DNA from: Closterium sp. NIES-65
Taxonomy: Eukaryota; Streptophyta; Zygnematophyceae; Desmidiales; Closteriaceae
Assembly: GCA_948144175.1 (NCBI GenBank)
Contig: CANXME010002317.1
Coordinates: 1,984,001-2,048,000, forward strand
DNA: 64,000 nucleotides
Direction: 5' to 3'
The notes beneath the pieces are model-generated. The model was not told the origin of the DNA. It saw only the letters and a program-made list of their open reading frames with translations, and searched no databases. Positions 1 to 64,000 of the stretch are shown one piece after another (positions within the stretch are counted from its first letter, which is position 1; every line of letters starts with the position of its first letter). The position numbers and the translations under genes were made by a program.

Positions 1-1888
1 TGTGCATGACAGCTAGCGCCTCCGCTGTGTCCGAGCCCTTGGCGGGGAAGGTGTGCCGCGCCAGCTTTCCTCTGACGCATGAGACACACGGTGGGTCTGC
101 TCCGGTCGACGACGTGATGTCGAGCCCATCAGCAACATCATGCTTTGCCGAGCTCTTGATCGTGTCGACACTGACGTGTGCGAGCCGCGCATGCATCCTA
201 TCAGGGGTCGTCTTCGTCGCCGAGACGATCGTCCGCAGAGCCACCACCTCGGTTGACAGCGACTGCGTCGAGCAGGGGCAAAGGTCGGTGCAGAGCACAC
301 GTCCGGTGTAGCGTGCTTGACCGAGTACCTCCCTGCTTGCAGCGACGAGTAGCATCTCGTCGCCGCTGCCCTGCAGCTGCACTCCGCTCTCCTTCAGCTG
401 GCCAGCAGACAGAAGGTTCACCTGTATGCCCGGAACGTAGAGTACGTCGGGGATGAGGACCCGCTTCCCGGCCTCCCCTTGCAGAGCGATGGTTCCGCGA
501 CCCTCGACAGGTTGCAATGCCCCGTTGAACCCACGCACGTGCTTCACCCTGTCGCTCGGCCCCATGTCAACGAAGGCCGACTTCGTCTCCATCAGGTGGT
601 GGGAGCACCCGCTGTCGAGAAGCACCGCCATCGGGTTGGCCTGCACAAATGCCGCCACTGCCTGGAAGTCTTCGCCAGCCTCCAGCGCCAGCGAGACCGT
701 CGGCTCCACCACGCCGACCATCGAGCACGACGCCTCCCCGTCGCCTCGGCTCTTGCCGCTGGAGCTGTCGACGTCCTTCGTCGACGACGTCTTCTTCGAC
801 GCTTGCTTCTCCTTGCGCGACTTCTCATCTCGACGGGGGCGACGACTGGCCGATCGACCACGGCCTCCCTTGTTGCCGTCCTCGACGCTATCATCGCGGT
901 CAGGGCACTCGAAGGAGAGATGGTCGGGGTCGCCGCATATCCAGCACTCCCGCCGTCGACCACCACCTCTTCGACCCTTGTCCCGCGTCGACCGCTTCTC
1001 GTCGACGTCCTTCGTCGATCGCCCACCTCCGCTACCACCTCCGCCCGGCTTCCCGCGCTGCCCTTGCTGCTGATTCAGCTTCGTCAACGCAACGTAGTTT
1101 GCATGCGGAAGGAGCTCTGCAGGCTGTTCGACCTCCTGCATCGCCTCATCTTGAACAATGTAGCTGGTGATAGAGTCATCGTCGAGGGACTCACGCGTGC
1201 CGGGCACCATCATCATTCTCTTCATGAGATTGTAGCTGTGCGGCAAGCCCTTGACGATGTGGGTGATGTAGGACGCTGTCGAGTATTCGGCGCGCGCCAT
1301 CCGCATCTCAGCCAGGATTCGTCAAGCACGGTTGCAGTAATCCGTCGCCGACTCCTGCTCGCCCATCCGAATGTGAGTCATCTTCTCCTCCAGCTGCCCG
1401 ATGTACAGGTCGTCCCTAACCTGGTACGTCGACATGATGAAGCGCCATGCCTGGTGACCAGCATCCAATCGCTCTCGACAGCTCCTGAGTGCTAGCTGCA
1501 ACACCGGCGAGCAGCACCTCGAGATGACCATGAAGGTGAGCAGGTGAGCAGAACGAAACTCCCCGCGCAGCTCGACATCCTCCTTGGGCGGAATTGGCAC
1601 GGTGCCGTCGGCGCAGCCCTTCAGCCCGGCGACCTCCAGGTGAGGTTCTATCGACTCCCTCCAGGTGATGAGGTCCCGTCGACCTTGCAGCGGTGCGACG
1701 GTGATCCGGTCCGGCGAGAATTTGAAGTAGCCATACGCCAGTGCAATCCCGCCTGCAGTCACATGCGTGCGCCGAGAGCCCTCCACTGCTTCGTAGAGGA
1801 GAGCGACGCCGAACATCGACGGCGGCACGCGAGCTGCCTGCAGCTGCCGTCGACTGCTGCACTCGCGCCTGGATTCCGTCGACACCAC
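1..1888 (-). mobile_element. Copia (Ty1) LTR retrotransposon fragment, gag to early pol
   Basis: Read on the minus strand, the stretch at 1322-1888 is a Copia-type gag (motifs WRESIEPHLEVAGL, YQVRDDLYIGQLEEK, MGEQESATDYCNRA). It is followed by a canonical CX2CX4HX4C zinc knuckle (CWICGDPDHLSFEC, about 920-960), an aspartic protease with the DSG signature (LLDSGCSHHLMETKSAF, about 570-620), and the gag-pre-integrase region running off the left edge. Integrase and reverse transcriptase would lie outside the window. The pieces do not sit in one open frame, so the copy looks broken. No 5' LTR or primer-binding site was found to its right. The canonical zinc knuckle separates it from the Copia copies at 13132-25297 and 52252-57988. 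Confidence 0.8.
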
Positions 1889-2969
1889 TGTCGACCTTGA
1901 TCACCCCTCTCTGCCTTGTGTCTGTGCTGTTGCTGACTCATGCACCACCGTCAACCTCGTCGTCGACGCCACCTTCGTTGCGCACCGGTCGAGGAGAAGC
2001 AGGACGGGAAGGGTGTTCCGTCGCCCACTCCGACCGGATGCCCAACTCGGCGATCACCAAGGGGATCGTCCCGTACTCGCCATCCGCGTGGCGTCTCCTC
2101 GCGTCCCGATCTCCAAGGTGTCTGTTACGCCCGCATCAACTACGGGGTCGCCCATGGCGACTATCGCTGCTGCCGGCCTACGAACGACTTAGTAGGTGCA
2201 AAAGTCGGCTCCTATCTGAAGGTCGCGTGTTCGTTCCACGCTCACCGCACCATGAGGAGAGTCACTCTACAACGGTAGTGAGCTAGACTACGGGGGTTGG
2301 CACGAACTACTAGGAGTGATCGTAGCTTTGCTTGGTTCCTTAGTGCTTGCGAATTCACGAAAGAAATCGGCAAGATTTTTCACTAGCAAAGTTGGAATTA
2401 TAGAAATGATTCAACAAGCAATGGCAACAATGACTACATCAGGCACCTAGCAACCCTGCAGCTAGTCTGGTCGACCGCCAGCACAGCTTGGTCGACCGCC
2501 TGCCAGGGTTGCGTAGAGGAGCTGCGCCAGCACTGCAGAAGGGCGACCTGCCAACAGAGCCGGTCGACGGCGTGCCAACGCTGCAGCAGAGCGGCTGTCC
2601 AGCGTTGCCCCGTAGAACACAGCAGTGCGCACGCTCGCAGGTGCACGCAGACGATTGGCCCGACTTGCATCGTGGGGCATCTGTCGGCTGTTGTCTGCGC
2701 CTGACGAGCCACATCGACTTCGGGATACCAGCCCGAAGTCGCCTGCGCCATCGCAACCTCGACGACGTTTGCGTGCCTCCACAGAACTCGTCGAGCAGGT
2801 TACCCGGTCGACCCGGTCGACCACCAGGTCCCTCTGGTCAACCACAACTCCCGTCGAGCTACCTCTTGGTCGACGGACCCCTTCCATCCACTAGAGCCGT
2901 CAGCGGTTGTCGCCGAGCTCCCCTCGTCGACCGCTGCTCACTTGTCAGGTCGACGGATTGCTCCGTCGA
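1889..2969. other. Intergenic stretch, no gene recognised
   Basis: This follows the gag start of the left-edge Copia and may hold its leader and 5' LTR, but I could not find a TG...CA pair or a tRNA-iMet primer site. Both strands carry GC-rich open frames without recognisable domains. Sites of the type GGTCGAC are frequent from about 2465 on and grade into the tandem array that follows. Confidence 0.4.
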
Positions 2970-3150
2970 CCTCCCGGTCGAACTGCAGGTCGACGGGATG
3001 CTCTGAGACCTCCCGGTCGAGCTGCAGGTCGACGGGATGCTCCGGAGACCTCCCGGTCGAGCAGCAGGTCGACGGGATGCTTCGAATTCCTCCCGGTTGA
3101 GCAGCAGGTCGACGGGATGCTTCGGAGACCTCCCGGTCGAGCTGTAGGTC
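2970..3150. repeat. 40-bp tandem repeat, about 4.5 units
   Basis: Units begin with CCTCCCGG at 2970, 3009, 3049, 3089 and 3129, giving a 39-40 bp period. Each unit contains a GTCGAC site followed by GGGATGCT. The open frames here on both strands (rich in RPPGR or TGRSPEHPVDL) are simply translations of the array. Confidence 0.85.
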
Positions 3151-3160
3151 CTGGTCGACG

Positions 3161-3371
3161 TCCCACCCGTCGCCCAGACCAGTTAGTTGCAGCTGTCGAG
3201 CTCCCCGGTCGACAGCAACACCACAGCGGTCATCTGCAGCAAGACGAAGCCTGTCGAGCAGCTCTCTCACTATGAACGGTCGGCTGCTACTCCCGTACAT
3301 TTGACCAAGTCGTCGGCGTTGCCCAAGCGAGGGCGGGGCCAACACTCCATTCCCGTTAACAATTGTCCAGA
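3161..3371. other. Short spacer, nothing recognised
   Basis: GC-rich single-copy sequence between the 40-bp array and the TIR element. No coding or RNA feature is visible. Confidence 0.4.
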
Positions 3372-3373
3372 TA

Positions 3374-5099
3374 CCGTATTCCCTCGGATGGAAGACCCCC
3401 CCAAAATACAACACCTCCGGGTACCTAATACGGGGGGTGTCTTTTATTAAACCTAGATTTCGTTATACCCCCTTTTGGTGGGTGATCAATATAAGACCCC
3501 CCCCCCCTTTCCCCTTTAGAGAGGTTTTCCGAAGAGTATATCTCAGCGGACAAGCGAGTCCGCCCGGGGGAGCTCGCTGCCCGCGGGAAAAAAAAATAAA
3601 CCCCAGAAGGGCATGCATCCAGTCAGGGAGGCATCAACCCTAAACACGGGGAGGCATGGATTTAGGGTTGATGCCTCCCTCGGATGGCATGCCATCCGAT
3701 GGGGTTTTAGTTTTTTTCTGCCCGGGGCAGCATGTCGTCAAGTCGTCAGAGGGTCGTCAGCAGGGCTGACGTTTCATTTTAAGCCTCCCTGATTCCGGGG
3801 AAAATTTTCCCCCTCTATTATGGGTGCACCTTTTCCGGAAAAGCAATACCCTTATTGCTCAGGGTTGTAAAGTAGTTAACTCTGATTGTTCAGGGTCAAG
3901 AACTGAACATCAGAGTAGTAACGCGCGATTTATTACCGGGGAGAAAATCCCCACCATCCATAAAGTCTGCGCGCTGTGTTTCCCGCTGGCTGTACACGCG
4001 ACCGATTTGTGCAGGGCGGGTGTGATTGACCTATCTGGTGTGCGAGTGTAACGTTTCCCTGTCTTACCATGCCCAATAGGATCTCTTCAGATGGCATGCA
4101 TCAGACAAGCTGCGACTGTAGTTAGTCACCCTCAGAGGCGTTCCTTCTGGAGCGAGTGTAACGACCGAACGGGCGAGTCACACCTGTTCGAATCAAAAAT
4201 TTCCGCTGTCAGAGCCTATTTCGACCAATCCCAGCAAAGTATATCTGACATTGCAGATTCGCGCGATCTCGATGGTAGGTGTATCAGAACGAAGTTTCGA
4301 AGAAACTTCTTCTCCATAAAGCGGGAAGGGGGGGGATTACGCACATGTGGGGGGATCACTGCGATCAATCCAAGGCGGGGTCATCGGAGGGAAACTTCTG
4401 AGAAACTTCCTCTCGATAAGTCAGGGTCCACAGAGTCGATACTCTGTTAAGTCAGGGTCCACTGACAGCCTAGTCTGTTACAATGTACTCAAAATCAGGG
4501 ATAGCTAAACTATTACTCTGATTGGATCAGGGCTAAAAATTCAATAACTCTGAAATTTCAGTCTCCACAAAGTGGAAAGCCTGGAATCACCCTGAAATCA
4601 GGGTAATTACCCTGATAAAATCAGCCCTGGTCGTCAGGCTTGACGATGCGTTCCCGCTGAGATTTTCCTTGTACTATTTCTTTGTTTCATTTGAAACTGA
4701 AACATTTTTAAGTGCGAATCGGCTTTCGGGGGTGAATTCCCGAGTCAGGGGATTTTGCTGCGTCAAGAGGCGAGTTTGCCTCGTCAGGGGGCGAAACTGT
4801 TGCGTCAGGTGGCAAAATTGCTGTGTCAGGGGGCGAAATCGCTGCGTCGGAGGGGCTAAATTTACTGTGATGGGCGAATTTGTTGTGAATGGTCAAGCGA
4901 TCACTTTCGCTGTCGTGGTGGTCACCAAAAGCAAACCCATAACTTCAGTATTAAGTGTAGTGTTGGAAACACTAAAACAAAATATGCCATATGAAAAGAC
5001 CCGGGTATTATATATTTTTTTCCTTTGTTAAGACCCCCCTGATTTTTTCTAGGGATTTGGCATAAGAGACCCTAGGGTCTTATATCCGGGGGAATACGG
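3374..5099. mobile_element. Non-autonomous DNA transposon (about 1.7 kb) with terminal inverted repeats and TA flanks
   Basis: The left end reads TA|CCGTATTCCCTCGGAT and continues into AAGACCCC. The right end, read on the other strand, is TA|CCGTATTCCCCCGGAT and continues into AAGACCCT. The terminal inverted repeats are therefore about 27 bp and imperfect, with TA on both sides. The interior is AT-richer than its surroundings, has no transposase-like frame, and holds a strong hairpin (about 3627-3688; arms GGGAGGCATCAACCCTAAA and its complement). Many TCAGGG-type motifs lie between 3850 and 4850, with degenerate ~27-bp units at 4740-4860. TA duplication suggests a Tc1/mariner-type or other TA-targeting superfamily, but the family is not identified. 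It ends just beyond the 3' end of the translocator gene. Confidence 0.65.
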
Positions 5100-5263
5100 T
5101 AACTGTGTTGTCGCTTGGTCTTTCGCCTTCGCTGCAGTCATCCTCGCGTAACACTCCCAAATGTTTACTTTCGTGGAGGAAATCATGGTTCAACTATCTG
5201 ATATGTCTTGGCCACGTCGCAACCTCGTCAATGTTTTGAAAAGTGGGCTGTACATTGGAAATG

Positions 5264-8200
5264 TCAATAGTAATGAATCAGCTTTCTACGAGTTGACAAT
5301 GTCAATGCAAGTGGCAGTCTATCAGGCTTTCTAGAACTCAACGTTCGTTTCTTTGCCTCACTGTACAAAACAACCCCAGCTACAGTGATTCCGTAGCCTA
5401 TCATCCCTAGTAAAGTTACAGGGTTTCGGAATATGATGATTGAGACGACAACAGCAACTGCACCCTTGGCATTTCCGAGGACCTGGCAACAAGGCACGAA
5501 GACATCAGCGCAAAGAGTGGTTTGATATCAATTGAGATGACAACAGCAACAGCACCCTTTTCAATTTTGACCACCTGACGTACGGTAAGAGAGAAAAAAC
5601 AAAGGGGAAAGAAGAGTTACCGAGTACAACTAGTAGTACCCCAATGCGCCTCAGAAAGTCAAGGAATTGCAATGAAACACGCACAGTGCAGTGTAGCATC
5701 TCATGACACACTGCTGGATAGTGCATAACTTACCTGGTTTTGAGACTTCTCAAAACCTGCAATGAAGCACCCACGGTGCAATCTAGCATCTCATCATGAC
5801 ACGATGCTGCATAGTGCACAGCGTACCCGGAAGCGAGAGCACCTGGAGAGAGCGAGAGCACCTGGAGAGAGTGAGAGCACCTGGAGAGAGTGAGAGCACC
5901 TGGAGAGAGTGAGAGCACCTGGAGAGAGCGAGAGCACCTGGAGAGAGCGAGAGCACCTGGAGGGAGCGAGAGTACCTTGAAAGTGAGTGACATATGTGGA
6001 GAGTGAGAAAGTACCTGAAGAGAGTGAGGGTACCAGGAGAGAGTACCAGGAGACAGTACCAGGAGAGAGTACCAGGAGACAGTACCAGGAGAGAGTACCA
6101 GGAGACAGTACCAGGAGAGAGTACCAGGAGACAGTACCAGGAGAGAGTACCAGGAGAGAGTACCAGGAGAGAGTACCAGAAGAGAGTACCAGGAGAGAGT
6201 ACCAGGAGAGAGTACCAGGAGAGAGTACCAGGAGAGAGTACCAGGAGAGAGTACCAGGAGAGTGGGTGACACATGTGAAGAGTACCAGGAGAGTGAGAGC
6301 GTGTGGAGAGAGTGAGAGAACCTGGAGAGAGTGAGAGAACCTGGCGAGAGTGAGAGTACCTAGAATGATTGAGAGTACCCAGAGAGAGTGAGTAACCTGG
6401 AGAAAGTGAGAGTACCTGTAGGGTGAATGACATATCTGGAGAGTGAGAAAGTACTGACGAGGGTGAAGAGCACCTAGAGAGTGAGCGCACCTGAAGAGTG
6501 AGTGCGCTCGTGTAACGGGTAACCAGAAAGTTGGTGAGATTGACGAAAAACGCAGTAGAGGAGTTGACCAGGAGCAGAGGGACGATCCGCCAATCTTCAC
6601 CCGCTTTGCTGGCGGCAACGGCGAGGACGGTTGGTTCGATGATGAGAGTGGCGGGGAGGAGGAGGAGTACTGCGATGGGAGCCATGTAGAAGAGAAGATT
6701 CATGGAGTTGAGCTGATGGCTGGAGGGGGGTTGAGAGGGAGATTCGGGGGGGGGAAAGTAGGGGAGAGGTGGGAGGGGAAAGAAGGGAAGGCAACGGGGT
6801 TGTAACAGGACGATCCCCCAGTCTTGGCCCGCCTTGCGGGCAGCAACGGCGAGACCACATGCTCTTGCTTTACTGGCAGCAACGGCGAGCACGGTTGGTT
6901 CGATGATGAGAGTGGCGGGGAGGAGGAGGAGCACTGCGATGGGAGCCATGCAGAAGAGCAGGTTCATGGAGTTGAGCTGATGGCTGGAAGGGAAAGGGAA
7001 AAGACGAAAGGGAGGCGAGAAGAGTAGGAAGACAGGATGAGGAGGGAGGAGCAGGAGCACTGCAATGGGAGCCATGTAGAAGAGCAGATTCATGGAGTTG
7101 AGCTGATGGCTGGAAGGGGGATGGGGGTGGGCCGGGGGGTGGATGGGAAGGGGAGCTGAGTGGGAAAATGAGCAGAAGAGTAAGAAGAGAAGGTAAGGAG
7201 GGAATGAGGAGGACTGCGATGGGAGGCATGTAGAAGAGAAGGTTCATGGAATTGAGCTGATAGCTGGAGAAGGATGGAGAAAGAGCGGAGAAGAGATGTA
7301 CCCATTTCATTTGAGTGTAGACTCACAAACTTACCCAACTGACTGCATCAAGCCCTGCAGCACAAGCTTGAGAACTGGTTGTCGTTGCTCAAATAACATT
7401 TTCCAGTTTTCACATCTGTATTCCAATGGTGACTTTAAATGTCTAACTTGCCCATCTGACTGCAGCGGCAGGCCCTGCAGGACAAACTTGAGTGCCCTGG
7501 CTGTTCTTGCTACAAAAAACATTTTTTTTCAATCATGGGCATATCGATATGCACTAATGATCAGTGTACATAAACAAACTTACCCATCTGACTGCAACAG
7601 CAAACCCTGCAGCACAGACTTGAGTGCCCTGGCTGCTGTTGCTGATACACAGATGATGAAGCCAAAGAGGTGAAAGCTGGGCTCGCTCTGGTGGGAGGGG
7701 AGAAAAGGGGTAGGGGACAGACAGAGGGAAAGTAACAAGTGCAAGGAGAGCTGAAGCAACACGCTGGCTGCTGTTGCTAGCTGATACGCAGATGATGAAG
7801 CCAAAGAGGTGAAAGCTGGGCTCGCTCTGGTGGGAGGGGAATAAAGGGAGAGATGGAGTGCGGGAGCAGATTTAATCGGGACTGCTGCTGAGGCAGCACG
7901 TTTGCCTCCGTTGCTGATAAACAAGTAATGAAGCGAGAGAGGTGAAAGCTGGGCTTGCCCTGATGGGAGGGTAATAAAGGGAGAGGTGGAGTGCGGGAGC
8001 AGATTTAATCGGGACTGCTGCTGAGGCAGCACGTTTGCCTCCGTTGCTGATAAACAAGTAATGAAGCCAGAGAGGTGAAAGCTGGGCTTGCCCTGATGGG
8101 AGGTTGTCAGTCATGGTGGAATGGCAGCAGTACTAGAGAACAGCTTTAGCAAGTAAGAAAGAGAGTAAAGGATACTGTTAAAGCTGTTCTCTAGTACTGC

Positions 8201-10548
8201 TGCCCTTTGACCATGTGTGGGAGAATGAAGCCAGAGAGGTGAAGGCTGAGCTTGCTCTGATGTGAGGGGAGCGAGGGGGTGGGGGACGGACAGAAGGGAA
8301 GCGACAAGCGTGAGGAGAGCTGATTTCTGAAGAGAGGAGAGGAGTGGAACAAGTGCTGCTGAAGCAACATGCTGCGAAGTAACAAAGTCGTCCTGTCCCC
8401 AACACACACACAATGTTCTCACAAAGCGCTCACTTGCTCACTGACTCGCTCACTTACTCACTCACTCCCTCACTGACTGACTCACTCACTCACTCCCTCG
8501 CTCACTTACTCACTCCCTCACTCACTCACCCCGCTGGCGATGACGACGCCGAGCACGACTCACTGACTGACTGACTGACTGACTGACTGACTGACTGACT
8601 GACTGACTGACTGACTGACTGACTGACTGACTGACTGACTGAACGACTGACTGAGAGACTCACCCCGGTGGCGATGACAACGCCGAGCACGACGGGCAGG
8701 AGCGCGGCATACGTGAGGGCGGCCTCGCGCTTGAAGGTGAGGAGGTAGGCAAAGACAGCCGTGAAGAATGGCGTGGTGGCGCCGATGGCCTGGTTGAACG
8801 ACACCGGGATGAAGCGCACTCACTCACTCACTCACTCCCTCACTCCCTCACTCCCTCACTCACTCACTCAGTCACTCCCTCACTCACTTGCTCACTCACT
8901 CACTCACTCGCTCCCTCACAGACTCACCCCGGTGGCGATGACAACGCCGAGCACGACGGGCAGGAGCGCGGCATACGTGAGGGCGGCCTCGCGCTTGAAG
9001 GTGAGGAGGTAGGCAAAGACAGCCGTGAAGAATGGCGTGGTGGCGCCGATGGCCTGGTTGAATGAGACTGGGATGAAGCGCAGCGACGTGTTGCCGCCCA
9101 CCACTGAGAAGCAGAACACGGCACTGAGAGCCACGATCCTGAGCAGCTGCGAGGAGGACTTGAGTGGCTGGGAGATGGGGGGGTGGGGGAAAGGAGAGGC
9201 ACAGGAGAAGAGTCAGAATCACGAGGGCAGAAAGAGAGAAACTGGGGGAGGTGAGCATTGGAGGGTTGGGAATGGCGTGGTGGCGCCGATGGCCTGGTTG
9301 AACGACACCGGGATGAAGCGCAGGGATGTGTTGCCGCCCACCACTGAGAAGCAGAACACGGCACTGAGAGCCACGATCCTGAGCAGCTGCGAGGTGGATT
9401 TGAGTGGCTGGGAGATGGGGGGGGGGGGGGGGGTGGGGGAGAAAAGGAAAGGAGAGGCAAGAGTCAGAATTACGAGGGCAGAAAGAGAGAAACTGGGGGA
9501 AGTGAGCGTTGGAGGGTTGGGAATGGCATGGTGGCGCGGATGGCCTGGTTGAATGACACTGGGATGAAGCGCAGCGACGTGTTGCCGCCCACCACTGAGA
9601 AACAGAACACGGCACTTAAAGCAACGATTCTGAGGAGTTGGGAGGTGGACTTGAGAGGCTGGAAAACGGGATGTGTGAAAGGTTGGGAGGGAGGGATGAA
9701 TGTGGGGGGGATGGGAGATTCCGGTGTGAGTGTAGGATTGTGGGGCGTTCGAGCTAGGGTGATACGAAAGGTGTTTTGAGACGTCTCAGAAAACGGGATG
9801 CGTGAAAGGTTGGGAGGGAGGGATGAATGTGGGGGAAATGGGAGATTCGGTGTGAGTGTAGGATTGTGGGGCGTTCGAGCTAGGGTGGTACGAAAGGTTT
9901 TTGAGGAAATGGAGGGGCAGAGGGGTTGGTTTAATGGAAAGGGCAAGAGACGCTTTTGGGTCAGTTTCAGGTGTTTCTTCATAACCTGGAGTATGGAACA
10001 GCAGCACGAATATGGGGCGCATAAAGCCCAACTTACACTGGACATTTAAAGCCCAACTCACACTGGACACTCTAAAGCCCAACTCACACTGGACACGCAA
10101 AGCCCAACTCACACTGGGCACTTAGAGCCCAACTCACATATCTGGAGAGGGACGATCTTCATCCACACAATGGCGACGCAGCTGAAGATGAGGCTAGCTG
10201 ACATGCAATGTTACACGTAACCGTCACTTACCTGTAACACTGCGACCGCGCTTACCTGCAGCGGGACGACCTTCATCCACCACACAATCTGCAGACAGGC
10301 TGTGTGGTTACCCTGTTACAGTAATGCGTGCTTACCTGCAGCGGGACGATCTTCATCCACACAATGGCAACGTAGCTGAAGAGGGAGCAAGCGGTCATGT
10401 GACACATGGTGAGGAAGATGGGGTACTTAAAGCCATAGCTGCTTAGCAGGAATTTATTCAGCAGCAACACTCCGATGTTGCTTGTGTACCACGCCGCTAC
10501 TATTGACAGGGTAAATAACCCTGAGGTCTTTTTGGTGGATTCCTGCAT
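5264..10548 (-). CDS. Sugar-phosphate/phosphate translocator family protein (DMT superfamily, TPT-like), 5 coding exons
   Basis: My model has coding exons 10548-10336, 9167-8928, 7687-7584, 6719-6491 and 5482-5264. All introns have GT/AG borders and phases agree, giving 334 residues against about 308 as I recall for the Arabidopsis At3g11320/At5g05820 group. Matching stretches are [14 protein letters not shown]-like (exon 1), [14 protein letters not shown] (exon 2), [13 protein letters not shown] (exon 3), [14 protein letters not shown] (exon 4) and [14 protein letters not shown] (exon 5). The family has about ten membrane helices and exchanges phosphorylated sugars or related anions for phosphate; this subgroup is generally placed in the Golgi/ER. 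Substrate cannot be read from sequence. The start is the ATG at 10548, just after a splice acceptor at 10557, implying a 5'UTR intron. The introns contain many partial copies of exons 1-4; the exons chosen are the complete ones. Confidence 0.85.
5841..5973. repeat. 19-bp minisatellite of AG|GT junctions, 7 units
   Basis: Units begin at 5841, 5860, 5879, 5898, 5917, 5936 and 5955. Read on the gene's minus strand the unit is GTGCTCTCRCTCTCTCCAG, so every unit starts with GT, is pyrimidine-rich and ends with CAG. The real exon 4 donor nearby is CTTCAG|GTGCGCTCAC, similar to the unit, so the array may be an amplified splice-junction echo. Confidence 0.85.
6031..6264. repeat. 13-bp minisatellite, 18 units
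   Basis: TACCAGGAGAGAG (variant with GAGACAG) repeats every 13 bases from 6031 to 6252. Because 13 is not a multiple of three, all frames show the same 13-residue peptide repeat, which explains the long artificial frames here. It lies in translocator intron 4. Confidence 0.95.
6795..7268 (-). repeat. Exon 4 echoes of the translocator gene
   Basis: The complete exon 4 is 6719-6491. A long echo at 6991-6795 carries the acceptor and the first two thirds of the exon, with an internal repeat of the LAVAASKA-coding stretch. Shorter echoes are at about 7112-7045 and 7268-7205. All start with the same TCCAGCCATCAGCTCAACTC acceptor region (TCCAGCTATCAGC in the last). Confidence 0.85.
7330..8265 (-). 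repeat. Exon 3 echoes of the translocator gene
   Basis: The complete exon 3 is 7687-7584. Partial copies lie at about 8265-8205, 8100-8035, 7970-7905 and 7830-7765 (5' part, encoding [14 protein letters not shown]-like peptides with the CCAGAGCGAGC acceptor) and at about 7530-7440 and 7395-7330 (3' part, encoding LQGL..QSDG with the GTAAGTTTG donor). The 7905-7970 and 8035-8100 copies lie in a direct duplication of roughly 130 bp. Confidence 0.85.
8126..8204. repeat. Inverted repeat, 25-bp arms, in translocator intron 2
   Basis: The arm GGCAGCAGTACTAGAGAACA continuing to GCTTTA is repeated exactly in inverted orientation about 30 bases later. It would form a perfect 25-26 bp stem in the transcript. 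Confidence 0.85.
8526..9658 (-). repeat. Exon 2 echoes of the translocator gene
   Basis: The complete exon 2 is 9167-8928. A copy at 9658 to about 9515 starts with a good acceptor but diverges before the end. A copy at about 9410-9275 has the same acceptor and stops at the ATTPF codons. A copy at 8817-8657 lacks the 5' third but keeps the 3' end and GTGAGT donor, almost identical in sequence. A short scrap lies at 8526-8560. The copies are partial, in the same orientation, and separated by simple repeats. The near identity of the 8657-8817 copy suggests recent duplication. Confidence 0.85.
8565..8655. repeat. (GACT)n tetranucleotide microsatellite
   Basis: About 20 uninterrupted GACT units flanked by looser CTCA/CACT repeats from about 8415 to 8560 and 8820 to 8910, all inside translocator intron 2 between exon-2 copies. 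Confidence 0.95.
10020..10135. repeat. ~26-bp tandem repeat in translocator intron 1
   Basis: About five units of AAAGCCCAACTCACACTGGA with short variable tails. It lies in the intron between coding exons 1 and 2 and matches no exon. Confidence 0.8.
10140..10290 (-). repeat. Two echoes of the 3' end of translocator exon 1
   Basis: Copies at about 10150-10190 and 10252-10280 repeat the end of exon 1 (the stretch encoding WMKIVPLQ) that truly ends at 10336. The nearer copy retains the CTGCAG|GTAAGC junction. Together with the real junction this makes three in under 250 bp. Confidence 0.8.
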
Positions 10549-10556
10549 GGTTGGAT

Positions 10557-11271
10557 CTGGAAGAACACACAATACAATTACAGGAAAGAAGCAGCAGAAC
10601 ACTAAATGAGCTCAGGAAAAAAAAAGGTTATCAGTACATAATCACATCATCGCACAGTCACATAGTCACACTCGTGGAGGAGGATAAACAGACGTTTAGT
10701 CGATACAACAAACAAATGTATCCCCTTCTTAGCATTCCCTCTTTCATTTCTCCCCCGTTTCCCGTTTCGTGACCCCTATTCTCTCCTTATGGAAGCTCAA
10801 TCTCCCCCCCGTTACCTCATTGTCTCCCTCCTTTCCTCCCTACCTGATTGTCCCCTTCCTATCTGAACTGCTCCCCTCCTACTTGCTCGTTTCCCTGTTT
10901 AACTGATCGTTTCCTTTCTCCTTTCTTTCTTGATCTAACTACTTGTCACCCCTTCGATCCTCTCTCAGGGAGACAAATAAGTCCAGGTTACTTCAGAGTG
11001 GACTCAATAATCAGCTCCTATCCACTCAGATGACTTTTTAAACCTCCTCTCGTGTTATATCCTATCCCGTCTCCTTCCCGCCTCCTCTACCCTCTCCTCT
11101 CCGTCGCCTCTCCCCTCTCCTCTCCCGTCTCCTCTCCCGTCTCCTCTCCCGTCTCCTCTCCCGCCTCCACTTTCAACAGCCATCCCCAATCCCGGTCCAA
11201 TTGTGCGAAGAGACAAGATTAAGGATTCAGCGGGAAGGAGTTTAATGTTTGCGAAGGTCAAAGAAAACTCA
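10557..11271 (-). other. Putative 5'UTR intron of the translocator gene
   Basis: On the minus strand a TTCTTCCAG acceptor ends at 10557, eight bases before the start ATG. A possible donor, GTGAGT, lies at 11271-11266, so a noncoding first exon would end at 11272. A pyrimidine-rich minisatellite (CTCCTCTCCCGT units, about 11085-11165) lies inside. The acceptor is convincing; the donor choice and the promoter position upstream of it are inferred. Confidence 0.4.
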
Positions 11272-12152
11272 CGCGTTTACAGGACCGCAGCAGTGCTGGG
11301 TGGATCTCAGGTGAACCGACCCCTGCTCATGCCACGCGGGGAGAATTCCTAATGTCGGCGCGGGAAAAGGATTTCGGCAGGAATATCACAACAATGAAGA
11401 ATCGGCAACGCAGAGCATTTCTCGATACCGACGGTCAGGTAAAATCAGGAATTTAGATTCAGCACTTTCCGTGACAAAAACTATGGCTTTTGGTCGACCA
11501 ACCGTAGCCTTAAATAAAATGGATGATTTGTGGCCTCGGCGATGGCGTAAAACCAACAGGGAAAGGCGAAGAAGCTAAGCCGCGTGAGCGCGTGAAAGTA
11601 GTGACGCATAAGCTAAAAACGTCGTATTCTTCTTCTAAGGAAACTTCTTCATAAGCTCGTCATAAGCTAAGATCATTGGCGCCTATTATAGGAAGAGCAG
11701 AGGCAAGCTTGCGATCGCACGAGTTGAGCAATTCCCGCCTTGTGAGGGTCGACACAGTACATAGCCATTAATAATTTACAACTATGCCTATGTTGAGAGA
11801 GCCATGCCGGCGAGCGAGTGATGTGATGATGTTGATCACTTGAGCCTGCCGCCCAGCTGAAAGAAGGAAAGCCAGGGAAGGGTAGTTTGTATTGTGGGAG
11901 GGTGAGGGCGTGTCACGTGTAGCCCGTTAGCGCTAAGTACCATACCTAACCGATTGTGATTCTGCTGGAACGTCGAAAATCTCAAAACAACTCCTTGAGA
12001 CATGTTAGGATGAATTGTCAAGACATGCCGCTAGTGTTCACTTTCACATACACACGAAGAGATCGGTTTGATGCGGTGAAGTGAGCAAACAAATGGGCCA
12101 TGCTGACGTGACGAAAGTTAGTACCACCCCCACGAGAACACTCAAGTCACAG
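11272..12152. other. Upstream region of the translocator gene; no gene seen
   Basis: Probably the 5'UTR exon and promoter of the minus-strand translocator gene. No TATA-like element can be assigned with confidence and no open frame has recognisable similarity. The right edge is the CACAG target duplication of the solo LTR. Confidence 0.35.
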
Positions 12153-12194
12153 TGTTACGGGTGCAATGAATCGAAGTAGCGAGAATTGCACTAA

Positions 12195-12381
12195 GGGCGC
12201 ATCCCGCTGTGGACACATGTCCCAATCGATGTGTCCCAATCGAGTGTACCGCTCCGAACCGAACTAAACCAAAGACGCGAAAATTTCGAAACTAGGGTGC
12301 AATTCGGTGTAATACGATGCAGTGCGGTGGAAACGATTGGGACACATCGATTGGGACATGTGTCCACAACGGAATGCACCC
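12195..12381. mobile_element. 187-bp Tourist-like MITE (PIF/Harbinger type), copy 1
   Basis: Termini are GGGCGCATCCCGCTGTGGAC and, inverted, GGGTGCATTCCGTTGTGGAC, with inverted similarity continuing about 48 bp. The 3-bp duplication TAA lies at 12192-12194 and 12382-12384. It sits within the solo LTR, where the uninterrupted family sequence reads TTGCACTAAGGTGTC. The second copy, at 30154-30340, has the same length and lies in the opposite orientation. Confidence 0.85.
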
Positions 12382-12571
12382 TAAGTGTCAAAGATGTGAG
12401 CAAACATTTATACACGAAACATGCAAACGGTAACGCGGTGCGTGCGATCTAGCTAGTGCTACGCTGGAAGCGAGGCTCGGGCTAGTCCCAAAGGGTAGGC
12501 CGACACGGCCAGTCCAGCAGTCCAGCAGTGCGCGCGAAGTCGGCGAAGCCCCGTTCGCAGTAACGGGCGAA

Positions 12572-12905
12572 TGTAAGGAAAATTCCTTTTCCTTACTTCG
12601 CATCCCCGCTCAACGCGTACATCACTGTAGCACCTCAGTCAGCACCGTTACCACTCGCATCAATAATCCGCCCGCCATTTTTCGCATGTCGTACCCCGAC
12701 CTCACGGCTCGGCGGTAACCCGCGCTCCGGACCTCCGCCTCGACACTTTTCCCAACCTCAGTCCCAGGCCCGTCGCGCGACAACCACAGTCCATTACCGT
12801 TACCACTGTAGTTTCGCTATATAATCCTTCGCTCATGCCTTCGCTCATTGTACCTTTGCTTCGATAGTGCAATCTTCGTTCGCGCACTCCATTGCACACG
12901 TAACA
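12572..12905 (+). repeat. 5' LTR of Gypsy A
   Basis: TGTAAGG...CGTAACA, 334 bp, matching 29627-29960. It contains a TATATAATCC-type element near 12818 that could be the LTR promoter. Confidence 0.9.
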
Positions 12906-15900
12906 CTTGGTATTCAGAGCCTACGATCTCTTCTCGGACCGCATTCACACCTTCGTTTCCCCACTATCTCAATTTTTTGGGGGGGGTAGACGTCTCTCAG
13001 CGATCAAGCACCGCCGCTCGTAGTGCTCTCTCGTAAGCACGCACGGCCACGACAGAGGCTCTCGCTGCGCTTGACCGACACCCCCGCCATGGCTGAATTT
13101 ACGCTCGCGACGTTGACGCAAAAGCAGCTTGTGTTGAGAATAGAACGAGAATGAATGAACTATGAATGAAGTGAGTACAAATAGGAAACCCTAACTGGTT
13201 GTACCCCCTATGGGATACCCCACTACAGCCTACACAATAGTATAAGCTATATATATGTTCTGACACACCCCCATAGGCAAAGTGGGGGAGAACAAGGGGT
13301 CACAAGACCAGTCAAGCAAAGCAAAGCAAAGCTCAGGGTGGATCACAAAGTCACCACACAGTCCGAGCACAAGAGAAAGGCCAAAGGCCAGTTCACATGC
13401 AAGAGTATAGACATATATATAAAGCTAGACAAGCAAGAGCAGGTATATATATATGTCACAGTACAAGTAAAGTCAAGAGGAGAGCAAGTGAGGCAAGACA
13501 GGCACAAGACCCAGCTGGGTGCAGAAGCGCTGATGGTCACAAGGCGCGAGTGCCTTGGTGAACACATCAGCAGTGTTGGCCTCAGAGGCCACGTACGCAA
13601 GCCGCAACTGTCCACGCTGCTGTAGCTCACGAGCAAGGAAGTAGCGAAGAGCAATGTGCTTCGTTCTGTGCTCCAGACGCTGTTCTCGACACAAGGCCAG
13701 CATGGCCTTGTTGTCTACGTACAGCACTGGAAAAGAACGAGGCGGCTCTCCAAGGTCAGTCAGCAGGTAGGTGAGCCAGCGAAGCTCCTGTGCAGCCATG
13801 GCCCCTGCGTAGATCTCAGCCTCACAGCTGGAGCTGAGAACCGAAGACGAACGAGTAGCCCGCCACTAGACAGAGCCGGAACCAAGGCTGAAGGTGTAAC
13901 CCTGTGACGACCGCTGCGTAGCCTGGTCGTCAGCCCAAGAAGCGTCCGCATGACCTGTAAGGACCACTGGACTGCGCCCTCCAAGCACTAGCCCCATGCC
14001 CGACGTACTGCACAGGTAGCGCAAGACCCTCTTCGCTGCAGCCATGTGCTCTGGTCGGTGTCTCCCAGGAGCAACATAGCGTGCAAGAATGCTCAGAGGG
14101 TATGCAAGGTCAGGTCGTGTGCAGGTCATCAGGTACATGAGGCAGCCAACAAGCTCTGGGTACGGGCCACTCGACTCTACGGACTCATCCGAAGGCAGAG
14201 CTGAGAGTGAGTGGCGGGTAGACAGAGGAGTGGCCTGAGGCGAGGAGTACGTAAAGCCGAAGCGCTGAAGGACCTGCTGCACCATGTGTGACTGAGTCAA
14301 GGTAATGGTGCGGCGTGCTCTGTCCCGAGTGGTCTGCAAGCCAAGGTAGCTGCGCAGTTCACCCAGGTCTGTGCACGTGTGTCTCTTCAGCAGCTCGGAC
14401 TTCACGTAGGCCAGTAAAGCAGTGTCCGCTGTGGCAAAGACCAAGTCGTCGACGTACACGAGGATGTAGAACGGCGGCAGTGAAGTGTCGGTGCGCAGAA
14501 ACAGCGACGGGTCAGCAGTAGAAGGAGCAAACCCAAGAGCCGCAAGAGTAGTCCTCAGTGTGTCGTGCCACTCACGCGGTGCCTGGCGGAGACCGTAGAC
14601 TGGCCGTCGGAGGCTCCACTGGGTGCCAGGAGGGAAAGTCCCAGTGAAGCCAGGTGGACGGCGCAGCCAGATCTCCTCGTGCAGGCTACCCTGCAGGAAC
14701 GCAGTGCTGAAGTCGAGAGAGTGAAGCTCGTAGTCGCGCTGAGCGGCTATGTGCAGCAGCACCCGAAGAGTGGTCATCTTCGGGGTGGGAGAGAAGGTCT
14801 GAAAGTAGTCAACTCCCTGCCGCTGACTGAAGCCACGAGCAACGTACCGCGCCTTGAAGACAGGTGGAGAGCCCGGCGGCCGCTTCACCCGGAAGATCCA
14901 CATGCCACTGACGATGTTCGCCCCAGGAGGGGGAACCGCGTCAACGTAGGTGCCTGTGGACTTCCAGGAAGCCATCTCTGCATCCATAGCTGCCTGCCAC
15001 TGAGAGGAGTAGGGACCCTCTACGGCCTCCGCGTAAGAACGCGGAGTCGGGATGTCTAGTGCATCCGGGTCTCCCTCAGGGGCAAGCAGTACAGACGCGA
15101 GATGAGGTGAAGCAGCCGCTAGACACTGTAACTCCTCCTGTCTGTCCTCTAGGACGTCCGTGCCAAGAGCACACTCACCCCCGACGGACGGAGGACAGAC
15201 AGACGCAGACTCAGCAACAAGACCAGCAGCGTAGTCGAGACGACAGCGAGCAGCAAAGTCAACGAGCTCAGCGACTAGAGCAGACGCAGCAGTGGACTCA
15301 AAAGAGGGGTCAGTGACGACAGTAGCAAGCAGACGCGTGACAGTAGGACTGGCAGCGCGAAGAGAGTCCGACTCAGGGTCGGCAAGCGCAGGAAGAGAGG
15401 ACTCAGGAGGCGAAGGCAAAGGGGCACGCAGAGGAGCAGTGGACGGACGCAGAGACATCCGGTGCGTGCCAGGGACAGGAGGAGGACGCTGACGCGAACC
15501 GCGACCACTAGCGCGAGCAGCACGAATAGGCGACGCGGGAAGAGACGCAGGCTCACGACGCTCAGCAAGACCTCCAGTAGGACCAGTGTAAGGAGAGGGA
15601 GCAGGCAGAGGAGAGGAAGGCTCCAACAGTGACTGCGACTGGACAGGCTGTGGACACTCTACCGAAGGAGGAAGACCAAGAACCTGCTGTAGGAGCGGAA
15701 CGAAGTACGGCCGAGGCCGCGCGGCAGCTCCAGACTCAGCAGGGACAGCACCAGCACCCTCAGCGACAGCACCAGCGCCACCCACACCTCCAGCGGCAGG
15801 ACCAACAGCAGTAGGCTCAGCACCAACGCCCTCAGCACCTCCAGCTCCAGGAGGACCCGCAGGTCCAGCAGCTCCGGGACCGGCAGCACCCGCACCCTCG

Positions 15901-18900
15901 ACGGTCGAAGAAGCTCCAGCTCCAGCTCCAGCAGCACCTCCAGACTCAGCAGCACGCCTCCAGCGGCGAGCGTACCACTCGCGCAGCTCCTGTGGAGAGA
16001 GGGGCTCCCGGCGAGACGCAGCAGCAGGAGAAACCCCAGGCTCAGCAGCTCCAGACGCAGCAGGGACAGCACCAGCGCCCTCAGAGACAGCACCAGCGCC
16101 ACCCACACCTCCAGCGGCAGGACCAACAGCAGCAGGCTCAGCACCAACGCCCTCAGCAGCTCCAGCTCCAGGAGGACCCGCAGGTCCAGTAGCTCCGGGA
16201 CCGGCAGCACCCGCACCCTCGACGGTCGAAGAAGCTCCAGCTCCAGCTCCAGCAGCACCTCCAGACTCAGCAGCACGCCTCCAGCGGCGAGCGAACCACT
16301 CGCGCAGCTCCTGTGGAGAGAGGGGCTCCCGGCGAGACGCAGCAGCAGGAGAAACCCCAGGCTCAGCAGCTCCAGACGCAGCACCCCCAGGCTCAGCAGC
16401 TCCCGACCCAGCACCCCCAGACCCATCACCTCCAGGCACAGCACCCCCCTGCTCAGCACCCCCAGGCTCCGCACTCTCCGCAGTAGCACCCGCAGGCCCA
16501 GTACCCCCAGCAGTAGCACCCCCAGGCTCAGCACCCCCGCGCACAGCACCCCCAGAGTCAGCACCCCCAGGCTCAGCTCCCGCAGCAGCACCAGAGTCAC
16601 CTGTAACCTCGACCGGGTCAACGGCGTCTACCTGGGACACACCTGAGGGGGCAGGAACCTGAGGGGGGAGGGGGTCTACCGGGGGGGGAACCGGTACAAG
16701 GAAGTCCGGGGGAGGGGGGAGGGAAGGAGTGCGGTAGGGGAAGAGACGGTAGAAGGGGACTGACTCGTCGAACGTGACGTCCTGGGAGGACAGAACACGA
16801 CGAGAGGAGGGGTGGTAAAACTGCCACCCTGGGGCGTCAGTGGGGAAGCCAAGGAAGACACAGGGAGCAGCACGAGGGGACAGCTTGTCCGCAGACAAGT
16901 CGCGGACAAACGCCCGAGATCCCCAGACACGGAACACAGACGCATCGCCAACCTTCCCTGTCCACAGCAAGGCTGGGGACATCGCAGGCCGAGAGACCCG
17001 GGGGTGAAGGTTGAGCTGATGCGCCGCGTACCTCACCGCAAACGGCCACAGAAAATGGGGGGCAGCCGCATGCATCATGGACGTACGAGCGACATCCATT
17101 ACCATGCCAATGCGGCGCTCAGCAATCCCATTTTGCTGTGGTGAGTCCGGAAGCGTGAAGGACTGGCGGATGCCTCGCGCACGACAGTAGGCACGCAGAA
17201 GGCCAGAGGAGAACTCTCCGCCTCTGTCCGAGTGCAGACGCAGAACAGGAAAGTCCGAGCCGAAGCTCTTCCTGAGCCGGAGACGAGCCTCGCGGATCCA
17301 GTCGATCAGCACCTCAGTGACCTCACCCTTGCTGCGCAAGGGGAGGACTGTGGTGTAACGCGAGTAGTCGTCAACCACCAACAGGAAGTAGCGCTCGTAA
17401 TCCTGCCCACGGACGGGGGCTGGGCCCCACACATCCATGTGAAGCGTCTGCAGGGGAGCCTCTGTCGGGGGGAAGTGGGAGGAGTGAGGAGTAGCCCGGA
17501 GGCGACCCTCGACACAGGGGACACAGGAAGGTCCTGGCCCGGAGGGGAGAGGAGGGAGAGACTGGGGAAGACCAGAGACAAGGACACGGGAAGCCATGCT
17601 CCGAAGACGGGGCAAGGAGGGGTGGCCAAGACGGTGGTGCCACAGGAGAGTCTCGTGAGACAGGAGGCGACAAGTACAGGGGGCAGACTCAGGACCAGAC
17701 CTGGACGCAGCAGCAAACACCTGACCCGACGCTGCTACCTGACCGGACGCGGGGACAGGAGGAGACTCAGTGGTCAGGGTGTAGAGGCTCGACCCCGGCC
17801 GACGCGAGAACGTGGCCAGGTGCCGGCCTGTGCGTGCGTCCGTGCAGTGGGTCACCCGCTGACTCGCAGGAGTGAACTGGTGAACCCCCGCATCCTGTAG
17901 GTCTGCACCACTCACCAAGTTCGTCGAGAACGAGGGGAGGTACAGGCCAGACAGGGTGCCCGAGGGGGCAGCCGGACACGGGAGGACAGTGGAGAAGTGA
18001 GCGAGGACTGGACCCCCAGAGGGGTCAGCCAGGGAGACTGCAACCGGCCGACCAAGCGGCGTGAGTGTGGTGCGGTCCCGAAAGAAGGAGCGAGAAGCCC
18101 CAGAGTCAAGTGTAAAGGTGAGGGAGGCCGAAGCCAACGCGGTACCTGAGAGCGCAGCCTCACCCGCACCTGAGGAAGCAGACTCACTAGCACCTAGAGC
18201 AGCAGCCGCACCTGTACCTGGAGCAGGAGACTCACTAGCACCCAGAGCAGCAGCCTCACCAGTAGCTAGAGCAGCAGGTCCTATACCTGGGTCAGGCGGG
18301 ACGCACAGGTGACCTGCACGGTCAGCACTAGTAGGCAATGCATACATGGCAGTGAGAATAGCATCATAGTCAAGAGCATATATATCTACCCTCTGCCTAA
18401 GCAACTCCACCCAGTCGGGAAGCTCAGCCTCGTCGCCAAACACGGTACGCCAGGCGTCGCTCAGACGGGCGAAGCAGCGGGACGGTGTATGACTACGTGT
18501 CCCACAAGGCTGACCAGTCCGAGTACCAGTGCGAATCACGTAAGAGCAGCGAACAGCACTGAGAGACCCTCCACTCTGAGCGTACCACTCACGAAGCTGG
18601 CGAGGCGTGAGAGACACGCGAGAGGGTCGCGGGAGCTGCATCTGGCCGCCACCACGAGTAGAAGCAGCAGGAGTGGTAGTAGGAGTAGCGTCGCCACCCC
18701 TACAGCCCCAACCAGCGTACCACTCACGCAGCTGCTGCGGCGTGAGGGACTCACGCCGGCGTCGCTGGGGCTGCATTTGGCTCCGCAAGTAGAAGCAGGA
18801 GCAGGACTAGCAGCAGGGAGGCAGGCAGCCAGGCAAGCCAAAAGGCAGGCAGGCAGGCAAGCAGGCGACGCGCAGCGTGCTAGCAGGGCAAGAGCTCACC

Positions 18901-18929
18901 AGTGGTGGGAAGAGTAGGTTCGGCGACTC

Positions 18930-19780
18930 AGCGGCTCGGCAGCTCGGCGGCTCGGCGGCTCGGGCGACTCGGGCGGCTCGGCGGCAAGGCGGCTCAGCAG
19001 CAACTGCAGCTCAGTAGCTCGGTGACTCGGCGGCTCGGCGGCAGGGCGGCTCGGCAGCAACTGCAGCTCAGCAGCTCAGCGACCCGGCGGCTCGGCGGCA
19101 GGGCGGCTCGGCTGTGGGGCGGCTTGGCTGCTGCAGTGGGAGATGAAGGAGGAGGAGAAGCAGGGGAGGCCACACACCTGCCACCCCTCTGCTGGCCTCT
19201 CCAGGTCGCCTCGACAGGCGACGGGAAAAGGGGGGGTGGGTGGTGGGGGCCGGTAGGTGCAGCGGCGGGGCCAGCAGGTGCAGTTGCGGGGCCGGTAGAA
19301 GGGGACGGCAGGAGCCGTCAGGAGGGGACGGCGGGGCCGTCAGGAAGGGACGGCGGGGCCGTCAGGAGGTGACCGGGCCGCGACGGGGGCAGGCGGCTGG
19401 GCCGCGTAAGGGCCTGGGCGGGGCCGCGACAGAGCCGTCGGCGGGGCCGCGTGAAAGCCGGGGCGGGGCCGCGTAGAAGCCGGGGCGGGGCCGCGCGAGA
19501 GCAGGCGGCGGGGCCGCGAAGGAGCCAGGGCGGGGCCGCGTGAGAGCAGGCGGCGGAGCCGCGTAAGGGCCTGGGCGGGGCCGCGACAAAGCCGTCGGCG
19601 GGGCCGCGTGAAAGCCGGGGCGGGGCCGCGTAGAAGCCGGGGCGGGGCCGCGCGAGAGCAGGCTGCGGGGCCGCGAAGGAGCCGGGGCGGGGCCGCGTGA
19701 GAGCAGGCGGCGGGGCCGCGACAGAGAGGGCGGCGGGGCCGCGTCAGTGAAGGCGGCGGGGCCGTAGGGGAAATGGCGAC
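18930..19780. repeat. GC-rich leader repeats of Copia Y
   Basis: 18930-19120 has degenerate GGCGGCTCGGCGGCAGG units with CAACTGCAGCTCAG blocks. 19375-19780 has ~25-bp units such as GGGGCGGGGCCGCGTGAAAG, including a longer duplication (about 19400-19545 against 19565-19720). Translated on the minus strand they read as RPRP/GPAAPPRALS repeats, probably without coding meaning. Confidence 0.75.
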
Positions 19781-19872
19781 CCGAGGGGTCGCTAAAAAAA
19801 AAAAAATCGCGCCTCGGGGGGCGCTTCGGTGGGCCCAAAAAAACGGTCCGTAGAAGGACCCGCTCTATACCA

Positions 19873-20004
19873 TGTGAGAATAAGCGAACAGGAATGAATG
19901 AACTAGCAGTGAAATGAGTACAAGTAGGAAACCCTAGAATTGTGTACCCCCTATAGGCTAACCCACTGTAGCCTACACAAGCATAACATATATAATGTTT
20001 GACA
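19873..20004 (-). repeat. Divergent Copia LTR at the X/Y junction
   Basis: TGTGAGAATAAGC...ATGTTTGACA; recognisably related to 13132-13265 and 25175-25297 but with many differences. It abuts X's interrupted pol at 20005. No matching partner LTR was found. Confidence 0.75.
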
Positions 20005-23000
20005 GGACTGGCAGCACGAAGGGAGTCCGACTCAGGGTCAGCAAGCGCAGGAAGAGAGGACTCAGGAGGAGAAGGCAAAGGGGCACGCAGAGGAGCAGTG
20101 GACGGACGCAGAGACATCCGGTGCGTGCCAGGGACAGGAGGAGGACGCTGACGCGAACTGCGACCACTAGCGCGAGCAGCACAAACAGGCGACTTGGGAC
20201 GAGACGCAGGCTCACGACGCTCAGCAAGAACTCCAGTAGGACCAGTGTAAGGAGAGGGAGCAGGTAGAGGGGAGGAAGGCTCCAACAGTGACTGCGACTG
20301 GACAGGCTGTGGACACTCTACCGGAGGAGAAAGACCAAGAACCTGCTGCAGGAGCGGAACGAAGTACGGTCGAGGCCGCGCGGCAGCTCCAGACTCAGCA
20401 GGGACAGCACCAGCACCCTCAGCGGCAGCACCAGCGCCACTAACACCTCCAGCGGCTGGACCTCCAGTAGCACCAGCAGGAGAACCACCGCGAGGACAGA
20501 CAGCAGTAGTCTCAGCACCAACACCCTCAGCAGCCCCAGCTCCAGTAGTACCCGCAGGCCCAGCAGCTCCGGGACCGGCGGCACCAGCACCCTCGACGGT
20601 CGAAGAAGCTCCAGCTCCAGCAGCACGCCTCCAGCGGCGAGCAAACCACTCGCGCAGCTCCTGTGGAGAGAGGGGCTCCCGCCGAGACGCAGCACGAGGA
20701 GAAACCCCAGGCTCAGCAGCCCCAGACGCAGCACCCCCAGGTCCAGTAGCTCCAGACGCAACACCCCCTAGCTCAGCAGCTCCAGGCACAGCACCCCCCG
20801 GCTCAGCACTCCCAGGCTCAGCACCCTCCGCAGTAGCACCCCCAGGCTCGTCACCCCCGCGCACAGCACCCCCAGAGTCAGCCCCCCCAGGCCCAGCACC
20901 CTCCGCAGTAGCACCCCCAGGCTCGGCACCCCTGCGAACAGCACCCCCAGAGTCAGCACCCCCAGGCTCAGCACCCGCAGCAGCACCAGAGTCACCAGTA
21001 ACCTCGACCGGGTCAACTGCGTCTACCTGGGACACACCTGAGGGGGCAGGAACCTGAGGGGGGGGGGGTCTACCGGGGGGGGGAACCGGCACAAGGAAGT
21101 CCGGTGGTGGGGGAAGGGAAGGAGTGCGGTAGGGGAAGAGGCGGTAGAAGGGGACTGACTCGTCAAACGTGACGTCTTGGGAGGACAGAACACGACGAGA
21201 GGAGGGGTGGTAGAACTGCCACCCTGGAGCGTCTGTGGGGAAGCCAAGGAAGACACAGGGAGCAGCACGAGGGGACAGCTTGTCCGCAGACAAGTCGCGG
21301 ACAAACGCCCGAGATCCCCAGATACGGAACGCAGACGCATCGCCGACCTTCCGCGTCCACAGTAACAATGGTGACATCGCGGGCCGAGAGACCCTGGGGT
21401 GAAGGTTGAGCTGATGCGCCGCGTACCTCACCGCAAACGGCCACAGAAAATGGGGGGCAGCCGCATGCATCATGGACGTACGAGCGACATCCATGACCAT
21501 GCCAATGCGGCGCTCAGCAATCCCATTTTGCTGTGGAGAGTCCGGAAGCGTGAAGGTCTGGCGGATCCCTCGTGCACGACAGTAGTCTCGCAGAAGGCGA
21601 GAGGAGAACTCCCCGCCTCTGTCCGAGTGCAGACGCAGAACAGGAAAGTCCGAGCCGAAGCTCCTCCTGAGCTGGAGACGAGCCTCGCGGATCCAGTCGA
21701 TCAGCACCTCAGTGACAGCACCCTTGCTGCGCAAGGGGAGGACTGTGGTGTAACGCGAGTAGTCGTCAACAACCAACAGGAAATAGCGCTCGTGCCCCTG
21801 CCCACGGACGGGGGCTGGACCCCACACGTCCATGTGAAGCGTCTGAAGAGGAGCCTCTGTCGGGGGGAACTGGGAGGAGTGAGGAGCAGCCCGGAGGCGC
21901 CCCTCGACACAGGGGACACAGGAAGGTCCTGGCCCGGAAGGAAGGGGAGGAAGAGACTGGGGAAGACCAGAGACAAGGACACGGGAAGCCATGCTCCGAA
22001 GACGGGGCAAGGAGGGGTGGCCCAGACGGTGGTGCCACAGGAGAGTCTCGTGAGACAGGAGGCGACACGAACAGGGGGCAGACTCAAGACCTGACCGGGA
22101 CGCAGCAGCAAACACCTGAACTGACGCAGCTACCTGACCAGACGCAGGGACAGGAGGAGACGTAGTGGTCAGGGTGTAGAGGCTCGACCCCGGCCGACGC
22201 GAGAACGTAGCTAGGTGCCGGCCTGTGCGTGCGTCCGTGCAGTAGGTCACCCGCTGACTCGCAGGAGTGAACTGGTGAACCCCCGCATCCTGTAGGTCCG
22301 CACCACTCACCAAGTTCGTCGAGAACGAGGGAAGGTACAGACCAGACAGGGTGCCCGAGGGGGCAGCCGGACACGGGAGGACAGTGGAGAATTGAGAGAG
22401 GACAGGACCCCCAGAGGGGTCAGCAAGGGAGACCGCAACCGGTCGGCCAAGCGGCGTGAGGGTGGTGCGGTCTCGAAAGAAGGAGCGAGAAGCCCCGGAG
22501 TCAAGTGTGAAAGTGAGGGAGGACGAAGGCGACGCAGTACGTGAGAGCGCAGTCTCACCAGCACCTGAGAGCGCAGACGCACTGGCACCTAGAGCAGCAG
22601 CCTCACAAGCACCTAGCGCAGCAGTACCAATGCCCGGGTCGGGCGGGAAACACCGGTAACAGTCACCCTCCTCACTAATAGTCACAGCATACATAGCAGC
22701 AAGGATAGCATCAAAATGAAGATCAAAGATCGCTACACCAGCCCTAAGAAGCTCATCCCAGCGAGGGATCTCACTAGCCCTGGGGAACTGGTGACGCCAA
22801 GCGTCCATCAGGCGGCCAAAGCAGCGCTGGGTGGGGTGGGCACCCCCACACTGCTCACCCGCGCGGTCGCCAGAGCGAAGGACGTAGGTACAAGGACCAG
22901 TACCCCCACCCCTCTGACGTCGAGTGTACCACTCACGGAGCTGCTGGGGCGGAGGGATGTCGCGCGAACGCTGCTGCTGCTGCTGCTGCGAGCGCTGACC

Positions 23001-24179
23001 ACCACCACCGCCGCTCCGCTGCTAGGTACCGCCCCGACCAGCTCCACCTCCTCCGCCACCACCGCCTCCTCCGCCGCCGCCTCCCCCACCGTCACCACCA
23101 CCACTGCCGCCACCACCACCGCTGCCGCCACCACCGCCGCCTCCTCTGCCGCTGCCACCACTACCACCACCACCCCCTCCACCACTCCCACCGCCACCCC
23201 CACTCCCTCCGCCGCCTCCACCGCCACCTCCACCGCCCCCTCCAGCTCCACCCGCGCCCTTGCCCCCCTTGCCCTTGCCAGAGCAGCGTCTCCCACTAGG
23301 GGCAGACGCCGCGCCAACCGACTCGAGACCAAGGAGGTCGGTAGCAGCAGCAGAGGCAACAGAGGGCAGGAGGGGGGAAGGAGAGCACCCCTCAAAGATG
23401 GGGGTGCGAGGGGTCACCACGAGGAGCTCCTACAGCGACGATGCTCTTCTCCGCCGCGAGGAGGGCCTTCTCGAGGATGTCGACGGTGAGGGTGGTGGGA
23501 CAGACCGCGAGAAAGTGGTCCCTGACTACGCGAAGAGAGTCAGGGAGGCGCGCGACCATGTAGTAGAGAGTGATGTACATGGGGGGGGGGTTCTTGGCGC
23601 AGAACTCAGCAGGAAGGGCGGCGCGGTAGCGAGTGTCACTAGTGCGGAGGTGCGTAATGAGGTCAGCGACAGTGGGAAAGGCAGAGAGGTCAGGAAAGAG
23701 GTAGGGAAGCATGAGACGGCTCAGTGCAGCAGTGGCAGGGGACGAGTAGCGCGCGACTACAGCATCGTACAAGGTCTGAGCACTCTTGTACTGACTAAAG
23801 TGCGCGCGCTCAGAGGTAGGGAGGTGGCGACGCACAGCAAGACGTGCAGCAGCATCGCGGGTGGCCCACTGAGAGCGCACAGTGGGATCAGCATCAGCAG
23901 CAGGGGCAGGAGAGGCACCAGAAGTGAGGTCAAAGAGAGAAAGGCCGTCTGCTCTGTCGCACTGTAAGAACAGCTGCAGGTCGTCGACCCAGACTTCAAA
24001 GTCAATGGCGCGACCCTCAGCGTCAAAAGCTAGGACACTAGGGGTAGCCATGACAACAGTAGAAGGTCTCACCAGACAGGACGGGTCGGGCAGCGCAGTA
24101 GCACAGCAGTACAGCAACACAGCAGCTCAACCGGCTCAGCAGCAACAGCAGCTCCGCAAGACCAGCGGCTCGGCTCCTC

Positions 24180-25060
24180 AGGCGGTGCAGGCGGCTCGGG
24201 CGGCGAGGGCGGCGAGGGCGGCTCGGGCGGCTCGGGCGGCGCGGGCGGCTCGGGTTGTCAGAGACACAGGGCGGCCCGGGGCTGGGACAGGCGGCGCGCG
24301 GGCGATCAGGGGCCGGGACGGGCGGCGCGCGGGCGTCGAGAGGCCGGGACGGGCGGCCAGCGGACGGCTAGGGGCCGGGGCGGCGGCGCGCGGGCGTCGA
24401 GGGGCCGGGACGGGCGGCCAGCGGGCGGCTAGGGGCCGGGACGGCGGCGCGCTGGCGTCGAGGGGCCGGGATGGGCGGCCAGCGGGCGGCTAGGGGCCGG
24501 GACGGGCGGCCAGTAGGCGGCTAGGGGCCGGGACGGGCAGCGCGCAGGCGTCAAGGGGCCGGGACGGGCGGCCAGCGGGCGGCTAGGGGCCGGGACGGGC
24601 GGCGCGCGGGCAATTAGGGGCCGGGACGGGCGGCGCGCGGGCGTCGAGAGGCCGGGACGGGCGGCCAGCGGGCGGCTAGGGGCCGGGACAGGCGGCGCGC
24701 GGGCGGCTAAGGGCCGGGACGGGCGGCGCGTGGGCGGCTAGGGGCCTGAACGGGCGCGCGCGGGCGGCTAAGGGCCTGAACGGGCGGCGCGTGGGCGGCT
24801 AGTGGCCGGGACGGGCGGCGCTTGGGCGGCTAGGGGCCTGAACAGGCGCGCGCGGGCGGCTAAGGGCCTGAACGGGCGGCGCGTGGGCGGCTAGGGGCCG
24901 GGACGGGCAGCGCTTGGGCGGCTAGGGGCCTGAACAGGCGCACGCGGGCGGCTAGGGGCCTGAACGGGCGGCGCGTGGGCGGCTAGGGGCCGGGACGGGC
25001 GGCGCGTGGGCTGCTAGGGGCCTGAACGGGCGCGCGCGGGTGGCTAGGGGCGCAGGGCAG
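24180..25060. repeat. GC-rich leader repeats of Copia X
   Basis: About twenty degenerate units of GGGCGGCTAGGGGCCGGGAC and GGCGGCGCGCGGGCG, period roughly 45-60 bp. They lie between the gag start and the primer site, the same position as the differently worded repeats of Copia Y. Confidence 0.75.
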
Positions 25061-28000
25061 GCCGAAAAAAAAAAGGTGAAAGCGAGGGCCCGGAGCGCGC
25101 TACGGGCAGAAAAAAAAAGTTTAAAGGTGGTGGGCCCTAAGCACAGTTCCCACGGGGGAACCTGCTCGATACCATGTTGAGAATAGAACGAGAATGAATG
25201 AAGTGAGTACAAATAGAAAACCCTAACTGGTTGTACCCCCTATGGGATACCCCACCACAGCCTACACAATAGTATAAGCTATATATATGTTCTGACAGCT
25301 TGACCGTCTGATCCGTCAAGTTGAAGATTCAGCACTCGAGATTGCGACGCTCACGGCAGAACGTGACTCCGCGCGTCAGCAATCTGCGGCGAATGCTCCA
25401 GCGTCACAAAATGCACCTGCACAGTCAGACGAGCCGATTGTCATCTCGTCCGGCACACCAACACAGCACGACAGCGTGGGACAGCGCTCAGGCGCAGCCA
25501 GTGACAGCGCCGCCCAGCCAATGCCTGGTATGGGAGGAAACCGGGCCGCACCAAGCCCACGGGAGCCTCGTGAAGCCTGTCGGCACGTGGAGTTTGCGGC
25601 AACAAGTGGCGACCAGGCAATCATGGCGCCGATGCCACTCAAGCCGCAGCGCCCACCCTGTTTCGACCCGAGCCAGCGTGGTGGTCCGACGGTTCAGTCG
25701 TGGATCTTCACGATGAACGTGTTTTTTGATGCGAACTACGTCGAGTCGGACGCAGCGAAGATACGATACGCCGTCTCGCTGTTGAGGGGCCCCGCTATGG
25801 ACTGGTGGCGAGTCATCGTGACGTCGCCACGCGCCTACGAGCCACCGTCGCAAGAGGAAGGGCCCGCGGGCCCAGCAGTCAACTGGATTTCATTCTGCGA
25901 AACCGCCCAATACATCACGTGGGATGCGTGGTGCGTAGGGCTTCGGGCGCGCTTCGAGCCGATCGCGGCTTCTATTTCGGCGCGTCAGAAAATGCGCACT
26001 TGGCGGCAGCTCGGGTCGGTTCAAGACTACACGAGCGGTTTTCTCGCATTATGCGAGCAGGTCGGCTACATGCACGAAGCGGAGCGGGTGGACCGTTACG
26101 TCGGAGGGCTAAAGCCGGAAATCTCGCAGGAAATAATGCTACGCGGACTCTCGAATTTCAACGAGATTCTCGCGATCGTCGAGAAAATCGACATTTTGCG
26201 CCGTCCGAGACCGGGGTCCTACTACGGACATCGTCCTCGAGGACCGATCGAGCACACCACTGTACACGCCGTTGCGACAAATGCAGCTGCCGCACCATTC
26301 AAGGGGCGCTGCTTTGCTTGCAACAGGCCGGGCCATCGTAAAAGTGAGTGTCCAGAGGAGCTAAGGCGCCGCGGAGCAGAGCAAGGGAGGGAGTCTCAGA
26401 GGCAGGGAAACGCCAGCAGTCAGTAGAAATTGGGCCGACTACTGACGAGACTGCCTGCGCGCCCAACCACACCGACCCTCACCGAGTCACAGTACCGATC
26501 CACGCTATCGATCGGGCTCGGATGAATAAGGAGGGTACAGCGACGGATTGCCCAGTACTGATCCACGGGAAAATACAGGGAGCAGCAGTCAAGATTTTTA
26601 TCGACGGAGGAGCTAGTCACAGTTTAGTTAATACCGCGACCGCACGGAAACTTCAACTGACACTTAGCCGGTGCTTACCTGAGATTGATGCACGCTTAGT
26701 CGACGGCACGCCGCTGGCCATACGGGAGAAGGTGGAGAGAGTAAAAGTTCGCTGCGGAGGGAACTTTGGGTTTACACAAGAAATGCTCGCAACGACACTG
26801 GATGGGCACAAAATTTTACTAGGACGTGATTGGTTGCGACGTTACAACCCGAGAATCGACTGGACGACAGGCAGCTGCACTGTGCGAAGTAGTGGTAACT
26901 GGGTCGAACTACCACGCTGGCCGTCGCCTGAATCGTCGACGGTCCACGTCAACGCCATAACAATGAAACGGGCAGTCGCCGCTGGAGCTGACGTGTATGC
27001 AGTGGACATCGCAGTGGTAGGAGAAGCTGAGCAGCCGAGTGATTTTCAGAAACTGCTGACAGCGGTACCGCCTGAACTACAGGAGCTATTGAAACGGTAC
27101 CCGGGGATTTTCCCTGACGACTTACCGGAAGGACTGCCACCTCAGCGGGCACACGACCATAGGATAGAGCTAGAGCCGAGGGCACAGCCAACTGTGCAGC
27201 GCCAGTTCAGACTGACACAGCCGGAGCTCGACGAACTGAGGAAGCAGTTAGATTACCTGTTAGCGAAGCAGTTTATCCGACCGAGTTCGTCCCCGTTCGC
27301 CGCACCGATACTATTCACACCAAAAAAAGATGGAGGGTTTCGCATGTGCATCGATTACCGAGCGCTCAACAGGGTTACAGTGAAGTCACGATACCCCATT
27401 CCCCGCGCCGACGAACTGATCGACCAGCTGCGAACAGCACGGGTGTTCTCGAAGATAGATTTACGGGGAGGTTACCACCAGATTAGAGTCGAACCATCGG
27501 ACTGCGCCAAGACAGCTTTTAGGACTAGGTACGGGTCGTTCGAGTATACCGTGATGCCTTTCGGACTGACCAACGCACCTGCAACATTCCAGATGACCAT
27601 GAACGAGGCGTTTAGACCACTTTTAGATAAGTGTGTGATAGTCTACCTCGACGACATTCTCGTCTACAGGCGCGATAAGCAGCAGCATTTAGCGGACCTG
27701 GAAGCAGTGTTTAAAATTTTAGAGGAGCATCGGTTATTGACCAAGGGGTCTAAGTGCGAGTTCTTTCAGGATAGGTTAGAATTTTTGGGGCACGTTATTT
27801 CGGAGGCTGGGGTTGAGATTGACCCGAAGAAGCTGGATACGGTCAAAGCTTGGCACCCCCCGACAAACATCACGGAGCTGCAAAGTTTTTTGGGTTTTGT
27901 TAATTACGTCCGTCGGTTCGTCCCCAACATGGCACGCTTAACTGCCCCACTGACGGATCTGCTGCGGAAGGGGGTCGTTTTTACGTGGGGGGAGAACGAG

Positions 28001-29626
28001 CATGCTGCCTTCTCTACCCTGAAAAATGTTCTCTGTTCACCGCCTGTCCTGCGCATTGCCGACCCACGCCGCCCATTCGAAGTCATTACTGACGCAAGCG
28101 ACATCGCCATCGGAGCCGTACTGCTACAGGATTTCGGGAACGGCCTACAGCCCATCACATACGAATCACGAAAGCTGCACCCACCTGAGAAAAATTACCC
28201 GATACACGATCGCGAAATGCTTGCGATCGTGCATGCGTTCAAAGTGTGGCGCTGTTACTTGACCGGCGCAAACGTGACAGTACGGACAGACCACCGATCA
28301 CTACAGTATCTCCGCACACAACCCCACCTCAACCCACGACAGATCCGCTGGCTCGACTTTCTAGAGTCGAATTTCCATTACACGGTCACCTACAAAAAGG
28401 GAGCTTCCAACATTGCCGACGCACTGACCCGCCCCACTGCCCAAATCCACGCAATACTACTCGCCCAGACTAGCCCACTACTGACAGGACTATTTACCCA
28501 CGGATATCAAACAGACCCATTCTTCACCGGAGGCAATTCGCAGCAGTTCGCAGCAGCACGAGGGGTCTATTACGTAAAAGCCGGGACCGACCGCATTTGG
28601 GTACCCGGGTATACACTACTACGGGAATTACTGTTACAGGAGGCACACGACGGAGTTACCTCGGGACATTTTGGGGTAGAAAAAACACGGCAGCAGCTAC
28701 AGCGGTATTATTAGTGGCCAGAAATGTTGACCGACATCCAACGACACGTGGCGTCGTGTCCCACCTGCCAGGTCATGAAATCATCACGGAAGCGGCCGGC
28801 AGGACAGTTGCAGCCGATTCCACCCCCAGAGCGTGCTTGGCAGCAGGTGACGATGGATCTCATCCGGGCCACGTGCGACGACCCGAACACGTGGGAACAG
28901 CAACTGCCACTCATTGAATTCGCGTACAACAATTCGCCCTCCGCCACGACCCAACAGTCACCGTTTTACCTGAACTACGGACAGGACCCAACAGTACCCA
29001 TGACCCCAAATCCCGACAATCCAGTCCCACGCGCACAACAGTTCGCCGAGATTTTGCAAGCAGCACGGACCAGGGCAACAGACGCAATTAAAAAAGCCAA
29101 CATCATCGCTAAGCGCAACGCCGATCGCCACCGCCGACCCGTCACTTACCAGCCAGACGACCTAGTACTACTCGATACTCAGAACCTCCGCTTGCCCATC
29201 ACTCCAAAACTTCGCCCACGATATTGTGGGCCATTTCGCATCAGCCACATGATCACACCTGTCACCGCCCACCTCCTCCTCCCTGCTGACTGGTACGTCA
29301 GCCCGTCATTCCACGTCAGCCTACTTCGCCCTTACATCCCATCCACGAGCCAACTGCCACGAAATCGCCCAGCCAGCATGACACGCCCCCTAACCGAACC
29401 AATCATCACCCCTGAAAAAATCCTCAGCCACCGAGTCCGCGACCCTCGGGGAGCCCGAAGGATCGAGTTCCTAATTCGCTGGAAGGACCGAACGCCCACA
29501 GAAGACAACTGGGTCCCCCTGGATAAAATCGAGAACCACCCTGTCTTCACCGAGTACCTGCGAAGCCGACATTTCCGCGACGTCCATGCGCTCTCGTAAG
29601 AGGGGCCTCCTTGGGGAGGGGGGTAG

Positions 29627-29960
29627 TGTAAGGAAAATTCCTTTTCCTTACTTCGCATCCCCGCTCAACGCATACATCACTGTAGCACCTCAGTCAGCAC
29701 CGTTACCACTCGCATCAATAATCCGCCCACCATTTTTCGCATGTCGTACCCCGACCTCACGGCTCGGCGGTAACCCGCGCTCCGGACCTCCGCCTCGACA
29801 CTTTTCCCAACCTCAGTCCCAGGCCCGTCGCGCGACAACCATAGTCCATTACCGTTACCACTGTAGTTTCGCTATATAATCCTTCGCTCATGCCTTCGCT
29901 CATTGTACCTTTGCTTCGATAGTGCAATCTTCGTTCGCGCACTCCATTGCACCCGTAACA
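29627..29960 (+). repeat. 3' LTR of Gypsy A
   Basis: Same sequence as 12572-12905 with about four substitutions, followed by the GCGAA target duplication. Confidence 0.9.
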
Positions 29961-30153
29961 GCGAACAACGGCTGCTGCTGTACGCGGTGTTGCAGGGTGC
30001 GCTAAGGAATATCGAGAAAATTCCTTACACACAGTCGTGTAACACTAGACTTCCTTATTGTCTCTTTTATCGTAGATGTAGCTTGACTTGTCATGCAGCT
30101 TACCATACCCATCAAATGGCACACTCAATAATAAATTGTACAACCTCCTTTAA

Positions 30154-30340
30154 GGGTACATTCCGCTGTGGACACATGTCCCAGTCGATGCGTCCCAATT
30201 GTTTCTACCGCACTGCATCGTATTACAACAAATTGCAACCTAGTTTCGAAATTTTCGCGTCTCTAGTTTAGTTCGGTTCGGAGCGGTACACTCGATTGGG
30301 ACACATCGATTGGGACATGTGTCCACTGCGGAATGTACCC
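30154..30340. mobile_element. 187-bp Tourist-like MITE, copy 2
   Basis: Termini are GGGTACATTCCGCTGTGGAC and, inverted, GGGTACATTCCGCAGTGGAC. TAA lies on each side (30151-30153 and 30341-30343). It has the same length as, and the inverse orientation to, the copy at 12195-12381. It lies a few hundred bases downstream of the kinase gene's stop codon. Confidence 0.85.
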
Positions 30341-30420
30341 TAAATGTGTACATGCCAATACGCAATTGACTACGAATAATGTATAATCACGGCATCCATC
30401 CATGCCAAATTGATATTTTT

Positions 30421-30804
30421 TCATTGAAGCGAAGGTGGTAGTGTAGCAATCATGTGCTCAATTTTCTCCACCACCTGTGCAGCCGTCGGGCGTTGCTTCA
30501 CATTCTGCTGAAGCATCCACTCCACCAGCCTATGGAACGACGCAGGGTACCCCACCACCTCCCCTCCCGCTCCTTCCGCAGCAGAGAAACCAGAAAAGTC
30601 GCCTCCAGACGAACCAGGAGCGTCCATTAGAGCAGGGGAGGGAGAGGAGGAGGAGGCGGGGAGGGGTGGATGTGGCCATTTGATGGTGCCGCTCATAACT
30701 GCGAGCTGCAGGCTGCCTCCTGATTCGCCAAGGGAGAACTCGAAAGGGGACTGGCCATACCTGGGGTTTGAGAAAGAAGAGAAAAAGAGGCAATGGGAAA
30801 AAAA

Positions 30805-30840
<36 letters not shown>

Positions 30841-33800
30841 GGGGGTGGGGGAGGGGGAGATAAGGGAGAGGAAGTGGCAGGTAGGTGGGGAGGGGCCGGT
30901 GGGGGCCATTTGATGGTTCCATGCATAACTGCAAGCTGCAGGCTGCCTCCTGACTCGGCCAGGGAAAACTCGAAATCGGACTGCCCATACCTGAGGTTCA
31001 GAAACGAGAGAAATGAGTGAGGAAAAAAACAAGGAACAAACTGGGGTTGAGAAGGGAGGGAAGGTAAGAGTGGTTTGGAATGAGAATTATGGTATGTGTG
31101 GAGAAAGAGGACGTTCAGGGAGCTGCTCCCTTACGAAAATACACATATTGTCACAATTACCCACAGCCACTGTTGCATAGCTCGTTGTCAACTCTGCCTA
31201 CAGTCACACTCACATGGTGGCATAGAGGGTGCATTCCAGCGACCACACGCCATTCTATGCCTCCCTGCCTCCACTTACAATCACAGTACTGGTATGCTCA
31301 ACTGCCTACAGTCACACTCACATGGTGGCATAGAGGGTGCATCCCAGCGACCACACGCCATTCTGGCACCCTGCCTCGACTTACAATCACAATACTGATA
31401 TGCTCAACTGCCTACAGTCACACTCACATGGTGGTGTAGAGGGTGTATCCCAGCAACCACACGTCACTCCTCTCATCAATATCCATCTCTCTCGGGCAGT
31501 CCCAAAACTCTGACACTCGGTGAACCGCTGAACAGTGCTGCGGCGCTCATTACAGTCACATCGGCCCACAGTCACACTCACATGGTGGCATAGAGAGTGC
31601 ATCCCAGCGACCACACGTCACTCCTCTCATCGATCTCCATCTCACTCGGGCAGTCCCAAAACTCCGGTGCTCGGTACGCCGCTGAACAGTGCTGCGCCGC
31701 CCATTCCTGTGACGGAATCAAAGCCAGCAAGCGAAAGGAATATGGAGAGAAAAAAGCAGGTCAGCTAAGAAATCCGCTGAGCTCTAAACGCGTCTGAACA
31801 GTGCTAATTTCCCCCCAAAAAAGGATTTGTTTGAGAGAACAGATTAGATCCAGAGAAGGAAGGGGAGAGAATGCAAAACACAAGACTAGGGCAGACTCAT
31901 AAGTTAGGATCTCAGCATGTCAGACACATGCTTTTGAAAGACAGGAAAGCATAGAAAAGTAAAAACACTGACCTGCAAGGACAAGGCCTGGTTGCGCGAG
32001 GTGATGTGTCTCCTGGCAGGCGTGGTGAAGCCAAAGTCCATAATCACCACCGCAACATCTGATGCCGATGCTGTATACTTCAGTGTACCCACTACATGCA
32101 TGCTAAGAGGCAGTGAGAGGTAGTGAGAGGTTATGAGCGGCACTGAGAGGAAGTGAGAGGTAGTGAGAGGTAGTGAGAGGTAGTGAGAGGTAGTGAGAGG
32201 TAGTGAGAGGTAGTGAGAGGTTATGAGAGGCACTGAGAGGAAGTGAGAGTCACTCACCTGCAACGACAGGGCTTGGTTGCGAGAGGTGATGTGTCTCCTG
32301 GCAGGAGTGGTGGACCCAAAGTCCATAATCGCCACCAAGTGTGGCAGGAAAAACATGCATCCCATTCATACGCACCTGCAAGGACAGCGCCTGGTTGCGA
32401 GAGGTGATGTGTCTCCTGGCAGGCGTGGTGGAGCCGAAGTCCATACTCGCCACCGGCACATCCCATGTGGTGAGAAGCGGTGAGAAGAGGTGATAAGCAG
32501 TGAGAGCCCTCACTTACCTGCAACGACAGGGCTTGGTTGCGAGAGGTGATGTGCCTCCTGGCAGGCGTGGTGGAGCCGAAGTCCATAATCGCCACGGCAA
32601 CATCCGATGCCGATGCTGTTGGTAACCGCTCCAACGGCACTCCCTCGCCTGCTCTCTCCCCTGCTCTCTCCCCTGCTCCCTCGCCTCCTGCTGCTCCTCC
32701 TACTACTCCTGCTGCTTCTCCCCCCCCGTTCTGCCCACCTTGGTTAGCCTTTCCCGCTTCTCCTCCCGCAGCAGCACCATCAGCAGCAGCAGAGGGAAAT
32801 GCAGGAAAGGCACCACCGCCACCACTACCACCGGCACCAGGAGAACCACCACCAGCACTACTGCCTATACCCGATACAAAAGCATCATCCCTCTCTGCTA
32901 CACCTGTCATGCAGATACCATCCCCACCACCTTTACCTATCCCCCCTGTGGCCCCGTGCCCTCCCCCAAAGGCTATGAGAATGTTCCCTGGCTTGACGTC
33001 GTTGTGGGCTAGAGGGGGCGAGCATGCATGCATGTGTGCAAGGCCGGAGGCGACCTGGTGAAGGGAGGGAGGGGAGCGGAATCAGTGCAAGGAAGGGAGG
33101 AGATGAGAATGTTCCCTGGCTTGACGTCGTTGTGGGCTAGAGGGGGCAAGCATGCATGCATGTGCAAGGCCGGAGGCAACCTGAGAAGAAAGGGAGGGGA
33201 AAGGGGAAGGAGAGGGGAAAAAGAGCTAGGCTATGAGGACGCTTCCTGGCTTGACGTCGTTGTGGGCTAGAGGGGGCGAGCATGCATGCATGTGTGCAAG
33301 GCCACATGCAACCTGGGAAGAAACGAAGGGGAAAGATTGGGAAGTGGGGAGGGGTATATGCCATTGTGTGCACACATAGCGCACTCCCTGTGACTCTGTG
33401 CCCACCAAATGCTATGACCAATGTATGCATGCAAAGACGTGACTGTGAGCATTTGCCACAGTGGGGCATGTGTGTGTGTAATATACAGTCGGGCATCGCC
33501 GTAAAGCACGCGTAAACGTAGCAAGACGATGAAGCATGCGAACGTAGCAAGACGATGAAGCATGCGTAAACGTAGCAAGACGATGAATCATGCGTAAACG
33601 TAGCAAGACGATGAAGCATGCATAAACGTAGCAAGACGATGAAGCATGCGTAAACGTAGCAAGACGATGAAGCATGCGTAAACGTAGCAAGACGATGAAG
33701 CATGTATAAACGTAGCAAGACGATGAAGCATGCATAACTGCTAGTGTGGGGCATTCGAGAGAAAAGCAAACAGAACCAATACCTGGCTGATAATGGAGAG

Positions 33801-35944
33801 CACTTGAAGCGGTGAGAAGCGGTGGCCTCTACCGGGCTGCGACCCCTTGGGCTTTTAAGTCGACTCAATAATGAAGCGTCCATTACCTGGTTGATAATGG
33901 TGAGCACTTGAAGCGGTGAGAAGCGGTGGCATCGATTACCTGGCTGATAATGGAGAGCACTTGAAGCGGTGAGAAGCGGTGGCCTCTACCAGGCTGCGAC
34001 CCCTTGGGCTTTTAAGTCGACTCAATAATGAAGCGTCCATTACCTGGTTGATAATGGTGAGCACTTGAAGCGGTGAGAAGCGGTGGCATCCATTACCTGG
34101 CTGATAATGGAGAGCACTTGAAGTGGTGAGAAGCGGTGGCCTCTAACGGGCTGCGACCCCTTGGGCTGAGCCATCCACCCGACATGGTCTTGAATGGTGC
34201 CGTCCCTGTAGACTGGGAAGACGAGATATGCCTCCTTGGTGCCCTGCTGCTGCTGCAATGGGGTTAGGGCAACAAGAGGGATTGGGAGAAGTGGTCCGAA
34301 GTGGTGAGAAGCGGTGGCCTCTACAAGAGGAAAGTTGCGACCCCTTGGGCTGAGCCATCCACCCGACATGGTCGTGAGTGGTGCCGTCCCGGTAGACTGG
34401 GAAGACGAGATATGCCTCCTTGGTGCCCTGCTGCTGCATGCGGTTAAAACGACAAGTGGGATGGTGAGAAGCGGTGAGAACCGGTGTTAAGTGGTGGCCT
34501 CTACCAGATGAGGGCTGTGACCCCTTGGGCTGAGCCATCCACCCGACATGGTCGTGAATGGTGCCGTCCCGGTAGACTGGGAAGACCAGGTACGCCTCCT
34601 TGGTGCCCTGCTGCTGCTGCAGGATTGAAGGGAGTGGAATAGTTAGGGACGGGGGGTGTGGGGGGTGGGAGGGAGAGAAAGAGAGGATAGAAAGTGGGGA
34701 GGCAGGAAAGGAAAAGGAGGTCAATCAGGTTGGGGAATCACGCTAGAGAGTTAACGTGGTAAGGCAGAGAGGTAAAGGAACCCAGGAATTACCTTGGATG
34801 ACACTATGGCGTGTTCCACTAAATGAAGCACGCTGGGAAACGAAATTGGGAGTTGACATGGCAAATCAGGAAGGGAGAGGAAATCAGGAGTTACCTTGGA
34901 TGAAACTATAGCATGCTCCACTAAAGGGAGCAAGCTGGGGTGATCTAGTTTTGATGCGACGTCGATTTCGGCCTTCACCAGCAGCAGCTGCTCCTTGGTC
35001 TGTATCAGAAACTTCTTTAACGCGTATGTGTTGTCAGCTGGAGGAGAGAGGGGGATAGAGAAAATAAGCACAGCAACTATTCTGTCCGTATCATAACTTA
35101 TATAACGCGTATGTTTTGTGAGGTGGACGAAGGATGGAGTGGGGGACACAAAGGGAGACAAGATTGTGGGAAATGAAGGTGGGAAGGTGGAGCATGTAAA
35201 AGGTTTATAGCGAGGATAAGCCTCGTTAAGTGCAAAATTAGTTACAGGGGTCTTACGAGAGACGTATTTCCGTTTCGGTTTGGCTGGAACAGCTGGATTG
35301 ACGTCCGTATCATCCGCTGATCCTGCATTTTCCTCTGACTTTCGGGGTTCTGCAGCCTTGTCATCACCGCTAGTCTCCACGTCAGCAGCTGGATCCGACA
35401 ATGCATCTGCACCATCGACGGCGCTGCTGCGGCTGCTACCGGTTTCGCGAACTAGGTAAACGAAAGCGTAACCACCTTCGCCCAGGTTCTGCACGATGCG
35501 GAACCGTCGCCCGTTGACCTTCACCTCCTCGCCACTACTCACAGCATCATAAATCGCCGCCAAACCAGACCACGTGCAACCCATTAGGTCTTTAATATCC
35601 TTTAATTCCCTAATATCCTTAAAATCTTTCACGTTGCTGCTGTTCCGGGCAGCCCCGTGACGAAAAGTTTCGACCAGGTGATCGACGTTTTGAGTCACTT
35701 GTTTCACGCGTTCGCTTTCAAAAACGTTATCGACAAGCTTCTCTACGTTCTGTTTCACGCCTTGGCTACCTGCGAACACGCTCTCGTACAAACGGGACAG
35801 GCCCTCGCCCACACCGTGAGCCTGGGTCGGAGGCTCCACAGAACCACCCTGGACCCCTCTAGAACCGCTGTGGACCCCTTCAGATTCGCCTTGACCCCTG
35901 GCGAACACACTGTCGTACCAACGGGAGAGTCCTTGAGAGTTCAT
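30421..35944 (-). CDS. STK16/AtPK3-like serine/threonine protein kinase (NAK family), 6 coding exons
   Basis: My model has exons 35944-35257, 35037-34895, about 34252-34097, 33054-32518, 31706-31582 and 30760-30421, all GT/AG with matching phases, 662 residues. Visible signatures are MGCTWSGL (residue 121), a glycine loop LGEGGYAFVYLV, the kinase lysine in YALKKFLIQ, catalytic loop AHNDVKPGN (HND in place of HRD, also in the plant AtPK3 sequence as I recall it), MDFGSTTPAR, RAPEFWDCPSEMEIDERSDVWSLGCTLY, and GESGGSLQLAV near the end. Plant relatives begin at the MGC site (N-terminal Gly/Cys typical of lipidation), giving 542 residues; the 120 upstream codons are open and contain two LSRxYxSVFA motifs. 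A Gly/Ala-rich insert of about 100 residues separates the catalytic loop from DFG. The introns carry many exon copies. Confidence 0.85.
30805..30839. repeat. Homopolymer of 35 G (35 C in the kinase transcript)
   Basis: An unbroken G run followed by further GGGGG blocks to about 30860. It lies in the last intron of the kinase gene between the real exon 6 (30760) and its echo (about 30885-30985). Confidence 0.95.
30885..31550 (-). repeat. Echoes of kinase exons 5 and 6
   Basis: About 30985-30885 repeats the start of exon 6, with acceptor CCTCAG|GTATGGGCAG. About 31550-31425 repeats exon 5 with changes but keeps the ACCAT|GTGAGT donor. About 31370-31310 and 31255-31200 repeat only its 3' end. 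The real exons are 30760-30421 and 31706-31582. Confidence 0.85.
31960..32460 (-). repeat. Three echoes of the kinase DFG segment
   Basis: The end of exon 4 (encoding MDFGSTTPARRHITSRNQAL, real copy ending at 32518) recurs at about 32455-32375, 32335-32255 and 32065-31965, each ending in a usable-looking G|GTRxGT-type donor. One copy reads DFGFTTPAR. Short GAGAGGTAGT repeats (32105-32235) separate two of them. Confidence 0.85.
33100..33310 (-). repeat. Two echoes of the kinase catalytic-loop segment
   Basis: About 33310-33230 and 33185-33105 repeat the start of exon 4 (real copy from 33054). The farther copy has acceptor TTCTTCCCAG and encodes HNDVKPGSVLIA in frame; the nearer copy has lost the frame in its early part. 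Confidence 0.8.
33510..33735. repeat. 28-bp tandem repeat, 8 units
   Basis: The unit AACGTAGCAAGACGATGAAG plus CATGCGTA repeats with few changes. It lies in kinase intron 3 and matches no exon. Confidence 0.9.
33780..34620 (-). repeat. Echoes of kinase exon 3
   Basis: The exon 3 stretch encoding GTKEAYLVFPVYRDGT is present three times (starting near 34615, 34437 and 34252). Only the copy at 34252-34097 runs through to the 3' end and GTAATGG donor. Further copies of the 3' end alone (peptide VLTIINQ, then a donor) lie at about 33782-33850, 33880-33925, 33940-34010 and 34040-34085. An echo of the exon 2 end is at about 34785-34850. Confidence 0.85.
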
Positions 35945-36678
35945 GTGACGAGGCTCATGCTCGCCGCGAAGATCGGAAAAATGATGGCGATTTTGTTGTT
36001 CTGGCGGACCCTAAAATGGAGCTTGAAGCCAAGACGCTAAGGCTAGTACCAGATATGCTACATGAGGTAATAAGCTATTGCAGCAGAGTCAACGGTCACT
36101 AAGGCCGCAGTCTGAAGTTTGCCCACCATCCGAAGTCTTCCCACGCGGCTCGAAATGCTGGTTTTGCAATTTATTCACATTTCAATGTTTGCCCACGCGG
36201 CTCGACTTCAGGCCAACCGGCCATGGTCGCATTTCTCTGCCTGCACGTCAATGTGCGACTTCATCGATTGGTGGTTTGGGGGGTTGTGCTTTCGGAGAGT
36301 CTGGTTACGTACTACATGCTGTTTGAAAGTCTTGACTTGCGCGACCTTGAGGCATGGCCGTTAGGTAATTGCCTGACGATATTTATCGCACCTTCTTCGT
36401 GCGTTTTTAAGAGAAGATTTTATTGGCGGCGAAAACGATTCGGTTGGACACCTGTCATGCGATCCGGGCGACCTCTGTCGCCCGCCAAAAGCAGGTTTGG
36501 TGGCCAAAGTGGGGCCCTGCCCCACCCGGACACCATCAGCCCCGGTGGGCAGACTTCATGGTGGACAAACTTGAGAATGCGGTCTAAAGCAAGTCTGGCT
36601 GTTGTGAGGAATGCTGCGAGTCTCGAGGGGACTAGATCCTCCAGGGACCAATCTCCCGAACGAATGTCATGTGGTTTT
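35945..36678. other. Upstream region of the kinase gene; no other gene seen
   Basis: Single-copy sequence between the kinase start and the Harbinger/Gypsy B complex, presumably holding the kinase promoter and 5'UTR. Two plus-strand frames here have no recognisable domain. Confidence 0.35.
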
Positions 36679-36833
36679 GTTACAGAGATCCAACGGCAGC
36701 GAATAACCTAAGGACGAGGACACTCGCATCGAGTTCGGCAATCGATCGTGCAAAATCGATCTACTACCGCACTGAAAACCTGCAAAACGTTTCTTAAATA
36801 AATAAATCGTAAAAAACCGAACCTACGGAAGGA
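36679..36833 (+). repeat. 155-bp direct duplication flanking Gypsy B (left copy)
   Basis: GTTACAGAGATCCAACGG to TACGGAAGGA, repeated at 42329-42483 with two differences. It contains host flank (36679-36708), the TAA duplication and the left end of the Harbinger element. Confidence 0.9.
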
Positions 36834-39800
36834 ATTTTCTCGGCATTCCTTACGGAGCCGACTACATCGCGTACAGCAACAGCCGATTGTTCGCCCGTTA
36901 CTGCTAACGGAACTTCGCCGACTTCGCGCGCACTGTTTTACTAAACCTCGCACTGCTGGCATGGCCGTATCGGCCTACGCTTCGGGACTAGCCCGAGCCT
37001 CGCTCCAGCGTAGCACTAGCAAGCTCGCACGCACCGCGTTACCGTTTTGCATGTTTCGCGTATAAATGTTCGCTCATACCTTCGCTCACATTTTGTACTC
37101 GTTTGACACCTTAGTGCAACTCTCGCTACCTCGATTCATTGCACCCGTAACACTTGGTTATCAGAGCCCCTTTCTTTCGGACCGCGCATCTCCGCACACC
37201 AGGAAATCAACTTTTGATTTTTCACTCGAAGGGACTCACGCACCTTAGCCCCTAGGAGCCGCTGTCCTCGCGTTCTCTCGTAAACGCGTGCAGCCACGAC
37301 CGCGCCTAGACTAAGACGAGCCGACGCCCTTCGTCATGGCCGAAAACATCGACGTCACCACTCTCACGCAGGAGCGTTTGAACGATCTGCTGCGACAACT
37401 GCACGAAAGCTCCGAGGAAATCGCGGCATTGACGGCAGAACGCTCATCACTGCAAAATGACCTCCTGAGAGCACAATCTCAAGCACCTGGCACTCCGATT
37501 CAACCCGCACCCTCAACATCACAACACGGGAGTGTGGGGCAACCCGCGAGCGCGGCCAGTGATGGCGTCGTCCGCCCCGACGGAGACGACGACCACGGCA
37601 CGACACACCCCAGAGCGACGCCTGCGGCCCCAAGTCAGCCTCGCGTCACGATTTCGGCACCAACCCACGATTCGGGACTGCCGTCACCGATGCCGCTGAA
37701 GCCGCAGCGTCCGCCATGCTTTGACCCGAGTCAACGGGGTGGTCCTACCGTTCAGGCGTGGTTATTCACAATGAATGTTTTCTTCGACGCCAACTACGTC
37801 TCGGAGGACTCGGCGAAGATTCGATACGCCGTGTCGTTGCTGCGAGGACCCGCCATGGACTGGTGGCGCGTCATCGTCACGAAGCCGACCGACTACGCGA
37901 CACTACCGACACGGGAAGGACAAACCGGACCCTGGGCGCCGTCGTATTTCGTGGAGGTGCCCCAATATCGCACGTGGGACGCGTGGTGCGCAGGTCTGCG
38001 CGCTCGATTTGAGCCAATCGCGGCCTCGATCTCGGCGCGACAGAAGCTCCGCACTTGGCGCCAACTCGGTTCCGTCCAGGATTACACGAGCGGATTTCTG
38101 GCGCTATGCGAGCAGGTGGGCTACATGCATGAGAGCGAACGCATCGACCGCTACATCGGCGGCCTGAAGCAGGACATCGCTCAGGAAATCCAGCTTCGCG
38201 GCGTCACTGAGTTTCAGGAAATTCTCGCTATGGCGGAGAAGCTCGACTTCTTTCGCCGACCGAGACCGGGGTCCTACGGAAACAACAACTGGGGACATCG
38301 GCCTCGTGGGACGAACGAGAGCGCCACGATACGCGCCGTCGCCGCAAATGCCGCTGCCGCACCGTTCAAAGGGCGCTGCTTTGCGTGCAATCGGCCGGGA
38401 CATCGCAAGAGCGAATGCCCGGAAAACGCTAAGGGAAAGGGGGAAGCTGAGCAGCAGACACAGACCAAGCAGCAGGGAAACGCTGGAAGTCAGTAGCAGA
38501 CGGGCCCTCTACTGACAGGTCACGCCGCTCGCCCGACCCAACCGACCCTCACCGAGTGATTGTGCCGGTTCACGCAATCGACCACACCCGGCCGAATAAG
38601 GAGGGTACCACGGTAGATAGCCCTATACTGCTCAGTGGGAAAATTGGGACGGACTTAGTTAAAATCTTCGTAGATGGGGGAGCCAGCCACAGCCTCATTA
38701 ACACTGCTACAGCACGCAAACTGCGACTGCCACTGGACCGATGCTTACCTGAGATCGATGCACGACTGGTAGACTGGCACGCCGCTGGCAATACGGGAAC
38801 GCGTAGACCGAGTTCGGATTCGATGCGGGGGTAACTTCACGTTTAGTCGGGAAATGCTCGCAACGACCCTCGACGGAACCGACATTTTACTCGGGCGTGA
38901 TTGGCTGCGACGACACAATCCGCGAATTCACTGGACGACAGGTGACTGCACCGTGCGAGTAAACGGTAACAACATCGCCTTACCTCGCTGGGGCTCGCTT
39001 GAGTCTTCGTCGGTGCGTGTCAACGCGATCACGATGAAACGCGCTGTTGCGGCCGGAGCCGACGTGTACGCGGTTGACATTCGGGAAGCCGAGGCAGCAG
39101 ACAAGGGGGGCGATTTACAGAAACTGCTGACCGACGTACCGAGTGACCTGGCGGCACTGTTAAAACAGTACAGTAACATTTTCCCGGATGACTTACCGAC
39201 GGGACTGCCACCTCAGCGACCGCACGATCACAGGATAGAATTGGAACCGGGGGCACAGCCAACAGTACAGCGACAGTTCCGACTGACCCAACCCGAACTA
39301 GACGAACTAAGGAAGCAGCTCGATTACCTGCTCGAAAAGGAATTCATTCGCCCTAGTTCGTCGCCCTTCGCCGCACCAATACTGTTCACACCGAAAAAGG
39401 ACGGGGGGTTTCGCATGTGTATCGACTACAGGGCACTAAACAGGGCTACCATCAAATCCCGTTACCCCATCCCACGAGCCGACGAACTGATCGACCAACT
39501 GCGCACAGCCCGGGTTTTCTCGAAAATCGACCTCCGAGGAGGCTACCACCAAATCCGCGTCAACCCACCCGACTGCCCTAAAACCGCATTCCAAACACGC
39601 TACGGATCCTTCGAATACACCGTCATAGCCATTCGGACTGACCAACGCCCCCGCCACTTTCCAAATGACCATGAACGAAGCATTCCGCCCGCTTTTAGAT
39701 AAGTGCGTCATCGTTTATCTGGACGACATACTGATTTACAGCCCTGACAGAGCACAGCACTTACAGGACATCGAAGCAGTTTTTAAAATCCTGAGTGAGA

Positions 39801-42328
39801 ACCGCCTACTGACCAAAGCATCTAAGTGTGAGTTTTTACAGGACCGCCTGGAGTTTTTGGGACATGTTATTTCAGCTGTAGGAGTGGAAATAGACCCGAA
39901 GAAAATTGCGACGATTCAGGCTTGGCACGCGCCGACCAACTTGACCGAGTTGCAGAGTTTCCTGGGGTTCGTCAACTACGTGCGCCGGTTCGTCCCCGAC
40001 ATGGCGAAGCTGACTGCCCCGTTGACTGACCTGCTGAGGAAGGGGGTTGAGTACACGTGGGGGGAGAAAGAGCAAGCTGCCTTCTCGGCCCTCAAAAATA
40101 TTTTGTGCTCCCCGCCCGTCCTTCACATTGCCGATCCCCACCGTCCGTTCGAGCTCGTCACCGACGCAAGCGACATCGCTGTGGGAGCAGTACTGTTGCA
40201 GGATTTCGGGAACGGCCTCCAGCCAATCGCATACGAGTCCCGCAAGTTACACCCGCCCGAACGTAACTACCCGATACACGACCGCGAGATGCTAGCGATC
40301 GTGCACGCGTTCAAAGTTTGGCGATGTTACCTGACTGGCGCCGACGTGACAGTACGGACAGACCACCGCTCGCTACAGTATCTTCGCGCCCAACCGAATC
40401 TCAACCCACGACAGATTCGCTGGTTGGACTATCTCGAGTCCAATTTTCACTACACCGTTACGTACAAAAAGGGTGCATCCAACATCGCCGACGCTCTCAC
40501 CCGCCCCACCGCCCAACTCCATGCCATCCTACTCGCCCAGACCAACCCGCTTTTAACTGGCCTATTCACCCACGGATATCGCACCGACCCATTTTTCACG
40601 ACCGGAAATTCACAGCAACTAGCAGAAGCAAAAGGAGTCTATTACGTAAAAGCAGGCACCAACCGCATTTGGGTACCCGCGTATTCACTACTAAGGGAGC
40701 TGCTACTACAGGAGGCACACGACGGGATTACCTCGGGACATTTCGGGGTAGAAAAAACGCGACAGCAACTGCAGCGGTACTATTACTGGCCGGAGCTGTT
40801 GACCGACGTACAGCAGCACGCGGGCTCGTGCCCGACGTGTCAGGTGATGGAAGCGGAAGGCGGGTCAATTGCAGCCGATCCCACCGCCCGAACGCGCCTG
40901 GCAGCAAGTAACCATGGACTTCGTCACAGGGTTACCTTCGAACCCTGGGGGTAACGACGCGGTGATGGTCGTCGTGGATAGGCTGACGAAGATGGCACAC
41001 TTCGCTGCGTGCAAAAAGTCGATCTCAGTCGAGGAGACCGCTCGCCTGTTCATCGCAGCCGTTGTTCGCCTGCACGGGATACCAGCAGCAATTATCAGCG
41101 ACAGGGACACGAAATTTACCAGCAATTTCTGGAAGAACCTCTGGGAGCAGTTCGGGACCAGGCTACAGTTCAGTTTGTCGTACCACCCCGAGACCGACGG
41201 CCAAACGGAGCGGACGAATCAGACGATGGAGCAGTTGATTCGTGCCACGTGCGACGACCCCACGACCTGGGAGCAGCAGCTGCCGCTGATCGAGTTCGCG
41301 TACAACAACGCCACATCAGCCACGACGCAGCAGTCCCCGTTCTACCTGAACTATGGGCAGAACCCCACAGTGCCCATGACGCCGAGTCCGGACAACCCAA
41401 CGCCACGCGCACAACAATTCGCCGAAATCCTGCAAGCTGCCCCCAGAGCCGCCGAAGCAATAAAAAAGGCCAACGTCATCGCTAAGCGCAACGCTGATCG
41501 CCACCGCCGCCGCATCACGTATCAATCTGGAGATTACGTGCTACTCGACACGCAAAATCTGCGACTGCCCGACGTACCAAAATTACGACCACGCTACTGT
41601 GGACCATTCCAAATCAGTCACATGATCACACCCGTCACCGCACACCTACTGTTGCCAACCGACTGGTACATCAGCCCTTCGTTCGACGTCAGCCTACTTC
41701 GCCCATACATCCCGACCACAAGTCAACTGCCGCGTCACCGGCCACAATCAATGACTCGCCCTGCATCAGAGCCGATCATCGAGCCCGAAAAAATTCTGAG
41801 CCATCGGATCCGCCACCCTACGGGAATCAGGAGGATTGAATTCCTCGTTCGCTGGAAAGACCGCACGCCAACTGAAGATAGCTGGGTGCCCCTGAGCAAC
41901 ATCGAAAATCACCCTGCCCTGCAAGTGTAGCTGAGGAGCCGGGGATTCCGCGATATACACGCACTCGCGTAGCGGAGGGGGCTTCTTGAGGGGGGGGGTA
42001 GTGTAAGGAATTTTCTCGGCATTCCTTACGGAGCCGACTACATCGCGTACAGCAACAGCCGATTGTTCGCCCGTTACTGCTAACGGAACTTCGCCGACTT
42101 CGCGCGCACTGTTTTACCAAACCTCGCACTGCTGGCATGGCCGTATCGGCCTACGCTTCGAGACTAGCCCGAGCCTCGCTCCAGCGTAGCACTAGCAAGC
42201 TCGCACGCACCGCGTTACCGTTTTGCATGTTTCGCGTATAAATGTTCGCTCATACCTTCGCTCACATTTTGTACTCGTTTGACACCTTAGTGCAACTCTC
42301 GCTACCTCGATTCATTGCACCCGTAACA
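36829..42328 (+). mobile_element. Gypsy (Ty3) chromovirus B
   Basis: LTRs are 36829-37152 and 42002-42328 (about two differences, so young); the left LTR lacks the outermost few bases. A tRNA-iMet-like site (TGGTTATCAGAGC) begins at 37155 and a long G-rich purine tract precedes 42002. Gag is 37336-38496, with PMPLKPQRPPCFDPSQRGG and zinc knuckle CFACNRPGHRKSEC. Pol has protease (DGGASHSLINTATARK), reverse transcriptase (MCIDYRALNR, IVYLDDILIYS), RNase H, integrase (HHCC-type region, MVVVDRLTKMAHF, SDRDTKFTSNFW, YHPETDGQTERTNQ) and a chromodomain (RRIEFLVRWKDRTPTEDSW, about 41835). It looks nearly complete with about three breaks. It is the same family as the solo LTR at 12153-30029 and a relative of Gypsy A. 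Confidence 0.9.
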
Positions 42329-42483
42329 GTTACAGAGATCCAACGGCAGCGAATAACCTAAGGACGAGGACACTCGCATCGAGTTCGGCAATCGATCGTG
42401 CAAAATCGATCTACTACCGCACTGAAAACCTGCAAAACGTTTCTGAAATAAATAAATCGTCAAAAACCGAACCTACGGAAGGA
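42329..42483 (+). repeat. 155-bp direct duplication flanking Gypsy B (right copy)
   Basis: Starts immediately after the 3' LTR of Gypsy B and continues into the rest of the Harbinger left end. Same sequence as 36679-36833 apart from two bases. Confidence 0.9.
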
Positions 42484-43701
42484 TCAATCGCCAAAATCGA
42501 CGCGAGTGCCCGCGTCCTAAGGGCGTGTACACTAGAACGCAATTTCATATATTTAGATCACTGTTTTCGAACTGTTCTCGAAGTCATAATGCGAACTCTC
42601 GATAATCGAACTTCTGATTCAGGGTCGACGTCGTAGCGGAAGCTCCATTTGGAGGAGCAACGCGTCAATGTTGCACACTTCAGTTTCCGAACTTGACGCG
42701 GCGCGCTTAATTTCGGTACAGTAGCGATTTCGTCGCCAACAATGTGATTAGCTGAAAGATTTGCAAAATCGCCGCCCAACCAAATGTCCGAAAATTCACC
42801 CGTCACCAACACAACTACAAAATCACACCACCAATACTGAGCTTCAGAATCACCAGACCCTCCAACCCTCGTCATGGATCGTCGCCAGCTCTTGTAGTTG
42901 CTCTCAATGATGTATCAGGGATACATCATGCCGTTGGTGACTGCTCTTCCAACTACAATCAGCGAGATGGTCCTTGCCGTCACAATCACCGGTTCACGCA
43001 TGTTCGTTCGTGGCGATCGCCTCGATTCAAGATGGCGCTGGATCAATCTGTTGCAACGCCTACCAGCAGGGCGCTTCTTCAACTACTTGCGCGTCGACAA
43101 ACCTGTTTTCCAGTATCTCGTCAGACAGTTTGAGGAGAGTGGGTTTGGCAAGCCAGATAATCCTATACATAATTTGGTGTCCGTTGCTCTTGCACTCACT
43201 GGACTGGCCCTTGGTTGGGGTATCGTGAGCTAGGACTGCATTTCGGATTCAGCCATACTAACGCTAAGAAGGTGTTCGACATCTTTATCACTTTCGTGAA
43301 CACTTGGCTTGTGCCCGAGTGGTTGCAATGGCTGACAGCACGCGGATTTCGGTACATGGAAGCCCACTTCCGTGAACAAGGCGGGATCCCAGGAATAGTC
43401 GGGGCCATCGACGGGACGTACATCCGCACTCGAGGGTGGGGTGAGAATCGCGAAGTTTTCCGGAACCGTAAAGGCTTCTTCTCCATCATTCTTCAGATTA
43501 TTTGTGATTATGCCGGCATTATTTGGGATTTCTACGCCGGGTGGCCCGGTTCTGTCAACGATGCACGCGTTTTCAATAACAACCCAGCAAATGCACGCAT
43601 TCAAGCATGTGACATAGGTGACTACGCGATAGTGGGGGACGCTGCTTACGGACTAAGGCCCTACACCTACCTACCGCACCGCGCTACTCACGGGCGCTCA
43701 C

Positions 43702-44254
43702 TGTTGTAGAGGACTCTCCTCTACTTTGCAGGAACAGGGAATTGTTCTAAGCAGTAGAGCACTCTGCTAGCTTTCCAACGAGCCGTAGATCACCTCGTTC
43801 GCCTAAGTATCGAGCGAGATATCGCCGTTTATGTGCTAGGTAGTGCTCTTAGAAGCAAGGATAGACCTCTCTAGAATTTTGGTTCGAATGTACCTTGTAT
43901 AAAGAACTCTGAGTTTCACTATAAAACATGCATACAAGGCAAGTCGATTTATAGCAAATGCATTACATCGAACCGCACATGTAACATCGCATCGCTACAC
44001 TCGCGTCGCGAATGCGCCGCGTGTAACATTTCGGTTGGGGTGAAATTCGGCCACTGAATTTCACACCGAACACACCGAATTCGCCTTGCACTTGAAGGTT
44101 GGAATGTGGTGCCGCCACGTGGCACCGAATTGTGAGTCTTCCGAAGTCAATCGGTGCAACCCCACCGATCCCTAGTCAAAGGGATCGAAGGCACCGAAGT
44201 GCCCTCGGTGGGTTGGGGGCATACAACCGCCCCACCACTGAACTCCCTCCAACA
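43702..44254 (-). repeat. 3' LTR of the Copia in the Harbinger element
   Basis: TGTTGTAGAGG...CTCCAACA, 553 bp, paired with 46948-47500. Confidence 0.9.
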
Positions 44255-46947
44255 CTCCCCCTTGCACCCAACCCACTAGGTTCGCAAGCCAACATGCTCA
44301 TAGCATGCACGGGGTGAACCTTTAGTGAGTGGTTCCGTGAGGGAATCCGCGTGTTCATTATCACCGGTCGCGAAGCAATATGCCACGCCCTCCTTATCCG
44401 TCTCCCCAACGGCTACCGTAGCATAGTCGGCGTACTTGGAGGGAGGACGAACCTCACGACGCTCGCGAGTCAAGGCCAATGGTAGGGAGGAAGGTGTGGA
44501 GGTAGTTGCCGTCTCGGTTGGTGACACCTCCTCGACATCATCAACGCTCTCCTCGTTGTTCCCTCCCCCCCCTTCTTCGGCTTCCTTCTCCACTTGAGAT
44601 GGAACCTCACTCTCTTCAACCTCCTCTCGTGGCGGAAGGATGAAGGTGAGTTGTTGAGTGGGTTCTTCCTTTGATGGGAACTTGTCTTCATCGATGACCA
44701 CGTCCCGAGACGGGACAACACGCTTTTCATCTAAATCCCACACTCGCCATGCACGCTCGTTCGCCGCAATTCCCAAGTAGATCGCCGCACGAGCTTTCGG
44801 TTGCAACTTGTGGCGAAGTGGATCCGGTACATGGTAGTAGCAAAGGCACCCAAAGGTGCGTAGGCGGTATAGGTTTGGCTTCGTTCCAGTCCATGCTTCG
44901 AATGGAGTCGTTCCCGGTAGCACCTTTGTTGGCACACTATTACGAATCCATGCCGCTAGCGCACTCGCCTCTCCCCACCACTCGTTCCCAAGCTTGGAGT
45001 GTTGAAGTAGCGAACGAACGGCTTCCACCAACGTGCGATTAAGCCGCTCCGCCGCTCCATTTTGTTGGGGTGTGTAGGGTGTTGTGACGTCGTGCTTAAT
45101 GCCCTTGCTCTTCATCCATTTGTCAAGCTCGTTGTTCACGAATTTGCCACCACCGTCCGTGCGAATAACCTTGATCAGCTTCTTGTTGTCGTCGCAAACA
45201 TCGAGCGCCCACTCTTGAATCGCCTTGGCCGCATCTCCTTCAGCCTTCAAGAGCCGGGTCCAACACATCCGCGTCGCGTCGTCGAGCATCACCAAGAGGA
45301 ACCGCGCTCCTCCTTTTGATGCATGCCGCATCGGTCCACACACGTCCATGTGAACAAGCGCAAGCGGGTCCTTAGCGAGGGGTGAGGTACGGCTACCAAA
45401 TGGCTTGCGAGCCATTTTTCCTTCGACACACGCCGCGCACACGCCATTCTCGTCGTCGCCGGCGACCACGTCGACTCCCTTCGCAAGTCCTTTGTTGGCC
45501 AACTCCTTGACCGACTCGTAGTTGGCGTGCGCAAGCCGATTATGCCACGCCTTAAGAGTCGCCTTGGAGCCTTGCGCCACGTTGGATGAAGCCGCTCTCG
45601 GGTACGTCTTGAGATGGTAGATATCTCCGTTGAGAACACCTTGCGCGAATTGCTCCCCCTTCCAAAAGAGGTTCATTGTCGCAACGTCGATGATGGTGAT
45701 CACGTCCTTCTTCGCAAGTTGCGGGACGGATAGAAGGTTCACCTTCACCCCCGGGACGTGAAACACGTTCGTCACGTCCACCGGACCGCTGTCGACGATA
45801 AGGCGCGTACTGCCAACTCCGACCACTGGTAGCAATTCGTTGTTTCCGAACACGATGCTCGTAACGTCTCCCGGAGCGCCAATGTTGTTGAGGAGCGACG
45901 CCGAGTGCGTCATGTGTTGCATTGCGCCGGTATCGAGGAACCACGCGTCGCTTGGAGTTTTGTTCCCGTTGCCGGCCACTAACATGAGCGACTCCTTTGA
46001 ATCATCGGCCTCGCCGGATGCCGTGTGAACGTTTCCCTCTTCGTCCCGCACCTTCGATGGAGTCCAATCGCTCGACCGCTTCCGACACTCCCGCCAAAAG
46101 TGTCCCGGTTTGCGGCAATAGTGACACTTGCCGCGATGCTCGCTCCCACCGGACGATTCCTTCGTTGAACCCTTGTTCCACTTGGTCTTCTTTCCGGAAC
46201 TCCTTTCGGAGAACATGGCGGTCCCCTCCCTCTCATTCGCGAATTGTCGGCGACGTGACTCCTCATGGAGAAGCCGACCGACCACCATTTCCTTCGTCCA
46301 AGTGCTTTGTACGCTATCGAGCGTCGTAATCACCGTCGACTACTCTTCCGGAAGGCCGCAAAGCAAGGTGAGAATCCAATCCTCCTCCGTGACCGATCCA
46401 CCGAGATCTATGAGCGTTTCCCCGAGTTCCTCCACACGAGTCGCATACTCGTGCATCGATTCGCCCGCGCGTAACTTCACCGTGTAGAACGCATTTTGGG
46501 CTAGGATCTTGCCGTGGAGAGTCTTGTTCACGTGCATCGTCTCGAGCCGCTTCCATGCTTCACGCGCCGACGCTTCGAGCTTGATGCACGTGCGCACCGA
46601 ACTCACGAGGTTGATGCCGATGCGAGAAATCAACGTTGCAAACGTCTTTTGGTCCTTCTTCTTCCATGCCGCGATCTCGTCCTCGTTGACCGGCTTTTTC
46701 TCCGTTCCGTCGAAGAGACCCCAAAGTCCCCGCTCCATCATGAGCACTTGGAACTTCAATTTCCACGCGGAGTAGTTTTGTCCCGTGAAAATCGGAACCG
46801 CCGACGTGCCGAACACCGTCGAGTTTGTCCAGGGTTCGCCGGGATTCGAGACGACACCACCTAAGGAAGTGCCAGAGGTTTCGCTTGACGTCATCATGCT
46901 TGCTACAAATCGCGCGCGTAGACTCCTCCGACCAGCTCTGATACCAC

Positions 46948-47500
46948 TGTTGTAGAGGACTCTCCTCTACTTTGCAGGAACAGGGAATTGTTCTAAGCAG
47001 TAGAGCACTCTGCTAGCTTTCCAACGAGCCGTAGATCACCTCGTTCGCCTAAGTATCGAGCGAGATATCGCCGTTTATGTGCTAGGTAGTGCTCTTAGAA
47101 GCAATGATAGACCTCTCTGGAATTTTGGTTCGAATGTACCTTGTATAAAGAACTCTGAGTTTCACTATAAAACATGCATACAAGACAAGTCGATTTATAG
47201 CAAATGCATTACATCGAACCGCACATGTAACATCGCATCGCTACACTCGCGTCGCGAATGCGCCGCGTGTAACATTTCGGTTGGGGTGAAATTCGGCCAC
47301 CGAATTTCACACCGAACACACCGAATTCGCCTTGCACTTGAAGGTTGGAATGTGGTGCCGCCACGTGGCACCGAATTGTGAGTCTTCCGAAGTCAATCGG
47401 TGCAACCCCACCGATCCCTAGTCAAAGGGATCGAAGGCACCGAAGTGCCCTCGGTGGGTTGGGGGCATACAACCGCCCCACCGCCGAACTCCCTCCAACA
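46948..47500 (-). repeat. 5' LTR of the Copia in the Harbinger element
   Basis: Same 553-bp sequence as 43702-44254 with about six substitutions, followed by the CTCAC duplication. Confidence 0.9.
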
Positions 47501-47787
47501 CTCACTACCACATCCTCAGCGCATATGGAACTTGCAGCAATCTAGGACCCGCATGATTGTGGAACAGGTTTTTGGGAGGATAAAGGGAAAGTGGCGTCTA
47601 GTGGACGGCCGTATGGAGAGTCACATGGGGCGGGTTGTGATGACTGTCGGCGCCGTGGTCGCCATCCACAACCTTGAGCTAACCCTTGGCTCCCGTCCAC
47701 GTCTTGTTGCGCCACGTGTGCGCAACCGTTGGTGGCTTTCGGGGCCAACGGCGAATGCACCCCATTACGGCCCGAGTACCCCTGGTT

Positions 47788-49481
47788 TTACTCCGACTCG
47801 TCGGAGGAGTCGCCTGACGGGGTACCTCTACGCCTCTTGGAGGCTCGGCCACCCGGAGCTGCCCGCGCCAACTCTCGGGTAAGTCGCTTGAACTCCTCCC
47901 ATTGTTCCGCCATGACGCCCTTAACAGTTGTAGCCATTCTCTCTACCATCTCGTCGATCATTCCGTGACGCTCGCGAACATTATGACGTTGCATTCCATA
48001 TTCACGCGGTCCGTTGTCATCTTCCTTGTGCGCAGGCGACGGCCCAGGCCCGCGGATGACACGACGTCCACGCAGCGAAACACCCGTAGTCGCCCCAACA
48101 ACGGGTGATTCGTCTAAACCAGGCGGCTTCTTTGCCGAAGGTGCATTTGGGAGCACGGGTGGGGCCGGTCCTGCAGTCGGGACTGGTGAACGACAGAGTT
48201 TTGCAGGGACATCTAAGATGCTATCGTGAATGGGCTAACTGCTTTTCATTGTCAAGGGCTAACTGTTTTTTAACGTGAATGCATGTGTTCTTGGAAATGA
48301 ATGTCCTGCACAACTCACCTTCCAGCTTGATGGTAGTAGTAGTTGCTGCTCGAGATGAACCTTCCCTGGCTTCAAAGTTATGTCAGTAGATCTGCACTGT
48401 GGATGCCCGATTGATCCTGGAGAGGGTTACAGGCGCGTTCGCCTGGGGGGTTATGGGCGCACTGACCCGCTACTGAAATAAGCCCTTTTATCCCAATGGT
48501 CTAGTGGTTGGGATTCTGACAAGTTATTGGTGGCGGTTCGGTTGCCGAGAGAGAGAGGCTGTGAAGCTGGCAGCGTTGTACCTCCTGGACAGAACAGGTG
48601 TAGGAACAATTACAGCTATGAGCTAGTAGTCGTGGCATACATGTGCCTAACTGGAAACATTCACAGCACTCACGAGAAATAGTAGTCGGCGCTCCCGCTG
48701 CATGTGCCGGATTTGCCGCATCTCCAGGTGCCTGTGTGCTGGCCGCCAGAACACGAGGGTGAGCATTCTCACGCTCCCCGAATACGACATCGAATAGCTC
48801 GTACTAAGAGGGAAGCTTAGGTGGACGACCGTTCCCGCTGCGGTTTATAATGTTGTCGCGTATGTTGCGGTAACGGCGCTCCATACGCAACAACTTCGCT
48901 TTAATCGCTGCGATGCCATGCCGCCACCCGGGATGCCTGCGTACCATATCTTCGGAGATGGTTGTATAAATGTTCTGTTCTTGCAGGCGTTGCTGCGCCT
49001 GCACTTGCGTGTGGAGGTCGTGACGGACCACAGCTACCTAAAACTCCTCCGTCGCGTTCCAGCGCGCAGCAGCGGACACGTTGCGAGTCTGTCTACGAGT
49101 GGAAGGACGTGCAGCTGTGTTGTCGTCGCCATCATCCTCTGACGCGACGGCGTCATCATCGGCGTCATCCTCAACATCACCATCGTCTGCCGCACCGAAC
49201 GCAACATCAGCGTCAGTCAAAGCGGCGTTGAACGCCGGTCCACGCGTTGGTAGAGGATCTAGAATTATGATGGTGGGGCCCTGGTCGACGTCAGACTGAT
49301 TGTTGGGGCGTGGCTGCCGTTCCCCGCCAGAGGAGTTGTTGTCCATGTCGTCAAGATCTATCGGGGTGGTAATTGTGAGACAAGTGTCATTCATGTTTGT
49401 GACTGCTGTTTTGTGGTTGGGCTTGGCTTCATCGCTAGTGCTGGTTTGCAATATTGCGTAGGTTGCCCCGTATCGGCTCAA
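47788..49481 (-). pseudogene. Myb/SANT-like accessory protein of the Harbinger element, probably decayed
   Basis: The first part (49481-49038) is acidic with Asp-rich runs and ends in ARWNATEEF, typical of the start of a Harbinger Myb/trihelix domain. A TAG follows, and the frame then continues as VRHDLHTQVQ...WRHGIAAIKAKLLRMERRYRNIRD (to 48804). A third part (48156-47788) is basic and ends GRASKRRRGTPSGDSSDESE, a nuclear-localisation-like tail. The gap 48160-48800 may be intron. The 3' end overlaps the 3' end of the transposase gene, tail to tail. In this superfamily the second protein helps nuclear import and DNA binding. Assignment rests on position, composition and the short W...EEF motif. 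Confidence 0.5.
48490..48556 (+). other. tRNA-like remnant (tRNA-Glu-like 5' half)
   Basis: TCCCAATGGTCTAGTGGTTG continuing to GGATTCTGA resembles the 5' half of a tRNA-Glu, including an A-box, and GCGGTTCGGTTGCC downstream resembles a B-box. The 3' acceptor strand does not pair, so it is not a functional tRNA. It could be a pseudogene or SINE head. Confidence 0.35.
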
Positions 49482-49993
49482 CCAACCAAATTCAAGTTAT
49501 TGATTTTCCCGCCAAGGCGACAGCACATCGCGTGGTTCGCAGAGTCGCAAATGTTGGAGCTCGAGCCGCGTCAGCGAGAATGTTCGATTCCGTGCATTCG
49601 TGGGATGTTCGAACTCCACTCAATTTGGCGGGAGGGAGCAATTCGAACGCGTCAGAGTACAAAAATGTAAACTGAGTCAGTCAGGTCTCGCTAAGTAATT
49701 TCACGACATTAGCGAAGGCGGGTAACCAGCCAAGTTCGCACCGGTTCGAGCTTTAGTTGACACGCCCTTAGGACGCGTCAACTCCGGCAAAATTTGGCGA
49801 TCGATCCTGCGAAGGGTCGATTTTTGACTGGGTTAAAAGTTGCAATTGCGGAATTTTAGTGCGGTTGACAATCTATATTGTACGAACGATTGCTGTTTTG
49901 CAAGAGTTGACGCGTCCTAACAGGATGTTCCCAAGGTGCGGCTTGTAGCTCCTTTAAAAGGAGGAAGCGAGATAGATGAATCCTAGCATGTAT

Positions 49994-50066
49994 CGACTCC
50001 ACTGGGGATCGAACCCAGAATCTCTGGTTCCGTAGACCAGCGCCTTATCCATTGGGCCATGGAGTC
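49994..50066 (-). tRNA. tRNA-Arg: tRNA-Arg (anticodon ACG)
   Basis: 73-nt cloverleaf on the minus strand without intron. The acceptor stem GACTCCA/TGGAGTC is fully paired with discriminator G. The D arm reads GGCCCAATGGATAAGGC. The anticodon stem CTGGT/ACCAG encloses loop CTACGGA, anticodon ACG. The T arm is CTGGGTTCGATCCCCAG. ACG would be edited to ICG and reads CGU/CGC/CGA. It lies between the Harbinger end (49917) and the CPBP gene start (50155). Confidence 0.95.
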
Positions 50067-50154
50067 ATGTCACGACAACATAAAAAAATTTGTCACAATG
50101 TATATTAAAGGCTGCACTTCCAGTATCAGTCTTCCACAACCATCACGCGCCACC

Positions 50155-53100
50155 ATGAGCAGCAGCAGCGCCGTCACGTCGCTCCGGCTCTCACTCACCC
50201 ACCCGCACCTTCTGCAGCCTCGGTGTGGGTCTGAGGGACGTCAATCATGCACCAACCCGCGAGCATCGCTGACATGTCATCAACCCTATCCTCGCGATGT
50301 CACGCGTCGTAACCTTCCTGTCGTTGACTGGAGACGCGTCGCGGGCGGCGTTGCTTGCGCGCTTCGTAGCTCAGATAGTGGAACAGGGTCAAAGCCGAAA
50401 TTCGCGCAGCTTTGCCTTCCTCAATCCCAGAATAGAGTATCCCAGTCCCATGGGTTACATCTCGCCTGCACGTTCAACGGACGTCACGTTCCCAGAGCAA
50501 CTGAACGCTCCCTGGGAGCAAATGGAGGGAAATTCAAATTCGGGTCAGATGAACGTTTTTCCTCCTGGTCGGGACTAGCTGCGCCAGGAAGGTTCGCCAC
50601 TGTTTCGGCCGAGCCGGTATCTGAGAGTAAGGCGAGTAGAGCAGCGCGTGGAACTGTGCGGTGTAGATCCGGCGCGGATAATAACGAGACGGAGAATGAC
50701 TCTAGCGCGGACGGGGAAGCCGGGTTGGCGGAGGCGGAGGGGGAGAAGGCTTGGTGGGCGCAAGGGTGGGACGTGCCGTGGGGGTGGCGGGAGACAGGCA
50801 TCGGAATGAGCGCGTGGATCTCCAGGTATGTACTTATAACGAGTGTTGCATATAACGGGGATAAATGAAGGCTTGGTGGGCGCAAGGGTGGGACATGCTT
50901 TGGGGATGGCGGGATTCAGGCATCTGAATGAGCGCGTGGATCTCGAGGTATGTGCTTATAACGAGTGTTGCTTATAACAGGGAGAGGAGCAGTGTGCGTG
51001 CAAGTGTGGGACGTGCCGTGGGGATGGAGGGAGACGGGCATCGAAATGAGCGCGTGGATCTCGAGGTGTGTACTTATAGTGAATGCTGTTGATAAGGAGG
51101 ATAGTGGTGTGCTCAACACTTCCGCCGCACCCCCTTCTTCTTCCACCCGTCTTCCCCGCTCCCCAACCCCTCATGTCTTTTCCCAGCTTCATATTTGAGG
51201 GCATAGGGGTGACTTTTGAGTCGAGTCAAAAGTCACCTCTTCCCCCCTCCCCAACCCCTCATGTCTTTTCCCAGCTTCATATTTGAGGGCATAGCCATGC
51301 AGAACGCCTGTCTCAAGCTTGGCTGGGCCCCCTGGAGGGGCACGGATCTCGGTCACATTCCCACCCCACCCCACCCAATCCCACTCCACCAATCTTCCCC
51401 CCCCCTCCCTCCTCCCCAGCTTTATCTTTGTGGGCATAGCCGTGCAGCTGGCGTGTCTCAAGCTCGGGTGGGCGCCCTGGAGGGGCACAGATCTCAACGA
51501 CGAGGCGCTCTTTCTGCTCATCAACCATTCGTGTGTGCTTGTCCCCGATCTCCTCCCTTCCTCCGCCCTCCCACCCCCCCCCAGCTTCATATTTGTGGGA
51601 ATAGCCGTGCAGCTCGCCTGCCTCAAGCTCGGGTGGGCGCCCTGGAGGGGCACAGACCTCAACGACTGAGGCGCTCTTTCGCTCATCAACCAGTCGGCTG
51701 TGTGTGTGCGCATATCCCCCCTTTCCACCCTTCCTTCCTTCCTTGGCCCTCCCCACCGCACTTCCAGCTTCATATTCGTGGGCATAGCCGTGCAGTTAAC
51801 TTGCCTCAAGCTCGGGTGGGCGCCCTGGAGGGGCACGGATCTCAATGACGAGGCGCTCTTTCTGCTCATCAACCAGTCGGTGCGAACGGCATCAGGGATA
51901 GCCATCGTGTGGTTTGTCGCGCGCCCCTTCAACCCACTCTCCACCGACCTTTTCCATTGGGGTAGGTCCATTCGGGGAAAGATAGGTAGGTAGGTGCCTT
52001 TTGGGGTAGGTAGGTAGCTAGGTAGGTGCCTTCTGGGGTAGGTAGGTAGCTAGGTAGGTGCCTTCTTGAGTAGGTAGGTGCCTTCTTGAGTAGGTAGGCG
52101 CGTTCTGGGTTGCTCTTTCTGCTCATCAACCAGTCGGTGCGAATGGCATCAGGAATCGCCATTGTCTGGCTTGTCGCCCGCCACTTCCAACCACTCTCCA
52201 CCGACCCCTTCCACTGGGGTAGGTCCCTTCGGTTCGGGAAAGGTAAGTAGGTGTTAGAAATAGTCAGTCAACACTTTGTACTATATTCTATATCGGTTAG
52301 GTTACTTTGTAGGTTGGGTGTAGATTTGTAATCCCAACCCTATCTGGTTGGGATTCCCTCGTAATCCTGCAAATCTGCCAACTCACCAATTGGAGATTTG
52401 CTAGGATTCCCATCCCATCCTTTCTCTAGCTTTGCTCAACCCAACCCTGTTTGTACTTAAGGCCTAGTGCCTTCCTTATCAAGTAATCAGTTCAGTTCCA
52501 ATTCTATCATGGTATCGAGCTAGTAAATTCCGCTCACGCGGAATCCGATCCTTGGCGTCCCGATGGTTCTCTCCTTCTAGGCTATGCCTATTTCGGTTCC
52601 CGGCTCCTACGCTTAGCGTTTTTCAGAAACTTCACATCGTCGCTCCGGTCAAGCGCGCATTCGGCTTCCTTCATCGCGCATCTCGTTTTTCAACGGCGAC
52701 ATTCTCAGCCTTCGACTTCCTTCATCGTAAGCTTCTGGTGTTTATATCTCCGTGGCAATTTTTCGCATCTTCTTAACTTCGAACAGGTTTTCAGCGGCGC
52801 AGCAGAACAGGTCCAGCGGCGCAGCGGAACAGGTTCAGCGGTGCAGCAGAACAGGTTCAGCGGCGCAGCAGAACAGGTTCAGCGGCGCAGCAGAACAGTT
52901 TCAGCGGCGCAGCAGAACAGGTCAGCGGCGCAGCAGAGAAGCAGAACAGGTCAGCGGCGCAGCAGAACAGGTCAGCGGCGCAGCAGAGAAGCGGAACAGG
53001 GGCAGCAGCGAAGCAGATCAGGGGGCATCGGCGAAGCAGTATAACAGGGTATATTACGGGCATTCTATTGACAAAATCGCGTTTCGGACTTCCTCAATTT

Positions 53101-56100
53101 CCGCTACGTATCGGAGACTTTAGTGCTGCGCTCCGCGCGTAATGGCAACTTCAACTTCCACTCTCGTCAGAAACCTCATCATCCTTAACCTCGGTCCCAA
53201 CGGCACGAGCACCAATTTCGGGGAGTGGTGCTATGGAGTGGAGAAGCACCTCCTTAGCTCGTAGCTCAAGGGGATTTGCCTCAAGGACATCCTCCTCAAC
53301 CGCGGCAAGGGGAAGATGCCTCTCCCTCCCGATCCTCTCGGCGAAGGCGCTGCTGCCACAGCCAAGCTTGCTTTCGACGCTAAGACCACCAAGTATGAGA
53401 CGGACTTCAGTCTTTGGGAGCAGGCGGATGCAGCAGTGGTTAGGGTGTTCATCACCACCACCCCAGTTGAGTTAGTCAAGTCCTACCGCACCTTCCGCTC
53501 TGCGCATGACATTTGGAAGTACCTCTAGGATCGTTTTCATGACAAAACTGCAGTGGGAGTTGCAATCCTCATTCCGCGCATGTTCCAAGTCCGCCTTGAT
53601 GAATGCCCGGGCATGGCAGACTACATCTCTGAAATCCGCAACATCCATGAGGAGCTCAAGGTCATTGGGATCACCTTCCCCGAACAGGCACCTGCTGCTG
53701 GGCTACTCGTCGGACTCACCCCGGCCCGGCCTACAACGTCACCAGTTCCATGCTCAAGCAGCTCCCCACCAAGGAACTCACCTTTGAGAAAGTCGCTTCG
53801 GCCCTTCTCTCCGCCGAATAGGACCTTGCAGCCCAGGCATCCGTCAATGCTGTGCGCTACTCCCCTGGCATCCCATTTCGTTCCCAGCAGGGCCAGAGGC
53901 GCAAATCCTTTCCCCCATGCCAGTACCTCATTAGGAAGGGTCCACGTGCGGGGCAGAAATGCAATGGCACCAACCACCCTGAGGCAACTTGCTTCAAGAA
54001 GCGAGATGACGAGTGGTATGACGTCCACGGTGTCTCCAAGGACAAGCGCCCTCCCAACTGGGCACCACCCCGTCGCGTGAACCGGGTCGAGGTAGTGGAG
54101 GAACCTGCCCAGGCATTTGCTAGTGCCCCATCTGATGTTCGCCTTAACCTGTTGTTCTCTGGTGCTGGTCTTATTAATGAGAAGGGGTCGCAGTACATCG
54201 GTGTTTCAACCACACAGGGAATCGAGTTCATACTAGACAGTGGTGCCACCCACACAGTGCTTAAAGACCAAAGTGCTTTCGTTCCCTCCAGGCTCCCACC
54301 TCACTCCTTGGAGCCGATTCTAGCTTCTCCATGCAATGCCATGGGTCTTCCACAGTCTCCTGTCCAGCTTTCCCATCCGGCACAGTCACTGGCATATGTG
54401 CCCCCACCCTCCGCTACAACCTTCTTGCACAGCGGGAAATCCAACACGCAGGCGTGATCACCATCTTTCCCAATGATGTTGACTACTGTGACATGTTTGA
54501 CGCCAAGACCGGACATCCATCTTGCCCGCTTCACCCTCAACTCCAACAACCTGTACACACTAGTTGTACCTCCTGTTCAAACATGCTCCCTCACCAACCT
54601 TCCGCTTCCATCCTCAGACTCCCCCTCATGTCACTGCCGCCTCGCCTCCTCACTGACAAGACTATGCTATTTCATAACCGCCTCGGCCACATCAACTTCC
54701 GCGCACTTTCAGACCTTGCCACCAAACAACTCCTTCATGGGCTGCCCGCCTCACTTCCACAACCCCCCTCTCTTTCTGGATCGCCTTGCCTTGACTGTGC
54801 ACTGAGCAAGCTTCGGGAACAGCCCCATCTCCCCACTGAGTCCATCTCTAGAGCACCTCTCGATCGCGTACACATGGACCTTTGGGGTCCAGCTCTTGTT
54901 CGTTCCCGTGGCGGACACTTCTACTTCCTTGTTATCGTTGATGACTATTCCCGCTATGTGTCAGTTCACCTTCTCATCGCCAAGTCTAAAGCCCCAGCCA
55001 TCATCATGGAATGGGCCAGGCAGGCTCATTCACACTTCAAAACCAAAATCAAGATTCTTCACTCTGACGGTGGTGGTGAATTCCGCAACAACACTTTCAA
55101 AGCTTTCTGCTCAACTGAGGGTATTCGTCAGACCTTCACTCTCCCAGACAGCCGTCAACAGAACGGTGTTGCTGAGAGCCGAAACCGCATCCTGGTGCAG
55201 ATTGCTCGCTGCCTCCTCACTCATGCTTCCGCCCCTCCCTCTCTTTGGGGATATGTCATGCTCCATGCTGCCGCCCTCCACAATCTCCATCCTCATCCTC
55301 ACCACACCCACACCACCCCCGCAGAGCTGTGGACGGGTCAAAAGCCGCCCGTCCGCCCTCTTCGTGTATGGGGGTGCACTTCCTATGTCCTCCTCAACTC
55401 CCAAGCCCGTCGCGCAGTTGGCGGCAAGCTTGCTCCGAAAACAATCACGTGCGTGTACCTCGGGCACAACTCGGACTCGCCAGACTACCTCTTCCTCCAT
55501 TCTCCCACCAACAAACTCTATTGCAGCCGAGATGTTTTCTTCGATTAATCCCACCCATTCTACCCCTCCTCCATAGTTTCTCCTTCTCCTCCGCCTCCCT
55601 CTCTTACTTGGGCTGACTTTGACAGCCTTCCTCCTGCCACCACTCCATCTCCTCCTCTTCCCGCTCCCTCCACAGTTTCCGACCCCCCGTCACCCGCTTC
55701 CCCATCCAGCACCACGCAGTCTCCCCCGCTCCAACCCGCCCCCGAGCCGATTCCTCTCAAAACCTACCAACGCCGTCCTCCTGCTGCTGCTCCTCCTCCT
55801 GCTCCAACTCCTGCTCCTGATCTGGCTCCTGCTCCTGATCTGGCTCCTGCTCCTGATCCAGCTGCTGTTCCTGATGCTGCCACTCCACCTGCTGCTTCCC
55901 CTCCTCCAGCTCCGCCTCCCTCCCCCATCGCTGGTCGCACCCGCTCGCGCAAAGCTTCCAAGCCTCTTTCCCTTTCCATTCGTGTCTCTCTCAATCCTCC
56001 TCCTGTCGGGGGTGATTATTCGCTCATGCCCTCCCTTTTTGAGGACAGACATGAGGAGTTGATTGAGATTGACTCAGCCATACACGCACTCTGCTCCCTC

Positions 56101-59100
56101 TTTCCAGATATCGCAGAATCTCCCACCCTCAACTTCTCGGACAACCCCTCCATCCCCACACCTCTCACCTATGCTGAAGCAATTTTTGGTCCTCACACCG
56201 CTCAGTGGCTAAGGGCCATTGTCGCGGAGTGTGAGGCCTTCATTCACACAGGAACTTTCACAGATGTCTTTGCTCCCTCCGGCGTCAACATTGTGAAGGG
56301 AAAATGAGTTTTCCGGGTGAAACAACTTCCAGGCGAGTTTCCCGTCTTCAAAGCCCGGTACTGTGCCAAGGGTTTTACCCAAAAGCATGGACTGGACTTC
56401 TTTGAGACATTCTCTCCCACCGCCAAACCTCCCACACTGCGCACCCTTCTCGATGTTGCCGCTCGAGATGACATGGAGGTTGACTGCATGGATGTGTCCT
56501 CTGCGTTTCTGCAAGGGATCCTTCGAGAGGAAATTTACATGGAGCGGCCCGAAGGATTTCCAGCTCCCTTTCCACCAGGCACAGTATGGAAGCTGAATCG
56601 ACCAGTCTATGGCCTCAAGCAAGCACCCCGGGAATGGCACAACAAGCTCAAGAGCACCTTAGGGTTCCTCGACTTTCACCCATCCACCTCTGACCCCAGC
56701 CTCTTCATCCGAGCAACATCATCCCGCTTCTTCATCTTGGTTTATGTCGATGACATGATCCTTGTCACCAAGGATCAGACTGAGCTGGCAGCAGTCAAAA
56801 CCGCACTTGGTGAGAAGCTGACCATGAAGGATCTTGGGAAGCTGACGAACTATCTGGGCATGGAAATCACACGTGATCGCGCGGCCCGCACCATCACCCT
56901 CTCGCAGAATTTCTACATCAACAATGTTCTGACCAGGTTCAAGATGCAGGAAGCAGCTTCAATGCCCACCCCACTCTCTCTGCAGCACCAACTCACTGCA
57001 CCCTCTGTTCCCTCACCTGAGCCTTGTGATGAGGCTTACCCCGAGCTCGTCGGTTCCCTCATGTACGCGATGATGTGCACTCGACCAGACTTGGCCTATC
57101 CAGTCAGTGTCCTGTCTCGCTACGTTGCACCTGGTCGCTTCACGAGCCACCACTGGTCTGCCGCCAAGCGGGTCCTCCGCTATCTCAAAGGCACACAAGA
57201 CTATGTGCTCACTCTTGGCGGCTCTTCCCCTGTTCGCCTTGAGGGGTACAGTGACTCGTCCTATGCTGATGACCAGAGTGATCGGCGCTCTTCCCAAGGG
57301 TATTGCTTTACCCTTGGCAGTGGGGTTGTCAGTTGGCGCTCCACTCGGTCGTCTTCCGTCTCACTCTCGACCTGTGAGGCAGAGCTGTATGCCGGGACCA
57401 TGGCTGCCCAAGAGGCCCATTGGCTCTCCTTCTTGCTGGCAGAACTTGGGTATCCTCAACCAGCCCCAACGCTTTGGTGTGACAACGAGAGCACCATTCA
57501 TCTCACAAAAGACCCTGTCTTCCACGGCCGCACCAAGCACATTGAGGTCCGTCACTACTTTCTTCGTGAGCTGGTGCAGCGCGAGCAGCTGAAGGCTGAA
57601 CACATTGCCTCCGACTGCAACCTTGCTGACTTGTTTACCAAGTCTCTTGTTCGCCAAGACCACTACCGCCTCCTCTCGTCCATAGGTGTTGGGCCGCCAT
57701 GTGGCTGAAGTGTTGTCAGTCTAGGGGGTGTGTTAGAAATAGTCAGTCAACACTTTGTACTATATTCTATATCGGCTAGGTTACTTTGTAGGTTGGGTGT
57801 AGATTTGTAATCCCAACCCTATCTGGTTGGGATTCCCTCGTAATCCTGCAAATCTGCCAACTCACCAATTGGAGATTTGCTAGGATTCCCATCCCATCCT
57901 TTCTCTAGCTTTGCTCAACCCAACCCTGTTTGTACTTAAGGCCTAGTGCCTTCCTTATCAAGTAATCAGTTCAGTTCCAATTCTATCAGTAGGTACTAGG
58001 TAGGCGCCTTCTGGGGCAGGTGCCTCTTGGGTTGCTCTTTCTGCTCATCAACCAGTCGGTGCGAACGGCATCAGGCATAGCCATTGTCTGGCTTGTCGCC
58101 CGCCACTTCCAACCACTCTCCACCGACCTTTTCCACTGGGGTAGGTCCCTTCGGTTCGGGAAAGGTAAGTAGGTACTAGGTAAGCGCCTTCTGGGGCAGG
58201 TGCCTCCTGGGTTGCTCTTTCTGCTCATCAACCAGTCGGTGCGAACGGCATCAGGCATAGCCATCGTGTGGCTCGTCGCCCGCCCCTTCAAACCACTCTC
58301 TACCGACCTTTTCCACTGGGGTAGGCGTTTTATGGGGGTAGGTGCCTTCTTGATAGGTAGTAGGTGCCCTCTGGGGTAGGCGCCTTCTGGGGTAGGTGTC
58401 TTCTGGAGTACTCTTTCTTTCCTCGAATCCTTTTCTCCCTTCCATTTGCATCATCGGATCAAAGATGGTTGTCCTGGGCTTGTAGTACGGCATCTTGATT
58501 GGCCGTTTTGTTGGTGTTTTTAGTGCGACTTGTCAAAAATAGACAGGTGGGCTGCAAAGGCCTTTCGCAGCCTACCTGCCTATTTTAGACATGTAGGGCA
58601 TCTTGATCGACCGTTTGAATGCTTCTTTTCCATGATCAGCCATCTTCATCCTTTCACTCCGCTCCTCCCCTTCTCTTTTCGACCTGTTCAGGTTTCGAGG
58701 ACCCATTCAGTTGTCGCAAGGGGTGGTTGTCATGGGCCGGCGTGGGCGTCTTGACTGCTGGGCTCGTAGTTTTCGCCACTGCCACCGCCACAACGGCACT
58801 ATCAGGAGGGATTGACCCGCCTAGAGAGGTACTGCCGTGGCGCTGTTGACTTCTGTTGAGTTGTGTTGACTTTTATTGACTTTTGCCTGCTTTGTATCGG
58901 CTGTCCTGGGCGCGTGTGGACGACTTGACTGCTGGGCTCGTAGTTTTCGCCACTGCCACTGCCACCACAGCGCTTTAAGGGGGAATGGACGCGCCCAGAG
59001 AGGTACTGGATTTGACTTCCATTGACTTCTGTTGAGTCTGTTTCTCCTGAATTACTTGTCTTGGGTTGGTGTTATTTGTCTTCACTCTTGACAGCTGGGC

Positions 59101-61505
59101 TTTGGGGATTGGTGCACCCAGAAAGGTATTGCTGTTGACTTTCATTGACTTTTTTTGAATTGCTTGTTGGTTTTGTGTTGACTCAAAAACAACAGGGAGA
59201 GAATGGAGAGGTGGTGAGAACGGCTTGGCGACATTAACACCAGCTTGGAGGATAAGGCGAATTGGGGTTTTTTGGAGACGCTTCTAGAGTGCTTGCAGCC
59301 ATTACAAACTACAGAGCTTGAAGCCACGCGTCGTGTACTGGCTGCAAGCACTCTCAGAAGCGTCTCTCAATAACCCCAATTTGCCCTTTCCTCCATGCTT
59401 GTGTTCGTGTCGCTAAGTTCGTCCCACGATCTCTCAATTCTCTCCCTGTTGTTAGCTGCTTTGACTCTTGGGTCTTGGACTGCTGGGCTCGTTAACTTTT
59501 GTTGACTCGTGTTGACTTCACCTGGTGACGTGCTACTGCTGTTGATTTTTGTTGACTCGTGTTGACTTCACCTGGTGACGTGCTACTGCCGTTGATTCTT
59601 GTTGACTCGTGTTGACCTCCCCCATCACCCATCTAGCCTAAGCTCAGCCTAGAAGAGATTAGGACAAGATACCTGTTGGATTAGGACGAGTCACCTGCTG
59701 GATCCAGGTCGAAACTTTATACGTATGCTTCTTGTTGATGTTTTCTTCCACCAGCAGTCGCACGCGCGCCCTCTGCTCCCTGTAGCTCCCCGCACTCACT
59801 GCTGCCAGGGCTTCTGAGATCAAACATTCCGAGCAGCATGCTGCCTGGGAGAGGGCCGGACCACCTTCGTACTGTGGTTATTCTGTTGCTTCCAGCAACG
59901 CTCACACACACTATGTCTCTTAACGTGAGGACGAGTCACCTGCTGGATCCAGGTCGAAACTTTATACGTATGCTTCTTGTTGACTCATGTTGACCTCCCC
60001 CATCACCCATCTTGCCTTCCCCCCACCCCCGCCACCAGGACGCAGATGCGTTGGTGCAAGTTCTGCCCATAATCACCGCCTCCCCTTTCAGCACCGGAGC
60101 TCTATTATTTGTTGCCAGTGTGCTCTTAATTCCCCTCTCTCCTCATCTCCTCACTCATCTCCCCATTTTCCCCTTTTTCTCCCGTGCCCTCCTCTCCCCA
60201 TACCAGGACGCAGATGCGTTGGTGCAAGTGCTGCCCATAATCGCCGCCTCCCCCTTCAGCACCGGTGCGCTCATCTTCGTGGCCGGTGTGCTCGCCCCCA
60301 TCCTCGAAGAAACCATCTTTCGAGCCTTCCTCCTCACTTCCCTGACAAAATGGTAGGTCATGCCATGCCATGCCATGCCATGCCATGCCATGCCGTGCCG
60401 TGCCGTGCTGTGCACTAGGATGGAGGTAGGTCACTTCCTCGTATTTCCTTTTAGCACTGGCGCCGGTCACTTCCTCGTATTTCCTTTCATCTTCGTCGCT
60501 GGTGTGCTCGCCCCATCCTTGAAGAGACTATTTTCCGAGCCTTCCTGCTCACATCCTTGACCAAGTGGTGAGTCGTGGCAAGTGGGTATGCCATTTATAT
60601 GTGCCAGAGGGTAGGGCAGAGCGTAACCTTCCTCTATAGGTTCGCTCATATTCTTTGCCTCTCGCCTTCGTCGCCGGTGTGCTCGCTCCCATCCTCGGGG
60701 ACACCATCTTCCGGGCCTTCCTGCTCACGTCCCTAACCAAATGGTGAGCTAGTTGCTCACTAGCTTCCTTAATGTGAGGTCGGTCTTTGCTGCTGCCCAC
60801 ATGACCCTCCCCTAGCTGTTTCTCCTCCCCTCACCCAATCTCTCCCTTCTTTTCCCCCCTTGGTAATACTGCATTCCACCAGGATGCTTGTACCTCTTGA
60901 AGTGGCAGGGAGCGTGCATTCCACCAGGACGCCAGTACCTCTTGCCACATGACTCCCAACGAGTTCCGTGCATTCCACCAGGACGCCAGTACCTCTTGCC
61001 ACATGACTCCCAACGAGTTCCGTGCATTCCACCAGGACGCCAGTACCTCTTGCCACATGACTCCCAACGAGTTCCGTGCCTCTGGCAGTCGCAGGCACTG
61101 CCTACACATGATTGAGGCGTCTCATATCTCTCAGCCCGATCTTTTCCCTGTTTCCCACCACCCTGTTTCCCACCACCCTGTTTCCCACCACCCTGTTTCC
61201 CACCACCCTGTTTCCCACCACCCTGTTTCCCACCACCCTGTTTCCCACCACCCTGTTTCCCACCACCCTGTTTTTCTCCCTCATTCCATCAGGATGCCTG
61301 TTCTTCTGGCGGTGGCAGGTAGTGCGTGTGCCTTTGCTGCTGCCCACATGACTCCCAACAGGCTCCCTGTCTCCTCCTGCCCTCTTCCCTGTTTTTCTCC
61401 CTCATTCCATCAGGATGCCTGTTCCTCTGGCGGTGGCAGGTAGTGCGTGTGCCTTTGCTGCTGCCCACATGACTCCCAACGAGTTTCCCAAGCTCGCTGC
61501 TCTTG
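50155..61505 (+). CDS. CPBP family (CAAX protease/ABI) intramembrane metalloprotease homolog, chloroplast-type; 3' end beyond the window
   Basis: My model has exons 50155-50825, 51768-51961, 58692-58828, 60207-60352 and 61414-61505, GT/AG borders with consistent phase, 413 codons so far. The N-terminus (MSSSSAVTSLRLSLTH, Ser/Arg-rich, few acids) looks like a plastid transit peptide. It continues through DVPWGWRETGIGMSAWIS, then membrane segments GIAIVWFV, GVGVLTAGLVVFATATA and FVAGVLAPIL. The first CPBP motif is LEETIFR (EExxxR) in exon 4 and the second is FAAAH in exon 5; the final His motif should be in exons not seen here. Bacterial relatives cleave or sort membrane proteins; plant members act in plastid membranes with poorly known substrates. 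The start has a good CACCATG context. Intron 2 holds a 5.7-kb Copia, and all introns hold exon copies. Confidence 0.8.
50867..51075 (+). repeat. Two echoes of the 3' end of CPBP exon 1
   Basis: The stretch encoding WAQGWDVPWGWRETGIGMSAWIS plus its donor (real junction 50825|50826) recurs at about 50867-50948 and 50990-51066, each ending ATCTCGAG|GTRTGT. Confidence 0.85.
51180..51670 (+). repeat. Four echoes of the 5' part of CPBP exon 2
   Basis: Acceptor plus CTTCATATTTGTGGG-type sequence recurs at about 51187, 51277, 51419 and 51593, of varying length. The two longest reach the TDLND codons. The complete copy is 51768-51961. Confidence 0.85.
52107..52251 (+). repeat. Echo of the 3' part of CPBP exon 2, next to the Copia insertion
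   Basis: From GCTCTTTCTGCTCATCAACC to CACTGGG|GTAGGT, encoding ALFLLINQSVRMASGIAIVW. The Copia target duplication GTAGG is at its downstream edge (52247-52251). Confidence 0.85.
52252..52509 (+). repeat. 5' LTR of Copia W
   Basis: TGTTAGAAATAG...ATTCTATCA, paired with 57731-57988. Confidence 0.95.
52795..53035. repeat. Leader repeats of Copia W
   Basis: About ten units of CAGCGGCGCAGCAGAACAGG (19-22 bp, some interrupted by GAAGCAG) lie between the primer site and gag. As in Copia X and Y, the leader is a tandem array, but the unit sequence is different. Confidence 0.85.
57731..57988 (+). repeat. 3' LTR of Copia W
   Basis: Differs from 52252-52509 by one base by eye; followed by the GTAGG duplication. 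Confidence 0.95.
57994..58325 (+). repeat. Two more echoes of CPBP exon 2 on the far side of the Copia
   Basis: About 58037-58142 and 58217-58322 repeat GCTCTTTCTGCTCATC through CACTGGG|GTAGG. GTAGGTGCC-type short repeats join them, as also at 51960-52105. The original echo array was therefore cut in two by the Copia. Confidence 0.85.
58538..58592. repeat. Short hairpin in CPBP intron 2
   Basis: TGTCAAAAATAGACAGGTGG continuing to GCTGCAAAGG pairs with CCTTTCGCAGCCTACCTGCC continuing to TATTTTAGACA, with a few mismatches and almost no loop. Confidence 0.8.
58900..59127 (+). repeat. Echoes of CPBP exon 3
   Basis: About 58903-59003 repeats the exon 3 stretch GACTGCTGGGCTCGTAGTTT through AGAGAG|GTACTG, with changes that close its frame. 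About 59085-59127 repeats only its end. A scrap of the same sequence is near 59475. Confidence 0.8.
59179..59467. repeat. Long imperfect inverted repeat (~290 bp) in CPBP intron 3
   Basis: The left arm runs from about 59179 to 59314 and the right arm from about 59330 to 59467. They pair for most of their length (for example GGAGACGCTTCTAGAGTGCT with AGCACTCTCAGAAGCGTCTC), and the loop is short. It could be a foldback MITE or a hairpin RNA precursor. No clear target duplication was found. Confidence 0.8.
60036..60115 (+). repeat. Echo of the 5' part of CPBP exon 4
   Basis: CACCAG|GACGCAGATGCGTTG through AGCACCGGAGCTC, then divergence. The complete exon is 60207-60352. Confidence 0.85.
60360..60412. 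repeat. (ATGCC)n pentanucleotide repeat
   Basis: About ten ATGCC/GTGCC units directly after the exon 4 donor. Confidence 0.9.
60450..60745 (+). repeat. Two echoes of the 3' part of CPBP exon 4 (active-site segment)
   Basis: About 60483-60566 encodes the EE-motif region but in a shifted frame, ending CAAGTG|GTGAGT. About 60657-60743 reads LAFVAGVLAPILGDTIFRAF in frame, with GD in place of the EE pair, ending AAATG|GTGAGC. Splicing to the second copy would give a protein lacking the catalytic Glu pair. Confidence 0.8.
60875..61375 (+). repeat. Echoes of CPBP exon 5, including a 54-bp tandem trio
   Basis: Three tandem copies of CATTCCACCAGGACGCCAGT through CATGACTCCCAACGAGTTCC lie at about 60915-61078, preceded by a shorter one near 60877. 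A longer copy (CATCAGGATGCCTGTTC...CATGACTCCCAACAGG) lies at about 61285-61365. The real exon is 61414-61505; another scrap is at 61575-61615. Confidence 0.85.
61145..61274. repeat. 15-bp tandem repeat, about 8.5 units
   Basis: CCTGTTTCCCACCAC repeated with almost no change, in CPBP intron 4. The true exon 5 is preceded by CCCTGTTTTTCTCCCTCATT, so this array may be an expansion of the branch/pyrimidine region of an echo. Confidence 0.9.
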
Positions 61506-61625
61506 GTATGTTTGCTGAATGGTGATGACACAATCTATAAGGTGGGACAGGAAGAGAAGAGAGAGAGAACTGCGGCCCACATGATCCCAACGTCTCGCTG
61601 CTCTTGGTATGTTTGCTGAATCACT

Positions 61626-61671
61626 TTGTTTGAGATTGATTTTGAGAATTCTCAAAATCAATCTCAAACAA
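61626..61671. repeat. 46-bp perfect palindrome
   Basis: The left half TTGTTTGAGATTGATTTTGA continues to GAA, and the right half is its exact complement with no loop (centre GAATTC, between 61648 and 61649). Confidence 0.95.
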
Positions 61672-61814
61672 CGTTTTCATCACATAATCCTCACTGTTCG
61701 GCCATGTTCAATCTGGGGGGTCTAGCTGTAGGTATGTGCACCTGTCCCAATGAGTCTTGACGACAGTTGCACGTGGCTATGGACTGGAATCAAATCGAAG
61801 ATGGCTCAGCGGTG

Positions 61815-62092
61815 TAATTTTGAGGCGCCTATTTTGAGGCGCCTACTTTGAGGCGCCTATTTTGAGGCGCCTACTTTGAGGCGCCTATTTTGAGGCGCCT
61901 ACTTTGAGGCTCCTAATTTGAGGCGCCTACTTTGAGGCGCCTATTTTGAGGTGCCTATTTTTGAGGCGCCTCAAAAGTTTTGAAGACAACTGCACAGGGC
62001 TATGGATTGGAATCAAATTGAGTCTGGCTCAACAGTGAGGTTTGACTTTTGAGGCGCCTCAAAAGTCGTCTCATGTTTTGAGGCGCCTCAAA
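61815..62092. repeat. AGGCGCCT palindrome array
   Basis: About ten units of TTTGAGGCGCCTA(C/T)T (15-16 bp) at 61822-61980. Two longer perfect palindromes CTTTTGAGGCGCCTCAAAAG-like follow (about 62050-62068 and 62074-62091). A short duplicated block (CTGGCTCAACAGTGAGGTTT) accompanies the last two. Confidence 0.9.
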
Positions 62093-62270
62093 AGTAGTCT
62101 GGCTCAACAGTGAGGTTTGTGATATCAGTTTCAACACTTCGTCGGTACAATGCACCCTCCTAACAGGCTTACACTGTGGAACAGTGTTCAGAACAACGTA
62201 AAACCTCTCTCACATTTCTCTCACGCCTCTCACGTTACTAAGCTCTAAGTTCCTGCACTTGCTTGCAACC

Positions 62271-64000
62271 CCTCTCTCTATCCTCCCTCATTGCGTTGAT
62301 GGTATAAGCCTTCACATATATCGGCACACACAACCTGCTCTCTATTCCTCCCTCATTGCGTTGATGGTATAAGCCTTCACATATATCGGCACACACAACC
62401 TGCTCTCTATTCCTCCCTCATTGCGTTGATGGTATAAGCCTTCACATATATCGGCACACACAACCTGCTCTCTATTCCTCCCTCATTGCGTTGATGGTAT
62501 AAGCCTTCACATATATCGGCACACACAACCTGCTCTCTATTCCTCCCTCATTGCGTTGATGGTATAAGCCTTCACATATATCGGCACACACAACCTGCTC
62601 TCTATTCCTCCCTCATTGCGTTCATGGTATAAGCCTTCACATATATCGGCACACACAACCTGCTCTCTATTCCTCCCTCATTGCGTTGATGGTATAAGCC
62701 TTCACACATATCGGCACACACAACCTGCTCTCTATTCCTCCCTCATTGCGTTGATGGTATAAGCCTTCACATATATCGGCACACACAACCTGCTCTCTAT
62801 TCCTCCCTCATTGCGTTGATGGTATAAGCCTTCACATATATCGGCACACACAACCTGCTCTCTATTCCTCCCTCATTGCGTTCATGGTATAAGCCTTCAC
62901 TTATATCGGCACACACAACCTGCTCTCTATTCCTCCCTCGTTGCGTGCATGGTATAAGCCTTCACATATATCGGCACACACAACCTGCTCTCTATTCCTC
63001 CCTCATTGCGTTGATGGTATAAGCCTTCACACATATCGGCACACACAACCTGCTCTCTATTCCTCCCTCATTGCGTTGATGGTATAAGCCTTCACATATA
63101 TCGGCACACACAACCTGCTCTCTATTCCTCCCTCGTTTCGTTGATGGTATAAGCCTTCACATATATCGGCACACACAACCTGCTCTCTATTCCTCCCTCA
63201 TTGCGTTGATGGTATAAGCCTTCACACATATCGGCACACACAACCTGCTCTCTATTCCTCCCTCATTGCGTTGATGGTATAAGCCTTCACATATATCGGC
63301 ACACACAACCTGCTCTCTATTCCTCCCTCATTGCGTTCATGGTATAAGCCTTCACATATATCGGCACACACAACCTGCTCTCTATTCCTCCCTCATTGAG
63401 TTCATGGTATAAGCCTTCACATATATCGGCACACACAACCTCCTCTCTATTCCTCCCTCATTGCGTTCATGGTATAAGCCTTCACATATATCGGCACACA
63501 CAACCTGCTCTCTATTCCTCCCTCATTGCGTTGATGGTATAAGCCTTCGCATATATCAGCACACACAACCTGCTCTCTATTCCTCCCTCATTGCGTTGAT
63601 GGTATAAGCCTTCACATATATCGGCACACACAACCTGCTCTCTATTCCTCCCTCGTTGCGTTCATGGTATAAGCCTTCACATATATCGGCACACACAACC
63701 TGCTCTCTATTCCTCCCTCATTGCGTTGATGGTATAAGCCTTCACATATATCGGCACACACAACCTGCTCTCTATTCCTCCCTCATTGCGTTCATGGTAT
63801 AAGCCTTCACATATATCGGCACACATAACCTGCTCTCTATTCCTCCCTCATTGCGTTCATGGTATAAGCCTTCACATATATCGGCACACACAACCTGCTC
63901 TCTATTCCTCCCTCATTGCGTTCATGGTATAAGCCTTCACATATATCGGCACACACAACCTGCTCTCTATTCCTCCCTCATTGCGTTGATGGTATAAGCC
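62271..64000. repeat. 65-bp satellite, about 26.6 units, continuing past the right edge
   Basis: GGTATAAGCC recurs every 65 bases from 62301 to 63991. The unit contains TTCACATATATCGGCACACA, then CAACCTGCTCTCTATTCCTC and CCTCATTGCGTTGAT. Common variants are TTGAT/TTCAT and CATATAT/CACATAT; otherwise the units are almost identical, implying recent homogenisation. It lies in or just beyond the CPBP gene. Confidence 0.95.

Follow-up and report, generated by a model that had tools for sequence, protein, structure and literature searches.

What has placed pieces of neighbouring exons in the introns of three unrelated genes of this locus, and what kept those pieces recognisable? The window, that is, the whole stretch of 64,000 nucleotides analysed here, derives from the single-celled green alga Closterium, and proteins close to all three gene products belonged to Closterium strains. 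The genes encode a sugar-phosphate/phosphate translocator of the TPT family (5264..10548, minus strand, PF03151), a protein kinase (30421..35944, minus strand, PF00069) that Pfam itself calls simply a protein kinase and that we take to be STK16-like, and a CPBP (Rce1-like) protease (50155..61505, plus strand, PF02517) whose 3' end lies beyond the window. The first-pass annotation had stated that one full set of exons per gene still reads through, and our models agreed with it. The translocator has 5 exons and 334 aa (E1-E5 at 10548-10336, 9167-8928, 7687-7584, 6719-6491 and 5482-5264), the kinase 6 exons and 662 aa (E1-E6 at 35944-35257, 35037-34895, 34252-34097, 33054-32518, 31706-31582 and 30760-30421), and the protease 5 exons in the window and 413 aa (E1-E5 at 50155-50825, 51768-51961, 58692-58828, 60207-60352 and 61414-61505). 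In all three models the frame is open throughout and the introns have GT-AG borders. One NIES-68 protein covered all five translocator exons, a NIES-53 protein covered the CPBP exons, and a NIES-64 protein aligned with the kinase from residue 121 onwards (542 columns, of which 504 are identities and 37 gaps). A tRNA-Arg (ACG) gene (49993-50067, minus strand) lies directly upstream of the CPBP gene.

We compared the 16 exons with the 13 introns of the three genes, excluding a Copia element located in one of them. All matches (50/50) were on the same strand and within the flanking introns of the same exon; none lay in the introns of another of the three genes (0/50), and 20 dinucleotide shuffles gave 0 matches. 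The claim that nearly every exon is copied in the adjoining intron held well, a same-strand partial copy being found there for 22 of the 26 splice junctions: 11 of 13 acceptors, two of them weakly (kinase E2 and translocator E5), and 11 of 13 internal donors. With flanks included (n=52 alignments), exactly one junction was spanned in 46. The remaining 6 comprised a near-whole copy of kinase E5, whose acceptor reads TG and which contains two stops, three short interior copies of CPBP E5, and two alignments from an in-frame repeat inside kinase exon 1 (35257-35944), the sole exon-internal repeat among the 52, whose 46-nt units lie 129 nt apart and are 78% alike.

The copies lie head to tail with their source and follow a strict orientation rule, acceptor-carrying copies (exon starts) being upstream of their exon in 23/23 cases and donor-carrying copies (exon ends) downstream in 23/23. 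The AG was kept in 21 of the 23 one-junction acceptor copies (of the other two, one is hidden by a gap and one reads AC) and the GT in 21 of the 23 donor copies (the others read AT and GC), so that the early observation that copies usually span a junction and often keep its splice signal was confirmed. Some one-junction copies reach merely 2-13 nt past the junction. None of the 47 junction-carrying copies was a whole exon with both splice sites, the near-whole kinase E5 copy having no acceptor. Gaps that shift the frame occur in the copies, as do 4 stops among their 1217 codons.

Along the translocator gene, on the minus strand, alignment placed two donor-side copies of E1 at 10139..10280, two acceptor-side and two donor-side copies of E2 at 9270..9670 and 8429..8818, four acceptor-side and two donor-side copies of E3 at 7764..8323 and 7314..7511, and three acceptor-side copies of E4 at 6867..7280. 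Intron 4 of this gene also holds a minisatellite (5835-6418) with units of 13 and 19 bp, the unit containing a CAG/GT block like the exon-4 donor just upstream; it is perhaps a junction duplication multiplied into many short copies. The kinase alignments, likewise on the minus strand, comprised one donor-side copy of E2 (34748..34837), two acceptor-side copies of E3 (34298..34621) and at least four donor-side ones spaced by about 53/104 nt (33776..34094), two acceptor-side and three donor-side copies of E4 (33103..33332 and 31966..32462), three donor-side copies of E5, including the near-whole one with its broken acceptor (31187..31559), and one acceptor-side copy of E6 (30863..31013). For the protease, on the plus strand, we aligned two donor-side copies of E1 (50867..51103), four acceptor-side copies of E2 (51150..51697) and three donor-side ones (52112..58410), one donor-side copy of E3 (58899..59037), one acceptor-side and two donor-side copies of E4 (60034..60125 and 60487..60745), acceptor-side and short interior copies of E5 (60870..61359) and one donor-side copy of E5 (61570..61621). 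The E2 donor array is interrupted by the Copia element (52252-57988), which has an RVT_2 domain, 259-nt LTRs that are 99.6% alike and a 5-bp target repeat, GTAGG. This insertion is recent, and the array, within which it took place, predates it. For some nearest copies the spacing is close to the aligned length (264/261 for translocator E2, 102/90 for kinase E2), which fits tandem duplication.

The explanation that we favour, and regard as reasonably probable, combines serial tandem duplication across exon/intron junctions, the survivors being kept, with the bringing together of diverged functional alleles by recombination. Its first part would work as follows. Segments of roughly 50-290 bp would be duplicated in tandem again and again in the genes of Closterium. 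After a duplication across an acceptor, the intact exon would be preceded by an additional intron tail, acceptor and exon start, and after one across a donor it would be followed by an additional exon end, donor and intron head; the orientation rule follows because the duplicated block crosses one junction. After either event one exon alone would retain both splice sites, so that the mRNA would stay right and the duplication would survive. Splicing by exon definition, which pairs sites across one exon, would presumably skip the one-site copies. Duplications within exons would mostly alter the protein and be lost. With ancestral introns of some 70-200 bp, most survivors would straddle a junction, and the introns would fill with exon ends and lengthen.

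The compact translocator paralogs C277/C86 suggest that the ancestral introns were indeed short. Their introns measure about 71-166 bp, as against 864-1240 bp at the same four positions in the window, so that the translocator introns are about 7- to 14-fold longer than in the compact paralog. Exon copies make up about 3601 of the 12188 intron bases (30%), a figure for which copy positions were mapped in proportion, and both results support the proposal that the process lengthens introns. We dropped segments of the observed unit lengths, entered by hand from the alignments, at random on these genes. With introns of 150-200 bp, duplications across one junction outnumbered purely intronic ones 5- to 15-fold, and 31-35% of the segments fell inside exons, where they would alter the protein; the one-junction to intronic ratio was 2.0 with introns of 300 bp and 0.35 with the present lengths. 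Random placement on short introns thus reproduces the pattern, and if the ancestral introns were short no targeting of junctions is necessary.

This bears directly on the idea that duplication is aimed at junctions through splicing-linked breaks, R-loops or RNA-templated repair. The proportion of affected junctions and the scarcity of purely intronic long units would agree with such targeting, but random placement predicts the same pattern, the broken ends of the copies show no splice-like signal, and a purely intronic 127-bp duplication exists. So do tandem repeats inside the first two Copia-type frames of the window (15724-16383 and 19246-19764), which indicate that the duplication process is not specific to genes. 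We consider targeting quite unlikely; the description of the process as junction-centred tandem duplication therefore stands for the tandem character and the pattern, not for the mechanism. The suggestion that the copies supply spare exons fared worse. An acceptor-like sequence was present at the broken end of only 1 of 23 donor-side copies (21% at random intron places) and a donor-like sequence at that of 5 of 23 acceptor-side copies (19%). Judging from these sequences, we infer that the copies are not used as exons.

The recurrence in three genes had been taken as a sign of a genome-wide process. We sampled 25 stretches of 10 kb (250 kb), picked by contig number regardless of the pattern; 5 were satellite arrays, and 7 transposon-rich ones were left out of the gene search. 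Homology recognised four intron-bearing non-transposon genes in the remaining stretches, encoding an ALDH12-type P5C dehydrogenase (P5CDH), XPD, a DHX36-like DEAH helicase and a BEACH protein, with an LRR/F-box frame and an unnamed gene in stretch L010 left out of the count. Extra same-strand copies in their own locus were found for 14 of 24 exon cores (15 of 25 counting a duplicate P5CDH exon), the cores having been picked by eye from printed frames and thus not blindly. These extra copies numbered 34 (38 with the P5CDH exon entered twice), and each gene had at least one copied core (2/8 in XPD and 1/3 in BEACH). There were no antisense copies of these cores and none in other sampled loci or in the window. 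These four genes in 250 kb support recurrence beyond the first three. Of 44 windows of conserved transposon domains, none had a local copy, although the elements may be young. Another stretch, L006, is low in GC and has mitochondrial-looking frames, presumably NADH dehydrogenase-like and cytochrome oxidase-like.

Gene families gave a more nuanced picture. In the translocator protein search (50 rows), the paralog pair C501/C1682 had partial pieces beside its exons (residues 100-137 and 234-268), and in the pair C277/C86 no partial copies were established, residues 51-78 overlapping between two C86 rows. For the chaperonins, a profile search gave 93 rows, with scores for 87 of its 166 candidates. 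Once near-identical contig pairs had been merged by hand, overlapping pieces stood side by side in 3 of about 11 distinct genes, a lower bound given that profiles miss short copies, and in 3/3 of these genes the pieces appeared to lie on the side expected from the orientation rule. Exon-end copying is thus frequent and recurrent across genes but not universal: the recurrence implied by a genome-wide process was upheld by the four sampled genes and the chaperonins, and the short introns of the C277/C86 paralogs speak against universality. In the chaperonin and several translocator matches, contigs came in pairs with identical or near-identical scores, which is what one would see if much of this haploid genome had undergone recent duplication or been assembled twice.

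The copies are local in origin. When the genome was searched with kinase E4 and 40 of the 63 candidates were scored, the ends of its coding sequence matched nothing but the exon and five local copies, the other 79 of 85 rows matching the low-complexity middle of the exon. An introner-like mobile element, one family spread across many genes, was rejected, since there were no matches across genes and no exon cores in other loci, and so was an origin by reverse transcription of mRNA, given that the copies include intron sequence. Six of 11 annotated Closterium proteins (P0002, P0003, P0010, P0128, P0129 and P0130), from other contigs and strains, contain the same kind of partial repeats by word count, although a BLASTP self-comparison of the annotated proteins gave no off-diagonal matches. 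The annotation of intronic copies as coding is likely to be an error, as is P0002, in which a kinase is fused to a translocator.

The presence of such repeats on other contigs and in other strains also makes it unlikely that the copies are assembly artefacts. An artefact of mixed haplotypes or homeologs might be imagined since the copies resemble diverged alleles. The cells are haploid, however, each array holds several copies, one array encloses a Copia element complete with its target-site repeat, and the published assemblies were built on long reads, with N50 values of 17-32 kb (PMC10407611); this explanation is exceedingly improbable.

How the copies have diverged is harder to explain than how they arose. 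Changes in copies dead on arrival should be spread evenly over the codon positions. We expressed divergence as changes per first or second codon position relative to the third, a ratio expected to be about two thirds between an exon and such copies. Differences between exons and copies at positions 1:2:3 were 76:69:211 (ratio 0.34), and those between copies 49:57:123 (0.43). The four sampled genes gave 83:63:209 (0.35) from 44 matches (P5CDH 21, DEAH 18, XPD 3, BEACH 2), or 67:56:189 (0.33) from 40 matches in a hand recount without the duplicate P5CDH exon. The exon-copy dN/dS was 0.21 (bootstrap 0.16-0.27; 1217 codons). In 300 simulations of passive decay, run with the intron mutation spectrum and with copy ages fixed from third-position differences, the exon-copy ratio was 0.68 (lowest 0.52) and the copy-copy ratio 0.90 (lowest 0.63); with a fully constrained exon the lowest values were 0.48 and 0.61. 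The observed ratios fit an effective constraint of about 0.3 on the copies. The splice letters of the copies were kept above their neighbourhood (42/46 vs 32.3 expected, P 0.0004; 19/21 vs 14.1 expected, P 0.013, for copies extending 40 nt or more past the junction), and changes private to a single copy were 71 silent and 64 altering where 35 and 100 were expected, the P values for both assuming independent changes. The silent/altering pattern was heterogeneous among copies (P 0.0006, on 47 of the 50 rows, entered by hand, with three rows without differences omitted), which fits a mixture. CpG mutability was rejected as the source of the third-position excess, its effect being modest and seen in introns too; gene conversion was rejected by algebraic reasoning only, according to which the copy-to-exon ratio could not fall below one half.

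Simple decay in place, in which every copy derives from the exon as it stands today and has since drifted neutrally, would fit the anatomy and some arrays: 5 of 15 exons were not below the passive-decay expectation, and in translocator E3 and kinase E5, which look neutral, altering changes prevail. The other 10 exons were below it, and for the set as a whole decay is rejected, both observed ratios being under the lowest simulated ones; dropping any single exon alters the third-position result little, and the four other genes agree. From these sequence comparisons, the copies do not appear to be simply decayed versions of the present exons, and in-place decay is very unlikely as the whole explanation. 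Selection for use would account for the third-position excess and the retained splice letters alike if the copies served as alternative or mutually exclusive exon ends or as mini-exons. The presence of copies in the six annotated proteins would speak for such use as well, the published annotation having drawn on RNA-seq, but gene prediction can wrongly take in decoys. Complementary splice sites at the broken ends are at, below or near the random rate, the acceptor is broken in the sole near-whole copy, which also contains two stops, and frameshifting gaps and stops occur elsewhere. We judge use of the copies to be distinctly unlikely. We give some chance, while still holding it unlikely, to selection keeping the code of the intronic ends, or to ongoing exchange with live exons, the introns then being a store for rebuilding exons.

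The favoured explanation, duplication joined with allele mixing, places most of the exon-copy divergence before the death of the copies and a minor part after it. Live exons and copies would descend from different, long-diverged functional alleles that recombination, either unequal or of the ordinary kind at a later time, has brought next to each other within a species complex that is diverse and in part hybrid. As the copies look unfit as exons, it was most likely in other alleles, where they were still live, that selection protected them. The genome paper reports for NIES-4550 a hybrid origin with recombination between sequences of different origin (PMC10407611), and a within-strain paralog Ks peak near 0.35 that is only suggestive as to allelic silent divergence (PMC10407611). 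A homeolog within this genome was rejected as the source of the copies, no near second kinase or translocator locus being present among the candidates scored. The kinase exon 4 search (40/63) likewise speaks against allele exchange in that it gave no second kinase locus among scored candidates, and the nearest other translocator loci are 59-82% identical per exon; the donor alleles would therefore have to come from other strains. The retention of splice letters, moreover, would equally fit use of the copies. Residues in the copies matched other proteins at 25 of 136 differences where 9.1 were expected, a weak test: three of these matches were to copy-containing proteins (P0003, P0010) and one to a distant plant, and most others were ancestral or ambiguous states. 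The sole callable shared derived state was kinase H298: two copies and a Naga37s-1 protein have this residue, whereas the live exon and the NIES-67 protein do not.

Tandem duplication of whole exons, as in mutually exclusive exons, places exon copies in neighbouring introns; those are whole exons, whereas the Closterium copies are partial and have one splice site. What we observed corresponds to internal tandem duplication crossing a junction, with intron, splice site and part of an exon in one block that adjoins its source on the same strand (50/50). A closely similar event has been described for a potato RdRp gene, in which a tandem duplication across an intron-exon boundary left the upstream exon piece intronic (PMC4974935). 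There too the duplicated segment crosses a junction and an exon piece lies inside an intron, but it is one event in one gene, in contrast to 46 serial copies, with further genes affected and existing introns lengthened, in Closterium. Internal gene duplication is reported to be frequent and to extend to introns (Gao and Lynch 2009 as cited in PMC4974935), as is the case here. In Drosophila, intron gain by duplication of an AGGT-type proto-splice site (PMC2891723) resembles our case in that tandem duplication within genes supplies splice letters, but the outcome there is an additional intron within an exon, and Closterium needs no new intron. The stwintrons of Lipomyces, with donor duplications of 4-7 nt and nested splicing by intron definition (PMC7138796), share a duplicated donor within an intron, whereas the Closterium copies measure tens to hundreds of bp and include exon code. 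The statement of the first-pass annotation that the pattern has no named description must thus be narrowed. Single junction-crossing duplications are already known, and what appears new here are serial arrays in many genes, of which we found no account in the titles and abstract openings of the literature matches listed or in the consulted parts of the Closterium genome paper (Kawaguchi et al. 2023, PMC10407611).

Such arrays would represent a route of intron growth that involves neither transposons nor foreign DNA and that can be seen under way in an alga closely related to land plants. In one culturable organism it could be tested how splicing ignores nearby decoy junctions, at which rates internal tandem duplications are born and die, and whether alleles are recorded in, or exchanged through, the exon ends found in introns. 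The decoy pieces in annotated Closterium proteins (6/11) put counts of coding repeats and of exon gains in this group at risk.

Adjacent retrotransposons at 13144-47503 comprise two related Copia-type frames, two related Ty3-type elements that are about 76% alike, with a chromodomain seen in one, and a further Copia-type frame with flanking 559-nt repeats that are 98.9% alike. Downstream of the last visible CPBP exon, a 65-bp satellite (62274-64000) of at least 26 near-identical copies runs past the end of the window.
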